Origin: Loxodes magnus
Lineage: Eukaryota; Ciliophora; Karyorelictea; Loxodida; Loxodidae
Reading direction: 5' to 3'
Assembly: GCA_946699065.1 (NCBI GenBank)
Contig: CAMPDV010000098.1
Span: forward strand, 372,001-436,000
DNA length: 64,000 bases
Positions 1 through 64,000 of this stretch are shown piece by piece (position 1 is the stretch's first letter; every line of letters starts with the position of its first letter). Position numbers and translations under genes: made by a program. A model generated the notes under the pieces. The model was not told where the DNA came from and ran no database searches. It saw nothing but the letters and a program-made list of their open reading frames with translations.

Positions 1-639
1 AAGATTCCGTATACTCTAAATTTGCAGAATCGTTCTTTTGCAGATCACCACGTTAAAATTATCTTTCAGAATTGCTAGAACTACTATTTTCTAGAACTTG
101 GTATAACTAGAACTATTCGGTCATAATTAAAAGCTACCTAATAATTATAAAAGCTAATAGAAATCTAGTTTATAGCAATTTAATTCAAACTAGAATTTAG
201 AGCTTTCCTTCATTATATTGTACAACTACTAATTCAATCTTATTCTGCTTTCTAGACTAATTATACTAGGGAAACCTTTATATATTTTGACTTTATAAAA
301 GCTGATTTTTAATATGGCTATTTTGATAGATAGAGAAGATAGGAGAGTATTTGGCTTATTATAAGGTATATTGAGTATATGGCATAGATATGGTTATTTA
401 GGAGAGCCTGACTTTTATGATGATTAACTAGCATATAATCTATAGAATATTAGACTATGATGCTTTCTTCTTAAGGATAAGTAAATTATACTAATCTAAA
501 ACTATATGATGAAGGTATATTGATACTGCTATAATAAACTAGCTGATTGTTATGCAGTTTTCTTTCCTAATAAAAGCATTGAGAGTATACCTATAATTGA
601 GAGGATGTAATTATTTTAATTAAAGGAATATAAACTAAA
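1..639. other. AT-rich stretch without a supportable gene
   Basis: An ATG at 314 opens a frame on the + strand, but that frame needs several in-frame TGA codons, resembles nothing I know, and runs out of frame with the convincing gene that starts at 640. I treat the stretch as intergenic DNA. It could hold the upstream end of a neighbouring transcript. Confidence 0.4.
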
Positions 640-1362
640 ATGGGAAATAAATAGATCTAGCAAAGTGTACTAATAACTCCAGTTCCTGGTTAATTTGGAA
701 TAAGGCACTTAAAATAAAGGAACTTATCTATATATTGTGAGAAGATTAGAACTATACATGATATTACCATCTTTCCTTAAATGACTGTAGCTGATGTTAA
801 ATTTATACTCATCTATCGCTTGAACAATTCTAGCAAATCTTAAATTCCCGCTTCTGCAATTATTTTGTATCATAAAGGCATAGTTCTTGAGGATGATGTA
901 GAGATTGAGAAGCTTAATATAGAAAATAGCCTGCTTAAGATGGATATATCTATTGATATAGAAAATGAAGCAACGGAAATGTCAGAGAGAAGTGTGAAGA
1001 ACATAGTAATTAACAAATCTGACTAGCAAATTTCATATAAATTCAGAGAACAAAACATACAAAATATGTATCATTTAACTACCAATGAAGAAATAACTCT
1101 ATAATCAAGTCATAATAAGTCTCGATCATTTACAAGCAAAGACTTCCAGAAAATGCTTCTAACTTTTCAAAAAGATGCTGAAACTGCTAAGATAGACTGG
1201 AAGATGAATCTAAGTAAATATGCTGTTTAAGATTATAAAATTAAGTGTGCAAGGAAAAGCTTTTTTAATTAATCTGTAAAATGGTATTCACTAACTCTCT
1301 CTTAATGCATTCATTCTTTATCTTCTTTAACTATTATACCTACAAAGTAACAAAGTACTTGA
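640..1362 (+). CDS. Ubiquitin-like-domain protein (hypothetical, 240 aa)
   Basis: The frame runs 240 codons with TAA/TAG read as Gln, no in-frame TGA, and a terminal TGA. I chose the ATG at 640 because it gives an N-terminus MGNKQIQQ, a possible N-myristoylation signal. The ATG at 314 is in another frame. Residues about 35-110 look like a beta-grasp ubiquitin-like fold: a TVADVK segment, then a helix-like stretch, then IILYHKGIVLEDD, which matches the 'y.G..L.D...i..l.i' pattern of ubiquitin-like proteins. The C-terminal half is polar, contains WKMNLSKYAV, and has no motif I recognise. The role is unknown. The ubiquitin-like reading is by pattern only and should be tested by profile search. 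Confidence 0.55.
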
Positions 1363-2035
1363 GTATTCTTTTAATGATATAATTGAAGAAAGTCACAAAA
1401 ATTATAGCAATATTAGTTCTTAATAAAAGCGATAAAAATACCTGAAATATGTTTCAGAAATATTCAGTCCCCTCATATTGTTATTCATTACTGCTATAAT
1501 TAAGCTTAAGTAGTATTTCATTTGTTACTTCATATTTTAACGTCTTTTAACTAAAATAATTTCAAAATAATTGTTTAACTATTCTCAATAAAAGGAATAT
1601 TTATAGTGGAGTTGCTATAATAGATGTATACTTAAAGTATCTGAAAGTATGCTTAAGAAAAATTGCTTAAATTACTAATTTAAATTTGAAGATTACTCGA
1701 AAATATTGTTTCGATGTAAGAGTAATTAAATAACTATTGTGAGAGGTTTAGAATCTAAAATTGGCAATCTGATTAGAACTATGATTTTGTTTGTCAAAGG
1801 TATTTCCACATAGTTTGAGTAAATATGAATAAAGAATAAAAAGTTAGTTTTTGATTATCAATAAAGTGATATTTTATTAACTTTTACTTAGGAAAAAATC
1901 AATATCTATTTACTATTTGTTTAATATTAATGGCTTGATTTAAATCTAATTTAGTAATTAAATTGATGTGATTTATAGAATCGGGGGAAACTTAGATTTT
2001 TATAGTCTACTCTGTTTGAAAATTTTAAAAATGAA
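1363..2035. other. Intergenic spacer, nothing recognised
   Basis: AT-rich spacer between two convergent genes. I saw no family motif, RNA gene or repeat in it. Confidence 0.4.
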
Positions 2036-2782
2036 TCAATATATATAACATCCACTAGTAGCACACTACTTATTACAAGTAAAACTATTGGAAGTTTCTT
2101 GGGATTATCGAAAGGAATAAGCTAAATCTTCTTGTGACTTTTTCATGCTATTATTTTATGGTTATATCTTCGATAAAATCTATTTCAATCTTTGATTTTC
2201 ATTCTAAGTATCTTAAAGACCTTATTTAGCTTAGAGAAGTACTTAGTTTATTTCTTGTAGTTATTAGCTCAGTTTCTCAAACTTCTAGCAATTCTCACAC
2301 TCTTAATCCAAATTTCCTTGACTTTAATTCTGTTCTTACAATATTCTTAAACTCTTTCATAATTCAGAATTATTTTCATTATGCTATAACAAGGATTTTA
2401 TTGCTTTTTGTCTACATTCGAAGAATTTTTAGATTTTCTGCATTTCTTCCTATTACTAAATTTTTTATCTTTCAATGCATTGAGAACATAACTATTTAAT
2501 ATCTTCTGTTTCATAACTTACAGGTATCAAACAATCAGAAACTGATCTCTTATGTTTATTCCATGAAGCCTCACGAGATTATCTTAAGGATTTTTCTAAA
2601 TTTTAATAGCACTGAACTGAAAATTTTTGCTGGCTAAACGCACTTTATTAGGACTCAAGCTCTTCTATTTAATCTTCATCAGAATCTTCAAATTAATGCT
2701 TCTTCTAGATTTTTCTATCTTAACTATCCTTATTAGAGTAAACCTCAATATTCTCTTCATTAATCACATTCTAAACCTTCAT
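2036..2782 (-). CDS. Coiled-coil, Q/E/K-rich protein (hypothetical, 248 aa)
   Basis: On the minus strand a 248-codon frame starts at an ATG at 2782 and ends in TGA. It has one internal TGA, read as Trp (SELWKSLR). The N-terminal third is acidic and polar (FEDSDEDQIEELE). The middle holds paired cysteines (LCSQC, then later CENC). The second half has heptad-like Leu/Gln spacing typical of a coiled coil. The short + strand ORF opposite its 5' part (2627-2824) is only the antisense shadow. I do not recognise a family. A structural or cytoskeletal role is possible but not shown. Confidence 0.55.
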
Positions 2783-3269
2783 TTACTAATCAAGAAAAAT
2801 CTATTATTAAGAAAAGTCTTATGATTCCTTCATTTAGTACCTAAAATTTATAAAGTATAAAGCTAAGTTAGCAATGATACTCAGATATAAGATTTTTTCT
2901 TTTTTAAAAGGATATAATTGATTTGATAGCTAATTTGAATTTAAAATCTAACTAATCAAAATAAAAGAAATTAAGTTTGCTCTATAGTATTCAATAAATT
3001 ACTCTATTGTGCTTTTCAACTTTCATCTTGGGTTAATTAACATTTTTATTCTGATTAAATTGGATAAAGAGGTTATTGTAGTTTAATGATATCTTTACTC
3101 AATTCGTTTGATATGACTGCAGAAGTTAAATGTTCATATGTATTTGGTTTTACTCTTAAGAACTAACAATATTTGTTTTAGACTTTAATACTTATTGTGA
3201 TATAATAATCAGTTTTCATTATTATTTAAGGAGTAAATTATCTATTTTTGAAAGTAAAAATTTACTAAC
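2783..3269. other. Spacer; its right end belongs to the inverted duplication
   Basis: No gene is visible. From about 3137 onward the sequence is the reverse complement of 29222-29354, so the downstream flank of the protease gene is included in the duplicated block. Confidence 0.5.
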
Positions 3270-4298
3270 TCAGATAACTGGGTATGAAGCAGCAATGGCT
3301 AATCCGCATTTTCCTTTTGAACTTGATGAATCAGTTCTCTTCAATCTTATAAATCCTTTCTCACCCCATGAAGAGCTCCATGAGTTTTTTATTCTCCAAT
3401 AGTCTTTTCCATTTTGAGATCCATATCCTACTAAAGTAACACCGTGATTAAGATTTGTTGAACAAGCCTCATCGAAAACTCCACTGCTATAATGTGACCA
3501 ACTTGAAGCATCTACTGCCACTGAAATTACGCGAGAATTTAATGATTTTTTTAAAGAAGCTTCATTTGCTTTAACACCTACATGTTTTGAAACTTTTGTT
3601 ACAGCCTTGGATTTGCTTTACTTGCAATTTCCTTCCGCAGCCTTGTATGGATAGTCAGATCCCTTTTCTTCTCCATGATCTTACCAGTATTTAAAGGCAG
3701 AGTTCATCCATCCACCATTGCAACCGTTATTTCCATAAGAGTTTGAGCAGTCTACTAGTTCTTATTCAGAAAATGAAACCAAAGATCCTTTCTTCAAAAA
3801 GTAAGCACCCTCTAGACTTCCAACTGCGCTAAAAGCCCAACAACTTCCACATTATCCTTAGTTTTTGACATGAGTAACAGCACCTTTTTGAACCCAATCA
3901 ACTGAGGCTTAAACTTGAATATCTTGCTCATCCTCATAAATAATTTCTTGATTAGGATCTTCTTTATATCCTAAATAGGTATTTCTGAACTCTTCCTAAG
4001 TTAAATCAGTAAAATGATTAATAGCATATTTCACACTCAAACTTCTTTAGTTTTCAACTTATATCCAGTAATAGTTGTCATGGAAAGTTTTAAATCTATC
4101 ATTCATTTCCTCTAATGAATTATAAGTCTTATTAAAGTCTTTTGTGAATACTTAGAACTGACGCCAAGTTTCTTCATGTGAAGAATCATAATTTACTGAA
4201 CCAAGAAGTGCTCTTTTACTTCCAGGAGTAGCATACATGAACAAAGCTAACAATCCAATAGTAGCAAATATGGCAAAAATTACCTTGCTTGATACCAT
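3270..4298 (-). CDS. Papain-family cysteine protease (cathepsin L-like, C1A)
   Basis: 342 aa, uninterrupted, ending in TGA. A signal peptide or signal anchor ([17 protein letters not shown]) fills residues 5-21. It is followed by an I29-type propeptide (ERFNIN-like segment ending in NHFTDLTQEEF) and the mature enzyme beginning near [10 protein letters not shown]. The catalytic Cys lies in QGQCGSCWAF, the His in [11 protein letters not shown], and the Asn in [13 protein letters not shown]. The oxyanion Gln (NQGQ) and the GCNGG motif are present. Length fits cathepsin L precursors, so this should be a secreted or lysosomal/food-vacuole endopeptidase. All Trp codons are TGG. It lies in the left arm of the inverted duplication and is the intact copy; the copy at 28521 is broken. 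Confidence 0.95.
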
Positions 4299-4766
4299 TT
4301 TTATAGGAATAAGTTGCTTAAATTTAAAAGGATAAAGTGTTTAATAGTATGAATATTAGCTTTACATTAAATAGCAAAGCTTATCCTAACTTTATAAGAT
4401 AGCTATTAATAATATCATTTTCTAAGCCTTACATTAAAATTATATTATTCATAATAACTATAATCATATAACTTTATGCTGCTAGTTTTACTCTTCTCTA
4501 AAATATAATTTTCTATAGCAAGCTTATGAAATTATATTAAGTGCTACTTAGTATAAATAGGGTAAATATGTGTTATTCTAGCAATGCTAAGTTAATTAAA
4601 ATGCATTAATTGCAAAATATAATAAATTAACTTATCATTTGAAGCAAGTAAAGGGTATCAGTACCATTGTAGTTCTTATAGCCTCTTAAATTAATATTTT
4701 TATATTTATCTTCAAATAAATTTCTCTTCTAGATCTAGTTCAATTATTTGTTAGATTAATTTTGAA
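4299..4766. other. Protease upstream region, duplicated
   Basis: Non-coding spacer that probably contains the protease promoter. Its reverse complement is recognisable at 27790-28520, upstream of the broken protease copy, so the regulatory DNA was copied along with the gene. No specific promoter element can be named. Confidence 0.5.
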
Positions 4767-5170
4767 TCATAAAGCTATTTTCTTTCTAACTTATTGCTTC
4801 TTATTTTAGGTCTATCTATCAGCACTTTTATTTAAAAATTACTATCTGCTTAAGTTTAAACCCTTTTCTAGTTGAGCTGGATATTTACACTTATTTAGTT
4901 ATAATCCTCTATATGAAACTAGTTACTTAAAATTCTAGAAGTCTTCTGATCATACTAATTATATACTTAGAAGTCATAATTAGCTAATTCATCTTTTTTT
5001 ATCTATAGTAAAATTACTATTAGCATTCTATATTTCTAAGCTAATTTATTGATCAATTGAATGTTTCTTTGAATGCTTTTCCTTGTAGTTCTAAATAAAA
5101 GCACTTTTATTTTAATCTTTAATCCTAGTTTCTTATACTTATCATTTATTTTCATTACTTTCTTGATCTC
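4767..5170 (-). pseudogene. Truncated copy of the 3' end of the Q/N-rich gene (24664-27789)
   Basis: The reverse complement aligns with two separate parts of the intact gene, about 26300-26555 and 27610-27789. The intervening ~1.05 kb is deleted and there is no start region. The in-frame TGA after the conserved Ala-Leu at the end of the intact gene is retained. Substitutions and small indels are scattered throughout. It is a relic left when the block was duplicated. Confidence 0.75.
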
Positions 5171-5963
5171 ACTGATCTCTTTATTAAGACTGATTAAATA
5201 GGGATAGTGCTATTAAGGTACTAAGAAAGGTTATTGAATCAATTAAATAGAAAAGTTTTAAATTAAATGCTTGTATAGTAAATGAAAGCATGAAATAGCT
5301 ATAACTCTTTCAATCTTTTTGGTTTTGAAGTCTATCAATTTTTTAAATCCCTAACTTAGTTTGTTTTGTCCCACTTTAAATTTCCATTTTTCTAAAGAGA
5401 ATAATGTTTCTAAACCTTATTACAACTGAAGAATTATAGAAAGATATTTGAACTCTTAACTTAAAATCTAAAGAAGATAGTATGAAATAATTAATAAAGA
5501 GTCAAGTATATTTAGCAGACTTAATTAGATAGATCTGCTTTAATATTTAAATATATAGAGTTATTAAATTCAATCTTTCTAGGAGTTTAATCTTCCTGTC
5601 TTTTACCTAAAGCAAATATTATAGTCCAGAGCCATTTTAAATACCTATATCAATCAATTATACTCTACTGCTCTTTAAAACTCTCCAGCTTCTATACTCT
5701 TATACATCTAGAATAAGTTAGATACTTCAAAGTTTTATAGTGTATAATATAGTATAATGAAGGGTATAAAGGAAATGAAATAAGATAGTAAAGATACTTG
5801 ATGATAGTGATAGGTAATAGAATGCCATAGAGTGGAATATAGTAACGTACCATTATTTGGCATATTGAACATAAAGGGATTTGAATGGAACTTTTAAAGC
5901 TTTTTGCCTTTTTAATTTTTTGAATTCTAGCTTGCTTCAGATTAATTCTTAAGTTACTAAATA
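5171..5963. other. Spacer upstream of the docking-complex gene
   Basis: AT-rich DNA with no convincing frame. Homology to the Q/N-rich gene stops near 5170. It presumably contains the promoter of the gene starting at 5964. Confidence 0.4.
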
Positions 5964-7656
5964 ATGGAAAGTAGAGAAGGAAATCGCAGCAAGACGAAAG
6001 CAGAGAAATAAGATGGAAGTTTCAACGATATCATTTACTCGTCAAACCTAGCAAGTGGATCCTAAATAGCCTAGTTGTAAGATGAATGTGATAAGTACTA
6101 AAGAAAAATAGAACTTGAGCGTAAAAAGCTTGAAAAAATAGATAAGCAAATTCATGAAGTCTAAGAGAAAATAAAAGAACAAAGATAAGGCTTCAAGAAG
6201 GATAAAAATCATGAAGAGACAAATGAGAAAATAAATGAGCAAAACTTAGATATTCAGAAAAATAAAACTCAAGAAGAGATTAATGGGAAATGTAAAGAGC
6301 AAAGATTAGCTATTCAAAAGAATAAAACTCAAGAAGAGATTAATGGGAAATTAAAAGAGCAAAAATAAAGTTTTTAGAAGATTAAAGCTCAATAAGAGAC
6401 AAATAATCATCTAATTAGAAGTATAAAATATTGAGAAAATAGATTAGAAAAGTCCTTGCAGAAGTATAATGAAACTGTGGCTCATAATAAATATTTAAGG
6501 GAAAAAATTGACTAACTTAGAAGAGATAAGATATTTAATGACGCCATTTTAAAAAATTAGTATAAAGATCTAGAAGAATGATAAAAGAGAAATGAAAGAT
6601 TCAAGAAAGAATGTGAGCAAATTGATTAAGAAATAAGAAAAGTTGAGAACGAAATCCAAAAAGTTAAGTTGGAAGCTCATAGAGAGTAAGAAGAAAAAGA
6701 GGATTAACTTTAAGAATTAAATGCCTTAGTGGAACAAGACAAAAAATGAAAAGAAATAATGTAAATTTAGGATTAAGAAGAATAAAAACTAGCAATCAAA
6801 GATCTTCATTAAGAAGCTTTAGAATTAAAAAAAAAAGTGAAACAAAGTAGTGGATGAGGTATAGCAAGAGATAAAGCAAGTATACATGATAGTATTGAAA
6901 AAGTACAAATATACGAAGAGGCATTTTCTAAAATCTAGAATGCCACCGGAATTTCTGATATTGACGAACTAGTTAAAACTTTTATTGAAGCAGAAAAGCG
7001 AAATTTTAGTATATATAATTATGTGAATGAGTTAAGTAATGAGATGGAAGAACTGGATTCTTAGATAGCTAAAGTAAAAAATTAAATAGAAAAGAGTTAA
7101 AAGGTAAATAATAATTCTGATAATCAAAAAAAGAAATAAATACAAGAAATAGACGAAAAACTGGTAAGGGCCGATTAGAGAATTATGTAAAATGAAGAAA
7201 AATATTAGTAAACTATGCGAACTCTTAATGGATTAAAGGTCGGAATTCAATCAATTTTTGACAGAATAGGCTGTAATACAGAAACTGTTCAGGAGATGCT
7301 AGGTTTTTCTTAGGTTACTGAAGCTAATTTAATGCAGTATTTGGGCATAATTGAACAAAGAACGAACGAAATTTTGTAACTTTATAGTGCCTGCTAAGCT
7401 TAAAGCACTGATGGTAATGCTCTTTATTAGAATTAATAAGTATAAAATATGGGAAAAGAAGAAAAAGTTAAAATTGAAGTGCCAAATAGTAAGTTTATCA
7501 TATTCAGTGAATGAAGATTAAGATGTTGAATAGAATGAAGAAGATATACCGCTAACAAAGGAAGGCTTTATTAAGAAATTTCAAGAAAAATTCGAAAAAA
7601 AATCAGAAAAGGGAGGATCCTTAAGGTTTGCTCCATTTGGAAAGAAAAAACTATGA
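5964..7656 (+). CDS. Outer dynein arm docking complex protein (ODA1/CCDC63/CCDC114 family)
   Basis: 557 aa after removing a 19-nt intron at 7489-7507 (GTAAGTTTATCATATTCAG). Without splicing the frame fills with TGA; with splicing it continues to an acidic/basic tail ending PFGKKKL and TGA. The protein is almost all coiled coil. The family signature is at residues about 324-358: ATGISDIDELVKTFIEAE, then RNFSIYNYVNEL. Members sit on axonemal doublet microtubules and anchor outer dynein arms, so this is a ciliary motility protein. All four Trp codons are TGA (as in KYWEN and SSGWG). A 60-bp tandem repeat expands the coiled coil at residues about 73-152. Confidence 0.9.
6181..6420 (+). repeat. 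60-bp tandem repeat, about four copies, coding
   Basis: The motif encoding NKTQEEINGK recurs with an exact 60-bp period, with unit anchors at 6201, 6261, 6321 and 6381. The two central units are nearly identical and the outer two have diverged. Each unit encodes 20 residues, so copy number changes keep the frame. This suggests recent expansion of a coiled-coil segment. Confidence 0.85.
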
Positions 7657-8664
7657 TGTGTTGTTTATAATATTTCTTAACTATATCGATGTACCCAACA
7701 AATATTTATAAATATGCTCATAGCATTTCAGATAAAAGCGAACTCTAAATTAATTTCTCTATTTTCATGTTTAAAACCAGTTAAAATGTACTTTCAAAGG
7801 TATTTATAAAAATAGTATTAGGCCTTCCAGCTCATTCTTAGACTTTTTTAATCTCAAAAGGAAGATTTAAATTTAAACCTATAGAACGGTTTGTTCTATT
7901 ATGTAGCTGTTACTTCTATGAAATTAAATCTTTGCTTTATTTCAAAATTCTATTAAATAGGCAATTAAATTTAACTATCTACTTTATATTATAAAAGTCT
8001 TATTATTAAACCTTATCTAATTGAAACCATTCTTCAATTTGTGTGTATTTAAATATCTTTTAGTTTTAAACTTTCTATAAGATTGTAAGTAGATTAAAAT
8101 ATTCATTCAGAAGAGTGAGATAGAAAGGTATAAACTAAAAAAGATAAGAGGATAAATGAATCTATGATTGGAGATTCTATCAGTTCTAATATAAAAAGTA
8201 AAGAGATAGGAATAGAATGGTAAGAAAGTTATTAAGCAGATAGAGTATAAAAATAGTATGAAAAATATAGTTTTAGTAGTATATAAAAGAATATAACTAA
8301 AGCTTAAAAATAAAATACTTTAGTTACTTTATTTATTCTTATAAGATAACAAATATTAACAGGAAATGAAAAAAAGAATAAAAATATCTTATTTAAATCA
8401 AAGTTACAAGTTAGTAGAAAAATACAATTACAATATTTGAAGGTAATTTTGAGTTAATTATGTTAAAATATGAATTAAAAACAAGATGCTATTTTATTAA
8501 ATATAGAACTAATGGTAGTGGATTATTGGAGATAGCAATTATTGCTAAAATAACAAATCTTCCTGATGTACTAAAATAAATCAAAATATGCTTTAAAATA
8601 TATTAATTATATCTTTTTGAGATGCTATATTGAGCTTAATTTAAGCAATACATATGAAATAAAA
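7657..8664. other. Intergenic spacer, nothing recognised
   Basis: About 1 kb of AT-rich DNA between two convergent genes. No family motif or repeat was seen. Confidence 0.4.
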
Positions 8665-10215
8665 TCATTTTTTTTTGGGAGCTTTTTCTTTAAGCTACTA
8701 CTCCAAATCATCAATTTTGTTCCTTAATGCAGCATTTTAAGAAGATAATTGCTTAATAATTTACTTATCTTCACTTAATTTATTTTTTCTTGAAGACTAA
8801 CTACTCATTTCTCTATTTTCACTCTGTTCGACTATTTTCTTTACTTCTTATCTAAGTTGCTCATTTTCCTATTTTAAATCAACTATTTATTTCAAATAAT
8901 TTGAGATTTCAACTGCCATTTCTCCTTCGTCTTCTCCTGCTTTTATTTTTAAATTTCTAATTTCCTCTTATTGTTCTTGAACTTGCATTTTTAATTAATG
9001 CATCTGTGAGTTTAAATAACCAACACGGGAATCGAGTTTTACAAATTTTCCTTCTTACTCTTAATTATTAAATTCTTAAGTTACTTTTCTTTACTTCATT
9101 TCTAAAAGTTCTTTTTTCAAGCATTTGATTAGTAAGTCATCTTAATCAGATTTAGCTAGAACTATTTATATTTACTTCTTCATTTCTTCTTTTATTTCCT
9201 TCAGTTCATTTTCAATCACTTGCTTTCTTGCATTTGCGCCTTAATATTTTAATTTGAGTTACTGATTCTCCTTCTAAACTTACTCGTAATTTTCTTTAAG
9301 CTCTTCTAAATCCTTTGCTTTTTTTGCACTTGCTTAAGAAGCTCTTGAAACTTCAGAATGACCAGCTTCTGACATTGGACGTCTAGATAATTATGATTAG
9401 CTATGTAAAGATGATGACTCAATACTTTGCAAACTGCTTTGTTGATTCTACGACTTTTTTAATTTATGTTTAAGCTTAATGATTTGATCTGCTCTACCTT
9501 TTCAACCTTCTTCATTAAGCAGCTTATCAATATTTATTTATTCTAGAGGTATTTTATCAGTACCATATACTTCTTTCTAAATAACTCTAAGTGTCCTTTA
9601 CAAGTCATTCTTTAACTTTTAATTCTCTTACCTCTGCTTTATTATTTTCTTTTCAGCTTCTTAAAACTTAGCTTTAAAGTTTAGTTCATACTTAGCTTAC
9701 TCTTATTAAATAAGTTCTTCATACTATTTCAAAGAAGAGAAAGTAGATTCCCCTGCTTAGCCTTAAGGTTATTTCTTTAACTTATCTTCTAGCTATTCCT
9801 AAAGCTTACTCATTTCTTGCTAAAATTTAGCATTTTTCGTCTTTTCAGATTCTAAAGCTACTTAGAGGTTTCTGTTTTACTTAGCAAGCTGAGCAAGTTT
9901 TTATTCAATAGGACCTGTATTTTACTTGCCTAATTCCTCAATATAGTTTTCCAACCTTCTAATCTCCTTATCTTTCTGCACTAATTAATCAATGTAAAGC
10001 TATTCTTTCAAATATTGCTTATTTTATATCTCAGAAGGCTATGGAATCACTTCATAGTTACTATAGTCATTTTTTAACTAATACCTAACATGATGTGATG
10101 ACTACTCTTCATCTGAAGAACTACTCTCTTACCTTAAACCTTTTTACTTTAGTTTCTTTTCAAATGCTGAAATGGCATCAGAAGGATCTTCTTGATCACT
10201 TCTATCGCTTTCCAT
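8665..10215 (-). CDS. CCDC13-like coiled-coil protein
   Basis: 516 aa, no intron, ending PKKK then TGA. It is a long coiled coil with Leu/Gln heptads from about residue 70 to the C-terminus, interrupted by a Ser-rich segment (SSLQSIESSSLHSQSQLS). The best family clue is VYGTDKIPLEQINIDKLL, then EEGWKGRADQIIKLKHKL, which resembles the conserved 'W+GRA.QI..L..K' block of CCDC13, a centriolar-satellite and ciliogenesis protein. The Trp in this block is TGA. The N-terminus is acidic and serine-rich. A generic coiled-coil protein remains possible. Its neighbour is another ciliary gene, transcribed towards it. Confidence 0.6.
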
Positions 10216-10893
10216 AATAATTTTTGATTAATAAGCTTCTGCTAAAGTTAAAGTTAACCTATTAAATAATCTGCTTTTATATCCTTTTTCTTTAGTTTAA
10301 CTAGTTAAAATATACAAGAAGCTGAAATTAATATTTAAGGCTATTATTAATGGCTGTATCCTATTAGTAAAGAAGTAGTTCGTATATAAGTAAGAAGGAT
10401 AAACAAGAATGGCTAAAGTAATCGGTTTAAGCTTGTAATAGTCAGAAATACTGATAAGTGAGTGTATTATTCAATCTTTATGGAAATATCTCAATCTTAA
10501 TTTTGAAACTTGTAGGCTACCAATCTTTCTATGAATATAATGGTTAGATAAAGTAAATAAAAGCAGCAAGAACAAGTATTTTTTATAGTCTAGAATTCAA
10601 CGAAGCAGGGTAACTAATAAACTACGGATAAGTTTTGAAGTTTAAATTACCGATGATACAGCAAAATATTCAAGTTCTTTCTATAATTAATTTGCTCGAT
10701 TAACAGTGAGAAATTAGTCTTGATCTAATGAATAAATCATGCTATACTCTAACTAGTCCTTATTCAATTATCTATTGATACTATTTAATAGTTATCAAAA
10801 TGATCTACAAGATAAGTATTTGAATATTTTATAACGAGAGTTAATTTTATTTATATATGGCATTCAAATTATTTAGAGTATAAGGATTAAAAT
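10216..10893. other. Spacer between two minus-strand genes
   Basis: No convincing coding frame or repeat was found in these 680 bases. The part next to 10894 is the likely 3' region of the membrane-protein gene and the part next to 10215 the upstream region of the CCDC13-like gene. Confidence 0.4.
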
Positions 10894-11694
10894 TCATTTA
10901 TGTTCTCTTGGCTTTAGATTTTCTAATTCATTTTGCAGTTTAAGAACTTTTAGATATTCATCTGGTAATAAATTGCTTCCGTTTAAAAAAGGAAAAATAT
11001 GTTGATGCTTGCCTCTTAAGACATTTATTAGAATATAGGTTATTAGAGCAAAAATTTGTATAATTTAAAATAGTTTGATTATAGTTTCCACTTTTTTCTC
11101 TTTTACTTTACTAGCAGTTGGTTCATTTTTTCTTTGAAGTTTGATAGTTGAACTGTATTCTAAATTAAGTACTTAATTAGTGTTAATTTGCCTGCCTGAG
11201 CTTTCAGCTCTTGTTTACCTTCACCTATCTCTTAAAAAATTAAAAGTTCCTCGTTCTCCCTTTTAGAAGAAAGGTTTGAAATGGTGGTTTCTATCACTAA
11301 GCTATTCTAATTACTGTACAATTTTCTTTTCAGGTGAATAGGGAACTCTCATTCTTTATATCTTAATGATATTTTTGTTAGAGTTCTTCCTTGAACAAGG
11401 AGTAGATTAAGGGATGCAAAGCCTGTTGCTTGTATTTAGGTTTCTTTACTAAGGAGTGTGAATAATCTCTGGAGGAATGCAGTTATTTATAAACTCGTTA
11501 TTCTGCTACTTTAAGTTTACTCCTTTCGTTAACGCTTTAACTAGCTTCTACTTAGTGTTTTCTGATAGAATAGGAGGCAGCTTTTGCTTTTTAATGGAAA
11601 GAGTAGGAGAATACATAGCTGACCTTTAAAATATCTCCTGTAGCTCTTTAGGACTTATATGCTTTCTCATTATGGTATTATATTTATATACCAT
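10894..11694 (-). CDS. Hypothetical protein with one C-terminal membrane segment (266 aa)
   Basis: The minus-strand frame has a single in-frame TGA (Trp in RDRWRQ) and ends in TGA. The N-terminal two thirds are basic, Pro/Asn/Gln-rich and probably disordered. A hydrophobic stretch near residue 210 (LFQIIQIFALITYILINVL) looks like one transmembrane helix. It is followed by a short tail with a well-formed end (LLPDEYLKVLKLQNELENLK). The start could be the ATG at 11694 or the Met eight codons later (11670). The layout fits a tail-anchored or single-pass protein. No family is recognised. Confidence 0.5.
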
Positions 11695-11912
11695 TATTTA
11701 ACTTTATACTTCAATAAGCTAAGATAAACAAGTAAACTAAAGCACTAATCTATTACCACTAGCACTTGACACTATCTAATAATAGACCATATCTACTCAT
11801 CTTACTCTTATAGATTCAGTTATATAATATAAATGAAAAGGAAGGTGGAAAGGGATTATTTTAATAAGTACTCAAGAATGTAAAAAAATGGATCTTAAAA
11901 AGAACACTCTAG

Positions 11913-12639
11913 ATGAGATTTAGAAATAGTAAACCTAATTCTTTTATTATTGCCATTGATAAGCAAAACTGTGACGAAGATGATATCAATTAAAATATAC
12001 AAGTTAAAGCCATCTTGAATATTAATGAATAACGTTATCTCTATATAAGTAGTCTAAGTTAACGAATCTAAATGGAATGTAAAAACTTATCCTATCTATT
12101 ATAAAAATGAAACTGGATTTCTGAGTTATAATAAAGAGTAAAGTGAAATATAAATTAAATATAAGGTAAAATAATATATTTTCCTTTTAAATTTTAGAAG
12201 CTATATATTATATGAAGTATAGGGATCTAAAAAAACCGAAGAATAAACTAATGTTAAGGAATTTGCATATTTGTTTGAGAATGAAAGAAGGAATTTGCTG
12301 TTTACAGGAGAGAATGAAAGGTTTGAGATAATCTGCTAAAAAATAGAAGAAACGTTGAGGATCTATTAAAGAGATCTATAAGCTTATCTAGGAGGAATTA
12401 GATCGATAGATCTGAATTAAATTAGTAAAGAAGGGATTAAATTTTAGTATATAAAAGCAGAATATTCACAAAAAGCAGCTCTAATGAAAAAAAAACAATA
12501 GGAAATCTAAATTTGAACAGATTAAAAAAATGAAAATTAGCTATAAAATTAAACTGAGAAACTGATGAACTAAAAAGAAAAATATTTGGATTTATAATAC
12601 TAAGAACTCCTTGAAAAATATACTTTTATTGCATCTTGA
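11913..12639 (+). CDS. Hypothetical protein, possible PH-like domain
   Basis: The frame begins MRFRNSKPNSFIIAID and shifts near 12040. A 16-nt intron at 12034-12049 (GTTATCTCTATATAAG) restores one reading frame; a 19-nt version ending at 12052 also works. Downstream the frame holds a W/Y-rich beta-like section (KWNVKTYPIYYKNETGF) and an amphipathic helix-like segment (RFEIICQKIEETLRIY), an arrangement reminiscent of a PH or GRAM fold. A Gln/Lys-rich coil follows. It ends at a TGA at 12637, or possibly at the earlier TGA after EIQI. About 230 aa. The family assignment is a guess from the pattern of segments. Confidence 0.4.
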
Positions 12640-14106
12640 TATATAGATTAATCAAAAATTATTTGATGTTATGAAGTTGGAAGAAGTTAAAATATTAAAA
12701 AAATGACTAATTTTAACGAATTACATTACAATAATGAATAGCAATAAAGAAGACATTTATACAAAGCTGATTATCCTACTGAATATCAAAGAAGGAATAC
12801 AGGTAAAACCTATCCTAGAGTTGTTTGAATATTAAAAACTTAGAGTAGAAAACTTTCAAACTTTGTTTAACTCATGATCTTGTTTTAACTAGGATATTCA
12901 TCGTATTGCAAGTACATTTTATTACTCAAGTTTATTTTTAATATCATCAAGTTTCGGTATTATTAGTTCTACCTATTATAATTAAAAGAATAGTGAGAGC
13001 AAGATTTTGAATTGTATGATTACAACTCCAATCCTTAGCGAGGTCCCTGGTTGAATAAAATATCTTGAAGGAAACAAAATTGGAGATTATCAGGCTTTGG
13101 TAGGGACTTGAAGTCTATGTTTATGGTATATGCATTCGTACACTTGGAGATCTGTTTTGAGAAATAGATCAGCAGAATATCCAAATTATTCCATCAAAAG
13201 GCGTTCGGAGAACGCAGCACGGCAGGAATTTAGTTGTCTTCAAGATATCTAAGTTAATAATGAATTAATTTATCAATTAATTCTCCAATAATAAGTAAAA
13301 GAAAAAGCAACTTATCCTTATTTTATCATAAGTCAAAGTAGAAGAATTGCAAATAATCAATAACTGAGTATTACTCTATGATTACACACTCTTGAAAAAG
13401 CTAATTTTTACCAATTAAGAATCTCATTTATATCCATATCTACTATATTACAAAACGCATAGTCTAGATTAATTTGGAATATTCCTAATTCTAGTCTTTA
13501 CTTTTAAATATTTAACTTTTCTATAAATATATCAGTATAACGATTATAGGACAATCGTGAAACCTAAATAGTAAAGATATAAAGTATAAATATCATAAAG
13601 GTAAGAAATTCAAGGATAATTGAAGAGCTCAAATTAGAAGTAAAACTAGAAAGATGGGATTGTTTATACTAGTAAGGGAGATAGGATACTCATGCCTATA
13701 AACTTGGTCACTAGGTTTATCATATCTTATATGGTATGAAGAACTTTCATCTATTTAGTCGAGAAACTATTTTGAGAAAGTAGTTTTAAATATTGGCTGG
13801 TAAGTATTATAATATATAAGTGTGAGACTAAACTAAGAGTTTTGCATGCCACTAATCTATTAATTCTAAATAAAATTGGCCAAGCAATCTCTACTGTTTA
13901 AGAGATAAAATGCTTCTACTAATTTTAATTTTTCTAGCCCTTTTCTATTTTGAAGGTCTTAAAAAAGTGAGTTGTAAAGTTGAAAGTAGTTTTATAGTTG
14001 ATATAGAGTTAATAGCTTGCAAGGTAATAATAAAGTTAATAAAGGAAACAAGGTATTATAGTATATTGAATGTACTTTTGTAGCTAAAGATATATTTAGT
14101 TTAAAA
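12640..14106. other. Region with weak, ambiguous coding potential
   Basis: A + strand frame from about 12611 to 13450 reads like protein in places (EDIYTKLIILLNIKEG, then LELFEYQKLRVENFQTLF). It could be a further exon of the preceding gene joined by an unrecognised intron. It contains several TGA codons and other frames are equally open after 13100, so I do not call a gene. From 13500 to 14106 nothing is recognised. Confidence 0.25.
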
Positions 14107-17100
14107 ATGGATTAGCATAGTTAAGCTGCTTCTTAACAATCGAACTAAGAATAATCGTAAAATAAGGATCAAGAAGAACTAGTCTAGAATAAACCAAACG
14201 AAGAGGCTAATGAACATAAGCTAACACATTAAGAAATTTTGGCGAAATATAAAGTACATTCAATCGAAAGTGGCTTAACTTCTAAGTAAGCCCAAGAAAT
14301 TCTAGAATAAGAAGGTTAGAATATAAGTATATCTCTTGAAATTCCTCCTTGGTATTCTCAGTACTTCTGCTTGTATAAGACTTCATTCACTTTCTTTATT
14401 TCCTTAGCTATTTCTTTTAGCTTTATTCTAAATGCTCTAAACCCAAGAGAATAAAACAGCTTTTATATAGGTTTGTTTCTTGTACTCGCTAAACTAATTT
14501 CTACTATTGCCCTTTTTTTCTAAAACAAGTAAAAGTATAAAGAAGCTTAGTATCATAGAATACTCAAATTTAAGTAATTATATAGTGTGATAAGAGATGG
14601 AAAGTAGGAGGAAGTACCTTGCTATTAGCTAGTTCCTGGAGATGTTATTCTACTTACAACTGGATTAGAAATACCTGCTGATATAAGAATCTTGTCCTGC
14701 AATAATCTATATGCTCTTTCTATTCTGACTGATGAAACTAGCTCTAAGAAAAGCGATGTAAGCAAAAGTGAGCATTTTTTTGAGGCAGAAAATATTTTAC
14801 TCCATGGATCGATAATAAAAGCAGGAATAGGGATAGAAATATTACTGAAGACAGGAAAATCAACAATATTAGGCTAGATAAGTTAGATGATAGAAGGAGA
14901 TTATTTGTAGCTAAAAATCTAGAGCAAAGGAATTTCAAATGAAGTAAAGGTAGTTGTATAAGTATTGTCATTTGTATGGGTAATCATCCTTATCATGATG
15001 CTTATTAGAAACTCTAAGTACCTTACCACTTATGGCTTTTTTATGAGTCTTGCTGTTATAATTTTTGGAAACGTGACATTAGTTGACTTGTAGAATGTCA
15101 TGATTAAGTACTTAGAATTCTACCAAAATACATCTTAAGTTATCTTTAAGAATCCATCTGATATCAAGGATTTTGGAGAGATAGACTGCATTTGCTTCGA
15201 AAAAAACGGAATTTTGACAAAGCTAGGAATGAGTATTGAATAAGTATCTTACGATGGCAAAGCTTACACCATGCCTGGAGATAAAAATAAGTTAAGTTTA
15301 GAAAGTGAAACTTGAAAACTGACTATAGTTAACGCGATTTTCAACAGTAACATTACTGAATAAAATCCTAAGTACAACTAATATGATCTTGCTAAACTTG
15401 AATTTTTTGACAAAGAGGTAATATAAAGCACTATAAAAGAGTATAATATTCATAAAGACTCTAACGATAAATTAGCTGCTATAACTTTAGATTCAATCAA
15501 CAAATTTCATTTCAAAGTAATTGAGAATCCATAAAAGTAGCATTATGTCTTAATTATTCAAGCTATAGAAAACTTAGTTACTAGGAATTTCAATTAAGTC
15601 AATACCAACGGAAAAATAGAAGAAATTACTGAGACCTATTTAAAAGGTTTAATGGCTAAATCTAAGGAACTGAACGTAGAAGGAGGAAGAATATTGTACT
15701 ATGGCTATTAAATTCTGTCGAAAGAGTAACTTGGAGCCTTTACGATAGAAGAGCTGGAGGATAAGATTAAAAAAGGGACTTTAAAGTTCATTCTATCAGG
15801 TAGTATTTATTATAAAAATGTGCCTCTTCCAGGTTTACAAGAAATTATAAAATAACTTAGGGAAAATAGAATTAAGCTCGTTTTAATGACTGGAGATCAC
15901 TCACTTGAAAGCTAAAAGTTTGCATAATAAATAGGAATTTTACAAGGGAAGACTAATTTAGAACTCTTAGCAGAAAAATAGTTTACAGTGTAAGAGACAG
16001 AAGCAGTTGAGAATCTATGTATTGAAGAAACTTAAAATATAGTTATTGAAGGGAAAAAATTGGAGCATTAGATTAAAGCTTAAAGACAACAGACAGAAGA
16101 AAAAACTATAAAAATAACTGATAAATGACTTGCAAAACAGAATATAATTTTCACCAGAATAAACCCAGAGCTCAAAGCTGTAATTACAGAATAACTCCAA
16201 AAACTCAAATATAATGTAGCAGTCGTTGGCAACTTTTCAGCAGATTTACCAGCTCTAAGGATATCAGATTTTGGAGTTGCTTTAGTGCATTCAACAAAAA
16301 TGGCAGCAGATATCGCAAGAGCTCAAGCCTTAGATTTTATAACCTTCTCAAATAACCTTATGGCAATAAAAAGACAGTTGAAGAAAGGATTTTTATGCTA
16401 AGCTTTATAAGTGCTAGATAATTCCTTTTGGCTTTTTTAATGTACCATAAATATAGGATCATACTTTGCATTGAGTGTTTTAATTTATATGCAGGGTCTA
16501 GCTCTACTCCAGTTTTGGCAATGAGACCTTAAAAATCCTTTTAACAAATTCTTTTAAATAATATTAAGCAATATACCTTAATTACTATAATTGAAGTCAC
16601 TTTCTCTTGGTTCTTTCTAAAATCCTTCAAATTTTTATAGAGAGTTAAAACCTAAAAATTTAAATACTCAGTTGTATTAAAATCAAAGCATATTCCTGAT
16701 TTAACAGCTAAGTTAGGAATATAAGGAGATAAATAGCATTGCAATTTCTTACTTGCAACATAAAATAGGAAGTAAATTTTACTCCTTTTAGGAGAGAATC
16801 ACCTTTATCGAAAAATTCTCCAACGTTTATCAATAAAACATACCTAACACAATATTAGATCTAATAGAAAGCTTAGAGCAACATTAGTCAGTTAATACTA
16901 ATTTTTAATTTACTTTTAAAAGAGAAGGATTGAACGTAGGCAAAAAATATAATTTTCGGTGCTCCTTGAGATTAGAAGGATTTAACTACCAAATGATATG
17001 AAATAGAATTATTTATTTCTAGTGAGCATTTAAAATATACAACTTGATTTAATATCAACTATATGGAATTTAAAAGCACTTCATAGAAGTAAATTACCTT

Positions 17101-17433
17101 GAGTTTAGTTATTAAAGTCTTAAAATTTAAAGATAAGTTAGTATACTTAAATTTCAAATTATATCTATAAACTGAAATAAGATATAGGCTCTTAAATACC
17201 TTAAAGCTAATTTTATAAGCTTATTGTTCAAGCTTTAACAAAGATAGGTACTTTCCAATGTTAATTTTTATATTCCTCAGATAAAAGTCATAGGATTGAA
17301 TACAAGTTAAATCAAAATTCCATCATATATAAATAACTAAGTTTAGAAAGATTAAGCATCAAATTACATAAAATACAGGAAGTTGATTTATAAATTGCTT
17401 TTAACTCTTAGTATTATAAAGTTGATTAACTGA
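14107..17433 (+). CDS. P-type ATPase-like protein (IIC/Na,K-ATPase-like) with degraded catalytic motifs
   Basis: 1,108 aa, one open frame. The N-terminal cation-ATPase domain (KYKVHSIESGLTSKQAQ), the actuator segment (QLVPGDVILLTTGLEIPADIR) and the paired membrane helices follow the Na,K/H,K-ATPase order. The key sites are changed. The phosphorylation motif DKTGT is FEKNGILT, with Glu in place of the phospho-Asp, near residue 365. The actuator TGES is TDET near 208. The hinge GDGxND is GNFSAD near 708. MTGDH near 594 survives. After about M5-M6 the expected M7-M10 are not evident; the tail is polar. It therefore looks like an intact but catalytically dead pseudo-ATPase. I end it at the TGA at 17431, which avoids overlap with the convergent methyltransferase; reading through would add 79 codons. 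Confidence 0.8.
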
Positions 17434-17580
17434 GCATATCCAAAATTTAAGTCTCTGTAAATGTCAATAAGCTAATAATATAAGAGTTAACTTAAGAAAG
17501 GCAGAATAATAATGGCAGTTTTGTTTTATAACTTAGCTATTATTTATAAAAGGTTTAAATTAATAAATTTTCACTCTCAC

Positions 17581-18156
17581 TCACTAAGGAATTTCGTTGT
17601 TTAAGTTATTCAAGCCTGGACTGTCATAGTTACTATAAAAGTTGTATTAATAAATCAAGTTAGGAATTGAAGGCTAGTATTTCTTAGGCTCTATCTATAG
17701 AAATTTTCTTAGCATTTCCTCATTCTCTAAAATAGACGAAGCTAATATGAAATTATTTTGGGGCTTAAGTAGACATTTAATTGTTATAGCGTACTTAGAC
17801 CAAACATCTTCTGTTATAAATGGAGGATCGATAATCGCCATATCAAAAGAGTTCTTTTAGTTAGAAGGGATTTCTTCAGGTTGGTTGAAGTCATAGAAAA
17901 CGAAGTTTTAAAGCTAATGTTCTTACTTAATATTCATATCGATATCAAAAATTCAGGCATTACTCTAGATCTCAGGAGACTTAATGTAGAAATACACTGA
18001 AGGAGTCGAAATTAAAGCTATTTTAAAGGGAAAACTGTTTTAGCTTTGAATTCACTCAATTTCCTTAACTATAAACTCTATAGTTTTCTAGGAAAATCAG
18101 TATTAGTTAAATTCTTATTTTTCAGAGTATTAATCTAAAAACTATTTTTGGTTCAT
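17581..18156 (-). CDS. EFM5: eEF1A lysine methyltransferase (EEF1AKMT1/EFM5, formerly N6AMT2)
   Basis: 191 aa. The N-terminal signature QYWFSQKTIEFIVKEI matches the 'QyWys..T...l..E' block of the family. The catalytic motif DPPF sits in MAIIDPPFITEDVW. The C-terminal YNFYSNYDSPGLNN corresponds to the conserved FRCY-type segment. Members are SAM-dependent enzymes that trimethylate a lysine of elongation factor eEF1A in the cytosol. Three Trp codons, including the signature QYW, are TGA. Length is slightly shorter than the animal protein. It is convergent with the ATPase-like gene; the two TGA stops are about 150 bp apart. Confidence 0.88.
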
Positions 18157-18757
18157 TGCTTTATAACCTATTTATTTATATTATTTCCAAGCATTAGAAG
18201 TAATATATTTTAAGTAGGTTATCTAATCACTAGTTCAAGAAACTATTTTGAAATAATGAGAATAGAAGGGACAGTTCTAGAGAAAATTAAAGGATAAAGA
18301 AACTCGCTGAGTGCAAAGCACCCATTTAGACTACTACTCTTAGGGTTATTTCTTGATAGTTTGGGATCTTGAATTGAGACTTTGAAAATGGAATTGAATA
18401 TTATATCGTAGCTCTTAGCATGCTTAAGATTTAGTTTTAACTAATACTCTTGCTGAATGTTTATAAATCTTGGATTAGTTTTTAAAAATCTATAAGATTA
18501 TACTAGATGTACAATAGCAAATATTCTAAGAGATTAAAGGAAACTAATTCAAAAAGCAATAAGCTAAGATAAGATCTGGATATGGGAAAATTCGCTTTTA
18601 AATACTAAGAATCTATATCAAGTTATTTAGATTTTAAGTGATAAATGCTCTTTAATAATTTTAAATGATCATTTAGTTTTGGAAGCAAATGGAGGAGAGT
18701 GAGTTTATATAAAGATATTCCTCTAATTAATTAAAAAAAAGTATAACAAAATCTTTC
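18157..18757. other. Spacer between two minus-strand genes
   Basis: A small minus-strand frame (about 18230-18420, beginning MLRATIQYSI) is open but has no recognisable content and may be chance. Otherwise nothing is seen. Confidence 0.35.
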
Positions 18758-19606
18758 TCAATATATAACACACTTGCATTTCTTATTGCTAGTCTCTACA
18801 AAAGTGTTTACTTTAGAAATCTTAACATTTCCTCTGAAAGTACCTTAAAAAGAATTTGTGTTTGTCCTTTTTGTTAAATCATTACTTTAGTGATCCTTAA
18901 ATTCTCCCTTAAACTTTCTAATTCTGTTCAAATCTAATTGATTCACTTCTTTCTTGTTTTTTATTGGAGTATCCTGATTTTTAAATAGTTGGCTTTGAGT
19001 TAAAAGTTCTTTCTAGTTAACATCTTCCATTTCTTATTCCATATAGCCTATTATGATCTCTACATAAGCTCTTTTATTTTTGTATCCAAAATTATCAGCA
19101 ACTGAATGTTTATTCTCCATCAAATCGTAATTCCCATTATAAATTATAATTTTGGTTATTTTTAAGTTAAACTACTACTAGCTTTGTATGAATTAGTTAG
19201 CAAGCTGATGTATTACTTATTCCAGCTACTGTATGTTCAAACTATATAATAAGCAAAATTACCTTCTGTCTATTTTAATTTCGCTTTCTAACTTAAATTG
19301 TGGGAGCTTGCAACTTATATCAAGCTCTAGTCAAATCTCGTTGCTGTATAGCTCACAGTAGATTATCGTTTTTTCAATACCTTGCTAGCATATTATTTAA
19401 CAGACTTGGTCATCCACTATTGCAAACTTTTCCTAATTAAATATTTTGGTAGCTTTAATATTAAGCCCATTAAACTGGTGATACTGTTCCATAGCCTCTC
19501 CAATTTTCGAGCAGATATACTAAAAGCTATCTTTTTCAGAAATTTACACCAGTACTTACACACTCGAATCTTCAAGCCAAACTACCTTTACAAATTCTAG
19601 TATCAT
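18758..19606 (-). CDS. Hypothetical protein (about 275-282 aa)
   Basis: A minus-strand frame starting MILEFVKVVWLEDSS and ending KCKCVIY then TGA. The N-terminal half has globular-looking alternation (KTIIYCELYSNEIWLELD). The C-terminal half is basic and polar. A 21-nt GT...AG segment at 19242-19262 can be read through or removed without changing frame, so its status as an intron is undecided. TGA codes Trp once (NEIWLEL). No family is recognised. The + strand ORF at 19382-19600 is its antisense shadow. Confidence 0.5.
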
Positions 19607-20271
19607 AATTTAGCATTTTTCATCAAGGTACACATACTAATCTTCCCCTTACTACCTTATCTTCTCTTTTTGGTTTTCAAGAAATTAGAAGTCTAATTCT
19701 AAATTTTTAATTTATTGCATTTTAAAACTAATTTAAACTCTATAAGCCTAACCTTTGCTTCATTCTATTATTTATATTTACTCTATCACAACTATTAAGA
19801 AAGCTCTGCTTCTTCTATATTCAAACTAGGGGATTAATAATTAATAGTTTGGAAATAGTAACTGAGATTATGTTAAAGGGTGCTAAGATTAAGTGAAGCT
19901 ACCTATAAGAAATACTGCTAATATATAATAAAGCTATATATTAAAATGGGCTATATTAAATGCCTATTTTTTAAGCTCTTTATTTATATCACTAGATGTT
20001 GTCACTAAAAATAAAGCTAAGAAGTGGGTATAAAGATTTTTAAGTGATTGATATAAAAATTTAAAGTATGAAGTTTGCTTGATACTTAGATAGCATGTTA
20101 GTAAGATTACTATGTTTAATAGATTGATGAGAGGGAAAAGATGAAATTACCTTAGTGTTAATAAAGAGCAAGTTATAAATATTGAGTAATGAACTTTAGT
20201 ATGAAGCTTATTAATTAAATAATAGATTAAAAGTATTTAGTCAGATAAAGCTATTTTAGTGTGGTCTCAAA
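19607..20271. other. Divergent spacer, nothing recognised
   Basis: This spacer separates divergently transcribed genes, so it should hold two promoters. No element can be named from sequence alone. Confidence 0.4.
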
Positions 20272-23196
20272 ATGAAATAATATTATATCCAAGTTTTGTT
20301 AATTTCATTAAAATTATTAGGAGTATCAGGCTTAGCTGAAAACTTGACTACTATACATATTATCCCTTTTTCTCATCTAGATGCAGGATGACTCAAAACT
20401 TATGAAAATTACTATTTAGAATATGTTAACGATATTCTTACCAAAACTACTGCTTTGCTGCAATAGAAGATTGACTATACTTTTGTCTTTAATGAAGCTG
20501 TCTTTTATGATCTGTTTTTGAAAAGAGTCACCATTAACTAAGAAATGATGCTTAAGAGTGAAGTTCTAAGAGGATAGCTTGAAATAATAGGAGGTGGTTG
20601 AGTATCTCATGACGAAGCAATAACTCATGCAGATGATATAATATCAAACATGGCTTTAGGACTGTCTTTATATAAGAAAAAACTAGGAATAAAGCCAAGA
20701 ACTCTATTTCATATCGATTAGTTTGGGCATAGTAAAGGAAACGCATACATCTGTAGTGTAATGGGGTTTGATTCATAAGTAATAACTAGGATAGATTAAT
20801 ATACTGAACAGGAATTATAGTCAATAGGAAAGGAGTTTATATGAAATCCAGAATTAGATGAAGATAAAGACTAAGAGATATTTACTCATGTGGGGTTCGA
20901 GGGTTATGGAGGCGCACTTCATTAATCAAGACTAAGGAGAATTTTCTCTGAAAACTACTTAATTCATCTAAAGTAAAACTATACTTGATGGGAAAATTAT
21001 TTCCTTAGAGCAAACTAAAGTTACCTTAATAATGAAGTTTTGATTCTGTTTGGAGGAGATTTCGATTATAGGTTTCCTGATAAAAACTATAAAGTTATCG
21101 ATGAATTTGTTGAGTAAAATGATAAGTAATGAAAAGGGAAATTTAAGGTATAGTATAGTACTATTTAAAGTTACCTGGAGAAAATATATAAGGAAAACAA
21201 GACTTATCATGTCATTTCTAAAGATCTTTTACCTCTTATTGAAAACACTAAGAATGGAGTCTATTGAACAGGTTATTACACATCTAGACCTTAAATCAAA
21301 TTATTGGTTAGGTAGTTATCCAATCTATTTCACTCCGCTGGCTAAATTCTACTGATTGACTTTAAACCTTGACTTTTAAAAAAAGATGATTAATGAATAT
21401 AAAAATCAGGAAAGACAGAGTATCTCTAAAAGTTCTTGCAGTAATGAAAAGTCTTATCACTGATGTAGCACCATGATGCAGTTACTGGTACACACCTGTA
21501 ACATGTAAGTTAAGATTACATCTAAAGAATGACAGAAGCAATGCAGAACACACCAATAGAGTAGTTTGCAAACTCAGATACTAATGTATGAAACTCTAAG
21601 CAGCAGTAAATAGATTCTCCCTTTTAAATGTGTCTTCTTCTTAATGAATCTAGATGTGAGAAAATAGTGATAAATGATAAAACAGATACTCAGGTACTGA
21701 TATATAACCAATAGTTCAGTTAGAGATACGAGATCTTATAAATTCCAGTTCCACATTAGAATATAATAATTAGGGGTAATAAGCTTGCTAAATAAACCTG
21801 CATTGTAAAGCCAAATATCAATGACTAATAACTAAAGCAGCTCCCTTTTATCTTAGTTTTCCAAATAGACTTAAAACCGTTTAGTTTTACAATGATAACT
21901 CTTCAAAGCACAAGGAAAACTATTAATAAGTACAGCTGTGAAGTCCTTAGTTATTCCTAGCTCTAAATAGCAGATAATTTTAAGCTAGAAAACTCTAATT
22001 TAATGCTTAAAGGGTAATTAAAAAATAGCAACTGATATTTAGAAAACAAAATAGAAAATCTTACAAGTAGTAAGTTTAGCATACGATTAGAATAGTATCT
22101 CTATAACAAGTAATAAGCAAAGAAAGATAAAGGAAATTCAGGAGCTTATATCTTTAAATAGAACTAGCAATCTCTCAACTATGGCTAATTTCAAAGCGCT
22201 TTATTGCTTAGCTCTAAGTTATAAGATGAACTGGTTATATAATGTGACTAGTATATTCAAACAATAAGAGTGAACAAGAAAGTGAAGGAGAATTATATAG
22301 AGGTGGATACTTTTTTGAGTTCATTGTAAAATCCTTCTGAAGTAATTTTAAAGATAAAATCTGAGATACAAAACTAAAATAACTTCTATACTGATACAAA
22401 TGCTTTATTTTTAGTAGAGAGATAAACTAATAGAACCGTTCCCTATTTTATTGGTGCTAATTATTACCCAGTTACCTCCTATATTAGTATAGCTGATTAA
22501 GAAAAAGTTTTAACTATTTTGAACGACAGAAGCTAGGGAGGAACATCTTTAGCTAAGGGAGACGTAGAGGTTATGATCCATAGATTGACTGAAAAAGATG
22601 ACAATAAAGGAATGTCCGAGCCTTTATAGGATTTTGAGCATTTCAATGGTACTTAAATACCAATTCGAGTGAGAGTACTACATAAAATAGTTTTGCATAA
22701 ACACAGTGAATATGACTAAGTTAAGTAGCTATAGAAAGAAAACGAGGAGCAAGTAATTCTAATGTTTAGAAACATCCAAAATGTATAAGAAAAGCCTTAA
22801 AACTATGGATTACAATAATATTACTTTGAGAACTTCAATTTTACAGATCCAAATGACTATCGAAACTTTAAGATATATCTTAAAATAAATGAGTATAATC
22901 AATAAATCATAATAAAGATTAGAAATATAAGCCTAAGAAAAAGTCAAAGATTCTTAATTCAACCTTTTCTAAAAAGCCTTAGACTGAGTAATTAGTATCA
23001 AAAGCTATAATTTCCAATATAGAGAAGTTACTTTTAAAACTGTAATTGGAAAGAAATAAGCATAGGAGAAAATATGGATATTGAAGAAGTAGAATAAGGA
23101 AAAAGAAGATGAAGGATAAATTAAGTTAAGGATAAAAAGAAAGATAAGGAAGTATGGAGAGCTTAGGAAACAAGAGCCTTTAAAATATTATGTTGA
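20272..23196 (+). CDS. GH38 alpha-mannosidase (lysosomal/Golgi type)
   Basis: 974 aa. A signal peptide (YYIQVLLISLKLLGVSGLA) precedes the catalytic domain. Zinc ligands lie in FSHLDAGW (residue about 35) and in HHDAVTGTH (about 400). The catalytic Asp lies in HIDQFGHS (about 149), and the family block GGGWVSHDEA near 107 carries a Trp written as TGA. The C-terminal beta domain ends with ETRAFKIL, matching the usual terminal 'E.R.F' strand. Members cleave alpha-mannose from N-glycans in lysosome or Golgi. About a dozen Trp codons are TGA, so the reading depends on dual-use UGA. The stop is taken as the TGA after FKILC; a later TGA would add about 32 residues. Confidence 0.93.
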
Positions 23197-24663
23197 ATCT
23201 TAATCAACTTACATTTAACTAATCTTTTAAAAAATCTTAGAACTAAAAGTCATAACTCTATAAACAAACCATTATCAACATTTTCTAATTGAATCAGAAT
23301 AAAAATAAACTATATCCAAAGATTTCTGAGAAGATAAGAAAGTTTCAAAAAGGTAAAAATTTGAAGAGCTAACTATATTAAAGAGAATAAAAATATCACT
23401 AGAGTAAGTTAAAGTTCTCTTACTTAATATTTTAGCATTAAATATTAAAATGGAAGAATAAAGATAACACAATGCACTTTTCATTACAGTTAAAAAAATA
23501 TATTTAGATTAGATAATAAAAGAGTAACTAAACTTGATAAATATTTAACTTTTATATACAATACTAACTTAAGACCTTTTAATAAGATTTAGATCTTAGA
23601 ACTAAAATTAGATCACTAAATATCTAGTTTTAGAAGCGTCGTTAAAATTGGTGAAAATCAGTTTTAAGCTCAAAATAATATTAGAATTATCGCTTTTAAT
23701 TGAGAAGATTAATTTTCTTTAAAGCTTAATTGGTCAGCATTAGTAGTTAGTCAAAAATTGATTTATATATACTTTAATAAAATCGAAATAATGGAAATCT
23801 TGGGAAGACAATTTTCCAAATAACTATTCAGATAAGATTCAAAGATTTCTAGAACTAGATTTTGAGTAAGATAAAGAAAGAATTGACTGGTGAGTATAGA
23901 GACATATAATAATTAGCATAGATGATAGTTATGATTTTGAGAGTATATTATATTATTTAAATTAATTAAATATCTCCATTCTACCATAAGCTCCAAGAAA
24001 GAATACCACTTTTCTCCGTAATCAAATATATCAAAATTATAAACCGACTAATTGTTTTTAGGCGTAAACATGTAATTAGAGGCTAATAGATTAATAAGTA
24101 TATAGTTGCTATGGAAATTGCAAAACTGTTTAGATTTAAGCATAATAGAAGCTTTTTAAGAAGATATTTGGGCTAAAATAAATCCCAAGAATCCTTATAT
24201 TAGTAGATCATACTAAATAAGTTCCAACTTAAGTGACTTTTTATTAAATAGCCCGTAAAGTATGTTAAAGTAGTCAGTAAAAATGAATATATATAGGTCA
24301 ATTGCAGGTCTCTTAACTCCTCAAATGAAGTAAATAAAGCTTTGCAACTAAAATATAATAATTAAAGACAAAAAGAACCAGATTTCAAATCTGAAGAGAG
24401 TTAATTATTTAATAATATCCAAATAATCTAATAAAAGCCACTATCAATTTCCTTCATATCCCATAGAAGTAAATTTAATATAATAAAAGTCCAGAAACTA
24501 ATGAAATTGAATTGCTAAAGCTTGGCTTTTGTTATATAGTTAGAAGGTAATTTATAATAAAGAAATAAAAGGAAGGAAAATAGAATCATTAGAGTGATAT
24601 TTTTCTTAGTTAGTTTAAAGTAGAAATTACTTAGTTCTTTAATTTCTTTTCATAGCTTATAAA
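23197..24663 (+). other. Ambiguous coding region, possible intron-containing gene
   Basis: Three + strand frames contain protein-like stretches in succession: RLDNKRVTKLDKYLTFIY near 23510; WEDNFPNNYSDKIQRF near 23800; QLEANRLISIQLLWKLQ near 24080. The last two can be joined by removing a 44-nt GT...AG segment (about 24017-24060) that contains a CTAAT branch-site-like motif. The first junction and the start codon could not be resolved. A spliced gene of about 350 aa is likely but not proven. No family is recognised. Confidence 0.35.
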
Positions 24664-27600
24664 ATGAGATCTGCTTCTAGCCCTTAAATATAAAGAAAAA
24701 ACGATAGTTAAAACTAGTCACCTTAACTTTAGAATCGCAAGCCCTTATCACCTTTGCGCTCTATTTCTCCTGAAAATGCAACTGATAAAATAGTTTCAAA
24801 TGTTTTCATATTGGAGAAGGAGCTTGAGAAAAAGACTATTGAGATTTGCAAGCTTACATACTGGAATAAGAAGCTGTAATAGAAGATTTAAAAGCTTAAA
24901 AACAGAAGTATGATATCTAGTGAAAAAGAATTCAAATCAAGCGAGATAAAATAACAAAATGATCTCCATGCAATCGAGAGTGGAATAGAAAAGCAGGAAA
25001 TAACTGAAACTGATTTAAGTAACATCTTTCTAACAAGCGATCTAACACATACTACCATCTAAAACAATCAAAATAATAAAACTGGAGACTAAACCCCAAG
25101 CCAAAGAAAATGATCAATCCTTATAAATGATGAAAATGAATTTTAGGAAAACAGTTAAGGGACAAATAAAGAATAATAATAAAGCAAGACTGCAATAAGC
25201 TAAGATTAAACAGAGAAATAAATTCTAAATTAACTAGAAAAATAGCATGAAAGTAATATCTAAACTAAGGAGATACAAGAAAATCCAAAATTAGTACAAG
25301 ACTATTTTATAAAAATTTCGTAAGAAACACAATAAACTGAGAGTCTATTTGTTGATGAAAATTCAAATGTCAGTTTCAAAAACAATTTCAACAATATCGA
25401 TAATTTCAAGTTAAATCCAAAAAAATCCGAAAATAATAAGAATTAAAAATAATTAAGAAAAGGAACACTTAAAAATGACTAGTAATAACAAGTAAGCACA
25501 CCTAATTGAAGCAAAAATTTAATTCCAAGGTAATAAACTTTTGGAATATAAGATTTCAAGAATTAAAATTAGAAAACTTCATAAAACTAAAATTGAGTTT
25601 CAGAAAATGATGATTCTTCTTCCGAAGAATTTTTGCCGAAAAAGATACAAGATAAAAAACCTCCAAGATAATAAAAGAAATAGTCGGTTTAAGAAAGCAA
25701 GCAAAATTAAGAAAATTAAGGAGCAAATAAAGTCTTTAAAGAAGAAACATAGCAATAGGAAATCAAGTAAAATTATGAAAACCAATAATTAAAGTAGCAA
25801 GAATTTAAATAATAAAATCAACATTTAGATCTCTAATAGCAACTTTAAGAAAAAGAGAAAAGTAATAAGTTTGACTATGCAATATAGTAAGTTTCTACTA
25901 ATCTTGAGAAAGTAAATAAGTAAGTTTAGACAGTAAGTAGAAGTTAAAAAGAACCAAAATCTAAAAAAAGTATGCATAAAAAATAAAAATAAAATAGTGT
26001 TAAAGCAAAAGAAGATAATACTATTAATGATGATCAAAAATAGCAGGTAATTCAAAGTAAAATCGAATATCAGTTCTATAAAGATTTCCAAAACTAAATA
26101 ATAAATTAATTTTAGCAAAAATACTTTGACCTACTTAGAACTTAGATGTAAAAGGAAAACCAAAAACAGGAAAATAAATAAGAGATTGAAAATAGTGACT
26201 ATTTTGAAGAGGATCTAGAATGGAGATCTAAAAAAGCTTAAAATTGTTAGTAAAATTATATGTAAGATAGTACAACACCAAAGTAAAAAAAGTAGAACTA
26301 GAATTATTAAGTATAATTGGATTAAAATAAATAATAAGTATAAGAAACTAGGATTAAAAAAGATAAAAATGCAAGTGCTTTTATCTAGAACTAGAAGAAG
26401 AAGCATTCAAAGAATCATTCACTTGATCAATAAATTAGCTCAGAAATATAGTATGTTAATAGTAATTATACTATAGATAAACAAAAATAAAAGGATCAAA
26501 TAGCTAATTACTTCTAGACTTCTGGGTAATATATTCAGCATGATCAGAATTAAGCAAAAAGAAAAGTAAAAAAAAACTTAGAAAATGTTTTAAAAGGAGA
26601 CTTTGTTGATAATTAATCAGCAGCTTAAGAAAGTTCTTAATGAGCAGTAAAAAATAACTATGATAGTACAAAAACACAAGATAGTGTCTTTACTAATCAT
26701 ACAAGCTTAAATTATATCTAAATGGCAAGAAAAGATAACTGTGATAAGTAGAACACAATGAACAGTATATAAAGTAGGATAAATGACCTAACGACAAATT
26801 CCTCATTGAGATAAAACAATTAGGCAAATTTAAATTATCCTTACGGTAATCAAGTAGAAAAAAAGAAGAACATCCTAAATATTTAAATTCCTCCTTACTA
26901 GTCTTAAAGATAAGATCTCAATAAGCATAATTATTTTGATAATTAAGGTTATCAATTTATTTAAAACTAAGGCTGACAAACGTCACATAATGCTCAAAGT
27001 AATTTGAATCACAATCACAATCATTATCAAGATTAAAATTAACATTGTTCATGTTGCTAGCAAACTTACCTAAAATAAAAAAATAATTACTTCTTAAGTC
27101 AGCCCAACAGCCCTAAAAAGGATATATTTGAATAATATCAATTATAAAATTAGTTTACATCAGGAATTTAGAATTAAGGCTACAACAATTAAGCTGACAC
27201 AAGTACTTCTATCATTAGTCCTTCTAAGAACTTGGAATTAAAGTAAAAAATTCTAGGAATGAACTCTGTAAAAAATCTGCATTAAATAGAGTCTCAGATA
27301 GCAGGATAAAATCAAATCTTCAATTAGCAAAATAAATCATACTAAGTTTCTCCTGTAAACGTTTCTAAATTTAACAAACAATGAGATAAAAACGATTCTA
27401 TCTGAAAAATTAGAAATTAATTATAAGAAATGAAGACAGTTGAAAATAGCTCTTAGAGAATAAACGATACAAGTCAGTTCTACCAGATACCTCAAGTAAG
27501 TATATTATATTCTAGAAATATACAATGGAATAGCCAAGCTTAGTAAAAGAAACTTCTCCTTTAGATTAAAAAATACAAAAGTTAAATGTAACATTTTAGC

Positions 27601-27789
27601 AATTTAGAGTAGACTTCTAGAATTTAAAGCAACTATGCGCAAAGAGAGGATTACAACTAAATGATAGTAAGTAGCAAGCATAACTAGAAAAGGGCTAAAA
27701 CTAAAGTAGATAGTAATTCTTAAATAAAAGCGTTGATAGATAACCCTAAAAATAAGAAGCCATAAGTAAGAAAGGAAATAGCTTTATGA
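24664..27789 (+). CDS. Giant Q/N-rich low-complexity protein (about 1,041 aa)
   Basis: A single frame with no intron. Gln is written mostly as TAA or TAG, so a standard code would see dozens of stops. It begins MRSASSPQ and has a short coiled coil at residues about 50-110 (EKELEKKTIEICKL). It then runs as low-complexity Q/N/K sequence, with a His/Asn cluster (NHNHNHY) beside Cys residues (CSCCQQ) near residue 790. Such composition is typical of prion-like, condensate-forming proteins. The stop is uncertain: TGA at 27787 or the next in-frame TGA at 27814. A relic of its 3' part lies at 4767-5170 and one of its middle part at 31300-31960. No conserved domain is recognised. Confidence 0.7.
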
Positions 27790-28520
27790 TATAAAACTAA
27801 TCTAACAAATAATTGAACTAGGTCTAGAAGAGAAATTTATTTGAAGATAAATATAAAAATCCTAATTTAAAAGGCTACAAGAACTTACAATGGTACTGAT
27901 ACCCTTTGCTTATTATAAATGATAAGTTAATTTATTATATTTTGCATTAAATACTTTTTATTAACTTTATATTGCTAATTTTATCCCTCTATACATAACC
28001 CTTTATCGTATTAAATCAATCGATAAGCTTACAATAAAAATTTTTAAGTTTAAACTTTTAATTAATGGCTAAAATATGCATTATATATATAGCAAAAAAT
28101 GAGGAAGTTGAAATGAATACTAGTAATAAGTATATGATAGAAGTATAAAATCATAAAAGTATTAAGAGTAAAACTTTCTAACTATTTAGTATCTATATTG
28201 CATTAAGAAAACCACCAGAAGGTTAACCTAAGTTAGCTAATAGCACAAATGTTTCCTTATTTTTATACTAAGTAGGACTTAATATAATTTTGTAAGCTTG
28301 CTGTAGAAAATTATATTTTAGAGAAGAGTAAAACTAGCAGCATAAAGTTATATGATTATAGTTATTATGAATAATATATTTTTAATGTAAGGCTTAGAAA
28401 ATGATATTATTAATAGCTATCTTATAAAGTTAGGATAAACTTTGCTATTTAATGTAAAGCTAATATTCATACTATTAAACACTTTATCCTTTTAAATTTA
28501 AGCAACTTATTCCTATAAAA
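27790..28520. other. Spacer, duplicated upstream region of the protease
   Basis: Reverse complement of about 4299-4766 with scattered differences and a few insertions. No gene. It carries the copied upstream DNA of the protease. Confidence 0.5.
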
Positions 28521-29221
28521 ATGGTATCAAGCAAGGTTATTTTTGCCATATTCGCATCTATTGGATTGTTAGCTTTGTTCATGTATGTTACTCCTGGAAG
28601 TAAAAGAGCACTTCTTGGTTCAGTAAATTATGATTCTTCACATGAAGAAACTTGGCGTCAGTTCTAAGTATTCACAAAAGACTTTAATAAGACTTATAGT
28701 TCATTAGAGGAAATGAATGATAGATTTAAAACTTTCCATGACAACTATTACTGGATATAAGTTGAAAACTAAAGAAGTTTGAGTGTGAAATATGCTATTA
28801 ATCATTTTACTGATTTAACTTAGGAAGAGTTCAGAAATACCTATTTAGGATATAAAGAAGATCCTAATCAAGAAATTATTTATGAGGATGAGCAAGATAT
28901 TCAAGTTTAAGCCTCAGTTGATTGGGTTCAAAAAGGTGCTGTTACTCATATCAAAAACTAAGGATAATGTGGAAGTTATTGGGCTTTTAGCGCAGTTGGA
29001 AGTCTAGAGGGTGCTTACTTTTTGAAGAAAGGACCTTTGGTTTCCTTTTCTGAATAAGAACTAGATATGGATCTCAAAATGGAAAAGACTATTGGAGAAT
29101 AAAAAACTCATGGAGCTCTTCATGGGGTGAGAAGGGATTTATAAGATTGAAGAGAACTGATTCATCAAGCTCAAAAGGAAAATGCGGATTAGCCATTGCT
29201 GCTTCATAGCCAGTTATCTGA
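28521..29221 (+). pseudogene. Broken copy of the papain-family protease
   Basis: Nearly identical to the protease at 3270-4298 through the signal peptide, propeptide and start of the mature domain. Two lesions are visible. The catalytic motif reads CGSYWAF, so the nucleophilic Cys is Tyr. A 328-bp deletion after SFSEQEL removes the GCNGG region and the catalytic His, joining at a single shared base; because 328 is not a multiple of three, the rest is out of frame and soon meets TGA. The 3' coding sequence with the Asn motif is still present as DNA. Not restorable as an active protease in this copy. Confidence 0.92.
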
Positions 29222-29354
29222 GTTAATCAATTTTTACTTTCAACAATAGATAATTTACTCCTTAAATAATAATGATAACTGATTATTATATCACAATAAG
29301 TATTAAAGTCTAAAAAAAATATTGTTAGTTATTAAGAGTAAAATCAAATACATA

Positions 29355-30538
29355 TCAATAAAATATCAATAAAATATCTATTTTCTCTCCTTTTTAATCT
29401 TCATCTTTACCTCTCAATCTATAGTTTTTCTTCCTATACCTCAAGTTATCTTAATAAATATTTTCCAAAATTTTACTATCTTTTTCCCAATAAACTCTTG
29501 TAAGAAATTTTAATTTGAAGTTTTATTTCTGATTATCAGATAGAAATAAATCTTTAGCTCAAGTATTCTCGGTCATATATTTCTAAGTTATTTCCAAGAA
29601 ATTTATAGGGAATTCTTTTTAGAATTCCTAATAGTTGACATATTTGAAGATTTATCTAAGCTTACCTTTTCCTCCACTCATTTACTCAATTAATTCCTCA
29701 CATGATAAAGGCGCAAATGTAACTCAAATTGAAAACTATAAGAATGAGATTATTGCATTCCTAAATTCCATTTTAAGTTCAAGATAGATAATTTCTAAAA
29801 AGCTTCAGGTTATTCTAAGCATATTTGTAAGATCTCCATATAACTATAATGTAAAGCTACTTCTTAATATATTTAATTCTAAATTATCTCTAAATATAGT
29901 TCTCAAAAGGAAATTTGCTTGAAATAATGACTTAGTTGCCCTAGTTTATAAAGCTAGAATATCTTTCTTACTTGCTAATCTCATTATTTTAAATTCAAAT
30001 TGAAGTTAGTTAATTCTGCTTGTAAGATCATTAAAAAATAAGATAGTGACTGTAAACACTTTTTTGCAATTTTAAGCATTCTCATTCTTATTTTCCTCCA
30101 CACTGCATATTTCTCTCATTAAAGTGCAAGACTCAAGCTCAATTCCATATTCAATCTTACATAATTTTAAATATGCAAAAAAGCATTTTTAAGTGTCAGA
30201 GAGTATTATTCTTATAACAACTTAGAAGATATATATATATATATATATATATATATTTCTTTATCAGGTACAAATAGCTAAATTCTTCTGTTAACAGTGG
30301 CTAACTAAATTGATTTCTTTATGAAAGAAGAATCCAAAATATTTCCTTTTGATCCTTTAAATGATAAATTAATCTCTTATTTTTAGATTTTATTCTATGT
30401 ATTATATCTTCTTTTTTAAGAAATTGGATATCTTCTCACCTATTATTGTTTATTTACAAAAAACAATTGGAAAACAATGTTACATTAGTCAATTATTATT
30501 GAATTCTCTTACAGAGCAGGAAAGAATGTTAAAGCCAT
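29355..30538 (-). CDS. Hypothetical protein gene interrupted by an (AT)14 tract
   Basis: Two protein-like halves share the minus strand. The 5' half begins MALTFFPALQENSIIID and continues to QLFVPDKE. The 3' half runs from about YKNNTLSDTQKC through DLTSRINQLQFEFK and LSCEELIEQMSGG to a TGA at 29355. They are separated by a 28-bp AT dinucleotide run and lie in different frames. A repeat of 12 or 15 units would join them in frame, as would an intron of suitable length covering the repeat. One TGA (LRITWSFL) and others are read as Trp. No family is recognised. Its stop abuts the duplication edge. Confidence 0.45.
30229..30256. repeat. (AT)14 microsatellite
   Basis: An uninterrupted AT dinucleotide run of 14 units inside the hypothetical gene at 29355-30538. 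Its length, 28 bp, is not a multiple of three, so copy-number changes would alter the frame unless the tract is intronic. Confidence 0.95.
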
Positions 30539-31299
30539 TTACCTAACCTTTTTTCTATCACTTTTGTTGCTTTTGTTGAATATAGGAATAAAGATAGAAT
30601 TATTCGTTTTTTAGGAATTCTTTAAAGGATTAACATATAGCTTATAAACAGAAAATCATTTAATACATCTCTTCTCTATTTAATGAGGCCACTTTTTATT
30701 TATCTAGTCTACCTTATCGTTTGAATATGATGAATAATAGTTAAATTTTTTAAAATTTAGAAGTTCGAAGCTGAATTTAGCACTTTCATTGATTAGCTTG
30801 ATCATGTAATCTGCAAATCTTAAAAAGTGAATGCTAGTAGCTTGGAATATTAAGCTGTAATTGTAAAAACGTCACAGAGCTATAAATGATTTAATAAAAT
30901 GGAGCATTAAGTAGTTAACTAAATCATATTAAAGCTAGGATGCTAATATATAACCATTACAGTAGGACTATCTTTTAGCTCTATGAATGAATATGCTAGT
31001 TATAGGATTGTTAATAGTCTAAAAATAACTCTATTCAATAGTTAATTAAGTCAATAAAGATGGAAACTAAAAAGCACAATAGAGTATTTTATTTAGCACT
31101 ATAAACTAAGATTTAAATCGCTTTATAGCTTATTTAGTTAAATGCTTAAATTAAAGTAGCTATCAAATCAATTATATCACTTTTTATATAACATAACATT
31201 TATACCTTAGTATCATTACCAACTTAATTGTCTAACTTTATATATAAATTACCATCAAAAACATATAAAATAATAAAAATTGAGAATTAACCAAAGTAA
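30539..31299. other. Spacer, nothing recognised
   Basis: AT-rich DNA upstream of a minus-strand gene and ahead of the relic at 31300. No gene or RNA motif was seen. Confidence 0.4.
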
Positions 31300-31960
31300 A
31301 CAAAATGGTAAATGCTTAGAAAGAAGAAAGGGAATGCTAGAAATAGTTAATGTGAAAGTGGAGGATAATAATAAAGTAAGGCTGTTATAAGCTTAGATTA
31401 AATAGAGAAGCAATTTCCTAATTAAAAAGAATAATAAAATCAATGCAATTCTAAACTAAGGAGATACTAGAAAATCCAAGATTCAGAAAATTCTATTTAA
31501 TAAAAGCTTAAAAAGTAACATTACAAACTGAAAACCTGTGTAATGATGAAAATTCAAATGTAAGTTTTAAAATGATTTCAATAATATCGATAGTTTAAAA
31601 CAAAATAAACCAAAAATATCAAAGATTTAAGGTAGCAAAAGAAATAAATAAAAATAGAGCTAAAGCAGACATATATAGCAAAATTAAAGCTAATAACAAA
31701 TATCAGTTAATTCCAAAGTCAAATCGAATACTATTTCTACAAAAATTTTCCAAGAACAATTTATCTCAAAAATATTTTACCTACTTAGAGCTTAGATGCA
31801 AATAGTGTCTAATTTGAAGAATATTTATAATGGAAATCTGAAAAATTATATAATATCTGGTAAAAATATATGAAAGACAATATAACTCCTAAGTAAAAAT
31901 GAAGAACTAGTATATATATTGGTTTAAGCATATAATAAGGAGTAATAATCCTCTTTAGTA
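31300..31960 (+). pseudogene. Degraded partial copy of the Q/N-rich gene (middle part)
   Basis: In direct orientation this aligns with about 25140-26300 of the intact Q/N-rich gene in ordered blocks, for example around ACTAAGGAGATAC and GATGAAAATTCAAATGT. Roughly half of the parental length is deleted and the frame is lost. It covers the part of the gene that is absent from the left inverted arm, so the two relics are complementary pieces. It is more diverged than the inverted arm and is probably an older event. Confidence 0.75.
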
Positions 31961-32546
31961 ATAGAAATAAATGTGATTTTTAATAAATTAGCCTATCTTT
32001 ACATATTATTTGGTTGATAAAGAATCTTATTCAGCATTTAAACATAAAGTAGAGAATTAATTCGCAATATGAAAAAGGATTTTAACAAAAGCAATCTTTA
32101 CAGTTAGTTTTATTTGATTAATAACTTTAAAAATATATTTCCTTTATTACCTGAGACTTAGGATATATAAATTAGTTTAAGGACTTAGATTAAAATTGTT
32201 TTCATCTTTACATAAAATTCACCACTTCAAATACTAGCAAATACTCATTTTGCTTTCATAAATTTAAATTCCTATTTACTTACTAGTAATTGCTGAGTTC
32301 ATATGTTTGACTAAGTTAAAAGAAATTAATAGACTTGCAAGTTTAGTTAATTAATTTACTTCAAAAATGTATAATTTACATGAGTCCTTAGTGCTGATTT
32401 TAGAATTTCAGTACAAAAGCACTCTGGGATGTAAGTTAAACTGTATTAATTTTTATGCTAGCCAATGTAAAGGGCAGGCATGCTTGAGAATATGAATACT
32501 GCATTAGAAGAAGAAATAGCAAACTAATTATAATAAATGTATGTAA
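31961..32546. other. Spacer, nothing recognised
   Basis: Downstream region of CDC73 on the minus strand and beyond the relic. No gene or repeat was seen. Confidence 0.4.
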
Positions 32547-33563
32547 TCATTTCTATCTTGGTAAGTTTATAAATCTATATAATTCAGTCCAAAACTCATG
32601 AGCTGCTGTCTTGTCTAGATGTCTTTTGTTTTTATACACTTCCAATTTTTTAACATTCCATTGCTTTATTTCTTCCGCATCTGGCATATCAGCATACTTC
32701 ATATAAAAGCCTCTCATTCGAGTAAAAATGTATGCCATGCCTTTGTTAGTTAAACTTTTACTTCAGTCCTTAAATTGATAAGCTGGGCCTTAGACAAAAA
32801 TAGCTACAATTCTTCTATAATGGTTAGATGTGAATGAAATAGGTGTGTCATAAATCTCAAATATGATCTCCTTATCCTTAAATCTTTTCTTTACTTCAAG
32901 TGGTTAGTTATAAACCTTATTCTTATGCTCGATTTCACTAGGATCTACATAAATACTCTTGGAGAAAAATTGAATGCAGTTTGAGAGGTAAATATTACCA
33001 GCAACTCCATTACCAGGAATCATTATTATAGGTTTACTTTTATCTCCCATTTCATTAACATCTTATTCTATTGACTCTATAAGGCTTTAAGTAGTAGTTG
33101 ACTCTCGCTTTCTTTTCATTAATTCAACTGACTTCAAACAAATTTTAAAGAAACTCTAATTTTCACAAGAAAGTAAGTTCTGTCTAGTAGTTAAAGGCCG
33201 CTCTAGTTTTTAAATATACTATATTAAAGTCAAAGACTCTTGTTTTTACTGCACTACCTTTTGAATGGGTAAATCATGTGTGTTTCCTGCAAAGAAGTTA
33301 ACAAGTTCATCTTAATCAATCTTCGAAATCATTTCTACTCCTATTTCCTAAGCTCCTTTGATATACGAAGACATAGTTTCATTTTTATTTTTCATATAAT
33401 ACCAAATAGATCCTAAACTATAAGTCTTGTCACCTACCTTTGACTTCCATCCTGTTTCATCATTCAGATTATATTTATTATTTCCTATTATTAGTTTGCC
33501 ATTCATGCATTCTATCTTTTTCCCCCTCATTCAGAAATCTCTTAGCTACTCTAGTGAATTCAT
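32547..33563 (-). CDS. CDC73: CDC73/parafibromin, subunit of the PAF1 complex
   Basis: 338 aa, no intron. The N-terminus MNSLEQLRDFWMRGKKIE and the block TYSLGSIWYYMKNK match the conserved CDC73 start. The C-terminal Ras-like domain is clear: KPIIMIPGNG, then RRIVAIFVQGPAYQFKDW (family 'vaVFVQGpaWQFKgW'), then MRGFYMKYAD. Members join PAF1/LEO1/CTR9 on RNA polymerase II and promote elongation and histone marks. It is much shorter than the human protein (531 aa), because the central linker is reduced. TGA encodes Trp at DFWMR and KDW, while TGG is used elsewhere. Confidence 0.93.
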
Positions 33564-34775
33564 ATTTTTTATTTAAGTTGGAAGCAAAAACTTTAATAAA
33601 TTTAGTCCTTTAAACAAAAGCAGATTCAACTGATATTCAATTAGCTGAGTTAGAGAAAATAAAGCCAATATGATTACCAAAGCTGACTTCTTACCACTAA
33701 CTCATAGGGATATTTATTCAAAGCACTTATAACTATTTTAGCTTATATTTCTAGTTAATCCTGCTAACCTTCGTTTCACATAAGCCAAGCTTTACTCTTC
33801 TAACTAAGAGACACATAAAATAAATGATTAATATCTTTCGCTAAAGCATTGAACTAATAGCTTTCTTTTCAAGTATTTTTTAAATTAGGCTTTAAAAAGT
33901 AGCAAACAGCTACTAGTATAATATAAAAAGGCTAATTCAAGTATTAGGAATTAATTACTTTCTTTAAACCTAAAATTAAACTAGCAATACTGATAGTTAA
34001 GATATCACTTTGATTCCATTCGCTTACTATAAAAACCCAAATAAGATATCCATTTATTGTCTAGTTTAATAAGGATTAGAACTTCCTTCTATGAAATAAT
34101 ATTATTAGGTATTCAATGAATATAAGGAAGATAGGGAGTGTAAATTAAAATTAATATATTAGAAGTTAGTATCATATTTCATGAATTTACTCAGAAGTCT
34201 TCGAATATAAATCTATTAGTTTTGACTTCCCTCCTGTTTCTCCTCCTAATCTTTAACCTTATCCTGCAAATAATGTTTCCTTTTAATCACTCTGCTATTA
34301 AGGCTTTCCAGGCGCTGGCATATTCTGTGCGTAAACTTAAGGTTGTGATTAGACGTTTGAAGGTTGCTATTGTTAAGAGGAGTCGTTACTTTTCCATTAT
34401 TAAGCTTAATTTTGAATGAATCTAAAAGGTCCAAATTCAGCATCTTGGGTTGATTGACTAAGTTATATAAAGTTAGCATTTTGCTTAAGCTTTTAATGCT
34501 CTAATTTTAATACCAAATCGCTAGAAATGATAGTCCATTGCATTTTTTAGTAGATATCTAGCATTAATAAAACTTACGAAGGTATCCTACTATCATTCCT
34601 ATAAAAAGTGAAGAGCTTAGAGACCCATTAAAGAGAGTGATGATCGCTAAAAAAGTGAGAGGATAATATTTGGACTAAACAGTGAAGGGAAGTAAAATAA
34701 ATCTGAATAAGAAGTTCTTACCCTCTTTGCTCATCAGGCTTTTTGTTACAAACTATAACTAGATTAATCATAAAA
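33564..34775. other. Spacer with an open minus-strand frame of doubtful status
   Basis: A frame from 34479 (beginning MLTLYNLVNQPKM) stays open on the minus strand down into CDC73, with three TGA-Trp codons in the stretch. It overlaps the CDC73 start in another frame, which makes it unlikely as drawn. A smaller gene of about 100 aa (34479 to about 34150) could exist. Nothing is recognised. Confidence 0.3.
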
Positions 34776-35180
34776 ATGGTTCATAGGCCATACATTGGCT
34801 TAGTCATAAAGCTTTAAGTTATATTAGCTGTACTTGAAATTAAAGCGATAAGTAGATAAAGGATATTACCAGCCAGGTTATTAAGAATGAAAAAAGCAGC
34901 ATATTATATGGTACCTAATTACTATTCTCTTACTATTGAGTAGTACCAATAAGAAGCACATCCTAAAATTAATTCGATAAAAGAGGTGCAAACAAACGGT
35001 GAAGTTATCATAGTCCAGAGCCATAGGTTACGAATAACAATCGCAGGAACATTTATTAAGAAGCTTATAAATTTAGGAGTTATTCAATTCAGTATGTAAG
35101 TAGTCACTTAAACCTGTAATGTGAATCTAAATTAGAAAATTACTTCGCCCATAGAGGAGTTAAGTTCCAGCAGCTTTTGA
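34776..35180 (+). CDS. Small ORF resembling ribosomal protein eS25
   Basis: 134 aa ending SSSSF then TGA, no in-frame TGA. The segment KEVQTNGEVIIVQSHRLRI, then TIAGTFIKKLINLGVIQF, follows the winged-helix part of eS25 ('KEVP..k.itp..vserlki.gslar..l..L...G.Ik'). The expected Lys-rich N-terminal tail is missing; instead the start is MVHRPYIGLVIKL. It may be a divergent gene, an incorrectly placed start with an upstream exon, or a decaying copy. Moderate to low confidence in the family. Confidence 0.35.
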
Positions 35181-35820
35181 GTTAATTTCAAATTAATTGA
35201 CTCTAATGATTAATACTAGGATTTTACATCTTTAATATAAGGGTTTCTAATAACAATTAAAAGCTTTATTCTCTTTATTTTATAAACTACTAGAATTTTA
35301 GTTCTTTTTATATAAACATTTAGCCTACTTATTCTTATCCTTCTATATTATATATGCTATACTACAAGAGCTTCTATCTTGCTTATTTGGAAAGTTATTG
35401 AAGGCTTTTATTATCTTTTTCAGTTTCTGCAGCTTTTTTGGAAATTATTTTCTGCTTTTGAAACCAGAAAGTTCTAGTTACTTCTTTGAGGTTTTTCTAA
35501 GCAAAGCTTTTTATACTTCGACAGTCTAATGGTTTCAATGAAGTCTACAACTAAAATGTATTCTATTAAATTTCTAAATAGCAAATAAAGAAGAAACACT
35601 ATAAAAAACCCCAAAAGAGAGTAATTTCCCTTAAGGATACAATGAGATAAGCATCTAGTAATATGGTTTTAGTAAGGAAATGGTAAAATCTTATAAAAGA
35701 GCAAGCAACAGTAAGGATTAATAAGCTAAATGATGCTAAAATAAAATTAAGAATAAAAGGAACTTTTTTATAAGATAAACTTAAATAAAGCTATTAAACA
35801 GATTCTATATTATAAAGAAA
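35181..35820. other. Spacer, nothing recognised
   Basis: AT-rich spacer between two + strand genes; likely contains the promoter of the gene at 35821. Confidence 0.4.
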
Positions 35821-36819
35821 ATGGAATTTAACAAGAACCCTGGTGGCTTTAATTAATAGTAAGATTTATACCAAAACTAAACCAATATTCAAAACTTCCC
35901 TTAAGTGAATACTTATAAATAAGATTTTAGCTAGTAATAAGGGAACCAAAATAACCCTTTAAATTATGGAGCTGGGTAGCAATGAGACTTGTAGTTTGCA
36001 AAGCCTTAGATATAAGGGAATATGTAGAATTATTAGACTTTAGAATCAAAACCTTAAATATAAGAAACATAAAAGCAGTAGCCTAACTAATACATTTAGT
36101 CTTAATAGTAAGGAAACACTCTTATCTTCAAACCTTAAATCTAGACTATTACGTAGCAATAAGCACCTACTATCTAAAATCCCGTGTTTTAAACTAACCT
36201 ATAACAGCCAACTACAAACTTCTAGTATAATTAAGGAAATCCTTAGTCACTAGCACTGAAAACAGCTATTCCTTAAGGAAATAACTAATAATAAGGCTAT
36301 GTAAATAATTAGCAAATGATAGGAATCTAGTAGCCTTAAAACCCAACAAGCAATTAGATTAATTTTGAATATAAGCCTTCAATATAAGAAAACTATTAAA
36401 ATCCAGGAAATTAAGTATAAAACTATGGATTTGCTTAGAAACAAGCATTCTAAGAAGAGCAGAAGTAAATTACTCCTTAAAGTTTCAAATAGTAAAACTT
36501 TACAAATAACGTAGAACGCTCTGAGTTTATTGAAGTTTCATAATCTATACTAAACACGCAAGATTAGCAACTAATAAACCAAAACTTCGACTAATATGAT
36601 CAAGAATTATAGAATATTATCAATAAAAAGTACGAAGATGAAAATGAACAAATCAAAGATATATTGGAAACAATTAGAAAGTCATACTCGAGTGAAATGG
36701 ACTAGAAGGTGCAGACAAATTAGCTAGAATATTTGAGCTAGCAACTGGAAGAAATTGAGAAGAATCAATATGAGACAAATTAGATGGTTCAAAATATCAT
36801 CAATAAATTGAAAGGATGA
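35821..36819 (+). CDS. Q-rich prion-like protein with C-terminal coiled coil (332 aa)
   Basis: Starts MEFNKNPGGFNQQQ and ends IINKLKG then TGA; no intron. Residues 1 to about 230 are Gln/Asn/Pro/Tyr-rich with repeated PQIQ and QQQ patterns (KPQIQGNMQN, KPQIQETQ, KPQIQTITQ). Most Gln codons are TAA or TAG. Residues about 245-332 turn charged and heptad-like (YEDENEQIKDILETIRKSY). A low-complexity N-terminus plus coiled coil suggests a scaffold that assembles condensates. No family is recognised. The regular spacing of PQIQ repeats is the only specific feature. Confidence 0.65.
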
Positions 36820-37254
36820 GCCTAAATAAACTTATATATCAATTTTTTCTAATTCATTAAATTACAACTTTAGATAAATTTTCCTCAAAATACGCTAAGC
36901 ATTTAGATTTTAGTTAAAGATTCTTTATAAATGTATTACTTAAAGGTTTAGAATCTATTTCCAAAGATAGAAAAAAGCTACAAATAATAGGTTGTATTAT
37001 ATTAGTTATTCTCAGACTTGGCGCTTATTTTTTAATATCTTAGTTATATATTCTAATAAGCTATCTCATCACTTAAGCTTAATCTTAATCTTAAGAAGCA
37101 AATTTAAAGATAATTAGATTTATTCACATTTAGATAAGTACCCCTTCATGTTACCTTCTTTACCCTTGTATCTAAAATTAACTCTTTTATAGGAATAGTA
37201 AATGCAGATGCGAAACACAAGATAAGAATAAAGAAATGCATAGATTAAAATAAA
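36820..37254. other. Spacer, nothing recognised
   Basis: AT-rich, no motif or repeat seen. Confidence 0.4.
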
Positions 37255-37875
37255 ATGTCTAACTATCTAATTAAGTACTTATATGACTAGCTAGCATTCA
37301 TTACTCTAATTCTATTTAATTATTAACTGAGTAATTCATATAAAAATTGGCTTTTTAAAGCTTAGGGATATTTAAATAGAAGGAAGCTATAATCATTATA
37401 TTTGATACCAGATTGTTGTTTGTCAAAAAGCTTTATTAAATAAGTCTTTAAAGTAATACAAATACTCTAGCTTAATAGATTGAAGCATTAGTTTAATAAT
37501 TTTTAAAAGGATCTACCACTTGAAGGAATGAATGACTACTTTAGTAAGCGGTATTTTAAGTTATTAGTTATAATAAAGAAATAGCTTACTAATCTTTCAA
37601 TAAAAGTGCTTCTTCAAGTATCTCCATTCTTATGTTCAGTTATATGCTTCTTTTATTTTAAATAATCAGAAGGAACTTTATTTGATTTTTTGAGGCATTA
37701 ACTTAGACTAAGATGCTTTAAAGATTTTGATATATACCTGGATAACTTTTTATAATAATCTATTTTCTAATAAGTTTGAATAGCTTTTATGTATTAAAGA
37801 ATTCAGCTTTAGTTTAAGTGTAATCTATTCAATTGTAAAAGTGAAACTAAAAATATAATCAAAAAGTGCTCTTGA
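37255..37875 (+). CDS. Doubtful ORF, hydrophobic (206 aa)
   Basis: The frame begins MSNYLIKYLYDQLAF and has one internal TGA. It contains a hydrophobic stretch (LLQVSPFLCSVICFFYF) and ends in TGA inside the 3' end of the centrin gene on the other strand (17-bp overlap). Length and low TGA content favour a gene; the lack of homology and the overlap argue against. I list it for completeness. Confidence 0.25.
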
Positions 37876-38377
37876 TCATCATACGATAAAACTATTCGAC
37901 TGTTACTTTTCCATCGTTGCTTTCGTAGTAATCTCTAATCAGTTCCTCAATAGCTTCATCTGTCACATGCTCACCTATCTCTTTAGCTACTCTTTTGAAA
38001 TCAGTTTTATCCAAAACTCCAGATCCGTCGGAGTCCATCAGCTAAAATACTCTGCTTATACCTTCTCCCGTCTCATTATCTCCAAGTTTATACTATAGCA
38101 TGTTCATGAAGTCAACAAAATCAATCAAGCCTCCTTTCATTTTTTTTTCTATTTGTGTGATCATATTTCAGATAGTGGTATATTTCTCATCAATTGCCAA
38201 ACGTTGCAAATAAACGCGCATATCAGCAATATCAATATATCCATCTCCTTTCTTGTCAAACAAATCAAATGCCTCCTTGATTTCATTTACTTCTTCCTCA
38301 GTGAAGTCATGAAGCTTTTTCATGTTAATCTATTTCTTTTTTGACTAAGGCGTTTACTCAGTATTTTTAGATGCCAT
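37859..38377 (-). CDS. Centrin-like EF-hand protein
   Basis: 172 aa, exactly the usual centrin length. After a short basic tail (MASKNTEQTPQSKKKQ) comes LHDFTEEEVNEIKEAFDLF. EF1 loop is DKKGDGYIDIAD and EF3 loop is DSDGSGVLDKTD, both with Asp at position 12 where Glu is usual. EF2 (KMKGGLIDFVDF) and EF4 (ESNDGKVTVEQF) lack key acidic ligands. One Trp (TTIWNMI) is TGA. Centrins form calcium-sensitive fibres and basal-body components; ciliates have many, often divergent. The terminal extension KSTF is short and does not end in the Phe-Tyr of basal-body centrins. Confidence 0.88.
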
Positions 38378-39064
38378 TATTAACTTTTCAAATTAAAACT
38401 ATAAAACCAGAAAAATAGTTAAGTACTAAGGTAATTACAAATATTAAGAAACTAAGGAAGATGAAAAAACCTTTAATATGTGAGCATTTAATCAAATACA
38501 GTGAAACTTCATAACTTCTAGTCTTCTTCACTATATCTTAGCTCTATAAGCTTTAACCTATCATTATCTTAGAGTTTTTAAACCTAAGCTTTATTAAATT
38601 TAGATTCCAGAATTTTAATTTAACGAGAGTTAAAGTTTAGCTCTAGCTTAGCTCTGGCTATCTAAAATGCCTATTAAAAGGTACAAATTGCTTAGTTTTC
38701 TTTATTTAATTAAGCTATAAAGTAAACTTAGACCTTTTATTTAAGTGATTAGACATTAAGAGTTGTATATTTAGGCTTAAATTAGCTATTAACCATATCA
38801 CAAGTATCTAAGTTAAAACTATTGAAGAGTTATAATTTTAAAAGCATAACAGTCAATTATCCTTTCACTAGTAGCATAAGATCATAAAAATAAGTCTGAT
38901 CAATATGGATAAAAGCAAGTACTATAAGAAAAGGAAAGTTTCTTATATAAAGGTATGATAGTTTAAATAAGTAAAGGATTCTAAAAGAAGGATTTAGCAA
39001 ATAGTTTCATATAATCAAATTTAAAAAATTCGCTTATTTTGAAATAATATTCAGTTAGAACTTA
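38378..39064. other. Divergent spacer, nothing recognised
   Basis: Separates divergent centrin and TRM5 genes and should hold both promoters. No element is identifiable. Confidence 0.4.
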
Positions 39065-40296
39065 ATGGAGTAGAATGCTTTTGATAAATCCAAGTAATTT
39101 TTTTGTAAATTAGATTTGATAAAGAAATACAGGCTTGAGCAATTAGAGTACCAACTAAATAATGCTATGATTTTCAGTAAAAACTCAAAAAAAAGTTTAT
39201 CCACTATCCTAAAATCTCCCCTATAGTGGCAGATCCTAATAATTAAGACTTCAGGTTAATTTTACTAAATTGTGATGAAAAAGAAACTAACGAAATAGCT
39301 TAAAGTCATAAAGTCACTAGTGAACAAACTAAAATTACGTTGAAATATGAGAACTTAAGCTACCAAGAAATTTTAAGGTAAATCTTACCTAATGAATTTG
39401 AAATTCCTAAGGGTTTTGAAATAGTGGGACATATTGCTCATTTTAACCTGAAAGAGCATCATTTACCTTATAAGCATTTGATAGGGCAAGTTACTTTAGA
39501 TAAAAATAACGCTATTACAACTGTTGTTAACAAGACTCAAAATATAAGTCACGTGTTTAGATTTGCAGAGTTAGAAGTATTAGCAGGTGAAGATAATTTA
39601 GATGTATAAATTAAGGAAGGAAAATGTATCTTTAAGTTTAACTTAGGGAAGACATATTGAAGCTCCAAGTTGCACCACGAAAGAGATAGGATTCTCAATA
39701 TTTTCACTAAATATCAAAATTAATGAGCGAGAAAACTTAAGATGTGCGATATGTTCTGTGGTGTTGGACCTTGCTCCATTAGAGCAGCTAAATAAGGCAT
39801 AGAAGTATTTGCAAATGATTTAAATCCTCATTCTTATGAAAGCTTATTGAAAAACGCGGGGTTAAACAAAGTAAGAGTGTAAGCATATAACTGTGACGCA
39901 AGGGAATGAATAGTTAAGATGGTATAAACCACAACTTTTGATTTTGTAATTATGAACCTACCTAAAGATGCTGTCGAGTTTTTAGATGTATTCAAGAATG
40001 CTTTTCCAACTGAAATATGAAACGAAGATCAACTACCCATCATATTCGTTTACTGCTTCTCAAAGGAAATAAATCCAAAGTAGGAAATCCAAGAAAGGAT
40101 CTTTAAATTATGGAACTACACGTTAGAAGATTTTAACGCCCATAAAGTAAGAGATATTTCTACTAAAAAGTGAATGTTTTGTATATAATTCAAATTGCCT
40201 AAAGAAGTTGCCTTTAAAATCAGTGAGGAAAGCGGTTAGAAACGGAAACACGCAGAAATGGAAAACATTGAAGAAGAGAAAAAGGAGCTTAAATGA
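39065..40296 (+). CDS. TRM5: tRNA (guanine37-N1)-methyltransferase TRM5
   Basis: 403 aa after removing a 20-nt intron at 39094-39113 (GTAATTTTTTTGTAAATTAG). Splicing joins FDKSK to FDKEIQAWAIRVP, as homologs require. The central block GFEIVGHIAHFNLKEHHLPY and IGQVTLDKN are diagnostic. The SAM-binding motif is CDMFCGVGPCSIRAA (usually FAGVGPFA), followed by ANDLNPHSYE, and the NLP catalytic motif is MNLPKDAVEFLDVF. It methylates N1 of G37 next to the anticodon, preventing frameshifts. Six of seven Trp codons are TGA, including YWSSKLHHER and KWMFCIQF. Two motif residues (Phe/Ala to Cys) differ from most eukaryotes. Confidence 0.95.
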
Positions 40297-41913
40297 TTCG
40301 AATATCTAAATTTAATTAATCTAATTTTTAGTATCACATTCTGTAGATTATCGATCCTTAATATGTTTACATAAATTGAGGTTCTCAATGCTTCTTATAA
40401 GAATCTTTTAAGTAAGCATTAAAAAGATAATATAGTATCTCGAAAGCAGCACTTTAGTATATAAAACTAGCCTTATGAATACTTTACAAGAGTAATAATA
40501 ATTTAATACCTATAAAAGTAGAATTAGTCATAGCTAAAAAAACATTACATTAGGATAAATTAATAAAAGAACATTCTTCAGCTAGTTTTAGCTACAAGAT
40601 AGATCTAATTAGGTTAAATTAGTATATCTTATATAAAATTAAAAAGGATAGTAATTAGAGAGTGTATGAGTAAATATAAATTAGAATCTATATAAATAGA
40701 GAAGATGCTATATTATTATATATGTAGTTAGTTCCAAGCATACTTTTTAGACTCTATTAATATATATTATTGATGCTTAAGTTTAAATATAATTTAAAAA
40801 TGCTTAATTAAGTATATAAAGATAACTATTTTGCTAAAAGTTCTAACTTTTAACTTAACAATAGTTTATAAAAAGCCAAAAAAGAAAAAGAGAAGTAAGG
40901 ATATCTTCAACTATTATAGAATTGCTTGCTATTAAGCTTGTATAGTAATCAAGTATATTAGGAGTAAGATTATGATAAATATACATTGGAAAGGAAAAAT
41001 TAGCTAAAACTAATGATTATTGTAGGAATCACTTCATTCTCTATACTTAATCTCATAAATTTTGCATAAAAGGTAATAAAATAAACAAGCAAGAGTCTAG
41101 AGCTATTCTAATACTTAAATACTCACAGCATCCATATTATTTAATTCCAATCTTCCTTTTTAGATATATCATTATTACACCTATAACATCCAATAATTTT
41201 AAATCCAACCACTAAGCTTTCTTATTTGCTTTATATAGATATATTTCATATTTATTATAAACAAAAGCTATAAAGTTAGCTTGATGATGAGTAAAGCATT
41301 CAATAAATAAATTCTAACACTAAGTTTGTAGAAATAAGGAGTAATAAGTTGTTAAAGCTGAAATTAAAAAACAATCTACTAATGAAGTTTTACTTGTTAG
41401 GTGATTTTAATAAGTAAGGGAATAAGTAATTTGTATAAAGCTATTTTTGCTTTCTCTTCTAGACTAATATTTGAGTAGGTTAGCTCATTTCTATTTAATC
41501 AAGTATTTCTAATCTAGATTAACAAATTTTACTGTCTTCATGTTAATCATGGCATTATTACTTCAAGCAAGAGTTTAGAGTCAATGTAGATAAGGCAATT
41601 ATCTAGTTATAGAATGAAGAGGAATAAAGGAATATAAGTTTTTAAATTAAAAAGGGTATATTTAAGTCAAAACTTTGTCTAGTTATATTAGAACGAAATG
41701 CAGAGACAAGCTTCAAAAGATTCTGTCAAAGTAATTAAAAAAGTCAATCTGAAGGTTTGCTAGCATTTATTAAAACTAAAAGGAAGAAAAAAAGCACCCT
41801 AATTAAAATGACTCTCTAAAATCTGTAAATAATAATAGATCTAGAATGTCATTACTTTATTATGCATTTCGAAGACAAATTTAAATTGATGGACTTCTGC
41901 TTTATATTTGAAA
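40297..41913. other. Long spacer, nothing firmly recognised
   Basis: About 1.6 kb, AT-rich. An ATG near 41287 opens a + strand frame (MMSKAFNKQ) with several TGA codons and no family features. An unrecognised 5' exon of the phosphodiesterase is possible. Confidence 0.3.
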
Positions 41914-44667
41914 ATGAAGACATAAATTAATGAAATTATTGCTTAGACTTTAGAGACTAAATAAAGGATAGGAGAAGTAACTGGAGCAATGAATGCTAGC
42001 TTTATAAAGAAAGATTTGGGAACAGATTAAGAAGAATCAGGGAGTGAAATTGAGGAAAAAAGATTAGCGGTAAGCAGAAATACTTTAATCTTCAAAGATA
42101 AGTTAACCCAAAATATGTACCTTCAACATCTTTATAACGAAGGATTATTTTTAAGGCAAGAGTATAAGGAAAACTTAATAATAATAGCAACCTATTTATA
42201 CCTGGTTCTTACTATATGCTTAATTAATCAAGTTATAAGCATAGTGATCTTCAACTAAGATGCTAGCTTTACAATAGCATAGGCTATAGTTATTCTAATA
42301 ATAGGAGTCATTGGATGCTTTATATTAATTATGATGATTAGAAATGAATTATGAAGACTAAACTCAGCTCCTTGTATTACTTTCGTTCTTTCTTTATTGC
42401 AGGCTTATTTGATATTTTTCGATAGATAATTCATAGAAAAAAATTTTGAACTTGATGTAAAAGGACAAATTGATAGCAGTCTCTTTCTATTTATTACTTT
42501 ATTCATAGGATATCAGTTTCTACAAAGCAGCTATATAGGAATAGCAACTCTTTCCTCAATTACCTGTATTTTCTATTTTGCAGCCTGTATATTTTCCAAT
42601 AGATAAATAAGCGAAGTAGTTTTCTCTGTTGTAGTCTTAATTTTTGGATGCTCTGTCTTGAATAAATATGCATTTCAGAAAGACAAAATAATGAAGACTA
42701 TCTGAACAATCAAACTTGAGAATAAAAGCTTAGACAATGCTAGAAGAGCTAGTATGGCAGCAGTTGTAAGTGAAGTGTAGGATAAAAGAAGAATCAGAAA
42801 CTCTATTACTATCACTAATTTTCTTGATAAAGCACTGAATAAAGGAGAATTTACAGATATTGAAAGAATTGCTTTCTTAATGAATTCAGCTAAGTCTGTT
42901 ATCTAAAATATTGGAGATACTATTATTTATAGTAACGTTTCCAAGCAATGCACTTAAGCTTTCAAAGACCTCGAACTCGCTTAAAAAGTTCTTATAAAGA
43001 AAGAAAATTTATGGGAATTCGATGTTGACAAGCAACTTAATCAGTATTAAGAAGTTACAGAAGATGATCGTAAATTCGTTAAGCAGCATTACTAAGATCC
43101 AGTCTTAAAAAGTGAAGAACTGTAAAAGCAAGCAGACTTATAGAAGAAAAGACCATTAGTAAGAAAAAATACATTAACCACTTATTAGAAACCTTCATAG
43201 TAGGATATTAAGCAAAAATAAAAGAAAGGAAAAGAAGTATTAATGATTGATTATAGTCTTCCAGAAATTTTGAACATCCTGAGTTAAGTGGGTACTAATT
43301 GGAACTTTGATTGCTTCTTTCTAGAAACATTGACAAACAATAAATGCTTGTCAACGGTAGCATGTTATTTGTTTAAGCATATTCTATTCGTAGACGAAAT
43401 TTTCTAAATAAAGGAATAAATTTATGTTAAATACTTCTAGTTGATCGAATAACAGTACGCAGATAACCCTTACCATAATAGAAATCATGCTGCTGATGTA
43501 GCCTGCTCTTTGGTTTATTTTATCCTTAATTCTCATCTTAAAAACTCTTTTGATAATATCGATAATCTTTGTGCTGCCATTGCCGGATTTGGCCATGATG
43601 TGGGACATCCAGCATTGAATAATAGATTTCTGGTAAACGGCCAAGAAGAACTAGCACTTACTTACAACGACTTTTCAGTTCTAGAAAACTATCATAGTTC
43701 GCTTACCTTTAAGACTATGAAGCAAAAAGATGCCAATATTTTAGGAGCTCTTTAAGCATAAGAGTACTAATTCGCTAGGAAACTAATTGTTGAAATGATT
43801 CTAGAAACTGACATGGCTAAACATTTTGAATCGCTAGCAAAATTCAAAAATAAAGCTTTGACAGATAAGCAATTTTCAACTGACAATGTAGACCATAAAA
43901 TATTGCTGCTGAAAACAGCGATTAAATGTGCAGACATAGGTCATTCAAGTAAAACGTGGGATTTACATTATAAGTGAAGTATGAAGGTTGTTCAAGAATT
44001 CTTCAATTAGGGTGATATTGAAAAATAGAAGAAGTAGCCAATTTCTATGTATTGCGATAGAGAAACCACTAAAATTCCTGCTTCTTAAGCAGGTTTTCTA
44101 AAAGTAATCTGTATACCTTTGTTTGAAGCATGGAACGATCTCTTAAAGAGTGATCAAATATAAGAGGTTTGTATTGAATAGGTCCATTTAAATTTGGCAG
44201 AGTGAAAAGCAAGAAGTAAATAAAGAGTTAATAGCTAGGGAAAGCCAACTACTAGATAGTCTAATTGTAATATAACTCCTGTTGAAATAAAGAATTCATA
44301 GACTTTTGTTCTCAATTTTAAAGATCATAGTGAGAAGATTAACTAGATAGCTAATGAAAATCTTAAAAGCCAAGCATTTGAAGGAAAGTAAGGATTTGAC
44401 GATACTGAACTTTAGTCATAAAAAAAGAACTCTAAAATAAAGAAATTCAAGCAGAGCATAATTGAAGAAGTTGAAGAAATAGTAGATAATTCTGACCAAA
44501 CTAAAATTTAAAGCGAAAGCTCGATAGAGAATAAAAAGGATATTACGAATGATCAAGGCTAAGGATATTCTGTGATAAAGCTTTAGAAAATAGATTTGAA
44601 CTCAATTACTAAAATGATTGAAGAAGTAGAGTCATTGAAAACACCAAGTGATAGATCAGACATTTGA
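41914..44667 (+). CDS. Membrane-bound class I cyclic-nucleotide phosphodiesterase
   Basis: 917 aa. I start at the ATG at 41914; the ATG at 41989 is an alternative 25 codons later. Residues about 85-255 form several transmembrane helices. A coiled linker follows, then the HD-type catalytic domain. Metal-binding motifs are YHNRNHAADV (about 520), GFGHDVGHPALNN (about 560) and CADIGHSSKTW (about 672), followed by EFFNQGD and the QAGF glutamine region. It should hydrolyse cAMP and/or cGMP at a membrane, possibly ciliary. About 200 residues of low-complexity Lys/Gln/Ser tail follow. Four Trp codons are TGA, including the conserved KWSMKVVQEF. The next gene starts 90 bp downstream on the same strand. 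Confidence 0.93.
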
Positions 44668-44757
44668 TATTTAAATGTTGTTTCTTTAATTTACTGGATA
44701 ATAAAATTTAAATGTGGAAGTATTTTATAAGCATTAGATTTTTTGGCTTTATAAAAT

Positions 44758-45678
44758 ATGGTGGAAAATTTCCAAATCCCAGAAAAAACTCTCCCAGGAG
44801 GCGGTAAAATGTAGTATTTTGGCTTTGGTACCTTTGCAATTGATGAGGCTAGAGGTACAGAGCTAATTTGTTCAGCTGTTAAAAACGGTATCCGTCATTT
44901 TGACACTGCAACAGTATATGGAAACTTCCACATTTTAGAACCTGCTTTTAAGGAAGTCTTCAAGCAGGGACTTTGCAAAAGAGAAGAGTTATTCATAGTA
45001 AGCAAAAATTGGTGTACTGATTAGAAAGAAGTTAAGAAATCAGTACTTGGCTCTTTAAAAGATTTAAGTCTAGAATACTTAGATCTTCTCTTAGTACATT
45101 GGCCTTTTGCTTATAAAGTCAACCAAGATGGATCAAAAGAATTGGAGTTCGTTTCAAGAGAATCAGTATGGAGATAGTTTGAAGATGTAGTTGATGAAGG
45201 TCTAGTCAAATATATTGGTGTAAGCAACTTTAATTGCATTCTTTTGTATGACACTCTCTGCTGGAATAGAATAAAGCCAGTTTGCAATTAAACAGAGCTA
45301 CAAATTTATTATTAGCAGCCACATTTAGTTAAGTTTTGTTTAGACAATGATATTCTACCTGTTGCAAGTAGTCCTTTAGGAAACAATTACTTGCAATCTT
45401 TAATAAACAATGTTTAGTTCAATGCATTTGAGGAACCAGTAATCAATGAAATTGCCAAAAAACATACAGCAACTCCCGCATAAGTAATGCTGGCTTGGAA
45501 TATCTAAAGAGGTGTAGCTGTAATACCAAAAACTAGCAGTCTACAAAGAATTCCCGAAAACCTAAAATCAGTTTAGCTTAAGCTTGACGAAGAAGACGTG
45601 AAAAGAATTCAAAGTTTAGATAGAGATATGAAAATCCAAGAAAGTCACAAAGAATACTTTTTCCCATGCTTTAGATGA
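44758..45678 (+). CDS. Aldo-keto reductase
   Basis: 306 aa to the TGA at 45676, or 320 aa if that TGA is Trp and the stop is at 45718-45720. Catalytic tetrad residues are visible: Asp and Tyr in FDTATVYGN, Lys in VSKNW, His in LVHWPF. Family segments include [23 protein letters not shown] and VIPKTSS. It forms a TIM barrel and reduces carbonyls with NADPH in the cytosol. All internal Trp codons are TGG, which favours the earlier TGA as the true stop. It follows the phosphodiesterase closely, but no functional link is evident. Confidence 0.92.
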
Positions 45679-45720
45679 GAAGACAATAACTATTAATATT
45701 ATAATTAAAATGCTAAATGA

Positions 45721-46463
45721 TCAATATTTTAATATAAGCACTACTTATATTACATACCACACAATCTTCACTTATTCATCTTATTAGCAGGAATCAACTC
45801 TATTCATTCCATAGTAAAATAAACTTCTTATCTATTTATTTATTAACTTTATTTACTTAACCTCCTTTTTATTTATATATACTCCAACTGAGTAATTTCA
45901 GAATCAGATTATACGTTTTTATCAAGAAACTGCAATAAATTAATCAAGTAAAAAGGCATATAAAATCTATAGTCCTAACTATACATTTTTTATCTAATAT
46001 AACGAAGATCTAGCTTTACAGTTGATCAAATCAAGCGAGAAGAAGGTTATTTATTTTCTAAGTTATAAAATGAGTATATAGTAAACATCATTGCTATCTT
46101 GATCTTTATTTGCTTCAGTTATAAAAGAATAACTATATGTTTAAAACGATATTTGAAGTAAAAGCTTTTAGTTGATACCTTATTTTTAAAAGGTTACTTT
46201 AAGAATATTAATAAGATACTAGGAAATGATCAGGTATAGTTTATTATATTATATCCCTTTTTATATATTTCAGTTAAAAATCTACATAACTATAATTTTA
46301 ACTTACATAGGTTTTTGATTTGTTAGCTTATTCATTTTATAAAAGCTAATAATATCCATTTATAAGTTAAAATCAAGCATAATCATTTTTTGATTAGATC
46401 TTAATTAAATAGCTATTAAAAGGAAAGAGTTTGTGATAAGAAAAGTCTAAGGGTAAAGAGGAT
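45721..46463. other. Spacer, nothing recognised
   Basis: Convergent spacer of AT-rich DNA without recognised content. Confidence 0.4.
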
Positions 46464-46676
46464 TCACTTTAATATGTATCTATATTCGCTAATTTTGAAG
46501 TAGAAAATAGTCCATTTCTATATTAATAAAGCAATCAAATTTTAAACTGCTATTTTGTAATCGGCGCCAAGCTTTTTAGTATTTTGTGTAGTTGAAACTT
46601 AAAAATTATTAGTTTTCAAATCTAAAATTAATAGGCAACCATGCTTCTCGCTAGGATGACTTTCATCTAGAATCAT
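46464..46676 (-). CDS. Doubtful small ORF (70 aa)
   Basis: Starts MILDESHPSEKHGCLLILDLKT and ends in TGA with no internal TGA. The beta-strand/helix pattern (GCLLILDLKTNNFQVST, then KIAVQNLIALLI) faintly resembles a roadblock/LAMTOR fold, but the product is shorter than that family. It could be chance. Confidence 0.2.
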
Positions 46677-47161
46677 AACATTATATCATTTTTTATATCA
46701 ATTATATGAGAAAAAAGAGATATTACAATTATTGAACTTAGGATATGAAAGAAGAAGTGAAAGGTAGTATTTAATATATTTCTTTAACGACTATGCAACT
46801 ACTCCTATTAATACCTAATACTAATATAGTAAAGAAAAAGATAAAAAGATAAAAAGGTTTATTAAGAGATCGAATTTGCTGTTCTATCAATTTTATACCA
46901 CTTACTAGTAAACTGAGAAGTAGAAATAACAAGAGATTTTATTTAGATCTAGGTTATATAATAAAATAGAAGGAGTTGGCAAATAAACAACTTACAAAAG
47001 TTCTAATTTCATTTTAAAAAGGTTCTTGGAGATGGTTAATTGATATCTGAGTAAATGTTTATAAGCTTATGTAATCTTAATATTGGAGATATGTAAAATT
47101 CATATAATAAGCAAAAATTAAAGTTAATGTTAAGAATAAGATAAGTAAATAAGTTAAAAAA
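46677..47161. other. Spacer, nothing recognised
   Basis: AT-rich, between two minus-strand frames. No repeat or motif. Confidence 0.4.
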
Positions 47162-48463
47162 TCACTTTTTAAGTTTTTTATTTCTAGATTCTATAACATC
47201 TCCCCCGGCTTTCCTTTTAATCACTCCATAATCTTTTTTTAGCTTAGCAAAAGTAGGCGTTCCATTATAAATAAACTCATAAATTTACTTTAAAGGAACT
47301 GATAGGTTTTCGCTTTTATACTCAGGTTTACAATCAATTTCAAAAATAAACCTGCACAAATTTTATCCAACTTAAGTAAAGTTTTCATATTATTTATAAA
47401 ATCCAGTACGCTGTTTATCAGCCTTAAAATAGTATATCTTAGATACATCTAAATTTTATATATCTCTCTTTTCTTAAGCTTCGATATTAAAAATATCTAG
47501 GTTTTCTATTATCTGATTCTATCTCATTTTCATAAAATGCTATAGTGCTTCTTCTACTATATAGCAGTAAGTTACTTATTACCCATGAGCAGCCTTCACT
47601 CTTTTGATTAGATGCTTATTACTTGAAAGTCAATTATTTTCCTTTTTAAATATTCATTTAATTTCCATTCCATTGAATAAGTTATATTTAAAAGGTCTTT
47701 CTGATTCATCAGGGATTCTTACATCGTTTTCAAATTCATCCTTAAATCTTACAGGTCCATATAAGCAATCTTCACAGAATTTCCTATAATAGACTAAATC
47801 ATACTAAGGTTTTTATACTATTTATTTACATTCATAGCAAGAATTCTTTTTCATTTATATGTAAAGTATCTTCCAAAATACTTATCTATCTTATTCATTC
47901 TATAGCTTCATTTCCTTTTGGTTCTATTATACTGATTCTTCTTTAAATTCATTATGGCAAATTTAGCATCATAACTCCTAATCTCATCCTATAGCATATC
48001 ATTCTTTATTTACAAACTAAAGTGTTTTTGTTATCTCCTTTCCAGAAAAATATTTAAAGACTTATTTGAAAACTCTTCTTAGTGGACTTTATTTCATTTA
48101 TACGTGATTGTCAAGCCATTGCTAAGAAATGCAGATTGTTGGGTTGAAAATTATTTTTTCTGATTTCTTTTGCTTTAAAATATATTTGGCTTCCGTTATT
48201 TCTTCGTAATTCAAGCCCTCTGATTATAGAACTCTTACATATTTATCATGCAATTACATATCAGATCAACATTCCAAACAACTTATTCTAAGTTTAGGTT
48301 TTTTCTCATCAGTTTCATCCACAACAATAAGAGAAACGTCACGTAAATTATACTCGCATAGAGTACAACTTTATACTTTTTAGCTACTCTTACTCGAATA
48401 ATCCTTCTCAAACTGAGCATTAGAGTATAAAACAGCTGATTTAACTTCTAGTTTATCAAACAT
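47162..48463 (-). CDS. F-box protein with cysteine-rich segments (433 aa)
   Basis: No intron. Residues about 140-180 read SPLRRVFKQVFKYFSGKE, then VNKEWYAIGWDQELW, matching the F-box pattern 'P.evl..If.yLs..dl......vnk.W..i..d..lW'. The Trp residues here are TGA, which supports both the code and the call. Cys pairs occur upstream (CTLCEYNL, then CLEC) and downstream (CQIC; CYEC; FCEDC), suggesting small zinc-binding sites. F-box proteins recruit substrates to SCF ubiquitin ligases via SKP1. No substrate-binding repeat (LRR, WD40) is seen. The basic C-terminus ends RNKKLKK. Confidence 0.7.
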
Positions 48464-50816
48464 TTTCCTTATTTTATATCTTATTCTGAATTTCTAGATA
48501 CTTTATTAATATTTCTTAATTCAAATATTTGAATTTTAACAATTCTCTAAAGCTTTTAGATTTAACGTTAGTCTATTAATTTAAAATTTAGGTTTGCTTT
48601 CTTCAAATTAGTTATCTATAAGCTCTTATTTTTTAACTTCCAATCTTTTAATTAAAAGATATAAAACCTTAACTAGTTTGTTAAATGTGGTCTATTTTAT
48701 TTACTATATAAGAATGCTTGTGCAGATATAATAAATCTCCCTCTGTACTTTGAATGTCCTAGTTTCTTGCTATATTAAAGAATGCTTCATATTAATAAAA
48801 TAGCTTTTCTCTTCAAATTTTTTAATTATAGATAAAGCCTTTAGATACTAATAGTTTACAAGTTCTTTTTGTTTAGTTCTCCATCCTTACATCTCGTCAT
48901 TTTAGTAACTAAGTGCTGCTTAAAGGTGGTGATAATATGAAAATTTTTGGGTATAATGAACTGTATTGAAGCTATAGTAATTAAATGCTTTAAAATAGCT
49001 AATTTCTTTAACTTAGTATATAAGACTGTTTTATTTCCTTTATTAATTAGATTTTAAACTCTTTGTATTTAATATACTCTTAGCTTATATGTTTTACCTC
49101 TTATTTAAGTTAGCGAATCTATTATACGTTTAAATATCTAATTGAGCTTTATTCAAACCTCTAATTAGATGGATTTATTGGTAGTAATAATATGAGAATT
49201 GCATTTTAGATATGATAATTTCAGTTGTATTTAAGTATCTTAATGCATGGAACTAAATCTTTTAATGAGTTATAAATAGCAAATTATTGCTTCTATTTAA
49301 TCCTCTTTCCCTTCTATTTATTTACTTGAATGGAGTAGACTATTTTAAACTCCTATAATACTACCTTATTTTATATTTATTCTTATGCTTTTCTCTTATA
49401 ATTAGTTCGATATTTCAGAATCCTTAAAAATGCAATTTAAGTAGCCAGATTGAGTCTTGCAGATAAGACTTTAGTCACGACAATTGCTGATATACTACTA
49501 TAAGGTCTTAGAGATATTAGCTTTACTTCAAAATGTATTATCATTAGCAAAAAATGAGTCAGAGATACCTTTATTTAAACTAATGGCTTATTAAAATAAT
49601 CTCTTTTAAGCCTAAATTTCTTTCTAAATGACTGCTTACTATACATTTGGATGCAACTAAATAGCCTAATAAACCTTAATATTTATAGCTTTCTTATAAC
49701 TAACTAGTATAGCTCTTTAGAAATAACTCCAATAAGATTTTAGCTTAAAAGTAGTGATTATTTAACTAATACTTAGCTAGCCAAAAATAAGATATTCTTA
49801 GCTTGATGCCTATAGTTAAAATTACCCTCTTATTGGTTTACTAAGATACTCTTTCTTAAACTTAATGATAGTTAATATTCAGATTAGCGTAATTCAAGCT
49901 TTGTTTTACTTCTTTTAGATTAGCTAATATAATACTATTTTATAGTATTAGCCAGCATAGGTTAGTAATTAGAAGAATACTATATTAGGATTTTTATAAT
50001 AATATACTTTGGTTAGAATTAAGATATTTATCTTCATTAGCTCTTTTTTCTATTTGCTTTACTAAACTATTTACTATTATAGATATGCTTAGGAGCTAAA
50101 CTCAGCATATTAAGTCCTAAATATTATTGATATGATAAGCTGTTTTACAGTACTTAAAATGCTGTCTTTAATTAATTCAAACTAATAAAATATTCCTAAG
50201 CTTGTTTCTAATATCCCTTTCTGATAATCTTTGATAGTAACAGTACATTTTCTTCTGTTTATATCATCTAATAAATGAAAAAGCTATATTTTATTAGTCT
50301 AAGCAAGATTTCTAAGGATATACTAAGATGTTTATGATGAACTAACGCTAATCAGTTACTTATATAAAGGGGTAGATACTTGTAGCTTGTTTATTTCTGA
50401 TTACCTGGATTTACTAATAAGAAAATATAACCTTTTGCTTACAAAAAAGAATCATAATTATGGTATAAATTTATTATCTCAAGCTTACTTAAGTTTTAAG
50501 GATCTTTACATCTAGTGGTATAGTTACTAAGGCAATGCCTAAAGAAGCTGGCAGTTATATATTATTCTACTATTTCCTTGAATCCCTTAATACTTATAAC
50601 TATCTAGCATTTGCTTATAGTCTTATATTATTAACTGTAGGTAGGCAAATTGTTGCGATACAAATATTAAATAGCCAAGTATGATTAAGATGATACTAAG
50701 ATGGACTAGATAATATAATGGCTCTAAGTAGAAAAATAGAGTTGCTAGCAGTATAGTAATGACTAGATATGGTCTAGTGACAGAAATAGTTATCTAATCA
50801 TTCTTTAATAATAAAA
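48464..50816. other. Long spacer, no supportable gene
   Basis: The largest gap, 2.35 kb, very AT-rich. A + strand frame from 49430 stays open for 491 codons when TGA is allowed as Trp, giving a Leu/Ile/Tyr/Gln-rich product. It uses four TGA, has few charged or Gly/Ala residues, and overlaps the better gene at 50817. I treat it as chance. Confidence 0.35.
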
Positions 50817-51623
50817 ATGCCTAAGTCCCATAAAAGCAAAAAGAAATAAGACAAACATATCTCCAAAGCTTAGTATAAAGTAAAAGCTAAAGAATCTAAG
50901 TCTGATAAGTAGACTAAAGGGGAGAAGAATAAAGGAAGGGAAGAAAAGAAGCAGAAGGGAAATAATTAAATTAGCAGTGAGAAAGAAGAAAGCTTCTCTA
51001 AATAAAAAAGGCCTAATTCTGAATTTATTATTGAGGTTATTAAGAAATAGAAGATAGGAAACTGTACTGAATCCCAGCTTTATTGGAGATGAATTAATTG
51101 ATGTAGAGACATGTTTATGTATTATAAACCTTGGGGCTCAATCTTTTAAAACTAGCGAGCATTGAAATTTAAAGTTTAATCATCAAAGGGTAAAAGTTCT
51201 GTGAATAGGTACAAACATGTCAGAATCGCAAACCTAATATATCAAAAATAGAGAGAAGATGACTGCGAGCTTCCCGAAGATCCGACATATACAAGTGGTT
51301 ATATCAAGAGCCTACAAACAATCTAATAACTATAATGTTAATTCGTTAATTTAGAAATAAAAGAGGAAATTCTATTATTAAAATTACTTTAAATGAAGCT
51401 TCTCCTGTTTCTTAAATTAAATAGAGCAAATCTAAAAATTCCAAAATAAAAAGCCATTGAATGTGCTATAAAACTAGAGTTAGTTTATAAGACTTGTTTT
51501 ATCACTTTGTTTGTAAGAAGAGATTAATCTATAAGTTTTTTTTACTTTGGTCATATTAATTATATGAGATGGTTTTAAGAAAGGAAGTGGAATAAAGAAG
51601 AGAAAAGCTATAGGGAGAACTGA
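50817..51623 (+). CDS. Hypothetical protein with Lys-rich N-terminus, probably spliced
   Basis: Starts MPKSHKSKKKQDKH; residues 1-80 are Lys/Glu/Gln-rich. The frame then shifts. Removing a 22-nt GT...AG segment (about 51033-51054) joins EFIIE to ETVLNPSFIGDELIDVETC, which continues as CIINLGAQSFKTSEHW. A second shift near 51170-51205 can be bridged by a 35-nt segment leading to ANLIYQKQREDDCELPEDP. The second intron and the 3' end are uncertain. The basic tail suggests a nuclear or RNA-binding protein, by composition only. Confidence 0.4.
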
Positions 51624-51910
51624 AGTATTTATTAACCTTATCAGTAAGATTATTTAACTTAAGATATTATCAATATCTAGTAGCATTTTATTATACTAGC
51701 ATAACAGTAGCAAAGCTAGATAAATGCTTTTGTATTTAGTAGTCATTAACAGCTAAACGCATCAGTTATACATTTTCTTAAGATTAAAACAAAAGTAAAA
51801 AAATGTAGAAAAGCATTAATTTTTCAGCCAGAAATTTGCTATAAAGTTTTTTGAGAGTATAGATATGCACCATTCTTAAAATAACCTAAGATTACTTGTT
51901 AAAGATATTT

Positions 51911-53779
51911 ATGAAGTAAAGCTTGTATAATGCTTAGAAAATTTCCGCTTCTTTATTGCTAAGAAGGTTTGAGGAGTTAAGTTGGATAATTGATAACTTG
52001 GAGTTTTCTCCTATGATAATAATGGACTTTATTAGCTTAATTAATATCCCAGAACGCTAAACAGTGTATAAGCATGGAGATATTGTAAATGGCTTTTATA
52101 TCGTACTATGTGGAAAAGTTTAAATAAGTGATAAGGATATCAATTCAGTTTATACAGGATAGTAAGAAAAGGTAGTTAATGTTGTAACCAATGGTATGCT
52201 CTTTGGAGAGCGTTAACTGATTTTTAACACACAGGAACTTAGAAATACGTCAGCTTTAGCTGTCTCTTCTTCATATCTTATGTTCATACAAAAGAAACAC
52301 GCTACTTAGTACTTTTAACGCGTTCTTTCCTTTTTCTGGAAGAATAAAATAACAAACGCTTTGCAACTTCTACCCGAAATAAACTCAATATCAGATTTAT
52401 AAAGGCAAGATATCTTTTGGAAGCTTCATCTCAAGATGTACTATAAAGGTGAAGTAATTATTAAATAGACTGATTAAGCTAATGGTATTTATATAATATG
52501 CAATGGTTAAGTAGGCATTTTTAGGTAAGGAAAGAGCTTCAATCATAAAGGAGAAAACTTTGTTAAGACAATTCAAAGAGGAATAATTTTTGGATATTCC
52601 TCATGCATTCCTAATAAGTAGGAATCATATTTCATAGTAGCTTTATCTAAAGTTGAGCTTTTGTATATAAGAAAGGAACAAATTAGCTATTTACCTAATA
52701 GGATAATTAAGGGCTTGTATAGAAATACTAATTTACAGATCTCTAAATATGAAGGACTGCAGTTGAACCCTATCAATTTAAAAATAGTTTAGCCTTTAGT
52801 GACCATCAATGAAGCAATATAATAAGCTAATTCTTAAATTAACTTCATCAATACTTGCAGTTAAAAGGTTCAGAAATAAAGCTTAATGCATTGTATTAAA
52901 CTTCCCCTTTTAGACAAAAGAAAAAATAAGAAAAAAGATAAAGGAAAGACAGTTGAAAGCTAAGAAGCAATTAAAAAGTAGAATTAGAAGAAAAAAGTTC
53001 AGTGAGAAAAGTTTTAATCAATCGTTGATAAGTAAAAGTCCCATAGAAGAACTATTTCAAATAACATTGACAAAGTAAAGAAATAGGCTTAGGTTGAAAA
53101 GATTCAGCTTTTTCGTGAAGTTCCTTTGAAATCTTCCATTAAGGAAAAAAGCTAATTTTATGCTACAGTGTAACAAAATCCTAGTTTGCAAGAATACCCA
53201 AAAGTCTAGCAAATAAAATAAAGTAATTAATGGATGACTCCTTAACCAAGACGTTAAGTTAAAATACTCGATTAGTTGAAAATAAGTCTTGAAGCCTCTA
53301 AATATGATATGAAATCATAGAAAGCCAGCCCTAAGAAATAACAAGCTACATTTTAAGAAAACATATTCAAACATTTAGAATCATCAGATAACCAGATATT
53401 TGGAAAAAGAGCATAGGGGTTTAACAACTGAGTAACATCTGATAGCTTTGCTCTATCTTCCTAAATTTAGTACAAAAGATTTAGAAAAAAGAAAATAATA
53501 ATAGAAAAACTACTAAGTAAAATGCCTTCTAATATAGATAGAATAAAGCATTCATTTGAATTAACTGCCAAGCGTATTTTTAATTAATTTTATGTTACAC
53601 TAACCGTTACATAAATTAAGCTTTATTCCTTTGAAAATTTCAGTAAAAAGATATTTTTAAAGGTTTTAAGGTAATAAAAGGGATTTTATATCAAATGCAT
53701 ATTTACAAAGCTGAAGCTTATATATTAAGTAATTCTACTATTATGTATTTCATCTCCTTAATATAGCAAGCAAATATGA
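51911..53779 (+). CDS. Cyclic-nucleotide-binding-domain protein
   Basis: About 622 aa. Residues about 45-150 form a cyclic-nucleotide-binding beta barrel: YKHGDIVNGFYIVLCGKVQIS, then GMLFGERQLI, then SSYLMFIQKKH. A second, weaker copy follows at about 175-265 (YKGEVIIKQTDQANGIYIIC, then RGIIFGYSS). The Arg of the phosphate-binding cassette is not clear in either (FGERQL, FGYSSC), so ligand binding may be lost or changed. The rest is Lys/Gln-rich and disordered, ending SPQYSKQI. Two internal TGA codons are read as Trp; a stop at 53429 is possible (506 aa). Such double-CNBD proteins occur in ciliates without a kinase domain. Confidence 0.75.
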
Positions 53780-53925
53780 AATCAATTTAAGCTTATAGAA
53801 ACTTTCTTCAGTATACAGACAATTGAGAAGTCTAGGTGCATTAAGAAATTAGTAAAGCAAGAGGGAGTAAAATTAAATTAACTTCTTAACTCTTAATTAA
53901 ATATTTTTTAAATGTATGATCAGTC

Positions 53926-55116
53926 TCACAAAACTTCTGATAAATCTTGAGGAAGCTCTTCGATTTCAGTAGAGTAGTGCTTCTCGATTTCTTTTAAGAA
54001 TTGCGCGTCTTGTGGAGTTACTAGATTAATCGCGACACCTTTTCTTCCAAATCTTCCACTTCTTCCAATTCTGTGCAAGTAAGACTCATAGTTAGTAGGT
54101 AAATCATAATTAATGACTAAACTAACTTGTTGAACATCAATACCTCTGGCTAGAAGATCCGTGGTTATCAAAATTCTTGAACTTCCAGTTCTGAATTCTT
54201 ACATAATCAATTTACGCTCCTTCATGTCCATTTCTCCATGCATTGATGAGACAGTAAAATCATTCTCTCTCATTTTTTCAGTAAGCCACTCAACAGTTCT
54301 TTTCTTGTTGCAATAAATGATAGCTTAGTTAATATCAATATTCTCATACAAATCTTAAAGAGTTGGTAGTTTCCAGTCTTCCTTCTCAATAGCAATATAA
54401 TACTGCTTAATACCCTCAAGTGTAAGCTCGTCCTTTTTAACTAGAATCTTTATAGGGTCTCTCATAAATTCTGCTGAAATTCCTAAAATATCTGGAGGCA
54501 TTGTTGCTGAAAACAAACAAACCTAAATGTTTCCTGGAAGAAGACGGAAAATTTCCTAGATTTACTCCTTAAAGCCTCTAGATAGCATTTCATCAGCTTC
54601 ATCTAGTACGAACATTTTGAGAAACTTGGGGTCTAAATGTTTTCTAGACATCATGTCAAAAACTCTGCCAGGTGTTCCAACCACTACATGCACTCCACTT
54701 TCCAACTTTTAGATATCTTCTTTGACGTTTGTGCCACCAACGCACGCATGGGTAATTACACCTAAATATTCTCCGAGACTGTTAATAACTTTATCAATTT
54801 GCATTGCTAACTCACGAGTTGGTGCAAGAACCAAAGCTTAGCATTCCTTTGATTAAGTATTAACAAGTTGTAAAATACCTACAGCAAAAGTTGCCGTTTT
54901 TCCTGTTCCTGATTATGCTTAAGCAATCGTATCGCGTCCCATAATAATAGGCTTAATACCAGTTTGCTAAATTCTTGATGGGCGCTCGAAACCATAGGAA
55001 TAGATTCCTCTTAAAAGAGGTTCCTTTAGATTCATGTTGTCAAAAGTTTCAATGCGTTCATCCCAATTTGACTCTATCTCAATATCGTTCCCTTAAGCAG
55101 GTTCGTTTTCGACCAT
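53926..55116 (-). CDS. eIF4A: eIF4A, DEAD-box RNA helicase
   Basis: 396 aa, full length, no intron. Motifs in order: Q-motif region [13 protein letters not shown]; motif I AQSGTGKT; Ia [10 protein letters not shown]; Ib TPGR; II DEAD in [17 protein letters not shown] region [36 protein letters not shown]. It unwinds 5' UTR structure during translation initiation in the cytosol. All Trp codons are TGG, unlike several neighbours. It ends VL then TGA. Confidence 0.96.
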
Positions 55117-56912
55117 TATTTTAAAAGCAAAAAAAAAAATTAATTTATACTAATTATAACGGAATTTAATGAGTATAAAGCTATTTAAATCTAATCTTCA
55201 TAATTCTTTCCTTCTCTACTTAGCTTTACTATTTTAACCGTTAAAAATTAAAAATGCCTACTGTCACCTCCTATAATCCATTTTTTATCCAATGTTCTCC
55301 TCCTAATACTCTTAACAATCTCCCCTTAGCTTCTAGAGCCTTCTCCTTCTTAACTATGACTAGCATTTCTTTACAACAAAATCCTTGAAGCTTTTAGCTA
55401 AACTAAGACATAGGTTGAATAAAGCACCAAGATCAAGCTTTATTTATTTGTCTCTTTTTTACTTTAGCATAGTCTTATAATAGAGCAGCAAAAGTACTTG
55501 CTTGTTAAATCCCTCCTAAAGCTATTGATAATTACCCTTAAACTACTTCGTAATGAGATAACTTACCTTAGTTAATGATATAAAGTAGCTAAAGCTATAT
55601 AAGATCTTTACTTTCAGTAATGTAGATTACTACTTTATTAAAGGTATAAAAGAGACTTAACTTAACTAAATTTATTGCTCCTAAGTTGCTCTTATAGTGA
55701 TATAGCTTTCTATACCTTTGTAGAAGCAAGTACTGCATACATATAATACTGAATCTAATCTACTCTTTCTAAATTAGTTAAATACGCAGCAAAAAATGAA
55801 GGCTAATTTAATTCTAAATAGCCAATTATATTTTTAGAAAGCTTATAGATTATAAGACATTAATCAGATTTTTAATTAGCTATTAACCTAGAAAGAAAAA
55901 GGGCATTCTAAGGGAATTACGATACTTTAGCTCTTTAAATTAATTAACGAAATCCCTTTTATTCGGTAAGTTGGTATTCTCTCTGCTTGGTATTATAGCA
56001 TTTTTTAGTTTTTCAGACTTAGTTCTAAAACTTAAAAAGGTAATAGAAATGAAAGGAATTTGAAATGCTAAAGATTTCTCTAGAACTTAATGAAATAAGT
56101 TAATAAATAAAGACTAATCCATCAATTATAACAATTTTAACCATCTTACTTATATAAAAATCATCAAACTTACGCTTATAGACTAAAGCTATATCTAGCA
56201 ATATCTATACTAAACTTGTTCTAATTGAATCAAAACTAGTAAATATAGGAATGACAGTGTGTATAAAGACAGTTTCTCAGTAGAAGCTGGAACTATATTC
56301 TGAATAATATTAATCTCTGCTTTGATAAGATTATAGAAAAGTATATCAGATATAACTTTCCTATAATACTAAAGAAAGTCCATAAATACCTACCGTTTAA
56401 GACGAAACTGTTTAAGGTAAATCTCCTAAAGATAATGAGAAGTAAATAGTAATTTTCTTACCTGAGGAAGTTTTAATTAAAGGTAGTGTATTAAATAGTT
56501 TTTCTTACTTAAAATTTTTGCTTTAATTTATTAATAAAATAAAGGATAAAAGTCATATTGCTAAGATGGTTTGTAAGCCAAATTTTACATTCCATAGTTG
56601 GCTTAATTTGATTATGTAAACTTAATTAAGCTTCTTTTTCATATTAGGAGTAGAATTTTATAAATAAGCGTATTTAATTTAAGAAATGCATTCCCAATTT
56701 TTTTATCCTGCAAATGCTTTATTTTCATTATAATTGATATATCTCTACCTTAAAGAATGAGAGACTAATATCAAAGATAAACAAGTTAGAATTTTTTCAA
56801 ATAAGAGGTTTGTTATTTAAACTCAGTTCTAGAAATATAATTTAAAGGTAATTTTTTCTAATAAAATAGTTAGATAAAAGTTAATTTAATAGCTTGTGTT
56901 GGAAAATTTATC
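55117..56912. other. Long spacer, nothing recognised
   Basis: About 1.8 kb of AT-rich DNA between two minus-strand genes. No family motif, repeat array or RNA gene was seen. Confidence 0.4.
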
Positions 56913-57872
56913 TCAGCTAATTTCTTTTTTACTCTCTTCAGTATTTTCACTCTCTTGTTGTCCTCCAAACGGATTAACTTTTGAATTAGCGTTTACTTCG
57001 GAAGACTTTCTTGGCTGAAAAATTGCAATTTCTTCCTCTGGCTCAATGGATTTCCTCTTTTCTGTTATTTTTTCGACTTTTACTTTTTTCCAATCCACTT
57101 TATTTGCCTGCTTTTTTTGCTATCCAACTACTTTTTCAACTTATTGCTAGTTCAAAGTTTAAAGTGCAGGATGAGTTTTTAAGCTTTCTGATACCTACTC
57201 TTGCTAGCTAATTTTCTAGGTCTAGCAAAAATTTTGCCAATCTTATCTAACAAATTAGATAATATCATTCAAAGGCTTTTTACACTTCCCATCAGAATTA
57301 TTTAGCACTATTTACAAAATTTAGGGTTGCAGCTCTAAAACATTTAGAACTGGTTTTTGCGTCTTTTTAACTCCATCCAATAGGCTATTAGCTATAAACA
57401 TTGCTAGCTAATATGACTTCTGCTATTCTTCTAGCAAAAGACTTAGCTTCAGCAGCAGTTCTACAGTTGCACAATTATTTATCAAGCTTTTAACTGCCTC
57501 TTATGCTTCTTTAGCTAAAAATTTCTTATCACATATTGCTTTTCTGCATAAAGGGAGAAGTAATGGATCTAGAAGCACTTAAGCATATTCCACTTTCATC
57601 ATTGCTTCTTTAATCATAATAAGGCAATTTTTTGACGAATGCGATCTGAGATCATCAATCATCTACTATATTTTGAGGATATTATCAGTCAGTACCATCT
57701 AAATCTCTTGTATATTGCTTGAAAATTTAATGCATTATCTGAATTTGTCCATAGACAAGAATTAATGCTTCCAAGTTTCAGGATTATTCAATAAGTTAAC
57801 AGCTTCTTACAAAGTAGTTTCTTGAGGTTAAGACAACTCTTCATAAGTAATGTATTAAACATGCTCCTCCAT
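56913..57872 (-). CDS. HEAT/TOG-domain protein (CLASP/crescerin-like)
   Basis: 319 aa. Residues about 25-210 consist of paired helices typical of a TOG domain. Family-like segments are VLTDNILKIQQMIDDLRSHS followed by SKNCLIMIKEAM, resembling the 'l.lr.....L.dlRS.v...a' block of CLASP_N and TOGARAM proteins. The C-terminal 110 residues are Gln/Lys-rich and disordered (DWKKVKVEKITEKRK, then NPFGGQQES). Only one TOG domain is present, versus several in animal crescerin. TOG domains bind tubulin; with other ciliary genes in the window an axonemal role is plausible but inferred. Confidence 0.6.
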
Positions 57873-59072
57873 TTATTTCTTTTAGGATTTTAATTACTTA
57901 GAAAATATTATTTTACATCACTTCAATCCCTTATCTTCCTACTTCTATATCTCCTTTATTTACTTTTATCCTATCTATTTATACTTTACCTAGGACCAGC
58001 TTAATTAAATAAAACGCTATTCACTTTTATCATTTTTCAAAGATCTTAAGTAGTAAGTATTATTGGTGAGTTTTCACTTGAGAGATTGTTATTAAGTAGC
58101 AAGATTAGTTTAACTAAATGAATTCATAATTTGAGTGCCCTAAAAAAGACAACGGCAGTAAATTATGCTCATAAAGGATATTAATTTGAAAGTTTACTTA
58201 GAGCTATCCATTATGGTAATTTATACCTATATACATTTCTTTAACTATAAAGGCTATCAAGAGAATTATAGGTAGATCACTTTTAAATATTGTTTACTAT
58301 TGATAATTTAGCTAATTATCACCCAAAGCTCTTTATTTGATTATTTTTATACATTTGTAGCAAATAAATTTAAACATCCCTGACTTGTAGATAATGCATC
58401 TTAGCTTAAGCTACCTATTCGAAGTTTATATAATACCTTTTAATTTTCTTAATAACCAACTTTAGAATGATATTTACTAAATTTAATATGATCCAACTAA
58501 CTGGCAAAGTATCCCTAGATACTAAGACAGAATAACTGGGAAAATAACCATAATAAAAGTACTAGTAAAGGTATCTTTAGTCATACCTTATAATCTCAAT
58601 TCCTCCCTCTTTACTATTCAATTGACTAAATAGTCCTACCTTTCTTGTACATAATACCAACCATTTTTATCCTATTCTTATATACCTTTTTTATTAGTTA
58701 TATAACTATGTTTATTTAACCTATGATAAACTTTATAGGATAAAGAAACTCAAAGAGCAAATAAAAAAGTGTATAAATATAAAACCTAAATTATCTAATA
58801 AAAGTAAGTCGAAAAGAAGAGTAGAAGTACAAGCTTTTTATGATCCTTATAAGGATTCTTCTTAAGAGAATAAAAGGGTAAGGATTTTTTAGGAAGGCTG
58901 AATAAAATGATAGCTATAATTAAAGATTGATATATATAAGTAAATAAGATCAGAAAACAGTAATAAGTAGGTAAAATATCAAATTTAGTAAGCAATCCTA
59001 ATTATTTCTGTTTATTGTTGCTTATAAAAACGAAAAAGAGTAAATTGAATATTATATTAGATTAACGAGAAA
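57873..59072. other. Divergent spacer, nothing recognised
   Basis: 1.2 kb between divergent genes; should hold two promoters. The minus ORF at 58795-58995 is hydrophobic and unsupported. Confidence 0.4.
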
Positions 59073-59681
59073 ATGGGATAGAAGCAAACTTTAGAGGATA
59101 GTGTTTTTGAAATGCGCTTAGCGTCAAAGCAAATGGTTAAAGAATCCTAGAGATCTGAAAAAGAAGAAGCTAAAGAGAAACTTAAAGTTAAGGCTGCTAT
59201 TGAAAAAGGAGTACTAGAAGCTGCTTAAATTCATGCTGAGAATGCGATACGTAAAAAGCATGAAGCGTTAAACTACTTAAAACTGTCTAGTAAAATGGAT
59301 TCTGTTGCTTCAAAACTTCAAACAATGTCTAAAACTTAGAATTTAACAAAGCAATTTAGCAAAATTATCCCTTAGATGAAAAATGCCATGCAGTCTATGA
59401 ATATGGAAAAAATAGCTTCAACAATGAATGAATTCGAAACTATGTTTGAAAACTTGGATGTAGTGAGCGAGCATATCGACGTAGCAATAGGCCAGACTGT
59501 AAGTACGGCTACTCCTGCAGAAGAAGTAAATAAATTAATAGCTTAAGTAGCTGATGAGCATAACTTGAAGGTTGGGTTAGAGCTTCCAGGCTAGGTTTCA
59601 GCTTCTTTACCTTAGTAGTAGCAAGTTTAGAATAATAATGTGAATGATTTTGAAGCTAGACTAAATAACTTGAGAGGTTGA
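59073..59681 (+). CDS. CHMP1: CHMP1/Did2 (Vps46), ESCRT-III subunit
   Basis: 202 aa, no intron. Begins MGQKQTLEDSVFEMRLASKQM and continues with the charged helix typical of ESCRT-III. Diagnostic segments are ALNYLKLSSKMDSVASKL, then MNEFETMFENLDV, then VNKLIAQVADEH. The C-terminal DFEARLNNLRG is a MIT-interacting motif (MIM1, consensus L..RL..L+). It recruits VPS4 and regulates ESCRT-III disassembly in multivesicular-body sorting and abscission. No Trp codon at all. Length matches the family exactly. Confidence 0.95.
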
Positions 59682-60120
59682 TTACAAATTAGATAGAAAT
59701 CTTTCTTTACTCTTTTATTTCTTTAAATTTAATTGATTGAGAATACTTCTCTTCCTTTGCTTCCTCAACTTCTTTACTCCTATTTATTAATTCTAAATTC
59801 ATATCTATTACTATACAATGGTGTTACCAAATTGATATAAAGGAAATTATCCAATATTTTACTAGAAATACGAAAGAGATAGTTAATTCTACTGTTCAGC
59901 TTAAACTATAATTTAAGGATAGCTAAGCTTATAAAAAACTCACTCTAGAATATCTTTTAAGCACAAGAGTTGATAGAAGCTAATCCAGGTTCATATTAAT
60001 GATCTTTCTTTCTATCGATCTAGAAGACAAGACTCAGTATATCTATATTAGTTACTACTAAGCTATTATATTACTATATTGCTGTATAAGTAAATTAGCA
60101 CTAAATCATATATAATTTAA
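59682..60120. other. Spacer before glucosidase II
   Basis: No gene seen. Because the downstream enzyme lacks a signal peptide at its apparent start, a short upstream exon could be hidden here, but I could not identify one. Confidence 0.35.
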
Positions 60121-62851
60121 ATGGCTGAAAAAGTTCCTAGAGTTAGGTGCTCAAAAGATAGCAAGTTCTTTGTGAGAAATAAGAACTTGAGAATTAACAA
60201 GTCTAACTTTGTCTATCAGGCTCTAAATATACAATAAGTAAGCTTTTTAGTAACTTTAGAATAATAATTCTCTTACTTTCTAGTTAAAAGCAGAAAAGGC
60301 TTAAAATCCAGCTTTAGTATGTGAAATTAGCTGCTTTGAGAACAACCTTATTAATCTTAAAGTTGATGAAATTTAGTAAGAGTATAAAAGATTTTAACTG
60401 GTAAAATCTGACTTTATTAATGATAAAGTCTTAGTACCTGAAATTTTTGCGGTTTAATAGCATAATAACCTAGTTGAGGTCAATCTGAAAAACAATTTGA
60501 GTCTTTAAATTCAGCTACAGCCATTTTTAATAACCGTATTGCTAAATAATGCTAAATGCTTGATAATTAACTCTGAAAACTTGTTTAGCTTTGAAGTTTA
60601 TAGAACATAATAAGCATCTAGAGATAACATTTTTGATGCAACGAGTTTACTTGAGGAAGAAGAATATAAAAGCTAATGGATTGATAACTTTGCTAGCAGG
60701 AATGACTTTATGTAGATTGGTCCTTAAGCTTTAGCCTTAGATTTAAAATTTTGTGATAGCAAACTTTTGTGTGGAATTCCAGAACATGCAGATAATTTTG
60801 ATCTAGTAGATACTTTTGATTCTGAACCTTATAGAAACTATAATTTTGATGCAGGAATGTATCCAATACGCAGTCGATTACCTCTATATGGAAATATTCC
60901 TATTTTGTAAAGTTATAGGAATGATTGCTGTGTAGGAGTTTTTTGGTTAAACTCAAGTGATAATTACACTGATGTATAAACATAATAGGATGGAAAGTTA
61001 GCACATTGGGTTTTTGAAGCAGGTATAATGGACATTTATTTAATGGTTTAGCCAAACCCTATTAATCTTATCTAGCAGTTTACTACTTTAACTGGTCCAC
61101 CTTTAATGCCAAGATTCTTCTCTTTAGGATTCCATTAGTGCAGATGGAATTACTTTACCTAATAAGAGACCGAAGAAGTATATGAAGGATATGAAAAGCA
61201 TGACATACCGCTAGATGTTATTTGGTTAGATATTGAAGTAATTTTTTTAAATTAGTACTCAAAGGAAAAATAGTATCTTGAGTGGAACTACCAAACTTTC
61301 CCAGATCCAAAAGGAATGTTTGCTAAGTTTTGGGAAACAGGAAGGAGAATCGTGACTATTATAGATCCACATGTAAAAGTTAGCTAAAACTATGAAAAGT
61401 ATACTAATGGACTTGCTAAAGGTAATTTTTACTAGATTAGATGTATATGTAAGGAACTCAGATAATCTGCCTTATGAAGGGCCATGTTGGCCAGGAAACT
61501 CTAGTTATCCAAATTTCTTAAATCCTGCTGCTAGAGAATGGTGGGCAAGTTATATTCCTAAAGACTCAACGTCTTCTGAATAATATCTGTGGATTGACAT
61601 GAATGAACCTTCTGTTTTTACAAGTTCTACTAATACTGAAGTAACCATGCCTAAAAATAGCATTCATATTCTACCAAACTATTCTAGACCTATTGAACAC
61701 TCTGAGGTTCATAATGCATATGGATTCTATTATCATGTTGCTTCATATGATGGACTTATTAAAAGAGATCCTAATAAAAGGCCTTTTATCTTAACAAGAT
61801 CCCACTTTGTTGGCACATAAAAGTATGGAGCTGTTTGGACAGGAGACAATCATGCATATTGGGATCATCTAGAAGTAAGCATTCCTATGGTTCTTTCCTA
61901 GGCAATAGCAGGAATAAGTTTTATAGGAGCTGATGTAGGAGGATTTTTCCAGGATCCAGAACCAGAACTTATTTAAAGATGGACGCAACTAGGAGCATTT
62001 TATCCTTTTTTCAGAGCTCATTCTCATATTGAGACAAAAAAAAGAGAACCATGGTTATTTGGAACTGAGCACGTAGACATAATCAGAGCTGCAACTAAAA
62101 TAAGATACCATTTGCTTCCATTTTGGTACACACTATTTAGAAAATACGCAGCAAATTCAGTTCCAGTAATAACTCCACTATTTATCAAAACCTAAAATAG
62201 CCTTCTAGTGGTAGAAGACTAATTATTCGTTGGAAATGCAATTCTAGTGAAACCTGCTGTAAAGCCTTAATAAACAACTGTAGAGATAAAAACAGGTTAG
62301 GATTATCCTTTTTGGTATAACTTTTATAACCTTCAAAAGATAGAAGTTTAAGATAGCTAAATAAGTAAATCAATTGATAAAAATGAGATAGGTGTTCTTA
62401 TTAAGCCAGGAAGCATTTTAGTTACATACAAAGAAGTTTGTAAATCCACTGAGATGATGAAAAAGTTTCCTTATACACTGATAATTGCTTTAGACTAAAA
62501 TCATTAAGCCTAGGGAGCTTTCTATGATGATGATTGGACAAGCTTTAGTTTCCAATAGGTAATTTATTATACTTCAGGGTCAATATGTAGAGTCTAATCT
62601 CATCTTCAAGAACTTAGAACTAAGTAATGAACTTCTAAACAGCAACTATGAGAGTGAATCTTAACATCTGGTAGCAGAAATCAAGATATTAGGTTTGGAA
62701 AAATAGTTTTAAGACGTGAAAGTCAATGTAAGACTTTAATATATAGGGAGTTTCTAAAGAAGCATAGTTCAGTTTTAGCAATTAGGTTTTGACTATAACT
62801 AATCTAGAAATCAGATTAAACTAGGTATGGAAAATTAGTTTCGGTTCTTGA
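60121..62851 (+). CDS. GANAB: Glucosidase II alpha subunit (GH31)
   Basis: 877 aa across six exons. Introns: 60238-60259 (22 nt), 61238-61255 (18), 61422-61440 (19), 62559-62577 (19), 62727-62745 (19), all GT...AG and all needed to keep homology and frame. The N-terminal CSKDSKFFVRN corresponds to the mature start of the family. GIPEHADNF and FDAGMYPIR lead into the GH31 barrel. The nucleophile Asp is in WIDMNEPSVF (about 470), the acid/base Asp in WTGDNHAYWDH (about 552). It trims glucose from N-glycans in the ER. No signal peptide is visible at this start, which is odd for an ER enzyme; a missing first exon is likely. All Trp codons are TGG. Confidence 0.95.
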
Positions 62852-63420
62852 AAGGTTATTTCAGCTCGAACTTATACATTTATTCTATATATTGAAGTTA
62901 AGCTTTACCTTTTATCCTCCTTACTCTAATTTTATTACCTTTATTAAAATAATTTTTATTGGTTTCCTTCTTTAGTCTCTCTTTTTTAAGTAATTGGTTT
63001 AGTAATTGAAGCAGTATTTATATATTCAAGGAATGACAAATAAAGCAAAGAGATTGAAAGATTATAAATAAATCTACTTTGATACTTAAAGTGAGAAATG
63101 ACAAAGCTATGCATATCTCATAGCTTGATAAATAAATCAGATTTAGAAGAAAAATAAGGTAAATAATCCAAACAGTCAAAAGTGAGTATTTATCAAATAA
63201 TTATCCAGCGCTGATTATAAAAATGCTTTATATGGAATATCATCTGATAGAAAATAGCTAGAAGGTAGAGAACGAAGATATTTAATATCTAATAACATTG
63301 CTGAATAAAGTTAAATCTGGCTACATAAAATCCTTTTAATCAGTGATTCTAAATATTAAACAATGAATATATTTAAGCTTCTCAGTTCTATATTATTCGT
63401 ATAAATTAAAGGTATATAAA
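62852..63420. other. Spacer with a weak open frame
   Basis: A + strand frame from about 63034 (MTNKAKRLKDYKQ) remains open but uses several TGA codons within 60 residues and overlaps ATG10 in another frame. I do not call it. Confidence 0.3.
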
Positions 63421-64000
63421 ATGATAATGACCGAAACGGAATTTATAAGTTAAGCAAAGCTTCTAAGCTAAAAGTAAAGTGAGTGAAAAATATTGGAAGT
63501 AGATCAAGGGATAGAAACAAAGATATATATCACGAGTGAGTAGTTATATAATATATAAGATCAGATTCTGCTAATTCTTAATATAGTCTATAATAAAAAT
63601 TATTAGGTTCCAACTCTCTATTTTCGATTCCAGGATTTATAAGGCTAAGTAATGTATAATCAAGTTAAAGAAACGATTGTTGCAAATATTGAGGAGCATC
63701 CTATCCTCGGAACTACCTGATATTATTTGCATCCCTGCGAAACCTAAAATTTGCCTGTTAAGTATTTATTTGGATGAATGAGTGTAGTTCTTCGTAAATT
63801 TAACATTGAGCCTAAGATAGAACTATTGGAATTAATTAAGGTATGGGAGAGTTAAATTGGTATAATGGAGAGTGAGAAAAGCCTAGACTAAAATTTTTAA
63901 GACATAAAGTGTAAAATACGCGTTTTTTAATTTTTTTTTAAACTTAATCACAAAAGCCCTTTAAGTAAGATACATCAAAGTAGTCTAGTTTAAGGTATAA
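63421..64000 (+). CDS. ATG10: ATG10-like autophagy E2 enzyme (3' end outside the window)
   Basis: At least 193 codons from the ATG at 63421 with no terminal TGA before the window ends. Family segments: EWKILEVDQ, then QILLILNIVYNKNYQVPTLYFR, then VKETIVANIEEHPILGTTWYYLHPCET. The His-Pro-Cys contains the catalytic Cys, followed by the WMS(V) strand. ATG10 transfers ATG12 to ATG5 in autophagosome formation. Three Trp codons, including those in TTWYY and GWMS, are TGA. The last ~40 residues are Lys/Phe-rich and may already be 3' non-coding or an intron. The N-terminus could extend upstream. Confidence 0.8.

Follow-up and report, generated by a model that had tools for sequence, protein, structure and literature searches.

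What distinguishes a true stop when UGA both encodes tryptophan and ends genes, and UAA and UAG are read as glutamine? The question is raised by the window, the whole 64,000-nucleotide stretch of Loxodes magnus DNA analysed here. It is very probable that the window is macronuclear DNA in which UAA and UAG encode glutamine and UGA is tryptophan within genes and a stop at gene ends (the karyorelict code, NCBI table 27), through a mechanism of competition and end-proximity. The double role of UGA in L. magnus is already published, and the identification of the code is a confirmation; the available text of Seah et al. 2024 (PMC11441545) states code 27 for a macronuclear assembly of 706 Mbp. The assembly searched here consisted of 705,730,643 bases in 7843 contigs. 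The additions to what is in print are an out-of-frame control, a gradient in synonymous codon share, counts of family ends, and sequences of the tRNA and of eRF1 taken from the L. magnus assembly.

Sense meanings of UGA, UAA and UAG

The preliminary description of this DNA had assigned it to table 27. The assignment was borne out in each part that was tested: tryptophan for UGA, glutamine for UAA or UAG (UAR; TAR in DNA), and UGA as the sole terminator observed. TGA occupied 27 of the 8241 in-frame codons (0.33%) in 27 gene models of the window, whereas its frequency was 1.78% and 4.88% when the sense strand was read in the two alternative frames; the in-frame pattern is thus more than a chance effect. 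The same codons included 380 TAA and 194 TAG.

The reassigned codons were masked, the proteins were aligned to solved structures, and the residue facing each codon was read off. Internal UGA faced tryptophan at 6 of the 16 aligned sites, which belong to a GH38 alpha-mannosidase, a 3'5'-cyclic nucleotide phosphodiesterase (PDE), CDC73, centrin and TRM5; the ten sites with a different residue weigh against the reading. The GH38 reading frame (20347..23112, forward strand; Pfam) has 11 in-frame TGA codons vs. 2 TGG; it was split by the gene finder, and these bounds are not the fixed true start and end. Four of its eight aligned UGAs, at 20389..20391 (HLDAGW), 20599..20601 (GGGW), 20842..20844 (EFIW) and 21265..21267 (VYWTGYYTSR), faced a residue that is tryptophan in both the jack bean and fly enzymes, the others faced E, A, L and S, and three further UGAs fell in gaps. 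The one aligned UGA of PDE (HYKWSMK, 43975..43977, forward strand) faced the tryptophan of phosphodiesterases; a second lies beyond the alignments shown. The one aligned UGA of CDC73 (QFKDW, 32763..32765, reverse strand) faced tryptophan in human parafibromin and tyrosine in yeast. The remaining non-tryptophan sites were a lysine in centrin (0 of 1) and F, E, I, I and Y in TRM5 (0 of 5). The TRM5 codon at 39658..39660 (forward strand, KTYWSSKLHHER) faced phenylalanine in archaeal Trm5b; the residue is presumably tryptophan in eukaryotic TRM5. Another internal TGA was read from the codons of an EFM5-like methyltransferase (18097..18099, reverse strand; Pfam N6-adenineMlase), where it supplies the W of QYW, a residue that we take to be conserved in the family, and TAA supplies the Gln; a homology query with this protein in the correct frame returned one match (E 0.51), which was given no weight.

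The preliminary description had placed TGA at the tryptophans of GGGW, QYW, YWSSKLHHER (TRM5) and KWSMKVV (PDE), and all four were confirmed codon by codon at the positions given above. It had also placed TGA at the tryptophan of an F-box. The gene concerned (47162..48463, reverse strand) does contain six internal TGAs by its codons, and TGA encodes three tryptophans of the protein, but Pfam gave no F-box, the sole match being a sub-threshold NPRL3. Pfam supported the GH38, N6-adenine-methyltransferase (EFM5), TRM5/TYW2, PDEase, papain, Snf7 (CHMP1), DEAD (eIF4A), EF-hand and GH31 assignments, and a Pfam search of 10216-12700 (reverse strand) gave no match.

Glutamine was faced by 8 of the 12 aligned TAR codons of eIF4A and by the TAA codon in the NQG motif of the papain-family protease. 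Furthermore, a given glutamine alternates among CAR, TAA and TAG between paralogs of calmodulin and of histone H4.

The possibility was considered that the window consists of pseudogenes or assembly errors and that the in-frame TGAs are merely broken codons. Two genes indeed appear damaged: the protease at 28521-29150 is truncated and has Tyr for Cys in CGSCW, and a P-type ATPase has EKNG in place of the expected DKTG. However, tryptophan was faced at 6 of 16 aligned TGA sites, against a chance level of about one in a hundred, the GH38 frame extends over approximately 2.7 kb with no frameshift, and glutamine sites are filled by TAR, making this explanation extremely improbable.

Gene ends and the context of UGA

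In all nine histone H4 genes and all four calmodulin genes, TGA directly followed the last family residue, and the DNA downstream differed. The preliminary description had stated that UGA ends five genes exactly where their families end. This held for eIF4A (53926..55116, reverse strand, terminal TGA 53926-53928; Pfam and alignment, with TAR at Gln positions), in which residue 395 of the 396 pairs with residue 405 of the 406 in the human protein; for the papain-family protease (3270..4298, reverse strand, terminal TGA 3270-3272; Pfam and alignment), in which the Gln of NQGQCGSCW is TAA (3860-3858) and the C-terminal residue is aligned with that of procathepsin L (7w33); and for centrin (37859..38377, reverse strand, terminal TGA 37859-37861; Pfam and alignment), in which residue 171 of the 172 pairs with residue 170 of the 172 in the reference and the one internal TGA is that facing lysine. 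The exactness was not supported for the CHMP1-like Snf7 protein (59073..59681, forward strand) or the GH31 glucosidase II-like protein (60710..62630, forward strand, with a 19-nt intron), both with a terminal TGA in the gene model, because the Pfam match stops 25 and 69 residues, respectively, before it. CDC73 (32547..33530, reverse strand; gene model, Pfam and alignment) also has a terminal TGA. The end of PDE (42754..44667, forward strand; Pfam) was placed at TGA 44665-44667, and the ATG of the next gene, at 44758, is only 90 nt on and in the same frame. That gene encodes an aldo/keto reductase (44758..45678, forward strand, terminal TGA 45676-45678), whose Pfam match reaches position 290 of the 291 in the profile and leaves 18 residues to the end. 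The more than 20 gene ends previously counted in the window correspond to 27 model-predicted ends, although only about ten have homology support.

The surroundings of UGA were analysed in a main set of 45 gene models from 114 kb around the window (loci L052-L056 included). The 33 codons before each predicted stop were free of internal UGA. Of 88 internal TGAs, none was within 20 codons of the stop (expected 4.0, p 0.015) and one was within 40 codons (expected 8.1, p 0.0016). Coding UGA was found at 0 of 900 positions in the last 20 codons of this set and at 0 of 640 in a second set, described below. The UGA-free zone is partly circular, since the gene finder accepts TGA alone as an end and can fuse neighbours, as it fused PDE and the aldo/keto reductase. 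The GC content of the 30 nt 3' of TGA in the 114 kb was 0.21 for terminal and 0.285 for internal codons (p 9e-7).

The meaning of UGA could instead depend on local context (the base or codon that follows), with distance to the end of the message playing no part. The +4 base does differ between terminal TGA (T20 G12 A12 C1) and internal TGA (A49 T17 G16 C6; p 0.002). However, the base following internal TGA shows no difference from that following TGG (p 0.42), indicating that the context of internal UGA is that of ordinary coding sequence, and the base after terminal TGA differs weakly from that after noncoding TGA (p 0.043). A role for local context is thus improbable, and the +4 base was dropped as a discriminator. 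The two senses of UGA seem to be told apart by closeness to the message end. According to the proposed mechanism, translation as tryptophan would be the default outcome. Near the 3' end, with a short AT-rich 3'UTR and the poly(A) tail close by, eRF1-eRF3 would prevail with the help of poly(A)-binding protein, and selection would keep coding UGA out of this zone.

Avoidance of UAA before stops

UAA was also rare in frame before stops in the 45 models, with 19 occurrences in the last 900 codons (20 per model; 2.11%) vs. 5.17% elsewhere; the p value of 9.5e-6 was the smallest of the codons tested. UAG was unchanged in the same region. The UAA share of glutamine codons rose from the stop upstream as 0.25, 0.28, 0.42, 0.46 and 0.50. 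Out-of-frame UAA showed no significant change (ratios 0.83 and 1.04), so a polyadenylation signal is unlikely to be the cause of the avoidance. The depletion of UAA before stops has already been published from transcripts of L. magnus, in the part of PMC11441545 available.

The second gene set was poorer. It comprised 41 models from 35 loci, including nine H4 copies and repeated elements, and left out loci L010-L038, L061 and L062 as well as the calmodulin loci L072-L075. With H4 removed (32 models), no UAA depletion was found in this set: 27 of 640 codons, 4.22% vs. 4.38% (27 vs. 32 by label permutation, p 0.12). With H4 retained, the UAA share of glutamine codons was 0.36 near the stop vs. 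0.49 (p 0.03), and without H4 the difference was not significant.

One reading is that UAA is a second, conditional stop, still sensed by eRF1 near the 3' end and avoided there for that reason. There would then be two context-dependent codons: UAA, sensed when no more than approximately 20 codons separate it from the poly(A)-proximal stop and consequently purged in frame, and UGA, which alone would be the regular stop; UAG would not be sensed. The in-frame depletion, the unchanged level of UAG, the lack of a significant change in out-of-frame UAA, the glutamine-share gradient and the published transcript data (the accessible portion of PMC11441545) are in its favour. Against this, the depletion was not replicated in the 32 models of the second set, both eRF1 genes themselves have a UAA within their final 20 codons, UAA is found at none of the 13 family-anchored ends, and Loxodes eRF1 carries the YCF and TASNIKS changes, which reportedly confer UGA-only specificity. 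UAA as a conditional stop is therefore rather unlikely, and the two-codon scheme built on it is held just as tentatively. Nevertheless, the avoidance of UAA is hard to reconcile with a simple UGA-only eRF1.

Decoding machinery and comparison with known codes

The preliminary description had expected a tRNA-Trp(UCA), and such tRNAs are known from ciliate mitochondria according to the text available of Swart et al. 2016 (PMC4967479). None was found with one anticodon-arm pattern run over the genome, which a divergent or intron-bearing gene could escape. The pattern gave 136 matches, 10 of them with the letters UCA; ARAGORN identified three of these as tRNA-Lys(CUU), found no tRNA in the other seven, and thus returned no UCA tRNA among them. 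As far as this one pattern goes, it is very unlikely that a dedicated tRNA-Trp(UCA) reads UGA. The tRNA-Trp(CCA) has a 4-bp anticodon stem, in which the 27:43 pair is broken by an A27:C43 or U27:C43 mismatch (numbering assigned by hand). Among the matches listed, its genes form arrays of at least 48 copies on contig C67 and at least 51 on contig C148. The arrays as a special dose for UGA decoding were set aside, since other tRNA genes look multiplied too: an Rfam tRNA search, starting from 42,786 loose first-look candidates, gave 63 scored matches, of which 57 had an identical score on other contigs, some evenly spaced. A pattern for tRNA-Gln(UUA/CUA) gave seven matches, and the one examined was a tRNA-like stretch in which ARAGORN found no gene; UAR-reading tRNAs were not found by this search.

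Two eRF1 copies lie approximately 35 kb apart and are identical at 417 of 436 residues. The alignment of copy L040, to which L041 is identical at these positions, showed the substitutions E55A, T58R, S60Q, S70A and Y125F, with NIKS and GTS retained. The inspection of eRF1 proposed in the preliminary description thus gave RAQNIKS, FLCENTF and Ala70 in both copies. The Loxodes striatus eRF1 entry likewise has RAQNIKS, FLCENTF and Ala70 (the available Table 2 of PMC4695839), whereas L. magnus has two gene copies. As judged from sequence, the 4-bp-stem tRNA-Trp(CCA) and eRF1 both appear to fit the published competition model.

No difference in code was apparent from the same organism as described in the available parts of Seah et al. 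2024 (PMC11441545), which report code 27, short 3'UTRs, introns mostly of 25 bp or less, and depletion of UGA and UAA, not UAG, upstream of stops. Parduczia sp. and Condylostoma magnum share UGA as tryptophan and stop, UAR as glutamine, termination at the message end and pre-stop depletion of stop-like codons; for Parduczia, UGA alone is named as depleted, and in Condylostoma UAA and UAG serve as gene ends too (Swart et al. 2016, PMC4967479, available portions). This last trait, that of table 28, was seen at 0 of 13 family-anchored ends in L. magnus, giving a 95% upper limit of about 21% if the ends are independent. Blastocrithidia nonstop shares UGA read as tryptophan via a 4-bp-stem tRNA-Trp(CCA) and a substitution of eRF1 Ser70, but there Ser70 is Gly (Ala in both L. 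magnus copies), UAR is glutamate and UAA is a stop (PMC12153298 and PMC13092985, parts available). The L. magnus window lacks these table 31 traits, as TAR faces glutamine and the anchored ends are TGA.

Few nuclear codes are without a dedicated stop codon, and this one could be recovered blind from raw sequence. Its machinery was checked within one genome, with no UGA-cognate tRNA found, a 4-bp-stem tRNA-Trp(CCA) and Ala70 in eRF1. Moreover, the avoidance of UAA and not of UAG offers a direct test of how much of the former recognition of stop codons persists after reassignment.

Masked alignments and in-frame TGA, TAA and TAG

The assembly searched comprised 7843 contigs and 705,730,643 bases, and the window occupies G000:C98:372001-436000 in it. 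Genes were modelled with a codon-usage-based finder that allowed introns of 15-26 nt and TGA as the only stop; training used 8 DEAD-box loci first and the window afterwards. This gave 23 models in the window, and 27 under relaxed settings. With standard stops, the longest open stretch in the window was at most 115 codons. In frame, the 27 models contained 27 TGA among 8241 codons (0.33%), compared with 1.78% and 4.88% in the remaining two sense frames, together with 380 TAA and 194 TAG.

For comparison with solved structures, TAA, TAG and TGA were masked as X in the queries, which kept any assumed code from steering the alignment. Residues opposite masked codons were read by eye off the printed alignments; across all window queries, tryptophan stood opposite 6 of 16 aligned internal TGAs, which supports the earlier reading of UGA as tryptophan inside genes. 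The alpha-mannosidase (GH38) frame, 20347-23112 (+), contributed 11 TGAs. In the jack bean enzyme, W stood opposite 4 of the 8 that aligned (HLDAGW, GGGW, EFIW, VYW) and E, A, L and S opposite the other 4; 3 fell in gaps. The 3'5'-cyclic nucleotide phosphodiesterase (PDE) has two TGAs, one aligned and opposite W, the second past the alignments shown. The single aligned TGA of CDC73 faced W in the human protein and Y in the yeast one. That of centrin was opposite K, and the five in TRM5 were opposite F, E, I, I and Y of archaeal Trm5b. We presume that the W of the YW motif is conserved in eukaryotic TRM5, as is that of QYW in EFM5; the EFM5 query found no usable match among solved structures. 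The protease and eIF4A queries have no internal TGA. Tryptophan codons are unevenly distributed: GH38 has 11 TGA and 2 TGG, and TGG is the sole Trp codon in the protease, the larger GH31 exon and the aldo/keto reductase.

The assignment of UAA and UAG to glutamine was likewise borne out. In eIF4A, 8 of 12 aligned TAA or TAG codons were opposite Q, the others facing D, Y, C and R. The first Gln of the protease motif NQGQCGSCW, which we take to be the oxyanion Gln, is encoded by TAA and aligned with Q. Moreover, glutamine codons exchange freely among paralogs. The Gln of IQGITKP in nine histone H4 genes is CAR in six, TAG in two and TAA in one, and at four Gln sites in four near-identical calmodulin genes the codon varies, with CAR, TAA and TAG all used.

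The papain-family protease, 3270-4298 (-), has a second, truncated copy at 28521-29150 (+), with Cys changed to Tyr in CGSCW, that looks like a dead duplicate. A P-type ATPase-like frame, 14107-16128 (+), carries EKNG where we would expect the phosphorylation motif DKTG, and is perhaps a pseudoenzyme or a decaying gene. Left of the window, two similar secreted proteins, presumably SCP/CAP-like, lie about 5 kb apart on opposite strands (L052:649-1164 and L052:6436-6951) and are non-identical in DNA.

Terminal TGA and the codons before it

The proposed use of UGA as a stop at family ends held in genes whose ends are independent of the gene finder: TGA directly follows GFGG in 9 of 9 H4 genes and the last Lys in 4 of 4 calmodulin genes, and the DNA 3' of these TGAs differs. 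In the window, eIF4A, the protease and centrin also end in TGA at the family end. PDE and aldo/keto reductase share one reading frame, which the gene finder joined by running through the TGA at 44665, 90 nt ahead of the next ATG (44758). This TGA is taken as the PDE stop; if so, the PDE 3'UTR is short.

Stop context was analyzed in the window plus 50 kb adjoining (114 kb, 45 models), with 141 TGG and 88 internal TGAs. At least one of the latter, in PDE, is probably a genuine stop. No internal TGA lay within 20 codons of the stop (0/88; 4.0 expected, p 0.015) and one lay within 40 (8.1 expected, p 0.0016), a TGA-free zone partly produced by the gene finder. GC content of the downstream 30 nt was 0.21 for terminal and 0.285 for internal TGA (p 9e-7), and the +4 base also differed (p 0.002). 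However, the base following internal TGA did not differ from that following TGG (p 0.42). The +4 contrast is therefore one of coding versus noncoding sequence, and does not support a local signal as the stop mark.

In the last 20 codons of the 45 models, UAA fell to 19/900 from 5.17% elsewhere, compared with 22/900 and 2.40% for UAG; UAA gave the smallest p of the codons tested (9.5e-6). From the stop upstream, the UAA share of Gln codons by bin was 0.25, 0.28, 0.42, 0.46 and 0.50. The possibility was considered that polyadenylation or composition causes this avoidance, but out-of-frame UAA did not change significantly (ratios 0.83 and 1.04), which counts against either. When Gln codons were permuted within genes, 33.3 UAA were expected and none of 2000 shuffles was as low as observed. 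A second set of 32 models from other loci, cut by locus ends, with repeats included and H4 excluded, by contrast had 27/640 (4.38% elsewhere; 32.0 expected by permutation, p 0.12). Pooled, the sets gave 46 against 65.3 expected (0/2000). The depletion itself is known: passages of Seah et al. 2024 (PMC11441545) describe poly(A)-tailed L. magnus transcripts as depleted in UAA, and not UAG, ahead of the stop. The frame control and the gradient come from the present analysis. The idea that UAA is still sensed by eRF1 near the 3' end, and would hence be purged there in frame while UAG is not, is not claimed to be unpublished. UAA occurs among the last 20 codons of both eRF1 genes, indicating that it is at least tolerated there.

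tRNA-Trp and eRF1

The tRNA-Trp(UCA) expected from the preliminary description was not found in a genome search with one anticodon-arm pattern. Of 136 matches, 10 had the letters UCA, and ARAGORN recognized no tRNA with UCA among them (three tRNA-Lys(CUU), seven no tRNA). Among the 100 matches listed, 99 share one tRNA-Trp(CCA) string, 48 on contig C67 and 51 on C148; ARAGORN called no tRNA at the exception, locus L009, and tRNA-Trp(CCA) in 4 of 4 array loci tested (L010, L024, L038, L062). The anticodon stem reads ATCGA/TCGAC or TTCGA/TCGAC, implying an A:C or U:C 27:43 pair and a 4-bp stem. According to passages in PMC13092985 and PMC12005148, such a stem is already in print for Loxodes. The tandem arrays lie at G000:C67:482323-491202 (unit ~187 bp) and C148:155464-169180 (unit ~241 bp), and other tRNA-like genes are likewise repeated at many genome sites.

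Two eRF1 genes (L040, L041) lie ~35 kb apart on contig C196 of G000 and are identical at 417 of 436 residues. Relative to human eRF1, with residue numbers counted by hand, L040 has E55A, T58R, S60Q, S70A and Y125F and retains GTS and NIKS. These agree with the motifs published for L. striatus (RAQNIKS, FLCENTF, Ala70) in the relevant part of PMC4695839, where the Loxodes YCF and TASNIKS changes in combination are described as giving UGA-only specificity. In Blastocrithidia, parts of PMC12153298 and PMC13092985 report, Ser70Gly plus a 4-bp tRNA strongly raises UGA readthrough.

The codon use first described for the window is confirmed, and its interpretation, UGA as both tryptophan and terminator with UAA and UAG as glutamine, is supported. 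The short introns of the gene models and the eRF1 motifs both fit L. magnus as the source. The code was reportedly described by Seah in 2022. It is already known for L. magnus: in the portion of Seah et al. 2024 (PMC11441545) on the 706 Mbp macronuclear assembly code 27 is stated, and a passage in PMC6935857 likewise gives UGA as stop and UAR as Gln for Loxodes.
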